Part shown: positions 1 to 64,000 of the stretch, piece by piece | How positions within the stretch are numbered: the first letter of the stretch is position 1 | Layout: each line of letters begins with the position of its first letter | Assembly (NCBI GenBank): GCA_963662155.1 | Contig: OY759271.1 | Coordinates: 38,993,581 to 39,057,580 of the forward strand | Direction of reading: 5' to 3' | From: Lamellibrachia columna | Taxonomy: Eukaryota; Annelida; Polychaeta; Sabellida; Siboglinidae | Length of the DNA: 64,000 bases | Notes under the pieces: model-generated | What the model was told of the DNA's origin: nothing | The model's input: only the letters and a program-made list of their open reading frames with translations | Databases searched by the model: none | Program-made: the position numbers and the translations under genes

Positions 1-1306
1 GCCGTTTAGACGTTATTCACAGCAGATACACGTGCAGTTTAGATGTTATTCACAACAGAGACACATGCAGTTTAGACGTTATTCACAGCAGAGACACATG
101 CAGTTTAGACATTATTCACAGCAGAGACTCATGCAGTTTAGACGTTATTCACAACAGAGACGCATGCAGTTTAGACGTTATTCACAGCAGAGACACATGC
201 AGTTTAGACGTTATTCACAGCAGAGACACATGCAGTTTAGACGTTATTCACAGTAGAGACACATGCAGCTGAGACGTTATTCACAGCAGAGACACATGCA
301 GTTTAGACGTTATTCACAGCAGAGACACATGCAGCTGAGACGTTATTCACAGCTGAGACACATGCAGTTTAGAATTTATTCACAGCAGAGACACATGCAG
401 TTTAGATGTTATTCACAGCAGAGACACATGCCGTTTAGACGTTATTCACAGCAGAGACACGTGCAGTTTAGATGTTATTCACAGCAGAGACACATGCAGT
501 TTAGACATTATTCACAGCAGAGACACATGCAGTTTAGACGTTATTCACAGCAGAGACACGTGCAGTTTAGACGTTATTCACTGCAGAGATGTGCTGTTTA
601 GACATTATTCACAGCAGAGACACATGCAGTTTAGACGGTATTCACAGCAGAGACATGTGCAGTTTAGACGTTATTCACAGCAGAGACTCATGCAGTTTAG
701 ACGTTATTCACAACAGAGACACATGCAGTTTAGACGTTATTCACAGCAGAGACACATGCAGTTTAGATGTTATTCACAGCAGAGACACATGCCGTTTAGA
801 CGTTATTCACAGCAGAGACACGTGCAGTTTAGACGTTATTCACAGCAGAGACACGTGCAGTTTAGATGTTATTCACAGCAGAGACACATGCAGTTTAGAC
901 ATTATTCACAGCAGAGACACATGCCGTTTAGACGTTATTCACAGCAGAGACACGTGCAGTTTAGATGTTATTCACTGCAGAGATGTGCTGTTTAGACGTT
1001 ATTCACTGCAGAGACACATGCAGTTTAAACGTTATTCACAGCAGAGACACATGCAGTTTAGACGTTATTCACAGCAGAGACACATGCAGTTTAGACGTTA
1101 TTCACTGCAGAGACACATGCAGTTTAGACGGTATTCACAGCAAAGACATGTGCAGTTTAGACATTATTCACAGCAGAGACTCATGCAGTTTAGACGTTAT
1201 TCACAACAGAGACACGTGCAGCTTAGATGTTATTCACAGCAGAGACTCATGCAGTTTAGACGTTATTCACAACAGAGACACATGCAGTTTAGACATTATT
1301 CACCAT
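1..1306. repeat. 33-bp minisatellite, about 40 copies
   Basis: A 33-bp unit (core cagtttagacgttattcac, then agcagagacacatg) repeats from the left window edge to about 1306. Because 33 is a multiple of three, each frame reads as an 11-residue repeat, which creates long open frames. I do not regard these as genes: two frames are equally open, a TAG interrupts one at about 253, and no start or splice context is seen. Most differences between copies are C/T or G/A changes at acgt and cacgtg sites. Confidence 0.95.
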
Positions 1307-2169
1307 AGATTCACCATCTATGTGTCGACATGTATTTACACTAAGTCCAGTCATCTATGTGTCCACATGTGTAATGCCCTCTGGAGTACCCAGTCCTTAT
1401 GTTGTGGTCACTACCACTGACCACTGTGAACTGGTCAAGAAAGTATAATGTGTTTAGGCAAGTTCACTGCTGTAAGATGCCAGTGAAATGACTTGAGTTT
1501 GTGCATGTACACGTCTTGTCCGTACAAAAAGGTGGCCATAACTACAGTAAAAATGTGTTAGATTGGCAGATACCAAGTTAGAAAACTTGCATTTATAAGT
1601 ACACCGTAGTAAAGATGACCTCGCAGTTGTGCTTGTTAACTATTTAGCAACCACAACATAGCCGGACTGACTGATTACATATTTGGTTTGTGACATGAAT
1701 TGTGGTAAATTTCTACATTGTAACATGTATGTGGTTAATGTATTGAGGGCATGACATTATATTATAGTTGTTGCCTATTTAAACACTGTAGTATGGACAT
1801 TTACCCCCCCCCCCGGATATTACCCCTGGCCATATTCACCTAGGATGTTTCCATTAAAATAAATAGGCAGACATTTTCCCCAATCTTGCTAAGGAAATAT
1901 TTTGTCTTTATTTTGAACATTTCTTTACTATTTAATAAATATAAGTTTGCTGTACATACATAGTGAACATACACAGTGAACCAAATAAAGTAAATGGTAA
2001 AGTGGTTTCTTTCCTTAATGCTGTATGCCTCAGAGACATGATAGAACTATATAAGGTCCTAGCAGGGAAGTACGATGTCGCATTCTCATCAAACTTAGTG
2101 GTATTGATAGACAACAAATCTGATACAATGGGACACAACCTGCAAATATATAAAAGTGCCGACTAAATA
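1307..2169. other. Unique sequence, no gene seen
   Basis: AT-rich non-repetitive spacer between two tandem arrays. It holds a run of 11 C at 1804-1814 and several AATAAA-like strings. A 67-codon open frame at 1963-2166 has no recognisable domain or splice context and is treated as chance. If the Rab11-FIP gene extends to the left, this is intron. Confidence 0.6.
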
Positions 2170-3455
2170 TCAGAAAGGCTCCCACAGTCTGTGGTGGATG
2201 CTCCCACAGTCTGTGATGGAGGCTCCCACAGTCTGTGATGGAGTCTCCCACAGTCTGTGATGGAGTCTCCCACAGTCTGTGGTGGAGTCTCCCACAGTCT
2301 GTGATGGAGTCTCCCACAGTCTGTGGTGGAGTCTCCCACAGTCTGTGATGGAGTCTCCCACAGTCTGTGATGGAGTCTCCCACAGTCTGTGGTGGAGGCT
2401 CCCACAGTCTGTGGTGGAGGCTCCCACAGTCTGTGGTGGAGGCTCCCACAGTCTGTGATGGAGGCTCCCACAGTCTGTGATGGAGTCTCCCACAGTCTGT
2501 GATGGAGTCTCCCACAGTCTGTGATGGAGTCTCCCACAGTCTGTGGTGGAGTCTCCCACAGTCTGTGGTGGAGGCTCCCACAGTCTGTGGTGGAGGCTCC
2601 CACAGTCTGTGGTGGAGGCTCCCACAGTCTGTGATGGAGGCTCCCACAGTCTGTGATGGAGTCTCCCACAGTCTGTGATGGAGTCTCCCACAGTCTGTGA
2701 TGGAGTCTCCCACAGTCTGTGGTGGAGGCTCCCACAGTCTGTGATGGAGGCTCCCACAGTCTGTGGTGGAGGCTCCCACAGTCTGTGATGGAGGCTCCCA
2801 CAGTCTGTGATGGAGTCTCCCACAGTCTGTGATGGAGGCTCCCACAGTCTGTGGTGGAGGCTCCCACAGTCTGTGGTGGAGTCTCCCACAGTCTGTGATG
2901 GAGTCTCCCACAGTCTGTGGTGGAGTCTCCCACAGTCTGTGATGGAGTCTCCCACAGTCTGTGATGGAGTCTCCCACAGTCTGTGGTGGAGTCTCCCACA
3001 GTCTGTGATGGAGTCTCCCACAGTCTGTGATGGAGTCTCCCACAGTCTGTGATGGAGTCTCCCACAGTCTGTGGTGGAGTCTCCCACAGTCTGTGGTGGA
3101 GTCTCCCACAGTCTGTGGTGGAGGCTCCCACAGTCTGTGGTGGAGCCTCCCACAGTCTGTGGTGGAGGCTCCCACAGTCTGTGGTGGAGGCTCCCACAGT
3201 CTGTGGTGGAGGCTCCCACAGTCTGTGGTGGAGGCTCCCACAGTCTGTGATGGAGGCTCCCACAGTCTGTGGTGGAGGCTCCCACAGTCTGTGGTGGAGG
3301 CTCCCACAGTATGTGGTGGAGTCTCCCACAGTCTGTGGTGGAGTCTCCCACAGTCTGTGGTGGAGTCTCCCACAGTCTGTGGTGGAGTTTCCCACAGTCT
3401 GTGGTGGAGGCTCCCACAGTCTGTGGTGGAGGCTCCCACAGTCTGTGGTGGAGGC
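2170..3455. repeat. 22-bp minisatellite, about 58 copies
   Basis: The unit is ctcccacagtctgtgg followed by tggag and one variable base. Nearly all variation is at two positions: gtggtgg versus gtgatgg, and gagtctccc versus gaggctccc. Since 22 leaves remainder 1 on division by three and the unit has no stop, all frames stay open for hundreds of codons on both strands, so the long frames here are artefacts. Copies of the same type occur in blocks, which suggests growth by duplication of several units at once. Confidence 0.95.
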
Positions 3456-3984
3456 TTCATCTGTTCAGTCTTTCGAGGGTGAAATAGACAAGTTGTGGTA
3501 AAACCATCCAATGACGTTAGACTATACTGCCTCACCCATATCCTGGAAAATTGTCAGACGCGTGCGCACAAACAGACCTGACGATAAATGTAAGAACTGG
3601 CACAAGAGGCAAAAATACGTAAAATCCCACAAAAAGACCTGTAAGAATATGTAGTGTCACATAAGAGCTTATATTGGTGAACAATACAAAGTCTTCCAGG
3701 CTGATAAATACTGATAAACTAAAAACAAATACGGGGGGAAAGTGTCTGTTTGCATTTTGTTGGGGGGGATAAGTCTAGGGGGAAGATAGCTGGGGGAAAA
3801 TGTCTGTTTGCATTTTGTTGGGGGGATAAGTCTAGGGGGCAGATAGCTGGGGGAAAGTGTCTGGGGAAAATGTTTTACACTTGTAAACACTAGCCCCAGT
3901 GTTATGACTTTCCCAGTTTTCAAGAGGATGAAACATGACTGTAGCATGACTGTAACATGACAGGGTAGCATGACTGTAACATGA
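3456..3984. other. Spacer with G-run duplication
   Basis: No gene is seen. At about 3730-3870 a 58-bp segment containing gtctgtttgcattttgttg and runs of five to seven G occurs twice plus a partial third copy. Short repeats of catgactgtaa follow at about 3930-3980. Confidence 0.6.
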
Positions 3985-4439
3985 TTCAAATCAAATCAAA
4001 TGTATTGTAACTCTTTACGATACATAAAAATCAAATCAAGGCAAATCCTATATAATAACGTAAAGAGAACAATAGGGGAAGAACATTGTATAACGTTATA
4101 CTCCCTAGTATATTTTTCAATACATATATCATAGTATTAAGCACAAAAACAACGTGCAGGTGTAGAAAAACCAATCGTGATTGTGATACATGTTATATAG
4201 TAACATCATTGTGTAATATAAATTGCTAAAATATTCATCTCTATAAACTGACAATCTATGTAATCATTTAATTTAGTAATGTCTAATCTAGCGTGATATA
4301 CAATATTGTCTTTAATATAGAGTGCAACACCACCACCTACTTTAGTATCCTGTATATGTTTGTATCCTGGTAACTCACAACAGTTGACATTGTAGTCTTG
4401 ACACCATGTTTCGCTAATACCAATATTGAGTCTTAACAA
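3985..4439 (-). mobile_element. LINE fragment: endonuclease piece plus 3' tail
   Basis: Read on the minus strand, 4439-4206 encodes a fragment resembling the apurinic-type endonuclease of non-LTR retrotransposons: ISETW, then LPGY about 15 residues later, then GGGVALYIKDNI. These match the conserved order SETW - GY - GGG-V-IYV of jockey/CR1-type LINEs. The frame stops at 4206. The sequence then runs through an AT-rich stretch to a tail of repeated TTTGA units at about 3985-4000, typical of a LINE 3' end. The reverse transcriptase is missing between the two parts, so this is an internally deleted dead copy. Its other end abuts the 67-bp array at 4440. Confidence 0.7.
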
Positions 4440-7400
4440 ATGTTCTCATGCTGGTGTTACAAAGTTACATTTCTATCCCCATTATGTCTGTATTGAGTCT
4501 TAACAAATGTTCTCATGCTGGTGTTACAAAGTTACATTTCTATCTCCATTATGTCTGTATTGAGTCTCTACAAATGTTCTCATGATGGTGTTACAACGTT
4601 ACATTTCTATCCCCATTATGTCTATATTGAGTCTCAACAAATGTTCTCATGCTGGTGTTACAAAGTTACATTTCTATCCCCATTATGTCTGTATTGAATC
4701 ACTACAAATGTTCTCATGATGGTGTTACAAAGTTACATTTCTATCTCCATTATGTCTGTATTGAGTCTTAACAAATGTTCTCATGATGGTATTACAAAGT
4801 TACATTTCTATCCCCATTATGTCTGTATTGAGTCTTAACAAATGTTCTCATGATGGTGTTACAAAGTTACATTTCTATCCCCATTATGTCTGTATTGAGT
4901 CTCTTCAAATGTTCCCATGATGGTGTTACAAAGTTACATTTCTATCCCCATTATGTCTGTATTGAGTCTCTACAAATGTTCCCATGGTGGTGTTACAAAG
5001 TTACATTTCTATCTCCATTATGTCTGTATTGAGTCTTACAACAAATGTTCTCATGATGGTGTTACAAAGTTACATTTCTATCTCCATTATGTCTGTATTG
5101 AGTCTCTACAAATGTTCCCATGCTGGTGTTACAAAGTTACATTTCTATCTCCATTATGTCTGTATTGAGTCGCTACAAATGTTCTCATGATGGTGCTACA
5201 AAGTTACATTTCTATCTCCACTATGTCTGTATTGAGTCTCAACAAATGTTCTCATGCTGGTGTTACAAAGTTACATTTCTATCCCCATTATGTCTGTATT
5301 GAGTCTCTACAAATGTTCCCATGCTGGTGTTACAAAGTTACATTTCTATCCCCATTATGTCTGTATTGAGTCTCAACAAATGTTCTCATGATGGTGTTAC
5401 AAAGTTACATTTCTATCTCCATTATATCTGTATTGAGTCTCAACAAATGTTCTCATGCTGGTGTTACAAAGTTACATTTCTATCTCCATTATGTCTGTAT
5501 TGAGTCTCAACAAATGTTCTCATGCTGGTGTTACAAAGTTACATTTCTATCTCCATTATGTCTGTATTGAGTCTCTACAAATGTTCTCATGATGGTGTTA
5601 CAAAGTTACATTTCTATCTCCATTATGTCTGTATTGAGTCTTAACAAATGTTCTCATGATGGTGTTACAAAGTTACATTTCTATCCCCATTATGTCTGTA
5701 TTGAGTCTCAACAAATGTTCTCATGATGGTGTTACAAAGTTACATTTCTATCTCCATTATGTCTGTATTGAGTCTCTACAAATGTTCTCATGATGGTGTT
5801 ACAAAGTTACATTTCTATCTCCATTATGTCTGTATTTAGTCTCTACAAATGTTCTCATGATGGTGTTACAAAGTTACATTTCTATCTCCATTATGTCTGT
5901 ATTGAGTCTCTACAAATGTTCTCATGATGGTGTTACAAAGTTACATTTCTATCTCCATTATGTCTGTATTGAGTCTCAACAAATGTTCTCATGCTGGTGT
6001 TACAAAGTTACATTTCTATCTCCATTATGTCTGCATTGAGTCTCTACAAATGTTCTCATGATGGTGTTACAAAGTTACATTTCTATCTCCATTATGTCTG
6101 TATTGAGTCTCTACAAATGTTCTCATGCTGGTGTTACAAAGTTACATTTCTATCTCTATTATGTCTGTATTGAGTCTCTACAAATGTTCTCATGCTGGTG
6201 TTACAAAGTTACATTTCTATCTCCATTATGTCTGTATTGAGTCACTACAAATGTTCTCATGATGGTGTTACAAAGTTACATTTCTATCTCCACTATGTCT
6301 GTATTGAGTCTCTACAAATGTTCCCAAGATGGTGTTACAAAGTTACATTTCTATCTCCATTATGTCTGTATTGAGTCTCTACAAATGTTCTCATGATGGT
6401 GTTACAAAGTTACATTTCTATCTCCATTATGTCTGTATTGAGTCTCTACAAATGTTCTCATGATGGTGTTACAAAGTTACATTTCTATCTCCACTATGTC
6501 TGTATTGAGTCTCTACAAATGTTCCCATGATGGTGTTACAAAGTTACATTTCTATCTCCATTATGTCTGTATTGAGTCACTACAAATGTTCTCATGATGG
6601 TGTTACAAAGTTACATTTCTATCTCCATTATGTCTGTATTGAGTCACTACAAATGTTCTCATGATGGTGTTACAAAGTTACATTTCTATCTCCATTATGT
6701 CTGTATTGAGTCTCTACAAATGTTCTCATGATGGTGTTACAAAGTTACATTTCTATCTCCATTATGTCTGTATTGAGTCTCTACAAATGTTCTCATGATG
6801 GTGTTACAAAGTTACATTTCTATCTCCATTATGTCTGTATTGAGTCACTACAAATGTTCTCATGATGGTGTTACAAAGTTACATTTCTATCTCCACTATG
6901 TCTGTATTGAGTCTCTACAAATGTTCCCATGATGGTGTTACAAAGTTACATTTCTATCTCCATTATGTCTGTATTGAGTCTCTACAAATGTTCTCATGAT
7001 GGTGTTACAAAGTTACATTTCTATCTCCATTATGTCTGTATTGAGTCTCTACAAATGTTCCCATGATGGTGTTACAAAGTTACATTTCTATCTCCATTAT
7101 GTCTGTATTGAGTCACTACAAATGTTCTCATGATGGTGTTACAAAGTTACATTTCTATCTCCATTATGTCTGTATTGAGTCACTACAAATGTTCTCATGA
7201 TGGTGTTACAAAGTTACATTTCTATCTCCATTATGTCTGTATTGAGTCTCTACAAATGTTCTCATGATGGTGTTACAAAGTTACATTTCTATCTCCATTA
7301 TGTATGTATTGAGTCTCTACAAATGTTCTCATGCTGGTGTTACAAAGTTACATTTCTATCTCCATTATGTCTGTATTGAGTCTCTACAAATGTTCTCATG

Positions 7401-10400
7401 ATGGTGTTACAAAGTTACATTTCTATCTCCATTATGTCTGTATTGAGTCTCTACAAATGTTCTCATGCTGGTGTTACAAAGTTACATTTCTATCTCCATT
7501 ATGTCTGTATTGAGTCTCTACAAATGTTCTTATGATGGTGTTACAAAGTTACATTTCTATCTCCATTATGTCTGTATTTAGTCTCTACAAATGTTCTCAT
7601 GATGGTGTTACAAAGTTACATTTCTATCTCCATTATGTCTGTATTGAGTCTCTACAAATGTTCTCATGCTGGTGTTACAAAGTTACATTTCTATCTCCAT
7701 TATGTCTGTATTGAGTCACTACAAATGTTCTCATGATGGTGTTACAAAGTTACATTTCTATCTCCATTATGTCTGTATTGAGTCTCTACAAATGTTCTCA
7801 TGATGGTGTTACAAAGTTACATTTCTATCTTCATTATGTCTGTATTGAGTCTCTACAAATGTTCTCATGATGGTGTTACAAAGTTACATTTCTATCTCCA
7901 TTATGTCTGTATTGAGTCTCTACAAATGTTCTCATGATGGTGTTACAAAGTTACATTTCTATCTCCATTATGTCTGTATTGAGTCTCTACAAATGTTCTC
8001 ATGATGGTGTTACAAAGTTATATTTCTATCTCCATTATGTCTGTATTGAGTCTCTACAAATGTTCTCATGATGGTGTTACAAAGTTACATTTCTATCTCC
8101 ATTATGTCTGTATTGAGTCTCTACAAATGTTCTCATGATGGTGTTACAAAGTTACATTTCTATCTCCATTATGTCGGTATTGAGTCTCTACAAATGTTCT
8201 CATGATGGTGTTACAAAGTTACATTTCTATCTCCATTATGTCTGTATTGAGTCTCTACAAATGTTCTCATGCTGGTGTTACAAAGTTACATTTCTATCTC
8301 CATTATGTCTGTATTGAGTCACTACAAATGTTCTCATGATGGTGTTACAAAGTTACATTTCTATCTCCATTATGTCTGTATTGAGTCTCTACAAATGTTC
8401 TCATGATGGTGTTACAAAGTTACATTTCTATCTCCATTATGTCTGTATTGAGTCTCTACAAATGTTCTCATGATGGTGTTACAAAGTTACATTTCTATCT
8501 CCATTATGTCGGTATTGAGTCTCTACAAATGTTCTCATGATGGTGTTACAAAGTTACATTTCTATCTCCATTATGTCTGTATTGAGTCTCTACAAATGTT
8601 CTCATGCTGGTGTTACAAAGTTACATTTCTATCTCCATTATGTCTGTATTGAGTCACTACAAATGTCCTCATGATGGTGTTACAAAGTTACATTTCTATC
8701 TCCATTATGTCTGTATTGAGTCTCTACAAATGTTCTCATGCTGGTGTTACAAAGTTACATTTCTATCTCCATTATGTCTGTATTGAGTCACTACAAATGT
8801 TCTCATGATGGTGTTACAAAGTTACATTTCTATCTCCATTATGTCTGTATTGAGTCTCTACAAATGTTCTCATGATGGTGTTACAAAGTTACATTTCTAT
8901 CTCCATTATGTCTGTATTGAGTCTCTACAAATGTTCTCATGCTGGTGTTACAAAGTTACATTTCTATCTCCATTATGTCTGTATTGAGTCACTACAAATG
9001 TTCTCATGATGGTGTTACAAAGTTACATTTCTATCTCCATTATGTCTGTATTGAATCACTACAAATGTTCTCATGATGGTGTTACAAAGTTACATTTCTA
9101 TCTCCATTATGTCTGTATTGAGTCACTACAAATGTTCTCATGCTGGTGTTACAAAGTTACATTTCTATCTCCATTATGTCTGTATTGAGTCTCTACAAAT
9201 GTTCTCATGCTGGTGTTACAAAGTTACATTTCTATCTCCATTATGTCTGTATTGAGTCACTACAAATGTTCTCATGATGGTGTTACAAAGTTACATTTCT
9301 ATCTCCATTATGTCTGTATTGAGTCACTACAAATGTTCTCATGATGGTGTTACAAAGTTACATTTCTATCTCCATTATGTCTGTATTGAGTCTCTACAAA
9401 TGTTCTCATGATGGTGTTACAAAGTTACATTTCTATCTCCATTATGTCTGTATTGAGTCTCTACAAATGTTCTCATGCTGGTGTTACAAAGTTACATTTC
9501 TATCTCCATTATGTCTGTATTGAGTCACTACAAATGTTCTCATGATGGTGTTACAAAGTTACATTTCTTTCTCCATTATGTCTGTATTGAGTCACTACAA
9601 ATGTTCTCATGATGGTGTTACAAAGTTACATTTCTATCTCCATTATGTCTGTATTGAGTCTCTACAAATGTTCTCATGCTGGTGTTACAAAGTTACATTT
9701 CTATCTCCATTATGTCTGTATTGAGTCACTACTAATGTTCTCATGCTGGTGTTACAAAGTTACATTTCTATCTCCATTATGTCTGTATTGAGTCTCTACA
9801 AATGTTCTCATGCTGGTGTTACAAAGTTACATTTCTATCTCCATTATGTCTGTATTGAGTCACTACAAATGTTCTCATGATGGTGTTACAAAGTTACATT
9901 TCTATCTCCATTATGTCTGTATTGAGTCACTACAAATGTTCTCATGATGGTGTTACAAAGTTACATTTCTATCTCCATTATGTCTATATTGAGTCTCTAC
10001 AAATGTTCTCATGATGGTGTTACAAAGTTACATTTCTATCTCCATTATGTCTGTATTGAGTCTCTACAAATGTTCTCATGCTGGTGTTACAAAGTTACAT
10101 TTCTATCTCCATTATGTCTGTATTGAGTCTCTACAAATGTTCTCATGATGGTGTTACAAAGTTACATTTCTATTTCCATTATGTCTGTATTGAGTCTCTA
10201 CAAATGTTCTCATGCTGGTGTTACAAAGTTACATTTCTATCTCCATTATGTCTGTATTGAGTCACTACAAATGTTCTCATGATGGTGTTACAAAGTTACA
10301 TTTCTATCTCCATTATGTCTGTATTGAGTCTCTACAAATGTTCTCATGCTGGTGTTACAAAGTTACATTTGTATCTCCATTATGTCTGTATTGAGTCACT

Positions 10401-12745
10401 ACAAATGTTCTCATGATGGTGTTACAAAGTTACATTTCTATCTCCGTTATGTCTGTATTGAGCCTCTACAAATGTTCTCATGATGGTGTTACAAAGTTAC
10501 ATTTCTATCCCCATTATGTCTGTATTGAGTCTTAACAAATGTTCTCATGATGGTGTTACAAAGTTACATTTCTATCCCCATTATGTCTGTATTGAGTCTC
10601 TTCAAATGTTCCCATGATGGTGTTACAAAGTTACATTTCTATCCCCATTATGTCTGTATTGAGTCTCTACAAATGTTCTCATGCTGGTGTTACAAAGTTA
10701 CATTTCTATCTCCATTATGTCTGTATTGAGTCTCTACAAATGTTCTTATGATGGTGTTACAAAGTTACATTTCTATCTCCATTATGTCTGTATTTAGTCT
10801 CTACAAATGTTCTCATGATGGTGTTACAAAGTTACATTTCTATCTCCATTATGTCTGTATTGAGTCTCTACAAATGTTCTCATGCTGGTGTTACAAAGTT
10901 ACATTTCTATCTCCATTATGTCTGTATTGAGTCACTACAAATGTTCTCATGATGGTGTTACAAAGTTACATTTCTATCTCCATTATGTCTGTATTGAGTC
11001 TCTACAAATGTTCTCATGATGGTGTTACAAAGTTACATTTCTATCTTCATTATGTCTGTATTGAGTCTCTACAAATGTTCTCATGATGGTGTTACAAAGT
11101 TACATTTCTATCTCCATTATGTCTGTATTGAGTCTCTACAAATGTTCTCATGATGGTGTTACAAAGTTACATTTCTATCTCCATTATGTCTGTATTGAGT
11201 CTCTACAAATGTTCTCATGCTGGTGTTACAAAGTTACATTTCTATCTCCATTATGTCTGTATTGAGTCACTACAAATGTTCTCATGATGGTGTTACAAAG
11301 TTACATTTCTATCTCCATTATGTCTGTATTGAGTCTCTACAAATGTTCTCATGCTGGTGTTACAAAGTTACATTTGTATCTCCATTATGTCTGTATTGAG
11401 TCACTACAAATGTTCTCATGATGGTGTTACAAAGTTACATTTCTATCTCCATTATGTCTGTATTGAGTCTTAACAAATGTTCTCATGATGGTATTACAAA
11501 GTTACATTTCTATCCCCATTATGTCTGTATTGAGTCTTAACAAATGTTCTCATGATGGTGTTACAAAGTTACATTTCTATCCCCATTATGTCTGTATTGA
11601 GTCTCTTCAAATGTTCCCATGATGGTGTTACAAAGTTACATTTCTATCCCCATTATGTCTGTATTGAGTCTCTACAAATGTTCCCATGGTGGTGTTACAA
11701 AGTTACATTTCTATCTCCATTATGTCTGTATTGAGTCTTACAACAAATGTTCTCATGATGGTGTTACAAAGTTACATTTCTATCTCCATTATGTCTGTAT
11801 TGAGTCTCTACAAATGTTCCCATGCTGGTGTTACAAAGTTACATTTCTATCTCCATTATGTCTGTATTGAGTCGCTACAAATGTTCTCATGATGGTGCTA
11901 CAAAGTTACATTTCTATCTCCACTATGTCTGTATTGAGTCTCAACAAATGTTCTCATGCTGGTGTTACAAAGTTACATTTCTATCTCCATTATGTCTGTA
12001 TTGAGTCACTACAAATGTTCTCATGATGGTGTTACAAAGTTACATTTCTATCTCCATTATGTCTGTATTGAGTCTCTACAAATGTTCTCATGCTGGTGTT
12101 ACAAAGTTACATTTCTATCTCCATTATGTCTGTATTGAGTCTCTACAAATGTTCTCATGATGGTGTTACAAAGTTACATTTCTATCTCCATTATGTCTGT
12201 ATTGAGTCTCTACAAATGTTCTCATGATGGTGTTACAAAGTTACATTTCTATCTCCATTATGTCTGTATTGAGTCTCTACAAATGTTCTCATGCTGGTGT
12301 TACAAAGTTACATTTCTATCTCCATTATGTCTGTATTGAGTCACTACAAATGTTCTCATGCTGGTTTTACAAAGTTACATTTCTATCTCCATTATGTCTG
12401 TATTGAGTCACTACAAATGTTCTCATGATGGTGTTACAAAGTTACATTTCTATCTCCATTATGTCGGTATTGAGTCTCTACAAATGTTCTCATGCTGGTG
12501 TTACAAAGTTACATTTCTATCTTCATTATGTCTGTATTGAGTCTCTACAAATGTTCTCATGCTGGTTTTACAAAGTTACATTTCTATCTCCATTATGTCT
12601 GTATTGAGTCACTACAAATGTTCTCATGCTGGTGTTACAAAGTTACATTTCTATCTCCATTATGTCTGTATTGAGTCACTACAAATGTTCTCATGATGGT
12701 GTTACAAAGTTACATTTCTATCTCCATTATGTCTGTATTGATTCT
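4440..12745. repeat. 67-bp satellite-like array, about 124 copies
   Basis: An 8.3-kb array of a 67-bp unit containing acaaatgttctcatgatgg, tgttacaaagttacatttct and atctccattatgtctgtatt. Sites such as catgAtgg/catgCtgg and gagtcTcta/gagtcActa define subtypes. Rare variants recur at multiples of 67: cggtattg at 8174 and 8509, and ttcttatgatgg near 7529 and 10745. A run of variants at about 4780-5250 reappears at about 11480-11950. As 67 leaves remainder 1 on division by three, the same 60-codon open frame keeps recurring; it is not coding. Confidence 0.97.
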
Positions 12746-12889
12746 CACAACTAAATTACCTGCAATAAAAATACAGAGGTAACTGTGTGGTGTACTTCGG
12801 GGGGGGCATTGTGCCACCCTTTGGCTTACATTTTTGTAAGTAACTTGTAGTACTAATTAATATATGGTTAGTTTACCAAGTTACCATTT
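12746..12889. other. Short unique spacer
   Basis: Unique sequence between the 67-bp array and the pyrimidine-rich array, including a run of seven G near 12800. No gene is seen. Confidence 0.5.
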
Positions 12890-13305
12890 GCCCTCCCCTT
12901 TGACCTTCCCCTTTAGCGTCCCCCTTTAGGTCCCCTTTGGCCTCCCCCTCTGGCCTCCCCTTTGGCCTCCCCCATTTGACCTGCCCCTTTCACCTGTCCC
13001 TTTCACCTCCCCCTTTCACCTCTCCATTTGGCTTCCTCCTTTGACCTACCCCTTTGACCTCTCCATTTGGTCTCCTCTTTGGCCTCCCCTTTAGCATCCC
13101 CCTTTGGTCTCCTCTTTGGCCCACCCTTCTGGCCTCCCCTTTGGTCTCCCCTTTGGCCCACCCTTCTGGCCTCCCCTTTGGCCCGCCCTTCTGGCCTCCC
13201 CCTTTGGTCTCCCCTTTGGCCCGCCCTTCTGGCCTCCCCTTTGGCCCGCCCTTCTGGCCTCCCCTTTGGTCTCCCCTTTGGCCCGCCCTTCTGGCCTCCC
13301 CCTTT
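12890..13305. repeat. Pyrimidine-rich degenerate minisatellite
   Basis: Degenerate units of about 12 bp, such as cctcccctttgg and cccgcccttctgg, combine into 36-bp super-units. The plus strand is strongly pyrimidine-biased, so the minus strand is a long purine-rich tract. Open frames here read as low-complexity Pro/Leu or Arg/Gly/Lys and are not credible proteins. Confidence 0.85.
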
Positions 13306-14449
13306 GAGAGATCCTAGATACACCACTGCCAATGTCATTGAAGGCAATGTGATATCAATGTGATATCAATGTGATATCAATGGTAGCCACTCCCTGAGCT
13401 GTAGTTGTGTCATAAGCTATATGTGCACAGTGTTGATGGCATATTTAGGATCTTGGAAAGGGGGGCCAAGCTTAGGTACCCATTAGTTTGTTATGCTACA
13501 ATGAAGTTAGGTTATACTTATATACAATCTTATCCCAAAGTCCTGAATACACCATGGGTTGTATTGTTGGTTAAATATGAATGGTGAAGTTGTGTTGTTA
13601 GTTAAACGTGTAGAATGAAATTGTATCTTTGGTTAGATGTGCAGAGTGAAGTTATGGTGTGGTCTCAATTAACATTCCACAGTCATAACCGCAGTAAACG
13701 CCCCATTGTCTGTGTTTCTTCCCCAAGGCTACATCAGCAGTTCCATTGATCGTCGCGTGTTACGCGACACTCGTCGCTAGTGTATGTCCTGGTATATTAT
13801 CCAGTCACGGCCGTGACTGCTGAATCTACTGGCGGATGGTCTGTTCGTCATGCTTCACCGACAGAGCATGTCGCTATTGTGTGCAGCTCCATTTCTTTGA
13901 ATAGGGAAGAAATCGCCTCATTTAACGGCGTGATATATGTCAGTGGTTAATGTCACTGCCCCAATCCATCACCACTGATGTGCACACAGATATCCTGGAG
14001 AACTGAACATGTCCTCATAGTTGGACAGGGATGTGCAAATTTCTCTGTACAACTTCAATGAGACTTTTAAGCTGAGGTCACGAGGACAGCGTGAAGTTCT
14101 GCTAGGTGGGGCATGGGGGCAATTATTTCTGATTTGAAGCCAAATAACTGGTACAATTTGCCACATGCGTAATATTCATGTAGCATGAATGTTAAGCCCT
14201 TGAATGTGTGAGTGGCATGCCAGAAAGCTGACATATCTGGTTTAATAAGGTAATTCCATTTCTACAGGGTTGTTTGCAACGTACAGTTGTTTGTATGCAG
14301 CATGTTTGCGTATTGTCCACCAGATGGAAGCAGAAACAATGTTACAGTGCTGCCACCTAGTGATTACTGGTTAAATACTTTCTACATTTCACTTATAACT
14401 TTTGGGTTGATACATATTAGTGGTCAATATTAGTAGGTTAGCATTACAG
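13306..14449. other. Unique sequence, probable intron
   Basis: Non-repetitive apart from three copies of a 12-bp unit (gatatcaatgtg) at about 13350-13382. I searched it for the missing first half of the C2 domain of the gene downstream and did not find it. No gene or RNA is seen. Confidence 0.5.
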
Positions 14450-14468
14450 TGTGTATATATATATATAA

Positions 14469-14508
<40 letters not shown>
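14450..14508. repeat. TA microsatellite
   Basis: Alternating TA with a few taaata interruptions, directly before the 26-bp minisatellite. Confidence 0.95.
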
Positions 14509-14868
14509 CCAAGGAACAACCACTGTTGCTTTGACCAAGGAATGACCACTGTTGCTTTGACCAGGGAATGACCACTGTTGCTTTGACTAAGGAATGACCA
14601 CTGTTGCTTTGACCAGGGAATGACCACTTTTGCTTTGACCAAAGAATGACCACTTTTGCTTTGACCAAGGAATGACCACTGTTGCTTTGACCAGGGAATG
14701 ACCCCTTTTGCGTTGACCAAGGAATGACTACTGTTGCTTTGACCATGGAATGACCACTGTTGCTTTGACCAAGGAATGACCACTTTTGCTTTGACCAAGG
14801 AATGACCACTGTTGCTTTGACCAGGGAATGACCACTGTTGCTTTGACCAAGGAATAACCACTGTTGCA
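14509..14868. repeat. 26-bp minisatellite ending at a splice acceptor
   Basis: About 14 copies of a 26-bp unit containing aaggaatgaccactgttgct. The last copy diverges into the pyrimidine tract of the acceptor (attgtctttcag) of the exon at 14880, so the array stops about 10 bp before a functional splice site. Open frames through the array are artefacts. Confidence 0.93.
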
Positions 14869-14879
14869 TTGTCTTTCAG

Positions 14880-15014
14880 CCTGATTCCAGACAAGAAGGC
14901 GGGGGAGATCAAACTGACCGTGTTCCATCGGAACCTGCTTGGCTTGGACCAGTTCCTGGGCTTTGTCTCCCTGCCCCTCAATGAGTTCCAGATCTACGAG
15001 CGCCCTCGCAGCAG
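14880..15014 (+). CDS. Rab11-FIP exon A: C2 domain, second half
   Basis: The acceptor is tgtctttcag and the donor is AGCAG|gtgggc. The first base completes a codon begun in an unseen upstream exon, and the exon ends in phase 2. The translation runs LIPDKKAGEIKLTVFHRNLL, then GLDQFLGFVSLPLNEF and QIYERPRSR. This matches the C2 domain of Rab11-FIP1/2/5, where a beta-strand with L-V-H-R is followed by D-FLG-V-IPL and then the W-L-SKP stretch encoded by the next exon. This C2 domain targets the protein to membranes rich in acidic lipids. GC content and codon use are clearly higher than in the flanking AT-rich introns. Confidence 0.9.
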
Positions 15015-15425
15015 GTGGGCGTCTTCTGCTTTCATTCTCATTGTTGTGTACTAACAATGCTTTGGAGGTAAACAGTGTTTTACAATACACCATATTAAAG
15101 TTGTATTCATTGTAAAGATAAAATGTTAAGCCACAAATGTAATGAGTAATTTAAAAGCAGCTGGCAATAGTAGATTAAGAAACGTGGCTTTATGTAAAGA
15201 TGTGTTAGATATAATACATTTTTTGCATGTAATTATATGTATAATGTTAAGTATATTTTTATTTGCAACCATAGAGGTTGAATATTCCATGTAAGGATAT
15301 TTTTAAAACGTATATAAACCATTATATACAATATAAAAATAGATTATAAAATTGCATAAACATCACTGAAATTGTCCCTCATCAAGTCAGTTCTGCATGT
15401 TCACTTTGACATTGTCACTATGCAG
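15015..15425 (+). other. Intron 1 (of those visible)
   Basis: 411-bp AT-rich intron with donor gtgggc and acceptor ctatgcag. No repeat or internal gene is seen. Confidence 0.85.
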
Positions 15426-15628
15426 ATGGTACACACTACGAAACAAGCCTGACTCGAAAAAGGCTGCCAAGGAACGCGGTGAGATTGAGGCCAAGGTCAC
15501 CTTCATCGTTCAAAGCACACCAGCAGCATCATCGGCAACACTGTCAAAAACAAGTCTTTCCAGTAGCGCTCTGAGTCTGAGCATGCTCAAGAAACCGAAG
15601 TCGATAAAGTCGCTGGCACACTCCATGG
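15426..15628 (+). CDS. Rab11-FIP exon B: end of C2 and linker start
   Basis: The acceptor is cactatgcag and the donor is CATGG|gtgagt. The split Arg codon is completed and followed by WYTLRNKPDSKKAAKERGEI, then EAKVTFIVQ. This is the highly conserved close of the FIP C2 domain (W-L-SKPGKK-KERGEIEV-I-F). The remainder (TLSKTSLSSSALSLSMLKKP, then KSIKSLAHSM) starts the low-complexity Ser/Lys linker. The exon ends in phase 1, with a Gly codon split across the next intron. Confidence 0.92.
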
Positions 15629-15951
15629 GTGAGTGGGCGAGGACATTCCAAAATCTGCAAAATGTTTGGTTTGAAATCCATATTTTATACTTGAAATGCT
15701 GTGTAAATATGTATGCATTTCTCAGTTGTTCACCAGCCTGTGGTTTTCCTATGTCGATCAAGTATCTATTAGGATTCAAAGGTTTTTAGGTTTTGTCAGA
15801 AATCTCCCCAGCATCACAAGTATTGGCTCTTTGACCTCTATTAGTTTGTTATTAGATTTTATACTGTTTATTCCTGCAAGGAAAACAATAGGTGAAAAGG
15901 AATTGTGGAACTATTCAACACATTGCTTCATTGTACATGTTTGTTGGACAG

Positions 15952-16124
15952 GTGACAAACTGAAAGTGAAAGGGAATCTGCTGAAGTCGAGCAGTAAGAC
16001 GGACCTGTCTCGGAGTCGGGAGTCGCTCGCCAGCAACCAGAGTTCAAACATCAGTTCACTGACACAGTCGTCCACTGGGGGCCGAGCCAGTCCTAGCCAG
16101 GAGAAGACGCCACCCAACAAAACT
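15952..16124 (+). CDS. Rab11-FIP exon C: Ser-rich linker
   Basis: The acceptor is gttggacag and the donor is AAAACT|gtaaat. Two bases complete a Gly codon, then DKLKVKGNLLKSSSKTDLSR and SRESLASNQSSNISSLTQSS, ending PSQEKTPPNKT in phase 0. The basic, Ser-rich RSRESLAS stretch resembles phosphorylated linker sequence in class I FIPs. No fold is expected. The reading frame continues open into the intron to about 16241 but loses coding character after the donor. Confidence 0.88.
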
Positions 16125-16543
16125 GTAAATACTTTCACTCTTGCTCTGCCAGTTAACTCTTCTCAAATCTTTTTTGGGAAAATGAAACTTATTTTCAGTT
16201 TGGTCTTGGTTTTTGTGATTTCATTTCTTTTCAATTTGTAGTCATTTCTTTGGTTTTTGATGCAAAAATAACAAATAACATATTTATGCCATGTTGACAT
16301 TTTGTTTTGTGAAATTAAAGCATCTTGACAGATATTCAAAACTACTTTTGCATCCTGCAGGTGGTGATTTAGTAAATAAACTATTATTTACATGTTGAGT
16401 AAACATACCAATCATGTGATGGTGTGGTCTCTCCCAACAGTCGCAAGCCATTGTTGTGATAGCGTCATTACATTTCATGACTGCTGAGATAAGTGATTGC
16501 CATTGATGTGCAGCAAGGTCTCAGTTGTAGTGTTGTCTTCTAG

Positions 16544-16669
16544 CACCAAGGTCTGTCCGGTCTCCTACCCACGTACCCCACCTTTGTGGCCCCCAGCTCA
16601 GCCGACCACAGTCGCAAGTCGTCAGTGTCTAGTCGTGTGAGCAGCGATGCAGAGCCGGAACAAGTCAAC
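16544..16669 (+). CDS. Rab11-FIP exon D: linker
   Basis: The acceptor is tgtcttctag and the donor is GTCAAC|gtgggt, phase 0 at both ends (42 codons). The translation is HQGLSGLLPTYPTFVAPSSA, then DHSRKSSVSSRVSSDAEPEQ and VN. It is linker sequence with Ser clusters (RKSSVSS) that look like basophilic kinase sites. The donor choice is moderately certain; a weaker GT lies 6 bp upstream (CAA|gtcaac). The tandem repeat that follows shares the last exon bases and the donor region. Confidence 0.8.
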
Positions 16670-17365
16670 GTGGGTCATTCACATGACTCCTGAATGGGTC
16701 TTTCACATGACTTGCACTAGTGTCTCACATGAGTCTTTCACATGACTCCTGCACTAGTGTATCACATGGGTCATTCACATGACTCATGCACTAGTGTATC
16801 ACATGGGTCATTCACATGATTCCTGCACTAGTGTCTATACTGCTATGCTATTGTCTGGCATGTCTCACATGACTCATGCACTAGTATCTCCTAGGGTCAT
16901 TAACATGACTCCTGTACTAGTATCTCACATGAGGCATTCACATAACTCATGGACTAGTGTCTCTATTGTTATGTTAGTGTCTGACGTGTCTCACATGGGT
17001 CATTCACATGATTCATGCACTAGTATATCACATGACTACTGTATTACTGTTTCTCTTCTGTTAATGTTTGGCAAGTCACTGTGAGCCATTCGTATGACTC
17101 CTGCACTAGTGTTTCTACTGCTTCGTCTGGTGTGTCTCAATTGGGTCATTCGTATGACTCCTGCACTAGTGTTTCTACTGCTTCGTCTGGTGTGTCTCAA
17201 TTGGGTCATTGACATGACTCATTCATATGACTCCTGCACTAGTGTTTCTACTGCTTCGTCTGGTGTGTCTCAATTGGGTCATTGACATGACTCATTCGTA
17301 TGACTCCTGCACTAGTGTTTCTACTGCTTCGTCTGGTGTGTCTCAATTGGGTCATTGACATGACT
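16664..17365. repeat. Degenerate repeats starting at a splice donor
   Basis: Irregular copies of gggtcattcacatgactcct with gcactagtgt, later fused with a 55-70 bp unit containing ctactgcttcgtctggtgtg. The first copy begins at the exon D donor: exon and intron read gtcaac|gtgggtcattc, and later copies read tcacatgggtcattc, so the donor GT has become AT in most of them. Confidence 0.85.
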
Positions 17366-18767
17366 CTCGAAGTAATGTCTGAAATGTTCCATGGTACTAA
17401 TCTGCCAGTGTTCCAGGCTGCTCGAACACTTTACTTTACTCAGGAACATCATATCCAGTGGAACACAATGTTCCACTCGAATGTGCTGTGTTCCCACATG
17501 ATGACTGGCTGAACATTCCAATGATGAAAACATGTTTTTCTTCAGGAATGTTTACCTTCACTTGCATGCTACAGTCACTTGTCTACTCTAAAGTCACTGG
17601 TCCACTGTACAGCCACTGGTCCACTCTACAGCCACTGGTCCACTCTACAGCCACTGGTCCACTCTATGGCCACTGGTCCACTCTATGGCCACTGGTCCAC
17701 TATATGTCCACTGGTCCATTCTACAGTCACTGATCCACTCTACAGTCACTCGTCCACTCTACAGCCACTCGTCCACTCTACAGCCACTGGTCCACTGTAC
17801 AGCCACTGGTCCACTGTACAGCCACTGGTCCACTCTACAGCCACTGGTCCACTCTATGGCCACTGGTCCACTATATGTCCACTGGTCCATTCTACAGTCA
17901 CTGATCCACTCTACAGCCACTGGTCCACTCTACAGCCACTCGTCCACTCTACAGCCACTGGTCCACTCTACAGCCACTGGTCCACTCTACAGCCACTGGT
18001 CCACTCTACAGTCACTCGTCCACTCTATAGCCACTGATCCACTCTACAGCCACTGGTCCACTCTACAGCCACTCGTCCACTCTACAGCCACTCGTCCACT
18101 CTACAGCCACTGGTCCAATCTACAGCCACTGGTCCACTCTACAGTCACTGGTCCACTCTACAGTCACTGGTCCACTCTACAGTCACTGATTCACTCTACG
18201 GCCTTAATGATTGTCCGCACTCTTTCCCCGCTATGATCTGCTGTCATAAATCTACAAGTAGACACTCCTAAGAGTCGTTGTTGCCTAAGTTTAAAGTCAT
18301 TTGTTGTTGTTCACTCATTCATTGACTAATGTTGTGTTTTTAAAAGAACGGTAGATTTAAGTACTATATTTCTATGCAGTAAACCTTGAATGTTAACATT
18401 CTGATTTAATATGCAGTTTAGATGCGTAACTGGGGCACTGACAACATTAATTCAGGTGTTCTTGTTCTCTGTTTGAAAGACTACAATACAAGTCTTGAAC
18501 TACATTCCTGGCCACCACCGTCACTGACAGTTCTCTTGTGTTCTTTATACTTTGATTCAGAATGCAGGAGCAGTATTTGAAACAAAAATGAGAATTTTTT
18601 TTTATTCAACATTGAACTACAGTGAATGTTTTGCTTTAATGACCTTTGCATATCTCAGCATTATGTGTCATTCCAAATTAACAAGAACACTTGTGTAGAT
18701 GTAGTACAGTTGCCTTTGTTGTGTTTGATAAACATCTCACAGTATGATTTTCTTTTTCCCCCTGTAG
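16670..18767 (+). other. Intron 4 with two minisatellites
   Basis: 2.1-kb intron. The first 700 bp are irregular repeats related to the donor region; 17575-18200 is a 19-bp array; 18200-18767 is unique AT-rich sequence ending in a strong pyrimidine tract and cctgtag. No gene is seen inside it. Confidence 0.8.
17575..18200. repeat. 19-bp minisatellite, about 33 copies
   Basis: The unit is tacagccactggtccactc, with variants tatggcc, gtcactc and gtcactgatcc. Each copy contains pyrimidine-rich ccactctacag, which resembles a weak 3' splice site. Two overlapping long open frames through it are repeat artefacts. Confidence 0.95.
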
Positions 18768-19154
18768 AGGCCCCGTATCTCTGGTCGGCAGTCTCGTTCA
18801 CTGCGCCCCTCCTCAATTGCTATGGCAACCACAGCCAACCCCTTTACCTCTACCCCATCCAAACCCAGTCCCTTTACCCATTCCAAACCCAGCCCTTTTT
18901 CTTCCACCCCATCCAAACCCTGTCCCTTCCATCAGCTGTCAGCCCTACCTGATTATCTCAACCCGTTTGACGAGCCAGCAAAACCCCCTCATGAATCAAC
19001 AAAAGACAATACTTTCTCCCCCTCTTCCCCCTCCAATTCCTTCAACCTGTTCCTTGAGTCCAGCCCTCTCCGTGTCCCTCAGTTCGGCAGCTGCAGCAGC
19101 ACCAGCGACGATGTTAACATGTCAGTCGAAATGACCGATCTGACAGAGAATGAG
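18768..19154 (+). CDS. Rab11-FIP exon E: NPF-motif linker
   Basis: The acceptor is tttttccccctgtag and the donor is AATGAG|gtagac, 129 codons, phase 0 at both ends. It opens RPRISGRQSRSLRPSS and contains two NPF motifs (18837-18845 in TANPFTS and 18960-18968 in YLNPFDE). These flank a small coding repeat with KPSPF twice and KPCPF once. NPF motifs bind EH domains of EHD1 and Reps1 in vertebrate FIP2, so this exon probably links the protein to endocytic-recycling machinery. The C-terminal half is acidic and Ser-rich (SVEMTDLTENE). If the intron is retained, the frame adds only VDL and stops at 19164-19166. Confidence 0.9.
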
Positions 19155-19159
19155 GTAGA

Positions 19160-20870
19160 CCTCTAAATGTGTTCCTGCATGACATAGTCATATGTATCTC
19201 CATCGTTGAGCTACCTCCCTCTCCCGCATGACATAGTCATATGTATCCCCATCGTTGAGCTACCTCCCTCTCCCGCATGACATAATCATATGTATCCCCA
19301 TCGTTGAGCTACCTCCCTCTCCTGCATGACATCATCATATGTATCTCCATCATTGAGCTACCTCCCTCTCCCGCATGACATAGTCATATGTATCTCCATC
19401 ATTGAGCTACCTCCCTCTTCCGCATGACATAATCATATGTATCTCCATCATTGAGCTACCTCCCTCTCCCGCATGACATAGTCATATGTATCCCCATCAT
19501 TGAGCTACCTCCCTCTCCCGCATGACATAGTCATATGTATCCCCATCATTGAGCTACCTCCCTCTCCCGCATGACATAGTCATATGTATCCCCATCATTG
19601 AGCTACCTCCCTCTCCCGCATGACATAGTCATATGTATCTCCATCATTGAGCTACCTCCCTCTCCTGCATGACATAGTCATATGTATCCCCATCATTGAG
19701 CTACCTCCCTCTCCCACATGACATAGTCATATGTATCTCCATCATTGAGCTACCTCCCTCTCCCACATGACATAGTCATATGTATCTCCATCATTGAGCT
19801 ACCTCCCTCTTCCGCATGACATAATCATATGTATCTCCATCATTGAGCTACCTCCCTCTCCCGCATGACATAGTCATATGTATCCCCATCATTGAGCTAC
19901 CTCCCTCTCCCGCATGACATAGTCATATGTATTCCCATCATTGAGCTACCTCCCTCTCCCGCATGACATAGTCATATGTATTCCCATCATTGAGCTACCT
20001 CCCTCTCCCGCATGACATAGTCATATGTATTCCCATCATTGAGCTACCTCCCTCTCCCGCATGACATAGTCATATGTATCCCCATCATTGAGCTACCTCC
20101 CTCTCCCGCATGACATAGTCATATGTATCCCCATCATTGAGCTATCTCCCTCTCCCGCATGACATAGTCATATGTATCCCCATCATTGAGCTACCTCCCT
20201 CTCCCGCATGACATAGTCATATGTATCCCCATCATTGAGCTACCTCCCTCTCCCGCATGACATAATCATATGTATCTCCATCATTGAGCTACCTCCCTCT
20301 CCCGCATGACATAGTCATATGTATCCCCATCATTGAGCTACCTCCCTCTCCCGCATGACATAATCATATGTATCTCCATCATTGAGCTACCTCCCTCTCC
20401 CGCATGACATAGTCATATGTATCCCCATCATTGAGCTACCTCCCTCTCCCGCATGACATAGTCATATGTATTCCCATCATTGAGCTACCTCCCTCTCCCG
20501 CATGACATAGTCATATGTATTCCCATCATTGAGCTACCTCCCTCTCCCGCATGACATAGTCATATGTATCCCGATCATTGAGCTACCTCCCTCTCCCGCA
20601 TGACATAGTCATATGTATCCCCATCATTGAGCTACCTCCCTCTCCCGCATGACATAGTCATATGTATCTCCATCATTGAGCTACCTCCCTCTCCCGCATG
20701 ACATAATCATATGTATCTCCATCATTGAGCTACCTCCCTCTCCCGCATGACATAGTCATATGTATCCCCATCATTGAGCTACCTCCCTCTCCCGCATGAC
20801 ATAATCATATGTATCTCCATCATTGAGCTACCTCCCTCTTCCGCATGACATAGTCACATGTATCCCTGTT
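19160..20870. repeat. 49-bp minisatellite at a splice donor, about 34 copies
   Basis: The unit contains catgacatagtcatatgtat, then ccccatcattgagctacctc and cctctcccg. The first, divergent copy starts at the exon E donor: exon and intron read aatgag|gtagacctc, and the array reads attgagctacctccctc at the same place. The array therefore looks copied from the exon-intron junction, with the GT changed to CT in all later copies. Confidence 0.93.
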
Positions 20871-20979
20871 ACTCTACAAGGCTACCTCCCTCCTTCCCCA
20901 CACAATGAATGTATTCCCACTACAAGGCCACCCAGCGTCATGTACTAAATACACATACTGTCCAGTGCTTTGCTTTGCA

Positions 20980-21155
20980 TGATGCATACATGATGTGCAC
21001 GTAGTACACACTGTAGGATCATACATGATGTGCATGTAGTACACACTGTAGGATCATACATGATGTGCATGTAGTACACACTGTAGGATCATACGTGATG
21101 TGCACGTACTACACGCTGTAGGATCATACATGATGAGCACATACTACACACTAGG
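20980..21155. repeat. 35-bp repeat, about 5 copies
   Basis: The unit contains gatcatacatgatgtgcatg and tagtacacactgtag, with a few substitutions in the later copies. Confidence 0.85.
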
Positions 21156-21400
21156 ATTAAATTATTGTGATATTATGAAAGGTTAATTAGTGGATAATAA
21201 ATAAGTTGAATCAGTCTGTTTAGTACATCAGATATGTATATATTGAATTATTAATTTCACTGCTTACTGTATGTTCTCTAACTCACATAGACACTAAATG
21301 TAGGAATAACAACTCTATTAGCCTACTCTGTGGATAACTGTTACCAACTTTATTATTGGAATGACTGCAGCACTTGGTGATTCACACGTATTTGTATTGT

Positions 21401-21577
21401 TCTGTCAGCACTAAGTCAGCACACTTGTCTGCGAAACCTAACAATCTGTCAGCACTAAGTCAGCACACTTGTCTGCGAAACCTAACAATCTGTCAGCACT
21501 AAGTCAGCACACGTGTCTGTGGACCCTAACATTCTGTCAGCACTAAGTCAGCACACGTGTCTGTGGACCCTAACATT
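21401..21577. repeat. 44-bp repeat, 4 copies
   Basis: Units start at 21401, 21445, 21489 and 21533 with tctgtcagcactaagtcagc. The first two and last two copies form pairs (cttgtctgcgaaac versus cgtgtctgtggacc). Confidence 0.92.
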
Positions 21578-23212
21578 TTGTTCACTGCTTGCCTCTTTCA
21601 CTGACAAAATGTTGTTCCTAGGCAACCATGTGGCTGTTTACAACTCTACACATCTTTTCTCTGATGTGAGGAATGGGCAAAACCGGTGGCTTTGACAATC
21701 AAATTTCATTAAACATATTTTAGATTGCAAAAATGTTACTGAAGTTTTATATCCATATTCCATTTTATTCTCTTTGGCTTGTTATTGCTGAATATTAAAA
21801 TTATTTTTTAAGTTTCTAATTTCATTTATGTATTCACCGGGCTTCATAAATTCAATTGTTACTGTGAATTTGAATATTATTCTTACACTGGGCCCTATCA
21901 AATGACACATTCCATAGATGCACATCTCTGCTTCCTGTTTGCTCTAACATGTTTGTGCAGAGCCCATCGTGCAGTATACAGAAAAACACGTTTTATGATA
22001 AGACATAGCTGTATATAATTTGTAGGCATTGAACTAACCGGAATGTTCATAGAAATCAAAATTGTGTCTGTAATGATTAAACACAAGTGTTTTATTAATT
22101 TATGACATGCTACGAGCATACATGCATGACGTGTGATTTCACAATATCCTAATTGTATTGCTGCATGTGGATCATGTGCAGTGTGAAAGCTGCCTGCCAT
22201 AGACCACTCTTGTTTAGCCAGTTTCTCTCAAAGTCTACTTCTCTTAACATATGTGCCTGTTAGCAACTCATATGATTCTTAACTGACCGAACATCTCTTT
22301 CTGGTTGCGTCACTTTCGAACTACAAGCAAAGCACATTCATAAGGTTAACATACAAGGTTAAATCAGAAGATTTAATTCACAAATCCTAATAAAAAATTG
22401 CTTGGCAGCTTTCACAAAAATATTCTTTTTCACATTTGTGTTAAAGTTTTTTCATTTAACTTTTCCCAATCAAGCTCTCAAATCCACAATTGGCAAACAG
22501 TTTAAGCAATTTATTTCTAAGATGTTTTCTCTGGCAAAGCCAGTTGTGAGTTTCCTTTTCTCATAAAGAGTTAAGGCTGTCTTGTTTTTCAATTAACCAG
22601 TTGTGCCAAATTGCACATGGCCAGACTGGGTGAAAGAATGTGCATGTCTTGAGAGCTTGATCATTAGTTTTATTTCATTATGACGTATTCAACACCTGCC
22701 TTTAAATGAATCTTAAAATTATTAGAAACCCAATTTTTTATCAATACAAATTCTAAAATATCCATTTTATGATGTACATTTCGTAACTGGTATCTAAAGA
22801 CCAGTTTACCTGAATGATCTGTGCCCTTGTAAGACGGGCGACACAGTGTCATATGACAGTGCACAGCTAAATTATATGTGCGATTAGACAAACAATGTGT
22901 CTCGATTAATTATTGACTAGCACCACTCCCAGCTTGAGCTTTGATGAAAGGTCACAATGAGTGCACCTGCTGTCAGTCGCAGCTTCAAAATTGTCGCTGT
23001 CTGTCAAATTTGATCCAGCCCAAATTCCATAGCCACAAAATGGCCTCATTTATTAGTCTCCTGATGGTGTGTACAAAAAAATTCTTGTGCCGAGATACTG
23101 CGTGACACTATTGGCTGACCAGTTGGGCAAATAATCGGTTGTGAATGTTAAAGTGTGTTTAATGCAGGTGTTGGGAACGCCCCGTGTCACTAATACCTGT
23201 TTACCCTCGCAG

Positions 23213-23311
23213 TCCCTGCCACCCACTCCGGTGCGGCCGCCCCGGTACACACGCCCCGCACGCATCAGTCGCTTGTCTCACTCACGGTCCACACTCTCGC
23301 TACCACTTCGT
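23213..23311 (+). CDS. Rab11-FIP exon F: Pro/Arg-rich linker
   Basis: The acceptor is taccctcgcag and the donor is CTTCGT|gtaggt, 33 codons, phase 0 at both ends. The translation is SLPPTPVRPPRYTRPARISR, then LSHSRSTLSLPLR. It is basic and Pro-rich; PPTPVRPPR could bind an SH3 or 14-3-3 type partner, which is inference. GC is much higher than in the flanks. As a phase 0-0 cassette it could be skipped without changing frame. Confidence 0.8.
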
Positions 23312-23416
23312 GTAGGTTTCCATGGCAATGCTTATAGCAGCATCTTAGTTTCCATGGCAATGCTTATAGCAGCATCTTAGTTTCCATGGCAATGCTTATA
23401 GCAGCATCTTAGTTTC
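23312..23416. repeat. 32-bp repeat at a splice donor, 3 copies
   Basis: The unit contains tttccatggcaatgcttata and gcagcatcttag. The first copy directly continues the donor of exon F (gtaggtttccatgg), while later copies read cttagtttccatgg. The repeat therefore starts at the exon-intron junction. Confidence 0.9.
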
Positions 23417-24997
23417 CTCTAATTGTGATCTCGCCCTAAATGAGTGTGCTACATTCTACCTGGTTTTATTAAAAATATTATTTTTTATTTAAGAATATTT
23501 TTTAATATTTAAAATTATTAAAAATGTTATTTAAAACATTTGTTAACAATTACAAAAGTGCATTTTCTTTTGCTTTTCTGATTTGGAAGCATTGTTTACA
23601 GGAAGATGATAATTTGCACACATTTCTATTGATGACAATATGAGTAAAAGTACACTCATTTAATAGTAGTCCCTTACGTGGTAGTGTAGTTGTAGGGTAG
23701 GGTGCACAGTACCTGCTTACTAAAGGCACTCTTGGCTAAACATTGCATGGGAACTGGTAAGAAATGAGATATCAAAGTTACTGTTGATCAGATGTAATAC
23801 AAACTCACACAGACAATTTGCCAGAGTAATACATGCTACCATAGAAAGTGCTAAAATATTGTTGAACTTTAAAAAGATTCATGTTAGAACTTGAGCGATA
23901 ACAACATTACTGTGTGCACATGGAGAATATATTAAACGCAGACACAATAACATAATTTACAATTCATCATAAAATTTGTAGTGATAATTACACGCTGCTT
24001 TGTTGTTTACTTCTGTTTTAGTTGTTGCTAACATTTAATGTTTCGATATTTTTATCTGATATATAAATTACATCGTTTTTCTTTATCATCCATTTTAAAG
24101 CAAAACAAAAGTCATGGTTTTGTGGCAATACACCTAGAAGAGATAAAAGCTAACCATGTGCAACTAAAATCATGAATATCACGCCAGTGATTTATTCAGA
24201 ATGTGTTCTAGAAGTGGAAGATTGCAGTCATTTCTCCAGTTGACCGAGGGCTGACATGTTAATCAGCGCAACCAATAAGTGCTTGTGCAGTTCTATGGAA
24301 ATCGTGTAATGTAGGGTACGTGTGACATATTAAGTGAGGCTGACATACACAGAACCAATACAAAGTCTCAAACAAATGGGCAATTTCCTCAGAAAGAAGA
24401 CTAGTTTAGTAAACAAAGGCCAAATATGTTACATAAGTTGAGTTTAGATGTAAACAGCCTGACCATATCGTATTGGCAGATGTAGGAACAGGTGTATACA
24501 AATATATTTTAATTTCACGAAAAAATGTTGCTAAACTTTGACACTTGTAACATAGGGTTACAGTATGGCGTGGCCCAGGAAATTAAAATGCTTCAATAAG
24601 GTTTTCCTAGTAAACCATTATCATGATATTCTTAATTGTAGTTGCAAATGGTGATGTTTTACTAAATGTTTAGGTGCATAGGCCCAAAACCATGACTTGC
24701 TTCCTTTTAATAATGCTCTAATTTTAACATTGTTAGTTTATGTTCTTTTTATTTTATTTTGAATAGTTTCATCTATTTTGTCTTTATTGACTAGTTATAA
24801 TTATACGCGTTTCTTTATCTAGTATTTTATTTTACTCATAGACATTTGTTTTATGCCTGTCTTACAATTTTATAATTAATTAACTATGTTGAGTGCTATA
24901 TTATATTGTTAGTATTAAATGTTGTTATTGCTTGCCTGCATGTCACCCCTCTATTCACCCCTTTATTCACCCCTCTATTGTTTCGTTTCGTTATTAG
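23312..24997 (+). other. Intron 6
   Basis: 1.7-kb intron, AT-rich. It begins with three copies of a 32-bp repeat. Three copies of a 15-bp unit (ttcacccctctattg) lie just before the acceptor (tcgttattag). About 1.5 kb between them shows no gene. Confidence 0.75.
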
Positions 24998-25102
24998 TTT
25001 AACCCTGTGAAAGAGGAACCATCAGAGAGACTGGAAGAGCCATCTCCATTGCCCGCTATGCATTGCAGATCCACATCCCTTGGCTCTCAACATGTCGCAC
25101 AA
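24998..25102 (+). CDS. Rab11-FIP exon G: variable-end linker exon
   Basis: The acceptor is tttcgttattag and the first possible donor is GCACAA|gtatgt, 35 codons, phase 0. The translation is FNPVKEEPSERLEEPSPLPA, then MHCRSTSLGSQHVAQ. The donor is the first of about 38 tandem copies. Using any of the next ~19 donors would lengthen the exon by exact multiples of 30 nt, adding the decapeptide VCSHLEQTTQ per copy and staying open until about 25702. The true end of this exon therefore cannot be decided from sequence; the shortest form is annotated. Confidence 0.75.
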
Positions 25103-26175
25103 GTATGTAGTCACTTAGAACAAACAACACAAGTATGTAGTCACTTAGAACAACCAACACAAGTATGTAGTCACTTAGAGCCAGCCACACAAGTATGTAG
25201 TCACTTAGAACAAACAACACAAGTATGTAGTCACTTAGAACATACAACACAAGTATGTAGTCACTTAGAGCCAGCCACACAAGTATGTAGTCACTTAGAA
25301 CAAACAACACAAGTATGTAGTCACTTAGAACATACAACACAAGTATGTAATCACTTAGAACAAACAACACAAGTATGTAGTCACTTAGAACAAACAACAC
25401 AAGTATGTAGTCACTTAGAAAAAACAACACAAGTATGTAGTCATTTAGAACAAACAACACAAGTATGTAGTCACTTAGAACAAACAACACAAGTATGTAG
25501 TCACTTAGAACATACAACACAAGTATGTAGTAACTTAGAGCAAACGACACAAGTATGTAGTAAATTAGAACAAGTGACACAAGTATGTAATCTCTTAGAG
25601 CAAGCAACACAAGTATGTAGTCACTTAGAGCAAGTATGTAGTCACTTAGTGCAAGTGACACAAGTATGTGGTCACTTAAAGAGTAAGTATGTAGTCACTT
25701 AGAGCAAGCAACACAAGTAAGTAGTCACTTAGAGCAAGTGACACAGGTATGTAGTCACTTAGTGCAAACAGCATAAGTATGTAGACACTTAGTGCAAGTG
25801 ACACAAGTGTGTAGTCACTTAGAGCAAGTGACACAAGTATGTAGTCACTTAGAACAAGTATGTAGTCACTTAGAGTAAGTGACACAAGTATATAGTCACT
25901 TAGTACAAGTATGTAGTCACTTAGAGCAAGTTACATAAGTATGTAGTCATTTAGAGCAAGTATGTAGCCACTTAGAGCAAGTGACACATGTATGTAGTCA
26001 CTTAGAGCAAGTGACACAAGTATGCAATCACTTATTGCAAACAGCACATTTATGTAGACACTTAGTGCAAGTGATACAAGTGTGTAGTCACTTTGAGCAA
26101 GTGACACAAGTATGTAGTCACTTAAAGCAAGTACGTAGTCGCTTACAGCAAGCAACATACAAGTCTGCAGTCACT
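25088..26175. repeat. 30-bp donor-containing minisatellite, about 38 copies
   Basis: The unit is gtatgtagtcacttagaaca followed by aacaacacaa. Copies are exactly 30 bp from 25103 to 25613, then mixed 20-, 22- and 30-bp units. Almost every copy keeps CAA|GTATGT or CAA|GTAAGT, a good 5' splice-site match. The array begins on the exon G donor and fills nearly all of intron 7. Open frames on the minus strand here are artefacts. Confidence 0.96.
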
Positions 26176-26232
26176 TAGATGGTAGATACATTAGATGTTT
26201 GCTGCAACTTACCTGTTCGTCCTCCCAACCAG

Positions 26233-26331
26233 TCGATGTTGGACCTGCGCAGTAGCAAGATACCAGAGGTGGTCGTCGTAGATAAGCCACCAGTGACGCC
26301 AGTCGTAGAGCAGAGCCGGATGACTCGCAGT
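26233..26331 (+). CDS. Rab11-FIP exon H: linker
   Basis: The acceptor is ctcccaaccag and the donor is CGCAGT|gtaagt, 33 codons, phase 0 at both ends. The translation is SMLDLRSSKIPEVVVVDKPP, then VTPVVEQSRMTRS. No domain is recognised. Codon use and GC match the neighbouring exons. Readthrough into the intron reaches a stop after nine codons. Confidence 0.78.
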
Positions 26332-26742
26332 GTAAGTAGCTCTGCCAGTGTAGCTGACTACTAGCTGTAGAACATATGGAGTGATCAGTTTAGCTTTAAA
26401 CTGAATGGATGTTTTGTTATTGTAAACAAACTAACAGTTATTCTGTGTAGACACGAAGAACTCAGTTTGATTGAAGTTGCGATAAATCAGTTGTGCGTTG
26501 CATGAGGTTTCATTAAAGTATGGATTTTTTTCTTCAAATTTTGCTATTTATGCTAGTTGACTAAGTACTAGTCATCGTGTTGTGTTATGCCTAATTCTTT
26601 TTATCTGGTGTGTTGTTATTGCGTATTTCTGCATAAACAAGTATGGTGACACCATGTAATACGCACCATAATCTGGCTGTGTTCAATTTCATCACCCTCG
26701 ACTTTGGTAGCGTTGTTGTAACAAATTATATTCTTCTTGAAG

Positions 26743-26790
26743 GAGATAGATTTAGGGGAATCAGCGATGGATGACTCAGACAATGACGAG
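26743..26790 (+). CDS. Rab11-FIP exon I: short acidic exon
   Basis: The acceptor is attcttcttgaag and the donor is GACGAG|gtaact, 16 codons, phase 0 at both ends. The translation is EIDLGESAMDDSDNDE. The acidic sequence resembles casein-kinase-2-type stretches in scaffold linkers. It is the least certain exon because it is short and its acceptor is only fair. Skipping it would keep the frame. Confidence 0.6.
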
Positions 26791-26884
26791 GTAACTGATT
26801 TGTCTCCTCCTGGTGGGTGCACGAGACACTAGTCTGGTGGCGGCACAGCTCATGTGATTACCAGGATGCACATTGATAATGCAC

Positions 26885-27225
26885 CGCTCTTGGACTAACA
26901 CACCTGTAGTTACCTGGATGTCCATGATAACACACCAGTCTTTCACTAACACACTTCTACTTACCTGGATGCACATGATAACACACCACTTTTTCACTAA
27001 CATGTACTTACCTGGATGCACATGATAACACACCACTCTTTCATTGACACACCTGTACTTACCTGGATGCACATGATAACACACCAGTATTTCATTAACA
27101 CATACAGTGTATGTACTTACCTGGATAACACACCACTCTTTGACTGACACACATGTACTTACCTGGATGCACATTGATAATACACCACTTTTCACTTGCA
27201 CACCTGTGTTTACCTGAAGCTACTT
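26885..27225. repeat. About 51-bp repeat with U1-like motif, 6-7 copies
   Basis: Units of 42-53 bp contain tacttacctggatgcacatg and ataacacaccactctttcac. The 11-mer tacttacctgg is perfect at 26958, 27005, 27056, 27114 and 27156. It equals nucleotides 2-12 of the U1 snRNA 5' end and is the reverse complement of a consensus donor (CCAG|GTAAGTA). Confidence 0.88.
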
Positions 27226-27482
27226 GCGCGTAGGTGACTTCCAATAGTCTGGTTGCATGGTGAGATGTGACGTATTCACACATAACTGTTGATAGCTGTC
27301 TTCTACCATTCTCTGTCTCTCAACTCTGAAGTCTTCTCTTTCTTAAAATGTTGGCAATTCAGCTCTGTAGTTTCTCTGCTACCACTAATTTAATGTATAG
27401 TATAACTATACTATGGAAGGGTCATGATAACAGATATAACGACCACCATTTTTAATACATAAAATCTAATGTATTTTTACAA

Positions 27483-28575
27483 AGGTGTACTCCCCCTCCC
27501 AGTCCCTACTTGTTCTCCTGGTGTACTCCCCCTCCCAGTCCCTACTTGTTCTCCTGGTGTACTCCCCTCCCAGTCACTACTTGTTATCCTGGTGTACTCC
27601 CCCTCCCAGTCCCTACTTGTTCTCCTGGTGTACTCCCCCTCCCAGTCACTACTTGTTATCCTGGTGTACTCCCCCCTCCCAGTTACTACTTATTCTCCTG
27701 GTGTGCTCCCCTCTCCCAGTCCCAATTTGTTCTCCTGGTGTACTCCCCTCTCCCAGTCCCTATTTGTTCTCCTGGTGTGCTCCCCCCTCCCAGTAAGTAC
27801 TTGTTCTCCTGGTGTACTCCCCTCTCCCAGTCCCTATTTGTTCTCCTGTTGTACTCGCCCTCCCAGTCACTACTTGTTCTCCTAGTGTGCTCCTCCCTCC
27901 CAGTCCCTACTTGTTCTCCTGGTGTACTCCCCCTCCCAGTCACTACTTGTTATCCTGGTGTACTCCCCCTCCCAGTCCCTACTTGTTCTCCTGGTGTACT
28001 CCCCCTCCCAGTCACTACTTGTTATCCTGGTGTACTCCCCCTCCCAGTCCCTACTTGTTCTCCTGGTGTACTCCCCCTCCCAGTCACTACTTGTTATCCT
28101 GGTGTACTCCCCCCTCCCAGTCACTACTTGTTCTCCTGGTGTGCTCCCCTCTCCCAGTCCCTATTTGTTCTCCTGGTGTACTCCCCTCTCCCAGTCCCTA
28201 TTTGTTCTCCTGGTGTGCTCCCCCCTCCCAGTAAGTACTTGTTCTCTTGGTGTACTCCCCTCTCCCAGTCCCTATTTGTTCTCCTGTTGTACTCGCCCTC
28301 CCAGTCACTACTTGTTCTCCTAGTGTGCTCCTCCCTCCCAGTCACTACTTGTTCTCCTAGTGTGCTCCTCCTCCCAGTCCCTACTTTTTCTCCTAGTGTG
28401 CTCCTCCCTCCCAGTCCCTACTTGTTCTCCTGGTGTGCTCCCCCTCTCAGTCCCTACTTGTTCTCCTTGTGTGCTCCCCTCCCAGTCCGTACTTTTTCTC
28501 CTAGTGTGCTCCCCCCTCCCAGTCCCTACTTGTTCTCCTAGTGTGCTCCCCCTCCCAGTCCCTACTTGTTCACCT
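27483..28575. repeat. 36-bp pyrimidine-rich minisatellite, about 30 copies
   Basis: The unit contains gtgtactccccctcccagtc and cctacttgttctcctg. Each copy has a pyrimidine tract ending in CAG, like a 3' splice site, and a later CTG|gtgta. Length variants in the C run shift frames. Long Pro/Ser/Leu-rich open frames on both strands are artefacts. Confidence 0.95.
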
Positions 28576-28834
28576 TAGTGATCTGCACTAATGACGTGAT
28601 TGTATGTTCTTCCTTGTAGTAGCCTTTATAAAGGGTGAGGCCGAGTAGAGTGCTGCTGCACTGCTTTGGTTGTCGTCATTTGTCAGTGTTCCCTATGTCC
28701 CTATGGACAGCCTTTTCCCTCCACAGTTACTTCAAATGTACCATAGGTATTTCTGATGCCACAGTTCATATGGCAATACATCTATGCATATTCCAAACTC
28801 TTATCTATTTTCATGCACTTTGAAAACTGCTTAT

Positions 28835-29370
28835 AGCACTCAAAGCCACATGCACATCTGTAATAGGGTGTGTGCCGAGTCCACATGCACAGCTCTAATA
28901 GGGTGTGTGCCGAGTACATGTGCACAGCTCTAATAGGGTGTGTGCTGCGTCCATGTGCACAGCTGTAATAGGGTGTGTGCCGAGTCCATGTGCACAGCTC
29001 TAATAGGGAGTGTGCCGAGTCCACATGCACAGCTCTAATAGGGTGTGTGCCGAGTACATGTGCACAGCTCTAATAGGGTGTGTGCTGCATCCATGTGCAC
29101 AGCTCTAATAGGGTGTGTGCCGAGTCCACATGCACAGCTCTAATAGGGTGTGTGCCGAGTACATGTGCACAGCTCTAATAGGGTGTGTGCTGCGTCCATG
29201 TGCACAGCTGTAATAGGATGTGTGCCGAGTCCATGTGCACAGCTCTAATAGGGAGTGTGCCGAGTCCACATGCACAGCTCTAATAGGGTGAATGCCGAGT
29301 CCACATGCACAACTTTAATAGGGTGTGTGCGGAGTCCACATGCACAGTTCTAATAGGGTGTGTGCCGAAT
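28835..29370. repeat. 35-bp minisatellite with higher-order order, about 15 copies
   Basis: The unit contains agctctaatagggtgtgtgc and cgagtccatgtgcac. Variants follow a repeated order (cgagtccacatg, cgagtacatg, tgcgtccatg, sometimes cgagtccatg), so blocks of three or four units were copied together. Confidence 0.92.
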
Positions 29371-29371
29371 C

Positions 29372-29905
29372 CACTGCTCTAGTGACACGCACCCTGTCTA
29401 ATAACCTATGTCCACTGTATAGCCTGCCCGCATGTAGTGACACTGCTCTAGTGACAGGCGCCCTGTCTAATAACCTATATCCACTGTATAGCCTGCCCGC
29501 ATGTAGTGACACTGCTCTAGTGACAGGCGCCCTGTCTAATAACCTATATCCACTGTATAGCCTGCCCGCATGTAGTGACACTGCTCTAGTGACAGGCGCC
29601 CTGTCTAATAACCTATATGCACTGTATATCCTGCCCGCATGTAGTGACACGCACCCTGTCTAATAACCTATATCCACTGTATAGCCTGCCCGCATGTAGT
29701 GACACTGCTCTATTGACAGGCACCCTGTCTAATAACCTATATCCACTGTATATCCTGCCCACATGTAGTGACACGCACCCTGTCTAATAACCTATGTCCA
29801 CTGTATAACCTGCCCGCATGTAGTGACACTGCTCTATTGACAGGCACCCTGTCTAATAACCTATATCCACTGTATATCCTGCCCGCATGTAGGGACATTG
29901 CTCTG
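29372..29905. repeat. 69-bp minisatellite, about 8 copies
   Basis: The unit contains ctgctctagtgacaggcgcc, ctgtctaataacctatatcc and actgtatagcctgcccgcat. Some copies lack the first about 20 bp. Copies at 29442 and 29511 are 69 bp apart. Confidence 0.92.
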
Positions 29906-30530
29906 CTCTGACTTTCCAACACAGTTGTTCAATTATAACAAAGTATTTCAGTAACAAGAGTAAGTGTTGTGCCTGACTCTGTATGTTTGAGTTCATCGTT
30001 GCTGGGATGTTTATGTATCATGTCTAGTCACAACGTATACACTGACCTGTATTTACATTGTAATGGTAAACACTTTGTAATGGTAAACATATTGTGATGG
30101 TAAACACATTGTACTGTATGCAACGTTTATTAATTTTCTGGAATTTATTCAGATTTATTCCTACCAATCAAATAAGTTGCCCCAGAAGTCTATAAGACCC
30201 ACATAATATCATTATCTATGTCTGCTGGCCTGTTCGAAATGAGCTTGCTGTACAAAATGTGATATATTGATTGAATCTCATGAGACTTTGGCACAATTAA
30301 AATATTCACAAGAGTCACTCTTTGGACATGTTTTGAACTGACGTATCGTGTAGAGGATGGGTTATGGGCAGGCAACTGGACATGTGGGGCATATCCAGTA
30401 ATACAAAAAGCCTTGTTCAAAATGCCCAAAACTGGAAGAAATGCCTCCTGTAAGATTGTCACATTTCAGAAACTATGTTATAGGTAAACTGTAAGTGTTG
30501 ACTTGTTACTTTATTCTCTGTTGTCCACAG

Positions 30531-30597
30531 CGTAGTCTCTATGGTCGCGGCCGCTTCAGCACGCAGTCACATGACTTTGTCAGAAAACCATCTGCAG
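30531..30597 (+). CDS. Rab11-FIP exon J: linker
   Basis: The acceptor is ctgttgtccacag and the donor is CTGCAG|gtgtgt. It starts in phase 0 and ends in phase 1 (67 nt). The translation is RSLYGRGRFSTQSHDFVRKP, then SA, with a split Gly codon. It is a basic linker with no recognised domain. It must splice to the exon at 32365 to keep frame, and that exon's acceptor is the last of 18 tandem near-copies. Confidence 0.8.
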
Positions 30598-30905
30598 GTG
30601 TGTATAAAACTGTATATACCTGTCAGAATTAGTCATAGACTGGTGCTTTACATTTTGGTTTTATCTTAAACTTTACAGTTTAGTAAAGTTACATTTATTG
30701 ACTTGTTATCACAGTGGCAGTTACAGGAATATAGATGCCAATGCCAGGAATAGTAAGAGATTTTCTTGTTGCTATAAATGAATATCTCACAGGTATTACC
30801 TGTTTACATCACTTATCAACACTACATTACTGAGTGTTGATATCCCCTGAGCATTAGAAATACAGTCAGCTCTGACTCTGGGAATGAGATTTGTAGATGT
30901 TCTTG
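30598..30905 (+). other. Start of intron 10, unique part
   Basis: About 300 bp of AT-rich intron between the donor and the 82-bp array. No gene or repeat is seen. Confidence 0.6.
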
Positions 30906-32400
30906 GGTGTCACAATTCAGGAGAAACACCAGCAGGTGTATTAATTAATAATTATGTCACCTTTCCACAGGGGAGCCAGTCAGCTCACTCAACATTCTTC
31001 TGGAGAAACACCAACAAGTGTATTAATTAATAATTATGTCACCTTTCCACAGGGGAGCCAGTCAGCTCACTTAACATTCTTCTGGAAAAACACCAACAAG
31101 TGTATTAATTAATTTTTATGTCACCTTTCCACGGGGGACCCAGTCAGCTCACTCAGCATTCTTCCAGAGAAACATCAACAAGTGTATTAATTAATAATTA
31201 TGTCACCTTTCCACATGGGAGCCAGTCAGCTCACTCAACATTCTTCTGGAGAAACACCAACAAGTGTATTAATTAATAATTATGTCACCTTTCCACAGGG
31301 GAGCCAGTCAGCTCACTCAACATTCTTCCAGAGAAACATCAACAAGTGTATTAATTAATAATTATGTCACCTTTCCACAGGGGAGCCAGTCAGCTCACTC
31401 AGCATTCTTCCAGAGAAACACCAACAAGTGTATAAATTAATAATTATGTCACCTTTCCACAGGGAAGCCAGTCAGCTCACTCAGCATTCTTCCAGAGAAA
31501 CATCAACAAGTGTATTAATTAATAATTATGTCACCTTTCCACAGGGGAGCCAGTCAGCTCACTCAACATTCTTCTGGAGAAACACCAACAAGTGTATTAA
31601 TTAATAATTATGTCACCTTTCCACAGGGGAGCCAGTCAGCTCACTCAACATTCTTCCAGAGAAACATCAACAAGTGTATTAATTAATAATTATGTCACCT
31701 TTCCACAGGGAAGCCAGTCAGCTCACTCAACATTCTTCCAGAGAAACATCAACAAGTGTATTAATTAATAATTATGTCACCTTTCCACAGGGGAGCCAGT
31801 CAGCTCACTCAGCATTCTTCCAGAGAAACACCAACAAGTGTATAAATTAATAATTATGTCACCTTTCCACAGGGGAGCCAGTCAGCTCACTCAACATTCT
31901 TCCAGAGAAACACCAACAAGTGTATAAATTAATAATTATGTCACCTTTCCACAGGGGAGCCAGTCAGCTCACTCAGCATTCTTCTGGAGAAACACCAACA
32001 AGTGTATTAATTAATAATTATGTCACCTTTCCACAGGGGAGCCAGTCAGCTCACTCAGCATTCTTCCAGAGAAACACCAACAAGTGTATAAATTAATAAT
32101 TATGTCACCTTTCCACAGGGGAGCCAGTCAGCTCACTCAGCATTCTTCTGGAGAAACACCAACAAGTGTATTAATTAATAATTATGTCACCTTTCCACAG
32201 GGGACCCAGTCAGCTCACTCAACATTCTTCCGGAGAAACACCAACAGGTGTATTAATTAATAATTATGTCACATTTTCACAGAGGAGCCAGTCAGCTCAC
32301 TCAGCATTCTTCCAGAGAAACACCAACAGGTGTATTAATTAATAATTATGTCACATTTCCACAGGGGAGCCAGTCAGCTCGCTTAACATTCTTCCAGAGG
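30906..32400. repeat. 82-bp acceptor-containing minisatellite, 18 copies
   Basis: The unit contains ttaattaataattatgtcac, ctttccacag, then gggagccagtcagctcactc and aacattcttctggagaaaca. The last copy is the real acceptor and first about 40 bp of the exon at 32365. Acceptor AGs fall at 30970 plus multiples of 82; 17 x 82 reaches 32364 exactly. Two copies have lost AG (about 31134 and 31216); 16 keep it. Variants cttctgg/cttccag and caaca/cagca occur in mixed order. Confidence 0.97.
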
Positions 32401-32655
32401 AACAGTCGGAGACCATGTTGCCATCTGGTGAGGTTTGGAGCAATACCATCGAGCAGCAGAACGCAGCTAACAAAGCGAACTCCTCGGTTAGGAGCTCCAC
32501 GAGCAGGAAGTCTGATGTCATCTCAGAAGTCTGCTCAGAGACGGACGGTATTGACGTTCCTGTGTTGGTTCGCAGCAGCAGTCGTCCAACGTCAACAATC
32601 ATCGAAGGTCCCATCGACTTCCGACGCCTCAGCATAGGTTCCAAGGGTGATAAGG
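32365..32655 (+). CDS. Rab11-FIP exon K: linker
   Basis: The acceptor is tcacatttccacag and the donor is GATAAGG|gtgagt. It enters in phase 1 (two bases finish a Gly codon) and leaves in phase 1. The translation is EPVSSLNILPEEQSETMLPS, then GEVWSNTIEQQNAANKANSS, and ends in EGPIDFRRLSIGSKGDK. It is acidic then Ser-rich, as in class I FIP linkers. In every upstream repeat copy the same frame reads EPVSSLNIL, then (L/P)EKHQQVY and a stop, so only this last acceptor gives full-length protein. Confidence 0.87.
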
Positions 32656-32691
32656 GTGAGTTGTAGGTAATTACGATGTAGTGTTTGTAAT

Positions 32692-33478
32692 AATGTCTGG
32701 CAGTCTTAATGTATGCTGAGATTGTACACTAAAGTCTGGCAGTCTTAATGTATGCTGAGATTGTACACTAAAGTCTGGCAGTCTTAATGTATGCTGAGAT
32801 TGTACACTAAAGTCTAGCAGTCTTAATGTATGCTGAGATTGTACACTAAAGTCTGGCAGTCGTGATGTATGCTGAGATTGTACACTAAAGTCTGGCAGTC
32901 TTAATGTATGCTGAGATTGTACACTAAAGTCTGGCAGTCGTGATGTATGCTGAGATTGTACACTAAAGTCTGGTAGTCTTAATGTATGCTGAAATTGTAC
33001 ACTAAAGTCTGGCAGTCTTAATGTATGCTGAGATTGTACACTAAAGTCTGGCAGTCTTAATGTATGCTGAGATTGTACACTAAAGTCTAGCAGTCTTAAT
33101 GTATGCTGAGATTGTACACTAAAGTCTGGCAGTCGTGATGTATGCTGAGATTGTACACTAAAGTCTGGTAGTCTTAATGTATGCTGAGATTGTACACTAA
33201 AGTCTGGCAGTCTTAATGTATGCTGAGATTGTACACTAAATTCTGGCAGTCGTGATGTATGCTGAGATTGTACACTAAAGTCTGGTAGTCTTAATGTATG
33301 CTGAGATTGTACACTAAAGTCTGGCAGTCTTAATGTATGCTGATATTGTACACTAAAGTCTGGCAGTCTTAATGTATGCTGAGATTGTACACTAAAGTCT
33401 GGTAGTCTTAATGTATGCTGAGATTGTACACTAAAATCTGGTAGTCTTAATGTATGCTGAGATTGTACACTAAAATCC
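32692..33478. repeat. 39-bp minisatellite, about 20 copies
   Basis: The unit contains gtctggcagtcttaatgtat and gctgagattgtacactaaa. It is very homogeneous; variants are ctagcag, cgtgatg and tggtagtc. The 13-residue repeats on the minus strand are artefacts, because 39 is divisible by three. Confidence 0.96.
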
Positions 33479-33499
33479 AAGATGCAACATTCCTATCTA

Positions 33500-33715
33500 A
33501 ACAAACACTCATGCACATATACGTACACACACTCACTGTGCGCACACACACGCACGCACATATGTACACACACTCATGTGCACACACACACACACACACG
33601 CACACTCACCAAACTCACACACGCATGCACATATACCTACCCACACTCATGTGCAGTGCACATGAGTGGGGGTAGGTATATGCACATTGTGCACACATAC
33701 ACACACCACAATCAT

Positions 33716-33748
<33 letters not shown>

Positions 33749-33860
33749 CACGTACACATGCACGTACACACACACGCACATATACGTACACACATACACA
33801 CACCACACTCATGCACACACACACGCATGCACGTACACACACACACACACACACACACGC
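33500..33860. repeat. CA-rich microsatellite with internal hairpin
   Basis: Mixed CACA, CGCACA and TACACAC motifs with long (CA)n at about 33715-33745 and 33836-33858. A near-perfect inverted repeat with 31-bp arms lies at 33625-33655 and 33657-33687. Confidence 0.92.
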
Positions 33861-33885
33861 TGTAATATTGACTCCTCCACTGCAG

Positions 33886-34046
33886 ATGAACGAAGAAGCT
33901 CGCTGCGTTACGGGGTGAAGGAGATTGTGAACTCGGCTGATGCTGACCTCTACGAGACGGGCGACTACAAGCCGTCAGCAGCCGATGACCAGCGGTCATT
34001 TTTACCAGCTGAGATTCTTGACCAGTACAAGACAATGACCAGAGAG
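33886..34046 (+). CDS. Rab11-FIP exon L: pre-RBD region
   Basis: The acceptor is cctccactgcag and the donor is AGAGAG|gtgaga. It enters in phase 1 and ends in phase 0. The translation is D, then [40 protein letters not shown] and [13 protein letters not shown]. The last part ([10 protein letters not shown]) is the start of the amphipathic helix that precedes the Rab-binding domain in class I FIPs, where a similar Y-x-x-L-T/S-R motif occurs. It joins directly to DLIRMAY of the last exon. Confidence 0.9.
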
Positions 34047-34480
34047 GTGAGACCACCGACATTGTTACTATTCGTAAAACATCCATATAAATTACAAAGT
34101 TTGCTAGTTTTTATTGTAAAATCGTGTTACGTATTATAACCTATTATAATCTATATCTGTTCCAGCACCTTCACTGCCCAAATATGTCTTAATGAACCAC
34201 GTTAAAAAATATGTTTTGACTATCAACTGTTTAATTCTATATTGTTTACATTGCATTGGAAGGGACATCATTTTACGAGTGTTAATGATACGCCCATCGT
34301 GTGATCACAGTAAACTAATAAAATAGTTGACATTCATAAACAGATAAAGATAATGGTCACATTGTGTTAAAATGTGGTTCATTAAAATGCATTTCGATGG
34401 TTGAAATGTTAGAATAGACACATGACACAACATGATTTTACGATAAAAATTATCAGAGTTTTTAGTTTGAGATAAAGCGC

Positions 34481-35136
34481 TAGAGTATGAGTGGTGTGTA
34501 ACAGTCAGATACTACGCATTATATGGACGGGTGAGTATGAGTGGTGTGTAACAGTCAGATACTACGCATTATATGGACGGGTGAGTATGAGTGGTGTGTA
34601 ACAGTCAGATACTACGCATTATATGGACGGGTGAGTATGAGTGGTGTGTAACAGTCAGATACTACGCATTATATGGACGGGTGAGTATGAGTGGTGTGTA
34701 ACAGTCAGATACTACGCATTATATGGACGGGTGAGTATGAGTGGTGTGTAACAGTCAGATACTACGCATTATATGGACGGGTGAGTATGAGTGGTGTGTA
34801 ACAGTCAGATACTACGCATTATATGGACGGGTGAGTATGAGTGGTGTGTAACAGTCAGATACTATGCATTATATGGACGGGTGAGTATGAGTGGTGTGTA
34901 ACAGTCAGATACTACGCATTATATGGACGGGTGAGTATGAGTGGTGTGTAACAGTCAGATACTACGCATTATATGGACGGGTGAGTATGAGTGGTGTGTA
35001 ACAGTCAGATACTACGCATTATATGGACGGGTGAGTATGAGTGGTGTGTAACAGTCAGATACTACGCATTATATGGACGGGTGAGTATGAGTGGTGTGTA
35101 ACAGTCAGATACTACGCATTATATGGACGGGTGAGC
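34481..35136. repeat. 50-bp minisatellite, 13 near-identical copies
   Basis: The unit contains gtgagtatgagtggtgtgta, acagtcagatactacgcatt and atatggacgg. Only one internal substitution is seen (C to T at about 34865). Each junction reads GGACGG|GTGAGTATG, a strong 5' splice-site consensus, first at 34531 and last at 35131. Confidence 0.97.
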
Positions 35137-35179
35137 TTTGCACACTGTCATTGTTCAAAGGTCACTGTTTCAAGAGTTG

Positions 35180-35675
35180 CTCAGGATGCACTGTTTCATG
35201 ATTCAATTGCACTGTTTCATGATCTGGTTACATTATTTCATGATTCAGTTGCACTGTTTCATGATCTGGTTGCACCGTTTCAGGATCCAGTTGCTCTGTT
35301 TCATGATCTGGTTGCACTGTTTAATAATTCAGTTGCACTGTTTCATGATCCGGTTGCACTGTTTCATGATCTGATTGCACTGTTTCATGATCTGGTTGCA
35401 CTGTTTCATGATCTGGTTGCACTGTTTCATGATCTGATTGCACTGTTTCATGATAAAGTTGGACTGTTTCATGATCCGTTTGCCTTGTTTCATGATCCGG
35501 TTGCACTGTTTCATGATCTGGTTGCACTGTCTCTTGATCCGGTTACTCTGTTTCATGATCCAGGTACACTGTTTCATGATCTGGTTGCACTGTGTCATGA
35601 TCTGGTTGCCCTGTTTCATGATCCGGTTGCACTGATTTGGTCGCACTGTTTCATGATCCCGATGCACTGTTTCAG
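35180..35675. repeat. 21-bp minisatellite ending at a splice acceptor
   Basis: About 23 copies of gttgcactgtttcatgatct plus one base. The last copy becomes the real acceptor: gatgcactgtttcag|GACCTGATC aligns with tgcactgtttcatgatctg. AG is replaced by AT in nearly all other copies; one at about 35276 reads tttcag again. Long open frames here arise because 21 is divisible by three. Confidence 0.93.
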
Positions 35676-36080
35676 GACCTGATCCGGATGGCTTACATCC
35701 AGAAGGTGCAGCTAGAGAAGAAGGAGGCGTACATCAAAGAGATGGAGAACTACCTGGACAATCTGCTGGTACGCGTCATTGAAACGTCCCCCACAATCCT
35801 GCAGAATCCATACGAGAAGAAACCTCAAGATTCGCAGCAGGATCATCCAACAGTGCTACAACGACCTATGTCGCGCACTGGCAAGGTTACGCTTCCAGGA
35901 ATAGCGCCACCGCCGGTGACAGCGAACACTGTGGCGCCACCACGGACAAACGGCACCAATAAGACCGTGCCTCCGAAGGTGGTGATGCATTCGCGTAAAG
36001 CTGTCAAGCCAAATGCGCTCAAAAACCCAAAGAAGTCGCTGTCAAACCCGTTCAAGAAAATCTCGGCAGCGCTCAAGTGA
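35676..36080 (+). CDS. Rab11-FIP last exon: Rab11-binding domain and tail
   Basis: The acceptor is gcactgtttcag; the exon is phase 0 and the stop TGA is at 36078-36080. It opens DLIRMAYIQKVQLEKKEAYI, then KEMENYLDNLLVRVIETSPT and ILQNPY. This matches the FIP Rab-binding domain: a parallel coiled coil followed by Y-[LI]-D-LLV-V-E-P-IL. The domain binds switch regions of Rab11-GTP. Vertebrate class I FIPs end soon after this motif, but here about 85 more residues follow, Pro/Lys-rich and with a third NPF motif (SLSNPFKK) near the C-terminus. The basic end (KNPKKSLSNPFKKISAALK) might also touch membrane, which is inference. Confidence 0.95.
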   Translation, partial: DLIRMAYIQKVQLEKKEAYIKEMENYLDNLLVRVIETSPTILQNPYEKKPQDSQQDHPTVLQRPMSRTGKVTLPGIAPPPVTANTVAPPRTNGTNKTVPPKVVMHSRKAVKPNALKNPKKSLSNPFKKISAALK

Positions 36081-39006
36081 GAGGTGGGACAACAAGATGT
36101 GTCAACTCAGTTATTTTGTCCTGTAGAGATGTTCCGTTGACCTCACTTGACCCAGTTTGGTGATGTTACTTTTAGGGGGCATCTCAGCAGGTTCTGAGAT
36201 GTTCCTTTAAATCGCAGGTGATCTTTGTGCAGATAACACTGCTGGTCATATACATGAAATATTTGGAATCTTGGTGTCTTTGAATCATGGATGATAATGC
36301 AGTCACATGGTTATGGTTAACAGTTGTTTGTGGTAAATGATTCTCAAACCGGTGGTCATTTTGACAAGCGTATTCTTACTGGTACTTATTTTAGTAACGA
36401 ACATCGCCGGTTATGTAAAAATGCTGGAAATAGTTTTGCTGTAATTCCACCGAATGTGGAGCAAGATGCTTTCAGATGACCAGTATCAGATGACCGGTAT
36501 TGAATGACCATTGGTGCTACACATGTACATGTGACTCAGTAAGACTTCTATGCATATAGGTAAGCAGATGGCCCAGTAGCCTAAGCGGACTCTGTCATAG
36601 AGCCATATAGTGTTGAATATGCAAACTTGATGATGCTAAAGCGATGCGATTACATGTGAGTCAATGAAATCACATACGATTGAGACTCGTTTGGCTCTTG
36701 TGAGACAAGGAATGCCAACAAACACTGCGATGTAGCTTATTAGGAGGTATGTCCACTACACGAGTTGTACATCAAAGACTAAGAGTTAGCTATGCCATGA
36801 AGCATCTATGAACACATCACGTAGTGTCACCAACTGTAGTGACATTCAGCAGTGTATACTGACTTTCAGCAGTGTATACTGACTTTCAGCAGTGTATACT
36901 AACTTTCAGCAGTGTATACTGACTTTCGCGTATTGTAATGACTACATTTCATAAGTTATTTTGGGTACAATGATGCATGGTGGAATCAATGTGGATAAGT
37001 AGCGTAATGAGATATCCCGGAAATAAGGTTACATGATGTCCTTCAAAAGCAGTCTTCTGTACTTCAGTGTACAGTTTAATGCAATGTTAAAAATTTAGAT
37101 TTTAATTTAAGATTAATAACAACATTGTACATAAAAAAACTAATACTTTCATATTTAGAAACACCAAAATAGTTTTTAAATATTTATATGCAATGTGTAA
37201 TCTGTTATAATCTTCCATCATAACTGAAGAGAATATAAATGCGATCAGTATAAGGCAGTTATTAGATTGAGATTACATATGGTTAAAACTACAGAGTCAA
37301 CATTCTTGAAAGTTAGTTTTGTATTCGTGTGAATCTAATGTGCAATTAAATCGAGTTCAAGAACAGTTTGACACAGAAAGCTCATAAAGTGGGAATGAAT
37401 ATTGGTATGAGCCAAGATTATTAATTATCATTATGATTAATTACCAAGCTGTCGAAACTATGCACAGATGAATGCCTCGATGGGTTCTTGTCATGAACCA
37501 AATATTTTACCAGTGGTGCCATCTGGCAACCATCTAGTAATCGGTATATCTGCACTGAGTTGGTGGCAATAATGACTGAATCCCTTGCAAAGGGTTCACT
37601 TTGTGACATGATATTATTCAACCCAGTGATTCTAGTGCTGATGCCTTCAGACTAGATTCATACGAGCTGTGAATTGTTTGCAGGAAACTGATACTCAGTG
37701 GATGCGTATTGATGATTATTGTTTAGTTAGCTGTGTATGTTTAGGTTGCAGTACAGTGATAATGCCCAACTTTATATTTAAGTTGCCTGTGACTCGCTGT
37801 ACTAGCAAGTTGTCATTTAATTTACAAAATCACCAGCCTGATGGTCATATCTGTGGACACTGGTTACTCGGGTAGCAGTAGGCAGAGCGTAGTCTCGAAG
37901 AGACGATCCTCGGGTAGCAATTAATGTAGTATTAGACAACATTTGACCACCAGATCGTGGTTATTTCACATCTGCACACTCAACAATCTGATTTGATTAT
38001 CTTATCATGTTGTACACTTTACATAAGTTTTAACATATTGATTGAAATTTCACGTTAACTTAATACCGTTTTCATATACATTACACCTGTACAGTGTTCA
38101 CAAAAACACACCGTTAACTAAAACACAAACAAATCAATATTTTAACAGGGATTATATTTCTGAGTACACTCTAATTGATATCGCTGACCAGTGGTCATGT
38201 GTTATTTTATCCAGGCTTGGTTTTAATGTGTATATAGAAAAGTTCTATTTGGAGAGTCGATAAGTCAGTTTGACGGTAGTGTTGTCTCTGTGGCCCACTA
38301 GGTGGTGTTGCTGTTTCAGCTCATAGAACAGTTGCTTAAAGCCAATTTACACTAGCGATTTTTGCCCCAGTTTGTTGGACACTGTGTCCCATTAACGCGC
38401 AACTAAATTGTTTGTGCATTTAGCAAAATGTCTAGACACTGTGACCTAGATGTTCAATCCCGACTTGAGCTTTGATTGATCAGTGTTTCAAAATAGTCAT
38501 CAAGATTGTGACCAGCCGCAACTCTCCTTGACACAGTCGTACCTGAGACTGGCCTCGCTACTCAGTCTCACGCAGGTGTACACATGACTGAGTCTTGCAG
38601 TGCAACACCGAGTCGGCCGATAAATCAGACACAGATCGCTCGTAAACTGGCCTCAAGTGAACCAAACAGGAATTGATTAGTGTAGATATACAACCATGAG
38701 GCAGTCACACCATCGTAGATGTTGACAATCATTGTGTAAATACCTTCCATTTGACATGTTCTGGCAAAGTTATGTGATGTTGCTGATGAACGTATGCCTT
38801 CAATCATGTTGCACAAGACAAGGCCCCTGAGGCATGCAGTGGTTGCTTCAATGTTCAAAACATATTTCATCAGGTGTTAATTAACACAAAAGATTCTTAC
38901 TTTTGGAAATGAATACCATTAGAGACTAATATACTGGTGAGTTAACATGGTAACATGCTAGTTTATTTCTTTGATATTAGAGCATTCATATGCAAGGTTG
39001 AATAAA
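36081..39006 (+). other. Probable 3' UTR and downstream sequence
   Basis: No coding signal. It includes 4-5 copies of a 20-bp repeat (tgactttcagcagtgtatac) at 36839-36927. A clear AATAAA at 39001-39006 is a candidate poly(A) signal, which would make a 2.9-kb 3' UTR. The choice is weak because AT-rich DNA gives such strings by chance. Small open frames (37421-37621 minus, 37669-37875 plus, 38042-38263 plus) show no domain. Confidence 0.45.
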
Positions 39007-42000
39007 GGGTAGAAAATGTTTGGTGCCGTGGAAAACAAGGGTGTGTGCCTTTGCAACACCAGCATTATTGCTTACTTGCCCTTGATCCAAAGTTGCACTT
39101 AGAATACTAAATGCCGAGCTGCTAAACATGACTCATCAAAGTCACTTGAAGAATTGTGTTCAACGAAGCTCTCTGCGTGTTCAATGAAGCTCTGTGTAGT
39201 CATATCATTATTTCTTTTGTATTTATTTTATGTTACAAGAAACCTTTAGACGGATTGCCCACAATGGTGGCAAGCAAAACAACCCATATCTACCGATTAA
39301 TTACCCTTATGATTATGATCAATGACTAGCACACTGCATTAGTCCACTAAGTTTATACTGGTGGCAAAGTTGAACAAACAAATGAATTGTACTGATTAGA
39401 CAACCATATTTAAAAAATAGTAACAAAGTTGTCGGTTCGAGATACCAAAATTATACCACTATTAGCAGTTTGCAATTTATTTTAATTAATTACTTAATTT
39501 GAGATATCCCACATAGCTAAAAATTAAATGCTGACAAGCAAGCAATAGATAGTTTCTATATTACTATATTACTGACAAGTAAGCAATAGATAGTTTCTAT
39601 ATTAGTCTATAATATAATTATTACATCATATGCTGTGCTGATATGGTGTACTTCGCATCAGTATAGATGAAGTCTGAATAGCAATAATCACCTAGAATTA
39701 CTCATTTTTGAGTGAAATATGTCATGAAGAAAAAACAGTGTTTGGGGAATTTGCCATCACATCAAGAGATGAGAAATACCTGATGGTTGATCTAGGCGTG
39801 TTATAACAATGCAAGTTTTAGACATTGGTCGTTCACATAGAAATCTGTTCATGTTTGCCAGTGTTTGCAATTAAAATTGAAGTATTTTGTTCAGTAAATA
39901 TTTTTATGACTGTACTTGTATTCTTTTCATCTACAGACGAAAGAAGAAGGCGTCAAATTTCCAAAATAAAATACCCAGTTGTATTTCTAAGACACCCTGG
40001 GTATATCAGCTAATCCTCCTTAACAACTGGTGCTAAACATTAAATTCTTGAGTCAGAAACAAAAATAGATTCAGGCATGAATTTATTTGCAACGACTTCT
40101 ATGGGTAGGAAAACAAAAATCTTATACGTGCACACACGAGAACACCACAAGTCGAGATCAGCTGACTTCCAACGCCTGCAAGCTCAAGGCTTCATGAAAG
40201 AAACCGAGCACACATGGCGATGTTCTGTCAACCTGCAACATCTGGAAGCTGGCAAACACCAGCTACAAATGATAAATACAAATTTAATTCAAGACGGAAT
40301 GATATCAAGATTGCAAGTCTTGCTATCCACGAGACAACATTCTTGAAAGGTCAGAATCGTTGCCATGGAATAACACACTCCCATTTCACACTGTCAAACG
40401 TTTTTCATGCTGAGCTGCCTGAAGTATGTTTCATTTAATTCTCATTGTAATGCCCTTGTGCATCACATCGTGAAGTAATGGCCACAAGTTTGCACTACAA
40501 GATGCTGTGCATGAGTTTGTGTTGCAATGTTTTCTCAATGTGCAGCACCACTGTGGGATCTGCATCCAGCCAATGCAGTCCGTTTACTATTTCATTGTGC
40601 GTAGCCAGGGTCAAGGTCAGTGCCAGGGGTCAAGATCAGTGGTTGGGTCACAACCTGCAAAGCAGAGGTAAAACAAATATGTCAACATCTCAGTAGACTG
40701 TGTGTACAATGTACAATAAAGTGTATTCAGCTGTGAGGTAATCAAATAAAAGATCTTTTTATGACCAATAATCCTACAATGCAAAGCATTTTTCCATGAC
40801 AAATTCAATACAAAATAACAAGGAAATTTTGCTGAAACATCCTTTATCAAGCAGTTATCTATTTGTTGATCAAGCTGTAAAAATTAATTAAAGAAGCATA
40901 TTGCGCAGCAGATCAAATTTAATATCGTTCATCAAGAAATAAAATTGTTATGACCTTTTCAAACCTTCAAAAATGCCAATTTGAATTTAGGACTCCTCTT
41001 TGAACACACCCTAAATAACCAACCAATCATCTCTACCAAGAACCATGATCCATCAGATGACTAATAACTATTAGGTCCTGGATGATTTTTTGTAGCAAGA
41101 TTCTTAATGCTATCATACACAAGTCAGCAACATCCACACTGTATAAATTACTTCCAGTTAGCTAGAAGTCATTAATAAAATATATTTTTTCATCAGACAA
41201 AACATCATAAATGGAACATTCCTACATAGAGAAATGTCATACTAAGGTTTTTACACATAGACACTATCACCATTAATCACATGGCCCGAACAATGGTAAC
41301 CAGAACCGTATGACATCAGACTGCCCCACCCCTCCCCCCGCGACCTACTTCATGCACCTGTGACCACTGTATCTGGATTAAGATAAGCTGGTATTTTCCA
41401 ATTCAAATTGGTAAATGTTTATTCGAGAGGACATCATAAAGGCTTTTATATTTATGCTGTCTATCAATGAATCGACAGCCACGTGCCTCAACATTCAGTC
41501 ATACAGCAACAAACACCAGATTGCACATATTATAATTCAGCCTGAATTCATATAACAGCAAGTAGATGCCAGTCACAAACTGGCATGTAAAGTTTAAAGT
41601 CAATAACCTCCAAGACCATTTTGTTTCATCTTTCTGAATTCAAGCCAAGTCACAAGTCATGAAAATGGGTCCAGTCCAACTCAAGTCAGCTACTACAACT
41701 CCAGTCAACAAGTCTGATAGATGCACATTTTAGATTTCCTATCTGATCAGTTGAATCCATCATCAGCTGAAAACAAATCTTAAAAGCCACAGGAGCTCTC
41801 TGGCTTTTAGAAACAGGAATCCTTTGTTGCACACATGACAAACTACGATTCCCATTGTGACTGACTTATTCACATACCAAACAAAATGACACATCACATG
41901 GCATTCACTGTCATGTGATAACTAATGATGGCGGCCATCTTTAAGAAAAAGCCTCCTGTAACATGAGTATTTACCTGTAAACACATTTATCATCTACCTT

Positions 42001-43374
42001 TAGCGCTGACACCATCAGTCAACCTTAACCTTTATCCTATCCACATTTAGCCACACAGCTGGTTGGGACACTAAACATGTCAAGTATCTTCAACCAGAGC
42101 ACATGTGGGACACTCAAGAGAGCATTAAGTTTTAATGGCCACCATATAAGGACAGATGCCTATAACAGAATTAAGGCACTGAGGTGACATTATGTTGTTG
42201 TGGTTTCAACTTTTTTTTCAGTCCACCTTTAAATCAATGTAAGGTGCACCTGTAAGTCACCAGATTATTTCAGCAACAACAACAATGTCATGGACCCTAT
42301 GTTGACAGCCTACAACAACAACAACATGGACTATGTTGTTTATTCAGTGCAGGAAACTTGATACCCAAGTGGAAGCCCACAGCATGTAGGTCAGACTTTT
42401 GCTCAGTCACAATTATAGCTTCATCCGGTCAGGATAAAAAGTTTCCTGTCTATTGAAGTCATACATACAAATTAAGGCACAGTGCACAAAGGAGAATTGT
42501 ATCACTCATTTCTGTAAAGCAGCATTGTCAAGCCATGCCATCATTTTAAACTAGTTTGCAAAGTTTACTGTTAAATATCTGGGGTTCTCAGCACAAAAAC
42601 ATGGGGTCAGGACATGTGAACAGCAGCCCTAATAAACTGGAGTTACATACACAATGACATTATCATACACAACTTTTACACATCATGTCTAGCTAACAAC
42701 TTTAAACAAGGCTGTCAGTCCAAACAACAAGTTCCTAGATGACAATTAAGTGGACAAGGAGCCATTGTGTTGGCATGGGCTTATCGAGAGTACAACAATT
42801 TTTTACCATGACATGTGCAGCACACACTTGCCAGATATTTGGCCATTTCATATTTAAACATATTCACACTGCTAGCATTAATTAACACAATCATGCAGTG
42901 GAATTTTTTTTCTATTAATTGACTGTCCTCTTTCTCATATCCAATTTAAGCAGTTTTGTTACAAATGCTACTTGATGTCCTTTAGGCTTTAGTCGTACCG
43001 CCTTCTTAATGTATGTCAACTATTAGATTCAATATTTACATAACCATCCAATATATTTATATTTTGGTCGATCTCCTCTCATTAACACCAGAAATAATAC
43101 GTGACGACATGGTCTACGTTTGTATGTAAAACATAAATGAATGCGTTTCAACGATTATATGTTGCAACATTATGTGCACAACAATGACACCTCAAAATGT
43201 GTGACACAGCAATGGAAACGCGAGCCCGAATGTGGCTGGGTTAGTCCAGGCGACGTGCTCACGGTTATGTTTGTCATTGCATGATCTAGCGGCAACGACG
43301 CACATCAGCACTAAATGTCTACAAGCATGACGACACAAGTTATTTCATGAAGTATTGTATAATACGCACGTGTT
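39007..43374. other. Intergenic or 3' UTR, no gene seen
   Basis: AT-rich, mostly unique. An 18-bp string (gcaatagatagtttctat) is repeated at about 39542 and 39585. The open frames at 39825-40438 have no solid match. A TTTATT at 42339-42344 (AATAAA on the minus strand) is a candidate poly(A) signal for the NUPR1-like gene, giving a 3' UTR of about 1 kb. Several short stretches are conserved-looking but I cannot assign them. Confidence 0.4.
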
Positions 43375-43587
43375 TTACTCGACCCAACCAATTGGTTTGG
43401 TGAATTGTTTCTTATGCTCGCAATTCACGAGTTTTGTGAGAAGTTTGCGCGTGTGTCCGGAAGGATCATGGTGGTTGGTGTGTCGACTGGCTTCTTTCTT
43501 CGAACGGCCCTTGCCACTGTGCCCACTGAACATGTGTCTATCGAAGTCGAAGTTCCAATGCTCGTATTCGTCAAAATGGGACTCCAT
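43375..43587 (-). CDS. NUPR1/p8-like stress-response nuclear protein
   Basis: Complete single-exon frame of 70 residues. It begins MESHFDEYEHWNFD, continues FDRHMFSGHSGKGRSKKEAS, then RHTNHHDPSGHTRKLLTKLV, and ends with NCEHKKQF. This is the NUPR1/p8 family: an intrinsically disordered, basic, HMG-like chromatin protein. SGKGR-K-EA--HTN---P-GH-RK--TKL is the family signature, and the acidic Tyr/Phe-rich N-terminus resembles insect p8. NUPR1 proteins are induced by cell stress and bind DNA and chromatin partners in the nucleus. The frame is open for 16 codons upstream, but a TATA-like cataaaag at 43655-43662 lies only about 70 bp before this ATG, so the internal ATG (acaaagATGG) is the better start. 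The upstream gene is divergent. Confidence 0.93.
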   Translation of the reverse strand: MESHFDEYEHWNFDFDRHMFSGHSGKGRSKKEASRHTNHHDPSGHTRKLLTKLVNCEHKKQFTKPIGWVE

Positions 43588-44123
43588 CTTTGTAGTGCCT
43601 TCTAAACTGTTGAAAATCTTCTTCCAAATGAACAAAAGCCTATCTTTGTCGTTGCTTTTATGTCAATAAAGTGCCTGCTGTGATTGGCTACCCGCCAGCA
43701 GGAGCAGTTCTGTCGTCATTGGTTTGCACGAAAATTACGTCATCTCATTTGCATTTAACCTTTGACTGACATTTGCGCGTGCGTTGAATGTAGTTGTTAT
43801 CTTGATCGCTAGTCGGAGCCACGTTCACCATTTCCGGCAACCTGCTGTCGGGGATTTGTTTGATGTGTACCGCGGAGATGTGTACCGCGGAAATATGCTT
43901 GGTTTCATGAAACCTGTCATAAAAATACTGCATTGACGTCATTCTACCATGATTATCAAATCATAATTAAGTGAAGATATCAGAACAAGATGTAAACAAA
44001 GGATGTATGCCAGCTATATGGTGGATTTGCTAGAAGGATACGTATAAAGCGAACACATTGAATCGATGCTGCTGCGTGCGATCTCACTTTGACTTGAGTC
44101 GAGACGGAGCCGACACTAAAATT
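43588..44123. promoter_or_regulatory. Bidirectional promoter of NUPR1-like and kinesin-like genes
   Basis: 536 bp between two divergent start codons, richer in CpG than its surroundings. Visible motifs: TATA-like cataaaag (minus, 43655-43662); two CCAAT boxes in minus orientation (attgg at 43683-43687 and 43718-43722); CRE-like ttacgtca at 43735-43742; octamer atttgcat at 43747-43754; perfect palindromic CRE tgacgtca at 43934-43941; and a duplicated gtgtaccgcgga at about 43865 and 43880. In vertebrates NUPR1 is an ATF4-responsive stress gene, so ATF/CREB-type sites fit, but function here is inference. Confidence 0.6.
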
Positions 44124-44167
44124 ATGGAATCGTCCGATGACAACACAAGCGTCAGGGTGGCGCTCAG
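44124..44167 (+). CDS. Candidate first coding exon of a KIF21-like kinesin
   Basis: ATG at 44124 and donor CTCAG|gtaagc at 44168, ending in phase 2. The translation is MESSDDNTSVRVALR, the last codon being split. S-V-R-V-A-[LV]-R is the first beta-strand of kinesin motor domains, and an acidic/Ser leader directly before it is typical of KIF21A/B (also KIF4/7/27). The next exon should encode IRPQ or CRPL; I did not find one in the window, so the first intron must exceed about 19.8 kb or the call is wrong. It is divergent to the NUPR1-like gene, with CpG-rich upstream sequence and a strong donor. Only 15 residues support the call. Confidence 0.5.
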
Positions 44168-47114
44168 GTAAGCAAGTCGTGTTTGGTCACCGGCTGTGCT
44201 TTTAAGGAAAGACGCACCTTACACTTACCAGGGTTGGCAAGTATCGGACGAGATGGTAAATACCATTGTGGTATTTATCGCCTCGTCAGAAATACCTTTC
44301 TGACGTCTAAAGAAAAGCACCAGAAACCATCACTGCCACCAGAAACCGTCAGAAATACCGTTCTAACGTATAACTATAAAGCATCAGAAACGAAAAAACA
44401 TGTACCATTTTATTTAATTTGTAGACTAATTTAAAATCAATATTTTTATTAGACCCTATTATCCTGTCAGTTTATTCATATACAAGTACAACTTTTACTC
44501 TGTGTATTATTGTGTTCAAATATGCTTGATTTGTTAGCACATGGTACCATGGTCCATGGTGCCACAATAATTGTGGCACCATGGTATCACTAGGCAGCTA
44601 GCTTTTAAAACAACAAAACAGGTGTCAGCAATAACTGGGAAACCATGACTGAAACTGGCTCGGGTGTAAGTGCACACCAACAATAATATTGGCATTGGAA
44701 AGGACATCAATGAACTGAGTTAGGTGTCAATAACAATTTGGAATGCAATATAATGCTAGGCAAAGATTTCTTGGAATTAAGATTAAGCAATACAAATGTA
44801 GTTACAAACAGGATTGGTCAGTAAAAGGCTCCTATTATTGCAATATCATCATGCAGACTGGGGCTCAATATCAAAGAATATTTCAACTCCAGTTCCAGTA
44901 TTAAAAATCACATTATTGCTTTGAGCCACATCCCTGTTGACTTGGCTTGTTTTCTAAACAATGACAATGGACATGGAGTGAGTGTAACAGGCTAATAATA
45001 TTATGCTAAATTGTTGTGTGGAGATTGTCCAATTGCTGGATAACAGGCATGATGTGACTGAACTGACATGAAATGATAAATTATATTAGCAATTTTGAGA
45101 TGGATGTTAAAGTAAATTGCATGCATGTGCATAAAGTGTTGATAACAGCTACATTGTGAATATATTAGCAATTTTGACACAGCAGGTCTATCAATAAATG
45201 AACGTGTTAATTGAAAATGTTAACTAAAATGATATCTTATGTAATATTACTCATGATTTTGTTATTCTTTCTATGCATGAATAACAAAACACATACCAGC
45301 AGACGCTCAATAATAATAATATGGTAAGCATGCAAAGTTGTTTTTTATCTAAGTATGAATATCATAAATATGTTCCGTGTTATATCAAAATATATTTTGC
45401 TCAGACAAGACTCTCCATCGTTATTGTTGTAAATATACGTTGTGACATCTCTAATGCAAGATCAAGCGAGATTTCAATGGGTTGAATTTAGGAATGGGTT
45501 GAATTTGACACTGTTGACTGTACTGAGACTAGAATGATAATATGTAGAACTTATGGAAAAGGTTTTGAAACCTATTAAAGAGAATTGCAATTAGATCTAG
45601 ACTATTACAATCTAACTATAATCGAGCTAACATATGTATGTTTGTAACTTTATATGTGGTTATGTTAACATTTTCCTCCTAGATGGCTTGACCCCAGGCG
45701 CCAAACTTTCAGGGATTAATCTACGACTCCACGAATGAAACATAGCACCTTTATTTTTTCTAAATACCCCGTATATCAAAGGTTTTTAGTTGTTTTTGTG
45801 GTAAATCAAATATTTGCTACGTAAAGCATTAACTTCCAACAATCGCAGAAATGGCGTGCACGCGGCGAATACTTCGGTACATAAACCGTTTGAGAGTATG
45901 TAGCACCATCTGGGCGGTTTATATTATGTAAAATGTTAACTTCCAACAATCGCAGAAACCACACGTGCACGGTGAATACTTCGTCTAGCCATATTCATAA
46001 AAGCGATCACCTATTTAGTAAACATTGCCATCATGACTGTCACGTATGAACTACCAAGTTATCCCGTCCTGTGGACGGGCATTTTTACTAGTATATGTAA
46101 AAATAATAATTAAATGTTTGACTGATCACTTTAGAGTTAATTAACCACATCATGTCATCGAGTATATATGATTATATGTAGACAGAGAGTGCAAGTGAAA
46201 AAGACCAATGCATTTATGATAACGCCTGTCTGTAAAACACTACAGTTCACTGTTCCTGCAATATGCAGAACTTGCTTACTAATTCGTAGTAAGTTTTCTA
46301 TTCCAGTGATGCACTAGTCAAGTTACAGCTTACAAGTAAAAGGCTCCAGCTTTCAGGTTTCAACTCCCGGATAGAGTACTGATTCATTCTTTTGCTATGT
46401 ACAGTACACAAAGCTCAACTGTGGAAATTGGCCATCCGTGTGTATCAAGTAAAACATTTACATTTCCTACAATACATAAAAGGTACCAACTACTATTCAC
46501 TCATAATTTCTGTTTTCCGTTCCAGTGCATATCATGTTTATGTGTAGCACGCTGCAATGGAAAACAGTTTATAAAACTTTCGCCTAGTTTATTCAGATCT
46601 ACACATCATACCAATGATACCATACGCAATGAACTATTTTGGGTTCCATGGGCAACAGCACAACTCAGTTGCTTGCTCATTGATGGAACTGTTATGATTA
46701 TCCGTATTAACAGTAACTATTGTTATTAGTATTTATTTTAGCGGCAATATCTTTACAATTACAGTATCTGTAAAGTGTATTTTGAATAGAGCAACTTTTA
46801 GTGTTTGGTACATTTTGTCCACTAAATGGATTATATAATATTTTTTAAATCAGTGAATACAGTGACAATAACAGTAAATATAATGATGTCTTAAAAAGTT
46901 AGCTGTACAACCACTACAGCTCCTATGTGATGGGCATTTTACTGTGAAATGACCATCCTCTTTCTACATTATACATATATGTCGCATGTAAGTCGGTGTA
47001 CCTAATCTGTGTATATTACGTATATAATTTTTTGTAATTATGGTTGGCATGCCTCATTAAATTCATTTATAGCTATGTTGATAAGCGAATTAAATACCAT
47101 TAGGCGAAGTTTCT
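44168..47114. other. No gene seen; two hairpins and a diverged repeat pair
   Basis: AT-rich sequence, possibly the first kinesin intron. A perfect inverted repeat lies at 44554-44584. Two diverged copies of a segment with aacttccaacaatcgcagaa lie at about 45831 and 45938, and a 7-bp-stem hairpin (cccgtcctgtggacggg) at 46063-46079. The open frame at 46397-46729 has no recognised domain. Confidence 0.5.
44554..44584. repeat. Perfect 15-bp inverted repeat
   Basis: Arms ccatggtgccacaat and attgtggcaccatgg are separated by one base. They would form a 15-bp stem in RNA or a cruciform in DNA. Nearby sequence also contains ggtaccatgg. Confidence 0.9.
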
Positions 47115-47662
47115 GAGGGTAACTGCTTTGTATATGTAGCAATAACTGCTTTGTATATGTAGCAGTAACTGCTTTGTATATGTAGCAGTAACTGCTTTGT
47201 ATATGTAGCAGTAACTGCTTTGTATATGTAGCAGTAACTGCTTTGTATATGTAGCAGTAACTGCTTTGTATATGTAGCAGTAACTGCTTTGCACATGTAG
47301 CAGTAACTGCTTTGTACATGTAGCAGTAACTGCTTTGTATATGTAGCAGTAACTGCTTTGTATATGTAGCAGTAACTGCTTTGTACATGTAGCAGTAACT
47401 GCTTTGTACATGTAGCAGTAACTGCTTTGTATATGTAGCAGTAACTGCTTTGTATATGTAGCAGTAACTGCTTTGTATATGTAGCAGTAACTGCTTTGTA
47501 CATGTAGCAGTAACTGCTTTGTATATGTAGCAGTAACTGCTTTGTATATGTAGCAGTAACTGCTTTGTACATGTAGCAGTAACTGCTTTGTACATGTAGC
47601 AGTAACTGCTTTGTACATGTAGCAGTAACTGCTTTGTATATGTAGCAGTAACTGCTTTGTAG
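47115..47662. repeat. 23-bp minisatellite, about 24 copies
   Basis: The unit is agcagtaactgctttgtata followed by tgt. Each contains the inverted repeat agcagt-a-actgct. The only common variant is tatatgt/tacatgt. The long minus-strand frames (23 leaves remainder 2 and the unit has no stop) are artefacts. Confidence 0.96.
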
Positions 47663-50600
47663 CAGCCTCAATTGGTCCAATATGTTCCTATATATGTTAT
47701 ACAGCATTTCCAAATTTGTTAATTCATAATTTGCTTTTATCATTGTCGTATATTTTGGGAGGCATTTCCTGTTCTGCTGTTTAGCAGCTTTCATCGGTGA
47801 ATCGTGCAATATTCATCAATGCTACAACATTTCATGATTTTACTCAGAAACTACTTAAAATTTAGCTACATTATAAACCTACTTAGATTATGAAGGCTCA
47901 CAAGTTTGTGTGGGATATAGTCAGAGCGGTTGATTGAGAATAAAACTCTAAATTTGAAAAAAAAATTACTTTTGGTTGAGATGTTATTAACTGCTTTAAT
48001 AAGTTGATCTTTGCAGATTACTACAGATTACTACAGATTACTACAGCCACATCACAACTACTGAACATGGCTTGGGGTTTTGTGCCATGTGTTAAATTTG
48101 TTTATATGCGTGATATCACACTGAGGGCATTTTGTTGTGGACATTGTCTTAGCCAGAGTAGTGACTACAGCCTGTTGTCATGGAAACTCCTCCTGGTTAG
48201 TGCACTGCCTAAAGGAGTAGCTCTCAAAAAGTCTACAATGGGCATCTTTAGATGAATCTTTGTTGTGTCTAAATCTCTAATGGAGTAGCCCTTGATAAAC
48301 TTGTAGTTGTCTTCTGACCAGTGTCTGTGGGGCATAAGTTCCACAAAACCCTGCTTGGTTTTTGAACCATTCTTTTGTAGACCTAATAACTAGTCTAGTG
48401 GCATATCTTCTGTTTGGTGTGATAGTTAGTGAGATAACAGCAATTCAGTGCTGTGGGCTGCAACCATAGCAGATAACACCTGTATTTACTGGCAGATTTT
48501 ATTTCCCTAGACCCAGATGGTTTATGGGGTCTGGGCAGGAGCCTTGGGAAGGTAATCAGAACCAAGATGATGTGAAGGGCCATTCATATTCTGATTGGAT
48601 CATATCAGGTCTATCATGAGTCCACCTGTATGGGGTGGGGACAGATAGGGTAACAAATTGGCCTGCCCCCCCCCCCCCCCCCCCCCCCGTTCAGGAAACC
48701 AGGGTGGTTGTTGATGAGCCTGGAGGCTGTTTATCAGGTCTTCCACTGTGACTCAAGCAATGTTGTTCCATTCAATCCCTTGTGCATGTAAATAACCTGT
48801 TTTATCCTCAAGTTCACTCAGAAATGACCTCTGTGATGATGTTGCAGCACATCCATAACTCCTGCCGTCCTCCTGGGCATGGGCTGATTCTAACAGCAAT
48901 TATGACACATCGTTTGTGTAGATATATGTGTAGATGCTTCAGGGAAGTGAAGTGTTTTAGTAACTAGTTATTGACTCTACAGGTTTGGTTATGTGTAACG
49001 TACAAGACAGCTGCGGTGTTGTAGCAAGTAGCCGCTCAATGTTCTAGTGGCTGAGACATGGTTTTATTTATTGTGTGGCTAAAAGTAGTTAGTTAAATGT
49101 AAATAAATACCTAGGGCATGGTTTGGCACATGAAAGCGACTTTGTAACTTAACTAAAATTGGCAATTTGTTATGCACATTAACATTGCACAAGACACAGT
49201 GAACAGTTTTTAATCTCATTGTTGGTTGAGACCAAGTCCTAACATTGCAGTTAAGAAACAAGTTTTAGTAATTTTCTATAGATCAAGTAATTCGAGTTGT
49301 TAGTGCACTGGTCTTCATTCTGTTCTCCTGTGTTGCGGAAGTGCCCAAGTAGAAAACTTCATATAATGCATTCATAGGAAACACCTAGACATGTATATCT
49401 TGAAACGTCATCATCTCTCAGGTGCAAAACTCACCGAAGACACTTAAGCACGACACAAAACATCACCTCAGTACATGAGCTATTAGTGTCGTTTTTTCTG
49501 TGAGCTTCAATGCCCTGTCTGTGGCAGTGACTCATCCACTGACACTGCAGCCATCTGGCTCTGATTGCTACTTGATGTTCCTGTGCTTATTGATTGTTAT
49601 TCTGTCTGGGGGTGCTCCAGACAATCATTGGAAAACTATAGCACCATTATGATTTTCATTAACTGGTAAAAAGCTGGGAGGAAACAACCTCAGTTGTTTG
49701 GTTGAAAGATTTTGTGGCACCTTATATATATATATATATATATATATCAGATTTAGGGGTTGCCCGGTCGCCAATGCCGCCCAAAAATGGCTTCTGGCGA
49801 CTTCAATTTATGACTACAGTGGCCCGCATGGCGACTCAAAATATATTTACAGAGCTGCAATATTTTAGATGCAGCAAAAATAAAAGGAATGTTAATAAAC
49901 ATCTCAGAAGTGTTGTCCTGGTTTATATTGCATTTATGTGTTTGTGATACGTTTGATGTTGCAAGAAATGTTGCTAAACCGTAGCCGAAGCGATATCAAT
50001 AGGGAGCATTCGTTGTATTTTTCATCAACCACATCGACGCTCACCGTGTAACTGAAAGGTCATTCTACACTGAAGTAATAACCGGTCATGTTAATAGTCT
50101 TGGCGCCGTGTCGCGCCACTTTTATATACGCTTCCGGTGAATTAATCGGGAACCTGGTAAAGTTTCTCTACGCTGGCGCCACGTAACGCCACCTGATGTC
50201 CTGTGACGCGTAGACTCTTGGAGTACCATGTTATGAAAACAAAACAATCTGTCACGTGTACAATTGCATACTGTATTTTATTCAGTATTGTGTATTACAT
50301 TGTATATTACATTGTGTATTACATTGTATATTACATTACTGCCTTGAAAATAAATGTTTTAAAAATGTGTGCTTTTGATGTTTTTGTTTGTTGTTTACTT
50401 TCTATCATCAAATTATTGATTAGCAAGTGGGCTACCTAAGAAGCTGTCGGGCTACTTCACTTTGCAAGGTTGGTAGCCCAACTGGCTACCTTCCATGACT
50501 TGCTAAATCTCACCACTGTATATATATATATATATATACATATATATACATATAAATATATGTCAGCAGCGCTATACTATATAAGGGTATAACATTGATT

Positions 50601-51229
50601 CCCCTAACACTATCAGAGTGTTGAGGTGAGTGTAAGCCAACATACCAGGGCTCGTGATACTCACAACTTTACACAAGACGTCTAACCCCTTTAATAATAA
50701 TTAATGTATTGTTTACCTGTATTTCTAGACTCTACATTCTGACCATGGTGGACAATACTAAACTAGACATTCAGATGTTGGGCCACTGCAATTAAACACT
50801 ATAATTTTCCTTCTTAGAAGTCCTAGACCCGTGCAGGGCTCGACCCCACCTGCAGTAAACCCAGGAATCTAGGTCAAGTCAGGTGAATATAGTGATCTCG
50901 ATTGTATCGTAGTATAACCAGGAATGCACTGTAACCACAACATTTACCAACCACATGGTTCTATTTTATTTGTATTCACTGACTTAGACTGAGCTAAATC
51001 ATCACAAACTGCTACATATGTATAGAGTTTAATATGATTTCTTGGAATTAATTAAGTGTGTGCCTGTGATAATTCAGTTTTATATAGGAATAGCATGTTT
51101 AATAACATATGGATTATCTATGAGCTGGTGCAGAGGAGCGATACATTGGGATTGAGCATTCATTAGAGACACTCTTGAGACTGTTTAATCAATAGAAAGC
51201 CAGCACATGAATGTTACTAGAAGTACTTA
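47663..51229. other. No gene seen; simple repeats
   Basis: Contains four copies of a 10-bp unit (gattactaca) at about 48016-48046, a run of 23 C at 48666-48688, TA tracts at about 49726-49748 and 50516-50560, and short gtattacatt repeats near 50290-50335. The 0.8-kb block between the two TA tracts has several tggcgcc/gtagcc-like strings and may be an inserted non-autonomous element, but I cannot define its ends. No coding exon is recognised. Confidence 0.45.
48666..48688. repeat. Poly-C tract, 23 bases
   Basis: Uninterrupted run of 23 C on the plus strand. Its length is likely variable and may be an assembly approximation. Confidence 0.95.
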
Positions 51230-51775
51230 GTAGGCCAGTTGGTGTTACTAGAAGGTTGTGGGCCACTGAGTAGGCCAGTTGGTTTTACTAGAAGGTTGTG
51301 CGCCACTGAGTAGGCCAGTTGGTTTTATTAGAAGGTTGTGTGCCACTGAGTAGGCCAGTTGGTTTTGCTAGAAGGTTGTGTGCCACTGAGTAGGCCAGTT
51401 GGTTTTACTAGAAGGTTGTGTGCCACTGAGTAGGCCAGTTGGTTTTACTAGAAGGTTGTGGACCACTGAGTAGGCCAGTAGTGTTGGTGTTACTAGGAGG
51501 TTGTGGGCCACTGAGTAGGCCAGTTGGTTTTACTAGAAGGTTGTGTGCCACTGAGTAGGCCAGTTGGTTTTGCTAGAAGGTTGTGTGCCACTGAGTAGGC
51601 CAGTTGGTTTTACTAGAAGGTTGTGTGCCACTGAGTAGGCCAGTTGGTTTTACTAGAAGGTTGTGGACCACTGAGTAGGCCAGTAGTGTTGGTGTTACTA
51701 GGAGGTTGTGGGCCACTGAGTAGGCCAGTTGGTTTTACTAGAAGGTTGTGGGCCACTGAGTAGGCCAGTTGGGTT
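51230..51775. repeat. 40-bp minisatellite, about 13 copies
   Basis: The unit contains actgagtaggccagttggtt and ttactagaaggttgtgtgcc. A variant block (ggccagtagtgttggtgttac) occurs at about 51472 and 51679, so several units were duplicated as a block. Confidence 0.94.
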
Positions 51776-52784
51776 GTGTACACAAACATGGCTTCCGACA
51801 TTTAGCAATGCTGTCTACATTATAAGAAGACGATGGAATTTGGAAAGCCATACTTCTAAGTGTGTAGTTGTTATGCAGCTGATAGTGATGCTATTGATAT
51901 AATTTAATTTAATTTAAACTAGGAAAAGAGCAACTTCATCTGAAGATTAACAATAATCATAATTAGTTTTAAAACTTCCCCGATCATAGCAGCCAAAAAT
52001 ACCTAAGCCTGTAATTGTGCGTAGCAGCTAGCCAGTCTGCCGACCGTTGCTTTTCATAATTTATAACCCGATCAGATTCAAATTTCAAACAGAACGAGAT
52101 ATGATAATGAGGCAACCACGTGCCATCACCATTTTGGCATAGTAATTTTTTGTGCCCTGCCCTTTTGTTGATCGTGGCATCGTCGGTCATTAGTTTGAAA
52201 TTTTCTTTGTTTATTTAAATTTTATATTAACAACTTTTCATTATATTGTTAAGCACACAGTGTGAAAGAGTTTGTTATCTTTCTGGTGTTGGTTTTATGT
52301 AATTTTAATTTGAAACAAAACATTCCAGTCACACTTCACAAACCACAATTGGTACCCATCTAGAAAATGATGTTTTCATGCATGTTGACAAAAATGTGCA
52401 AAATAGATAGTTAAAAGTAACCATAAGAATTTAATAATTGTTTTAGTGGAACAAAACTAAGAAACATGCTTCTCGGGGTTAATGGCAAAGACATTGGAAT
52501 TCTGTACAGTTTGGTGATGTTTTTTGGTCAATATTCCCTAAAGTTCGCTTCATGATTTGAAAATCAAATAATTGTACCACAGCAATTCTTACAGACAATT
52601 TTTTTTTTATTCAGTGGTTGTTGGGATATATATACTCATTTTGCTGCAAGCTATGAGCGACATAAAACACAATTGGTGACCATCTTAAGGACAGGTATAA
52701 CCCAAACAATATCTTTCTTATTATAAGTCTTAAAATATGAAATTTGGGCAAGTAAGTTCAATAATATCAGAAAAAAGAGACAAT
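51776..52784. other. No gene seen
   Basis: AT-rich unique sequence. A 68-codon minus-strand frame at 51984-52190 has no recognised domain. Confidence 0.45.
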
Positions 52785-52985
52785 GACCCTATTATGACAA
52801 GTCACGTGATCCAAAATGGCCATTTTCGCCATTATCAGTCAATGTTGGTGGGTTTCTATTTGTTCTAAAGTCAATTACAATTTCGTTGGTGTTCTTTACG
52901 TTGAACTGCGCCATTAGTCTTTGCACTTCTTTTTTATACATTGTGTTGTCGTCACGGCAGATGAATCCAGCCAAACATTTATCAT
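52785..52985 (-). pseudogene. Decayed LINE reverse transcriptase fragment
   Basis: On the minus strand the frame reads AGFICRDDNTMYKKEVQRLM, then AQFNVKNTNEIVIDFRTNRN, then PPTLTDNG. This matches the region just after the catalytic YADD of CR1/L2-type non-LTR retrotransposons, where G-I-N-DE--YR-EV--L is followed by LNV-KTKE-VIDFR and P-L-ING. Only about 60 codons remain, several typical residues are lost (for example the W of the first helix), and both flanks are unrelated. It is an old truncated copy. Confidence 0.6.
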
Positions 52986-54021
52986 CGGCATATTAGAGAA
53001 GTATGTCCTTGCTGTTTTATTGGATTGGCCTACAGTCACTGATCATTTATGTACAAACATTACAGAAACATATTTTCAGCGTGGACAAAATATGCCATGT
53101 CTCTGTAAATGATTGAACAATGTCACACAGGACATTTCTAAAAAAACTAAATGAAGAAAATGGCATTTGAAATTTTTTATTACCTATACATTACATTTTA
53201 AATAAATAAAATGCACATTTCTTGGTATTGATCAGCTTCATTCGGATGTAGAAATTTTAGTGTGTTTAAAATAAAAATGTGAAATAAATCTTGTGAAAAA
53301 ATCCTAATTTGCATTTTTTTATCGAATCTATGGGTTACACCTGTCCATGAGGTAAACCAGTTGTCAGAAATGTTGCCTCTATGAAACTTTGCACTGCCTG
53401 TATGAACTGAACCATAACAAATCCAGATTCGGATATATTCTAGAATTGAGTTTTGCATCCACTTGGACATAGATTGGAACTGCCATCAATGGCGGATTGA
53501 GAATTTAAAAACATGTTGAATTGGAATTGATTTTCTGTAGTCATGATTTCGTATTAATGAGCATGTGGGTTGACAGTTGCCAACAGTGACACACCACAAC
53601 CAGTCTATGTAGACATGAGGCCATCAGGGCCCAGAAACGGAGTGGGAGACATCAGGGCCCAGAAACGGAGTGGGAGACAATCAAGTGTTATCTGGTCATT
53701 TTTTCTCTGGTGTGTCAAACAGATAATCTGCTTTGTTGTGAGATTGTGGCAGATGCTCTGAGCATCTGGTGGGGGCGGGTGCACTGCCCCTCTGCCGTGG
53801 CCAAACCATTGGCTTCTGTTGTACAATGTGAGTTCACTGGAGTATTGATTGCCTCTGCAAAATTAATTACCACATCACCATTGCAGTTGTCTCCTGTCTC
53901 TCTCCCAATCCAGACACTTCCCTGATAGATGTAGACACACAGTCTTGGTCCGATTTAGCAAGTTGTGAAATACTAATGATGTGTATTGTCTTCTTAGTTC
54001 AAAAGGAAGTATTGTAATAGT
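52986..54021. other. No gene seen; 28-bp duplication
   Basis: Mostly AT-rich. A perfect 28-bp tandem duplication (atcagggcccagaaacggag then tgggagac) is at 53623-53678 inside a GC-richer patch (53570-53690). I could not make this into a supported exon. Confidence 0.45.
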
Positions 54022-54111
54022 ATGTTCATTACAGTGCACATTGTGTTCATTACAGTGCACATTGTGTTCATAACAGTGCACATTGTGTTCATAACAGTGC
54101 ACATTATGTTC
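54022..54111. repeat. 21-bp repeat, 4-5 copies
   Basis: The unit is gttcattacagtgcacattg plus one base, with ataacag variants. It lies directly upstream of the LINE remnant and falsely extends its open frame. Confidence 0.9.
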
Positions 54112-55270
54112 AGTACATTCAAAAACAAGAATAAAAATGGTTTCAGATTTACAGAAATACAAGAGGAATCCGTATCACAAATAATTAACAACCTTCCAAA
54201 TAAAAATAGCTATGGTTTTGATGGAATATCCAGCAAATTATTCAAACTTATTGAACCAGACATAATGAAACCTTTAACATTATTAATAAATCAAGTGCTG
54301 AACACAGGACAATATCCTGACAAAAAAGTAGCAAAAGTTATAACCATATTTAAGAAAAATTATCCCACATTATTCACAAATTATAGACCAATATCCCTTT
54401 TCCCGGTTATTTCAATAGTCTTGGAAAGAATTATGAATAACCAATTGCTCATGTATTTTACTAATACAAAACTACTGTCTAATAATCAATACAGTTTCAA
54501 ACCCCACCGTTCAACTGAATATGCAGTAGAAATAGTCGATAGGATCACTACACATTTGAATAACGACCAATTACCCATCAGTATATTTCTTGATTTATCG
54601 AAAGCATTCGATACACTCGACCACACTATCCTCCAAAAATTAGAACATTATGGGTTGGAATCATCAGCATTACAATTACTAAAGAGTTACTTAACAAACC
54701 GTGAGCATTTTGTCAAAATTGGTGACATAAAATCAAATGTCTTACCTATAAACATGTGGGGTCCCACAAGGCTCAATACTAGGTCCTCTATAAACACGGG
54801 GGTCCCACAAGGCTCAATACTAGGTCCTCTGTTATTCATTATATATATTAACGATTTCTCACAAGCCAGTACTGTCATTAAATTCATTACATATGCCAAT
54901 GAAACCATATTTAAAAGCCTCACTGTTCTAAAGGTTGAAGACTTACTTAAAATACAGATACTACAATTTTACTATAAATTCCTGCACAAACAATTACCAG
55001 CATACTTACAAACTGGCAGATAAATTAGAATACATACATACATAATCATCTCACGCGTAAACACAACAAAATACACACATTTAGAACACAATACGAATTT
55101 GCCAAAACATTTCTGAAATACAATTTACCACTTATCATCAACAGTACTCCAGACATTTTAAAAGACAAGGTGACCACACCCAGCTTACAGGGATATATAC
55201 ATTATGCTAAAAAATTTATTATAAAAAGCTATCTATGCATATGCACCAACGTTAACTGCTACACTTGAAT
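54112..55270 (+). mobile_element. 5'-truncated LINE with decayed reverse transcriptase
   Basis: An open frame to 55023 carries reverse transcriptase motifs in order: YGFDGISSKLFK; NYRPISLFPVIS; motif A FLDLSKAFDTLDH; motif B GVPQGSILGPLLF; and at the catalytic motif C YANET in place of YADDT. The spacing matches jockey/CR1-like non-LTR retrotransposons. Just before motif B a 41-bp segment (ggtcccacaaggctcaatac) is duplicated, the first copy reading out of frame. After YANET the sequence jumps to the C-terminal region (LQFYYKFLHKQLPAYLQ), an internal deletion. Past the stop, 55024-55270 still encodes LINE-like sequence (YNLPLIINSTPDIL). The endonuclease is missing. Inactive. Confidence 0.85.
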
Positions 55271-57600
55271 GCATGATCAATAATGAATACTTAATCCAGC
55301 TATACGCGTTAACATTAATTTACACAAGCGGAAATATACAATAAATTCATTGAACTTATGAAAAAAATTAGGAAAATGCATTCTCATGGAATCAAGGTTT
55401 TGATATCTTCCCTAAGATATTTGTACTTTTGTTACATCTTTGTATTGACAATAATAGTTCACAAAGAAAGGGTTACAAAATAGTGTTAACTTGAGAGTGC
55501 GTGAAAACACTCCACAATGTTATTAGAGACCATTAACAACCAGATTAAGTACTGAATTATTTATGTCATCGCCAACAAATTCCTTTCACAGATGACATTG
55601 ATCACTGCAGAAACAAGGTGAATTATATATAAAAGAAAGCCATTAGATAATTTAAACATGCCATAAAATTTACCAAATAAATTTAAAACCCACTTTTTTA
55701 CATAATTTTTTTTATTGAAGCCAGTTGGTGCATTCTGATGGAATTAATCACACTGGAAAGCGCGAGTCAAACCAGGCGTGTGATAGTTGACTGTGCTCAC
55801 GGTGGACGCTAATGGTCTCTAACTGTGAGTATATTAAAACATAAACACACAGTCAATGACAACATACCACTACCTGGTGACCAAAGAACACTTGGCAAAT
55901 GGAAGGTGACGCACACATGCGTTATTGTGTCACTGTCACACATATAAATGATTACACAAACTTATGTCTCGCCCAGACATGTACAATGCGGACTCGGTGC
56001 CTGTGGGGGTAATAAAGGATGTTTACTTGTATGTACATCTTGCGTGTCCATTAAGAAACATGTCTTATTAACTAGGTCAGTGGACTAGGAGTTGAACATA
56101 CAAATTATATTGTGCTTAGATTGGGAATATTGTGTTTAAAAATAAAAAAATTATCAGTAAAATAAAAATGATCAATAAAATGAAAATGATCAATAAAATA
56201 AAAAGATAAATAAAAGAAAAGAAAAAAGATCAATAAAATGTATTGATTAATAAAATTATAAGTAAGCTTAAAATTATAAATACAAAACAAAAAAGTGATA
56301 AATAGTAGTATGGTAGTGTGGATCACTTGCTTGTATAAAACATTTACATCTCATCACTGCACTTTGCAATCTTAAAAAGATGGCCCAAAAACATGATGTG
56401 CAAGAGGGGCCATATGTATACAGGTTTGACACCATCTCTAGACGGACAGGTGGTTCACAATGGGTAATATGCTTCATCACGTTATAATAATTATAGTTCA
56501 GTGTATGTATGACAGAACTAGATCAACCTCCCAGCAATCACCTATCACTGTCAGGAAAGCAACTTATTTCTTAGAAACATGTATTCAAAAGTAACAAGAC
56601 TTTATAATATTGGGTCACCCGTGCACAGTGATATGAAAAAAAATGTTTTACTTTAATTACTGGTAGTGCAGATTGTAAACCACATAAAGCCAATTGAAAC
56701 ATCAACATAGTGACAAGATATTTGGTTCTTAATAACAAGGGTTATTAACCCAATTCTTTTTTCAAAAGGTGTCTATCATTCTGAGGTGGTTGAAGGGTGA
56801 CACGAGGCAGTTTGTGGGGTTATGTAGAAATGGTAAGTGTGTATACCCCTTTACTGAATTGTTTATGTATTCAAAGCAAAATATTGCAATCTGTTGATTT
56901 TCAGGGAGAAAAGATGCCTTCAACGCTTTGTCAAAAAAATAGTCTGCTGGATAAGGGGATTATACATTAAACTACCAGTAACCCATTCTCTATACATGTG
57001 CATACAGAAAGTATAGAAACAATGCTTTCATGCCAACAACAAATAATGCCTTATCACTGTTTATTAAAACAGTGCTTCATCATTGCCATGAAGGAGCGTT
57101 CTAGTCTGAGTTCAGTCTTGTAACATTTTTATAGCATCTGTAAAACCAAACAGTAGCCAGATATTAAATTAGTCTGCTATTGTTACAAGTGAATAATTTA
57201 CTTTTATTTATACTTACAATCGTGACGTCAAAAAAAATCAAATATAATTAAATATTGTAAATGTGACATAAGCAAGCAAAACATTTAGGTAAAAATTAAT
57301 ATAAAAAGGAAGATTATCAAAATAGTATTTGGTGGTTTTATAATGGTCAACTCAACTGCATGTCCAGTATAGAGGTTAACATCTCTTGATGTGGAGTTAG
57401 CCACAGAGACCAGACAATACACTGAACCAGCAGACACTGGGGGTGATTTATACATTCAGTGTGACTGTCACTGCCCAACTGTCACTGTCTGGCCTGCGCT
57501 CAAGCCTCATCATTCACCTGTACAGAAATTGAAAGTACAAGACAGTTCATTGTTATCTGATGACTAAATTGGTTGTTCACTCTATATCCAAGCGCTCCAG
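55271..57600. other. No gene seen
   Basis: AT-rich. 56130-56270 is a low-complexity aataaaatgatcaa stretch. Nothing else is recognised. Confidence 0.45.
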
Positions 57601-57645
57601 GTTTTGAAAACCCTGGCCGACGAGTTGATTAACAGAAATTGGGTA
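57601..57645 (+). other. Possible small exon
   Basis: A string resembling acceptor-exon-donor: gcgctccag, then sequence translating as VLKTLADELINRNW, then gtaaac. The GC and codon composition differ from the surroundings, but no family is recognised and no partner exon is found. The frame continues open to the adjacent 39-bp array. Confidence 0.2.
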
Positions 57646-57722
57646 AACTTATATTTTGACCCACTTAGGGGTTATCTTGAAACATTGATGTTTGATAAAC
57701 AACAACATTGGTTTGATTGTGC

Positions 57723-58640
57723 GGGGGGGGGGGTTACCACAGGTCTGTTTCATGTACCAATGTTAGGAGGGTGGGGAGTTACCACAGGTCTGTTTCATGT
57801 ACCATTGTGGGGGGAGTTACCACAGGGCTGTTTCATGTACCATTGTGGGGGGAGTTATCACAGGTCTGTTTCATGTACCATTGTGGGGGGAGTTACCACT
57901 TGGCTGTTTCATATACCATTGTGGGGGGAGTTACCACAGGGCTGTTTCATGTACCATTGTGGGGGGAGTTACCACAGGTCTGTTTCATGTACCATTGTGG
58001 GGGGAGTTACCACTTGGCTGTTTCATGTACCATTGTGGGGGGAGTTACCACAGGGCTGTTTCATGTACCATTGTGGGGGGAGTTATCACAGGTCTGTTTC
58101 ATGTACCATTGTTGGGGGAGTTACCACAGGTCTGTTTCATGTACCATTGTGGGGGGAGTTACCACTTGGCTGTTTCATATACCATTGTGGGGGGAGTTAC
58201 CACAGGGCTGTTTCATGTACCATTGTGGGGGGAGTTACCACAGGTCTGTTTCATGTACCATTGTGGGGGGAGTTACCACAGGTCTGTTTCATGTACCATT
58301 GTGGGGGAGTTACCACAGGTCTGTTTCATGTACCATTGTGGGGGAGTTACCACAGGTCTGTTTCATGTACCATTGTGGGGGAGTTACCACAGGTCTGTTT
58401 CAAGTACCATTGTGGGGGGAGTTACCACAGGTCTGTTTCATGTACCATTGTGGGGGGAGTTACCACAGGTCTGTTTCATGTACCATTGTGGGGGAGTTAC
58501 CACAGGTCTGTTTCATGTACCAATGTGGGGGGAGTTACCACAGGGCTGTTTCATGTACCATTGTGGGGGGAGTTACCACAGGTCTGTTTCATGTACCATT
58601 GTGGGGGAGTTACCACAGGTCTGTTTCATGTACCAATGTA
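57723..58640. repeat. 38-39-bp minisatellite, about 23 copies
   Basis: The unit contains gagttaccacaggtctgttt, catgtaccattgtg and a G run of five or six that changes the unit length. The array begins beside a run of 12 G near 57723. Three overlapping open frames (up to 352 codons) are artefacts of a stop-free unit. Confidence 0.95.
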
Positions 58641-59228
58641 CACCGGCTTCATGACTAGTTGAAAGAGTCCTCATGAGACCATCAGATTCTAGTAACCATA
58701 ACAACGGCATAACCTGTTAACAGACTTGTCAGTTTATAGAGCTCTCCAAGTGCAGGAAACTAACTAGGTCCAATGTAATAAAATGTATGATTAAATTGAA
58801 CAATTTCATAATAATAAACTTCTGTATCACCTGAACCCTCAGGACCCAAGCTCAGAGGTGCAGGGAATATTGACTTACAACTTTCTAATGTACCTGGCTA
58901 CCTGTATTGTTATATGGCTTTATTTTTATAATGCAAATAATGCTGTAATAATGTTATTTACTTTAAGTAAATAGCCTAACTTTTATAGCCTCAAAGACTT
59001 ATTGTATCAAGACTTTCAATGTTTAAAAATTTCCATCACAGACTGTAAATGTTGGCTCAGGTTTGTTTGTTTGTTAACCTCAGTACATTCATAATCATGG
59101 GTATCCACCAACATTCATAGTGAAAGTAATGAAACAATTTACTAATGGTGAATGCCAAAGTATACGATATAACAAATATATAGGCCTAGCACTTGGCCAA
59201 GTTTGTGTCAATATGTATGTGTTTGACC
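58641..59228. other. No gene seen
   Basis: AT-rich unique spacer between two arrays. Confidence 0.45.
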
Positions 59229-60412
59229 AGGTACATTGTTACTGGCATACATGTACATTGTTATTGGCATACATGTACATTGTTACTGGCATACATGTAC
59301 ATTGTTACTGGCATACATGTACATTGTTATTGGCATACATGTACATTGTTACTGGCATACATGTACATTGTTATTGGCATACATATACATTGTTATTGGC
59401 ATACATGTACATTGTTACTGGCATACATATACATTGTTACTGGCATACATGTACATTGTTACTGGCACACATGTACATTGTTACTGGCATACATGTACAT
59501 TGTTACTGGCATACATGTACATTGTTACTGGCATACATGTACATTGTTACTGGGATACATATACATTGTTATTGGCATACATGTACATTGTTATTGGCAT
59601 ACATGTACATTGTTACTGGCATACATGTACATTGTTACTGGCATACATGTACATTGTTACTGGCATACATTGTTATTGGCATACATGTACATTGTTACTG
59701 GCATACATATACATTGTTACTGGCATACATGTACATTGTTACTGGCACACATGTACATTGTTATTGGCATACATGTACATTGTTACTGGCATACATATAC
59801 ATTGTTACTGGCATACATGTACATTGTTACTGGCACACATGTACATTGTTACTGGCATACATGTACATTGTTACTGGCATACATGTACATTGTTATTGGC
59901 ATACATGTACATTGTTACTGGCATACATATACATTGTTACTGGCATACATGTACATTGTTACTGGCACACATGTACATTGTTACTGGCATACATGTACAT
60001 TGTTACTGGCATACATGTACATTGTTACTGGCATACATGTACATTGTTACTGGCACACATGTACATTGTTATTGGCATATATGTACATTGTTACTGGCAT
60101 ACATGTACATTGTTAGTGGTACATATGTACATTGTTACTGGCACACATGTACATTGTTACTGGCACACATGTACATTGTTACTGGCATACATGTACATTG
60201 TTAGTGGCACATATGTACATTGTTACTGGCATACATGTACATTGTTAGTGGCACATATGTACATTGTTACTGGCATACATGTACATTGTTACTGGCATAC
60301 ATGTACATTGTTAGTGGCATACATGTACATTGTTACTGGCATACATGTACATTGTTACTGGCATACATGTACATTGTTACTGGCATACATGTACATTGTT
60401 ACTGGCATACAT
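59229..60412. repeat. 22-bp minisatellite, about 54 copies
   Basis: The unit is acatgtacattgttactggc followed by at. It contains the palindrome acatgtacat-like atgtacat. Variants include tattggc, cacacatg, acatatac and tagtggc. Open frames up to 442 codons are artefacts. Short remnants of the array reappear at about 60755-60815, to the right of the SINE. Confidence 0.96.
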
Positions 60413-60740
60413 GTAAAGTTCTTATATAGTGCAGTATCCAGTCCGTAGGACCGCTCAAAGCGCTTTACACTTCACCCCCTGGCAGACCTGTTCATTCCAA
60501 GGCCATTTCAACTTCTCTGGGAAGTATTCAGCCACGCTGCAATTGCTGCACGAAGGCTATTCGTTCACATATCCACTGTCTGTATTGCCAGGTACTCATT
60601 TATACACCTGAGTGAACTGTGACAACGTGGGGTGGTCAAACTTGCCAAAGGTTCAAAGCGACCGCAGTGGGATTTGAAACCAGGTTCTCTCGATTGAGAG
60701 TCCGGCCTTCTAACCGGTATGCTATCGCACCCCACAAATG
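60413..60740 (-). mobile_element. tRNA-derived SINE, minus orientation
   Basis: Read on the minus strand, the right end carries Pol III-type boxes: box A TAGCATACCGG (plus 60714-60724) and, about 30 bp on, box B-like GGTTTCAAATCC (plus 60669-60680). The head looks like a tRNA: D-arm, then an anticodon-arm-like CCGGACTCTCAATCGAGAG. The body continues about 180 bp to a tail with aaagcgctttgagcgg and actatataagaact, a kind of 3' end common in animal SINE/LINE pairs. It interrupts the 22-bp array. I did not find a clear target-site duplication. Confidence 0.7.
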
Positions 60741-60995
60741 TTATTGTTAGTGATGTACATTGTACATACATGTACAAATGTACATTGTTACTGGCATACA
60801 TGTACATTGTTACTAGACAATACTCTTATTTATATGTTAGTCTTAACAGAAAGATAACAGGTCTAACATAAATGTTCACATTCAGCTGAGTCTTCAGTGG
60901 TGTTTTCTCTTGTTTTGTGGGAACTGAGAACCTTGGTACGGAAGTAAGGGTGAGGCACCGTGATGGCTTAGTCATAATCTACTGGATTTCATGTG

Positions 60996-60997
<2 letters not shown>

Positions 60998-61048
<51 letters not shown>
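60998..61048. repeat. TA microsatellite
   Basis: About 25 uninterrupted TA units. Confidence 0.97.
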
Positions 61049-61052
<4 letters not shown>

Positions 61053-61359
61053 CTTGTGTGTTTATAAAATCTGACTTCCTATCCGCAGCCAACATTTAGT
61101 AGTTTCTAGATGTGCAGTTCCTTTCTGCCTGGATAAGACAGGTGATTAACTGTAGCAGTAGACATCATGTACTCACATTGGCCAGTCATTGCTGGATATC
61201 CAGAGTACCTTGAGTCTGTGTGGAAGTTTGGACATGTGAGTGCATATTGGAAATATGTATATATCATATGGCCTTAGAACAGCTTATGTGTTTACTAGAC
61301 CCAGTAAAATGGTGTGTCTATGGTACACAAAACAAAATTATGGAGAATAATCTGCCATG

Positions 61360-61608
61360 TTAGTTTACTGAAACTTTCCATAAGTGAGCATGGTCTATCC
61401 CTCGGGGGAAATAACCTTGTGGAAGATATGAACTTGTTGGACATATATGTTGGTGGAACAAATGACAGGAAGCAGGTCTTCCTACACATGTCATACTCCG
61501 ATGTCGGCCGTAGAGATGACTCTGTAGATAAGTTGACCATAGACAGAGTCTTGCTTGTGTTTGATTTCTACCTCAAAGTGTCTCCGCTGTCCTACTCTGA
61601 TGACTCCA
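61360..61608 (+). CDS. Possible internal exon, VPS13-like, unidentified
   Basis: An open frame with coding-like composition, bounded by a plausible acceptor (gccatgttag at about 61359) and an excellent donor (GACTCCA|gtgagt at 61609). The translation includes LLKLSISEHGLSLGGNNLVE, then DMNLLDIYVGGTNDRKQVFL, then DKLTIDRVLLVFDFYLKVSP. Alternating hydrophobic beta-strands followed by V-L-VFDFYLKV resemble repeats of VPS13/bridge-like lipid-transfer proteins, but I cannot match a specific region. No neighbouring exon is seen. The left boundary is uncertain, since the frame is open from 61308. Confidence 0.4.
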
Positions 61609-62715
61609 GTGAGTCTTTGACAATCACTCAACCGTGACTGCTACATTCTACTGGCGGACTGAATAGACCAACCTCAGGGAACATGAAGGTTGGACACTGG
61701 TAGTCTTTCAGTTGATCCAGACAATGGCTAGAGAGTGAAATTACTGTCTGTCAACCTACAACTAATGGCCTGCAACATATGATGGTATTGAATGTCTACA
61801 ATTCTGCTGTATCATTATTCAGAATTTGCTGGTTCTTGATTCTATGAAGGAGTTGTCAGGCAACTGTCAGTAGAACGTGTCGTACGATAAATGATTTCCA
61901 TTGTTGATCTCCCATCCATGATATATTATTATTCCTTTTTGTAAGACGACAACATGGGTGTGACTGTTGGTGCAAGTTCACTGTGTTGGCCGGGGCAGGT
62001 CATGTGGACGATTGTGTGCATGCATCCATTAGTGTGTGCATGCATGCATGCATTAGTGTGTGCATGCATGCAGCCATTGGTGTATGCATGCATGCATGCA
62101 TTGGTGTGTGTATGCATGCATGCATTGATGGCAAGCTGGCAAGCTGACAAGCTTCATTCCACTAGTATCTCTGTTGAAAGTCCACAAATCGATGGATAGA
62201 TCTGGTTATATTGATTTAACCTCAAGCATACGTCTTAATCACGGCAGCTAATCTGCAGTATTGCTAACAGTGACTGTTGACATTGTACAGGTATGAGCTA
62301 CAACACTGCTGTTTTGACTGCGCATCATGTATCTTGCTATATTCAAACAAGAAAGCCTAGACAACTTTGATCACCTAGTTCTGATCTACTATTTAAAGGT
62401 TTGTCCCCATAGTTCAAAGCAAATATTGCAAGTAGGGTTATCTTGGTTGCTGCACCAACTCTTTGGAATACGCTCCTACTAGTGTTACGCGGTCATCTGA
62501 GAACATTTTAACCCTTTTTGTTTTGATGCACTTGTGAACTCAGGTCTCCGGGGATTTAGGTGCAATACAAGTTTTTGTATTGTTATTGTATATAAAGTGT
62601 GGACGTCTGCTTGTCAATACCATGCTCACTTTTATTATCCCATGTGTTTTATCTGAGATGAGTCAGAACAAACCAGCATTATCAACATTCTATGCCAGTT
62701 AAGATTGACTGTATA
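61609..62715. other. No gene seen; TGCA-rich repeat
   Basis: Contains short gtgtgcatgcatgcat repeats at about 62014-62130. The rest is unique AT-rich sequence. Confidence 0.45.
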
Positions 62716-63890
62716 CAGGACCAGTAGTAGGACATAGTAGCTCAGAGGTTAGAGCACCAGACTGCATACAGGACCAGTATGGTTGATATAGGACATAGTA
62801 GCTCAGAGGTTAGAGCACCAGACTGCATACAGGACCAGTATGGTTGATATAGGACATAGTAGCTCAGAAGTTAGAGCACCAGACTGCATACAGGACCAGT
62901 AGGTTGATATAGGACATAGTAGCTCAGAGGTTAGAGCACCAGACTGCATACAGGACCAGTATGGTTGATATAGGACATAGTAGCTCAGAGGTTAGAGCAC
63001 CAGACTGCATACAGGACCAGTATGGTTGATATAGGACATAGTAGCTCAGAAGTTAGAGCACCAGACTGCATACAGGACCAGTATGGTTGATATAGGACAT
63101 AGTAGCTCAGAGGTTAGAGCACCAGACTGCATACAGGACCAGTATGGTTGATATAGGACATAGTAGCTCAGAGGTTAGAGCACCAGACTGCATACAGGAC
63201 CAGTATGGTTGATATAGGACATAGTAGCTCAGAAGTTAGAGCACCAGACTGCATACAGGACCAGTATGGTTGATATAGGACATAGTAGCTCAGAGGTTAG
63301 AGCACCAGACTGCATACAGGACCAGTATGGTTGATATAGGACATAGTAGCTCAGAAGTTAGAGCACCAGACTGCATACAGGACCAGTATGGTTGATATAG
63401 GACATAGTAGCTCAGAGGTTAGAGCAACAGACTGCATACAGGACCAGTATGGTTGATATAGGACATAGTAGCTCAGAGGTTAGAGCAACAGACTGCATAC
63501 AGGACCAGTATGGTTGATATAGGACATAGTAGCTCAGAGGTTAGAGCACCAGACGGTATACAGGACCAGTATGGTTGATATAGGACATAGTAGCTCAGAG
63601 GTTAGAGCACCAGACTGCATACAGGACCAGTATGGTTGATATAGGACATAGTAGCTCAGAGGTTAGAGCAACAGACTGCATACAGGACCAGTATGGTTGA
63701 TATAGGACATAGTAGCTCAGAGGTTAGAGCACCAGACTGTATGCAGGACCAGTATGGTTGATATAGGACATAGTAGCTCAGAGGTTAGAGCACCAGACTG
63801 CATACAAGACCAGTATGGTTGATATAGGACATAGTAGCTCAGACATTAGAGCAACAGACTCAAGAAGACCAGGATTTGAGTCCACCTGCT
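62716..63890 (+). repeat. Tandem array of a 61-bp tRNA-like unit, about 19 copies
   Basis: The unit contains ggacatagtagctcagaggt, tagagcaccagactgcatac and aggaccagtatggttgatat. The first 45 bp resemble the 5' half of a tRNA: acceptor-like ggacata, D-arm GCTC-agaggtta-GAGC with box A TAGCTCAGAGG, and an anticodon-arm-like CCAGACTGCATACAGG (loop with GCA, as in tRNA-Cys). Box B is absent in the tandem units, but the last copy continues into GGATTTGAGTCC (63872-63883), a box B-like string, so it may be the ancestral tRNA-derived SINE from which the 61-bp units were amplified. Variants are gaggtt/gaagtt and caccag/caacag. Confidence 0.85.
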
Positions 63891-64000
63891 GCTCTTTCAA
63901 AACTTAGGCAATTTAATTCACCCTACTTTCACCCCACTTTCCCTGTGTTTTTTAGATGAATCAGATTAAACACTAAAAACTGTAGGTCCCTATTGCCCCT
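63891..64000. other. Right edge, unique sequence
   Basis: Probably the body of the SINE-like element whose head ends the array. It includes ttcaccctactttcacccca. No gene is seen. Confidence 0.35.

Follow-up and report, generated by a model that had tools for sequence, protein, structure and literature searches.

Minisatellites of the mirage kind at splice junctions of a Rab11-FIP gene and two neighboring genes in Lamellibrachia columna, with a probable origin by near-random seeding

In a Rab11-FIP gene of Lamellibrachia columna, tandem arrays lie on donor as well as acceptor junctions, and some of their units carry the exon-intron boundary itself. The feature belongs to the kind described in amphioxus as "mirages", which is now seen in three neighboring genes: boundary-spanning units occur in Rab11-FIP (exons K, G, D, and M), GBE1, and a KIF21-like gene. 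In our judgment the arrays are probably mirage-type minisatellites that arose by near-random seeding without any boundary-aimed process, and it seems that seeding on splice borders needs no machinery directed at them. An initial annotation had instead proposed a mechanism that amplifies boundaries and had regarded the arrangement as possibly new. Its arrays on donors and acceptors, two with mostly intact copies, are retained in the present interpretation, but the mechanism and the novelty in kind are not. The analysis was based on a window of 64,000 nucleotides (contig OY759271.1).

The splice-joined translation of the gene provides a continuous reading frame of 765 amino acids, and the seven junctions named in the initial annotation are GT/AG boundaries placed exactly (7/7). 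The assignment as a Rab11-FIP gene was likewise correct, with the product matching the RBD-FIP domain (E 2.8e-7) and, in the PDB, Rab11-FIP2 (E 5e-10). Across all 12 introns in the window the frame is open and the phase is kept. Agreement of the peptide anchors over these introns tests the procedure itself, the anchors having been taken from the same annotation and hence being non-independent. Two further Rab11-FIP exons lie upstream of the window; these, and the junctions of the neighboring genes, were predicted from homology, phase, and splice scores. A protein search, in which 7999 candidates sharing the most words were scored, listed 17 matches, the best, to Capitella teleta, covering 17% of the query at 53% identity. 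Branchiostoma is absent from the names of these 17, one of which has no name. Scans of the whole window with Rfam (gathering threshold) and for tRNAs gave 0 matches. Coordinates are provided in Table 1.

Table 1. Rab11-FIP exons and the arrays at or near the seven named junctions (window positions)
Feature	Position	Strand	Description
Rab11-FIP gene	14880..36080	+	13 coding in-frame exons within the window
Exon A	14880-15014	+	
Exon B	15426-15628	+	
Exon C	15952-16124	+	
Exon D	16544-16669	+	
Exon E	18768-19154	+	
Exon F	23213-23311	+	
Exon G	24998-25102	+	
Exon H	26233-26331	+	
Exon I	26743-26790	+	
Exon J	30531-30597	+	
Exon K	32365-32655	+	
Exon L	33886-34046	+	
Exon M	35676-36080	+	
Exon A acceptor array	14508..14871	+	26-bp unit, 14 copies, stops 8 bp before acceptor 14879
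Exon D donor array	16668..16997	+	unit about 37 bp, 11 copies listed, begins on donor 16670
Exon E donor array	19173..20866	+	49-bp unit, 35 copies, begins +18 of donor 19155
Exon F donor array	23316..23417	+	32-bp unit, 3 copies, begins +4 of donor 23312
Exon G donor array	25098..26179	+	30-bp unit, 38 copies listed, spans donor 25103
Exon K acceptor array	30921..32404	+	82-bp unit, 18 copies, spans acceptor 32364
Exon M acceptor array	35187..35677	+	21-bp unit, 24 copies listed, runs onto acceptor 35675

Short tandem repeats constitute about half of this gene neighborhood, and arrays about half of the intron DNA. Each of the seven named junctions has an array on it or nearby. Arrays had been claimed to begin or end on the junctions themselves, which is strictly so for the four that are touched or crossed (donors 16670 and 25103 along with acceptors 32364 and 35675); at the remaining three the array stops short by 4 bp (23312), 8 bp (14879), and 18 bp (19155). 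The 8-bp gap agrees with the earlier description of a 26-bp array stopping within 10 bp of its acceptor. Sequence sharing, also claimed, was judged from 60-bp junction alignments and extended array edges. It is complete for exon K, where the unit is formed by 42 bp of intron end and 40 bp of exon start, and for exon G, where the unit contains CACAA/GTATGTAG with 5 nt exonic. For exons D and M it is limited to the array edge, which reaches 2 nt into each exon, with similarity extending to 8 nt at exon M. The exon F and E donors are unshared: the exon F array lacks the donor GT, and the best junction alignment at exon E is wholly intronic. An additional donor in the upstream part of the gene, outside the set first noted, is followed by an array from +9. 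A diverged relative (P0011), whose exon E is 45% identical, probably carries a related array after the same exon.

GBE1, KIF21, and WD40 are presumed designations; the database matches read branching enzyme and kinesin-like protein. At the donor of GBE1 intron 12, the 19-bp unit of the array is the end of the exon itself. This exon is the likely source of the array because its end, QWLCSPP/AYVS, aligns without gaps to GWLAAPQ/AYVS in 4bzy, a branching enzyme of known structure. After the 4bzy alignment, the acceptor of the array-free GBE1 intron 10 was shifted by 18 nt, and the exon 8-9 join, which shows a one-residue gap relative to 4bzy and may be a codon off, was left as it stood. In the KIF21-like gene, the unit at the WD40 exon donor spans the boundary. 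Unit lengths of 21, 30, about 37, and 82 bp (Rab11-FIP) and of 19 bp (GBE1) are those of minisatellites. The exonic contribution to the unit is 40 nt for exon K, 5 nt for exon G, 19 nt for the GBE1 intron 12 donor, and 7 nt for the KIF21-like WD40 donor; it is marginal for exons D and M (2 nt each), and exons A, E, and F display none.

The initial annotation held that this placement exceeds what chance would give. Under uniform in-intron placement, 4/24 Rab11-FIP junctions lie within 5 bp of an array versus 0.44 expected (p = 0.00025). As the sole null this was discarded as too lenient, since an array seeded on a junction can only look truncated there, and it was replaced by seeding on collapsed introns. 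When seeding may cross junctions, 4/24 are crossed versus 1.9 expected (p = 0.11), and the excess is weak against this null. Within 5 bp the corresponding values are 5/24 versus 2.1 (p = 0.044) with extended array edges and p = 0.14 without them, and within 20 bp they are 6/24 versus 2.7 (p = 0.035). Note that the gene was chosen for its junction-array pattern, and this selection bears on its excess. For repeat-rich stretches in general, array edges that look overrepresented at junctions have to be measured against a null in which seeding may cross the junction.

The count was extended to three genes on one chromosome, pooling 39 introns (78 junctions). The WD40 intron entered it through a homologous-exon search in an extension retrieved with that aim, the repeat being visible in the frame before annotation. 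Under the seeding null, 6/78 junctions are crossed versus 4.2 expected (p = 0.24), 10/78 lie within 10 bp of an array versus 5.2 (p = 0.027), and 13/78 within 20 bp versus 6.1 (p = 0.007). Eight of these 13 come from Rab11-FIP, including its two upstream introns, and the remaining 10-20 bp excess comes mostly from the chosen gene. A further 21 junctions, 19 of them single exon ends chosen by splice score only, were kept out of the 78; 1/21 is crossed. In GBE1 and the KIF21-like gene, which were not selected for the pattern, 2/50 junctions are crossed versus 2.0 expected, which is no excess; nor is there a clear excess within 10 bp (3/50 versus 2.4, p = 0.45) or 20 bp (5/50 versus 2.9, p = 0.16). 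Because these unselected neighbors match random seeding, a mechanism that amplifies boundaries is unsupported.

The distribution of arrays along the introns bears on the same question. Array coverage climbs from 5.5% at 1-5 bp from the intron edge to 54% at 641-1280 bp, and arrays contain 3/76 junction 24-mers and 22/40 points lying 800 bp deep (both counts from 38 introns, before the GBE1 intron 10 correction and with the KIF21-like WD40 intron left out). The strongest alternative is that junctions are preferred seeds, with R-loops, a paused polymerase, or RNA-templated repair raising the rate of duplication starts up to a few-fold. The pooled excesses within 10 and 20 bp, the Rab11-FIP value within 5 bp, and the array at the additional upstream donor all argue for it. 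We nevertheless consider it unlikely, given that strict crossings match chance, the neighbors are without clear excess, coverage is minimal at junctions, and array units are not enriched in splice motifs. Among 34 units at a shuffle p≤0.1, donor likeness was found in 2 sense and 1 antisense, and acceptor likeness in 2 sense and 3 antisense. The two highest donor scores belong to the array at 34483-35135, which has a donor-like GTGAGT on the sense strand in every copy, and to that at 26851-27216, which is donor-like on the antisense strand.

The fate of the copied sites differs from array to array, as counted by reading the listed copies with the junction copy included. The GT is kept in 37/38 listed copies of the exon G array and CACAG in 16/18 copies of the exon K array, as expected from the earlier statement that many copies hold intact sites. 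That statement fails for exon M, where CAG is kept in 2/24 copies, and for exon D, where the junction copy alone of 11 listed retains GT. Of the 15 intact-looking upstream acceptors of exon K, 14 score at least as high as that of the gene model. The exon G array offers 31 downstream GT sites that equal or exceed the used donor in score, 19 of them in frame without a stop. Such arrays provide a natural test of how the spliceosome singles out one site when up to dozens of its copies are indistinguishable by splice score.

A minisatellite with multiple splice donor sites was reportedly found in human IFI6 (6-16) by Turri et al. in 1995. By analogy, the arrays could be functional, their repeated sites serving as alternative splice sites that yield proteins of differing length. 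The open exon G donors are consistent with this, as are the commonest period of 30 bp and the intron phase of 0 in that array, and the probable persistence of the exon E array in the diverged relative. IFI6 takes downstream repeat units as donors (PMC4526556). Against a functional role, the translated join to an upstream exon K acceptor ends at a stop after 40 residues in all four copies listed of the 15. Decoys that match or surpass the used site in score number nine in GBE1 and three in the KIF21-like gene, none being both in frame and open, and nearly all copies of the exon D and M arrays have lost the site. By eye, the differences between exon G copies appear mostly amino-acid-changing. 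Taken together, these observations render a functional role quite improbable. The exon G array was also considered as coding sequence, its frame being open for ~20 copies, but inspection by eye gave no support. Finally, although long arrays pose difficulties for assembly and every gene model here is predicted, it is scarcely credible that the arrays or their placement are artefacts of assembly or annotation, for frame and phase hold over the 12 Rab11-FIP introns, GBE1 aligns to 4bzy over 647 query residues, array copies differ by distinct variants, and another sequence probably contains a counterpart of the exon E array.

Near-random seeding is thus the explanation that we favor, and it builds on the observed positions, unit contents, copy fates, depletion toward junctions, and rough match to random seeding. 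Tandem arrays would readily begin almost anywhere in the introns of the three genes examined. A seed segment that by chance straddled a junction would carry along the exon end and the GT or AG, with duplication presumably proceeding by slippage or unequal exchange. The exon-proximal copy, presumably taken by the spliceosome, would remain under selection as a working splice site. The other copies would accumulate on the intron side, homogenize one another, and might retain or lose their splice dinucleotides. Selection probably holds most arrays off the junctions. A bolder extension, to which we assign only a small chance, is that in a lineage outside the cephalochordates mirages are a standing gene architecture. 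About 1 in 13 junctions of the three genes are crossed by an array and about 1 in 8 lie within 10 bp of one; on this view junctions would be seeded up to twofold more often than other points, and some arrays, such as that of exon G with some 19 in-frame donors that equal or exceed the used one in strength, would give a ladder of protein lengths.

The feature is not new in kind because mirages have been described in amphioxus and boundary repeats in human duplicated genes. Amphioxus mirages are tandem repeats that span exon-intron boundaries on both the 5' and 3' sides in Adh3 and the globins (PMC3087553), and PGBD5 carries them at donor and acceptor sites alike (PMC3902484), such that donor and acceptor arrays in a single gene have a precedent. 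As in Adh3, BflGb6, BflGb9, and PGBD5, a minisatellite-like unit here spans the boundary on donor and acceptor sides. The amphioxus copies keep AG/GT in many but not all cases, with boundary copies escaping the homogenization of inner copies (PMC3087553, PMC3902484); the exon G and K arrays behave similarly, whereas those of exons M and D keep few. Mirages are further characterized by splicing that RT-PCR shows to proceed normally, by copy numbers that differ among haplotypes or somatically, and by cephalochordate hosts; the sequence analyzed here represents one haplotype. In contrast to the 6 and 3 units of the two BflGb6 haplotypes (PMC3087553), four arrays touch junctions in one Rab11-FIP gene, with up to 38 copies. 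The present case also differs in species, in involving three neighboring genes, and in that prevalence was set against a null in the neighbors. In genes of human segmental duplications, minisatellites with a mean unit of 30 bp likewise lie at exon-intron boundaries and alter introns, with 27 intron modifications described (PMC2812944). Those arrays average ~4 repeats and involve recent paralogues, novel introns, and transcript support; ours are long, lie in single genes, and are known from sequence. The exon G array resembles that of IFI6 in being a tandem array at a donor, where the multi-copy use reported for IFI6 would be possible in principle. In the Rogers model, cited in the amphioxus work as a possible mirage route to introns, introns are gained by tandem duplication of segments bearing AG/GT (PMC3087553). 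A segment with a splice signal is duplicated here as well, but existing introns are lengthened without a new intron position.

The gene under study encodes a Rab11 family-interacting protein (FIP). Its 13 exons within the window, labeled A to M, form a single 765-residue frame with GT-AG dinucleotides at all 12 introns, and two additional exons lie upstream. The protein contains an RBD-FIP domain (E 2.8e-7), which matches that of Rab11-FIP2 in the PDB (E 5e-10), and it is also matched by a Capitella protein with both C2 and RBD-FIP domains. A Branchiostoma protein was absent from the 17 protein matches, which speaks against an amphioxus source but falls short of proof. The seven splice junctions located in the initial annotation proved exact to the nucleotide.

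Junctions, arrays and other features (window coordinates unless a contig, C11, or the upstream sequence, L005, is named)
Feature	Location	Description
Window	C11:38993581-39057580	Genome of 880 Mb, 30 contigs
A acceptor	14879	Array stops 8 bp away
D donor	16670	Array edge 2 nt inside exon
E donor	19155	Array starts 18 bp away
F donor	23312	Array starts 4 bp away
G donor	25103	30-bp unit, takes in last 5 nt of exon
K acceptor	32364	18 copies; 82-bp unit is final 42 bp of intron plus first 40 nt of exon
M acceptor	35675	Array edge 2 nt inside exon
67-bp array	4424-12750	124 copies, one FIP intron
56-bp array	L005 523-5498	89 copies, just upstream of first FIP exon found
35-bp array	L005 5507-7290	51 copies, just upstream of first FIP exon found
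50-bp array	34483-35135	13 near-identical copies, the units joined at a strong donor-like GG/GTGAGTATG; lies 436 bp into intron L-M, away from any junction
Intron I-J array	26851-27216	Strong antisense donor motif in unit, score 12.7; 0/200 shuffles as high
61-bp array	62728-63860	tRNA-like (SINE-like) on visual inspection; window lacks tRNA and Rfam matches
LINE-type reverse transcriptase fragment	53998-55268	Closest matches listed are ENA proteins (77-87% identity, 50-74% of query)
GBE1 intron 12	C11:38937881-38941339	Arrays at both ends, one on donor; the other, a 21-bp array, stops 4 bp short of acceptor

Six of these junctions had been described as lying on arrays that share their sequence. 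This is the case for K, G, D, and M, whereas the F and E arrays stand off from their donors; the array said to stop within 10 bp of the A acceptor does so. At an upstream FIP donor, outside the view of the initial annotation, an array begins 9 bp inside the intron. The claim that many copies carry intact sites applies to the G and K arrays, where the splice dinucleotide is kept in 37/38 and 16/18 copies, respectively (junction copy counted), but not to those of M (2/24) and D (1/11).

When arrays are placed uniformly inside introns, 4 of 24 FIP junctions lie within 5 bp of an array versus 0.44 expected (p=0.00025; score cut-off 80). Besides being post hoc, this test sets too low a bar, since its null forbids arrays seeded across a junction. 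Two neighboring genes on the same strand, GBE1 and a KIF21-like kinesin, selected independently of the pattern, were therefore annotated. The former can be aligned along 647 query residues with a branching enzyme of solved structure (E 1.9e-284), and the top solved match of the latter is a kinesin-like protein (E 1.3e-104). The procedure recovers 12/12 FIP introns, the anchors being our own FIP annotation. In the neighbors, 2/48 junctions fall within 5 bp versus 0.59 expected under uniform placement (p=0.11); the two belong to a single intron of GBE1.

A seeding null was also employed, in which each array is reduced to one unit and dropped at random, with crossing of junctions permitted and edges extended by alignment. 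The pooled set comprised 39 introns (78 junctions), including two upstream FIP introns.

Junctions crossed or approached by arrays, observed versus expected under the seeding null
Class	FIP	Neighbors	Pooled
Crossed	4/24 vs 1.9, p=0.11	2/50 vs 2.0, p=0.60	6/78 vs 4.2, p=0.24
<=5 bp	5/24 vs 2.1, p=0.044	3/50 vs 2.2, p=0.38	8/78 vs 4.7, p=0.096
<=10 bp	5/24 vs 2.3, p=0.073	3/50 vs 2.4, p=0.45	10/78 vs 5.2, p=0.027
<=20 bp	6/24 vs 2.7, p=0.035	5/50 vs 2.9, p=0.16	13/78 vs 6.1, p=0.007

With edges unextended, 6 junctions in 38 introns lie within 5 bp versus 4.5 expected (p=0.30). The near-junction excess is thus about twofold at most and arises mainly from FIP, the gene that was picked. The proposal that placement is more than random holds for FIP under the uniform null; under the seeding null the excess of crossed junctions is weak in FIP, and the pooled number fits chance. 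A count of boundary arrays against such a null was not found among the papers listed from a collection with few subscription journals.

Arrays are rarer at junctions than in intron interiors. Within 38 introns they cover 5.5% of the sequence at 1-5 bp, increasing with distance to 54% at 641-1280 bp, and 24-mers with at least two further copies are found at 3/76 positions when centered on the junction, 18/76 at 100 bp, and 22/40 at 800 bp. For 21 extra KIF21 junctions the corresponding values are 1/21, 4/21, and 10/21, with 2/21 at 200 bp. Tandem repeats of period 10 or more occupy ∼48% of the 294-kb stretch. Four single 10-kb samples from elsewhere contain 42% (around a FIP-domain match on contig C6), 5%, 24%, and 3% (the last including 2336 N), and thus the stretch may be much more repeat-rich than the genome at large.

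GBE1 intron 12 bears on the direction of copying. The final 19 nt of the preceding exon constitute one repeat copy, and a search of 960 bp there gave 31 matches to the pattern CC[CT]?GGTG. Since the alignment of this exon end with the solved enzyme runs through the splice free of gaps, the exon is probably the source of the array, with the exon-proximal copy probably serving as the boundary. In a WD40 exon of KIF21-like the donor is repeated, and by eye most copies read CAG/GTGGGT. In the likely mechanism, a seed straddling a junction would carry the splice site along as it is copied; the exon-proximal copy would remain under selection, and the others would drift and homogenize. Some array copies equal the modeled site in splice score. 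In the K array 14/15 upstream acceptors outscore the gene-model site. GT dinucleotides scoring at least as high as the gene-model donor number 31/123 in the G array (19 of the 31 in frame and open), 9/147 in that of GBE1, and 0/27 in the D array; 3/14 sites do so in KIF21-like.

An ENA predicted protein of 621 residues, P0011, contains a relative of exon E (52/116 aligned positions identical) followed by a repeat. Among 148 arrays of the region, this repeat best matches the E-donor array (103 bits; next 69), in a comparison of low-complexity repeats with filters off. The array therefore seems likely to predate the split of the two animals. P0011 itself is likely a gene-model error caused by a junction array, namely an apparent read-through of the donor into the minisatellite.

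The amphioxus Adh minisatellites mentioned in the initial annotation are described for Adh3, and also for globins, as "mirages"; they occur at both boundaries, with AG/GT in many copies, and vary unstably in length with regular splicing undisturbed (PMC3087553). Donor and acceptor arrays within one gene, suggested to be possibly new, have a precedent in a single amphioxus gene with repeats at its 5' and 3' splice sites, in a paper that also cites Adh and troponin C (PMC3902484). Other reports describe earthworm metallothionein genes with minisatellites inside an intron, apparently off the boundary (PMC12783039), and alternative splicing linked to intronic minisatellites in C. elegans (PMC4039745). 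Exon-intron boundary minisatellites with 27 intron modifications are reported for human genes in segmental duplications (PMC2812944), and minisatellite repeat units serve as donors in human IFI6 (PMC4526556).
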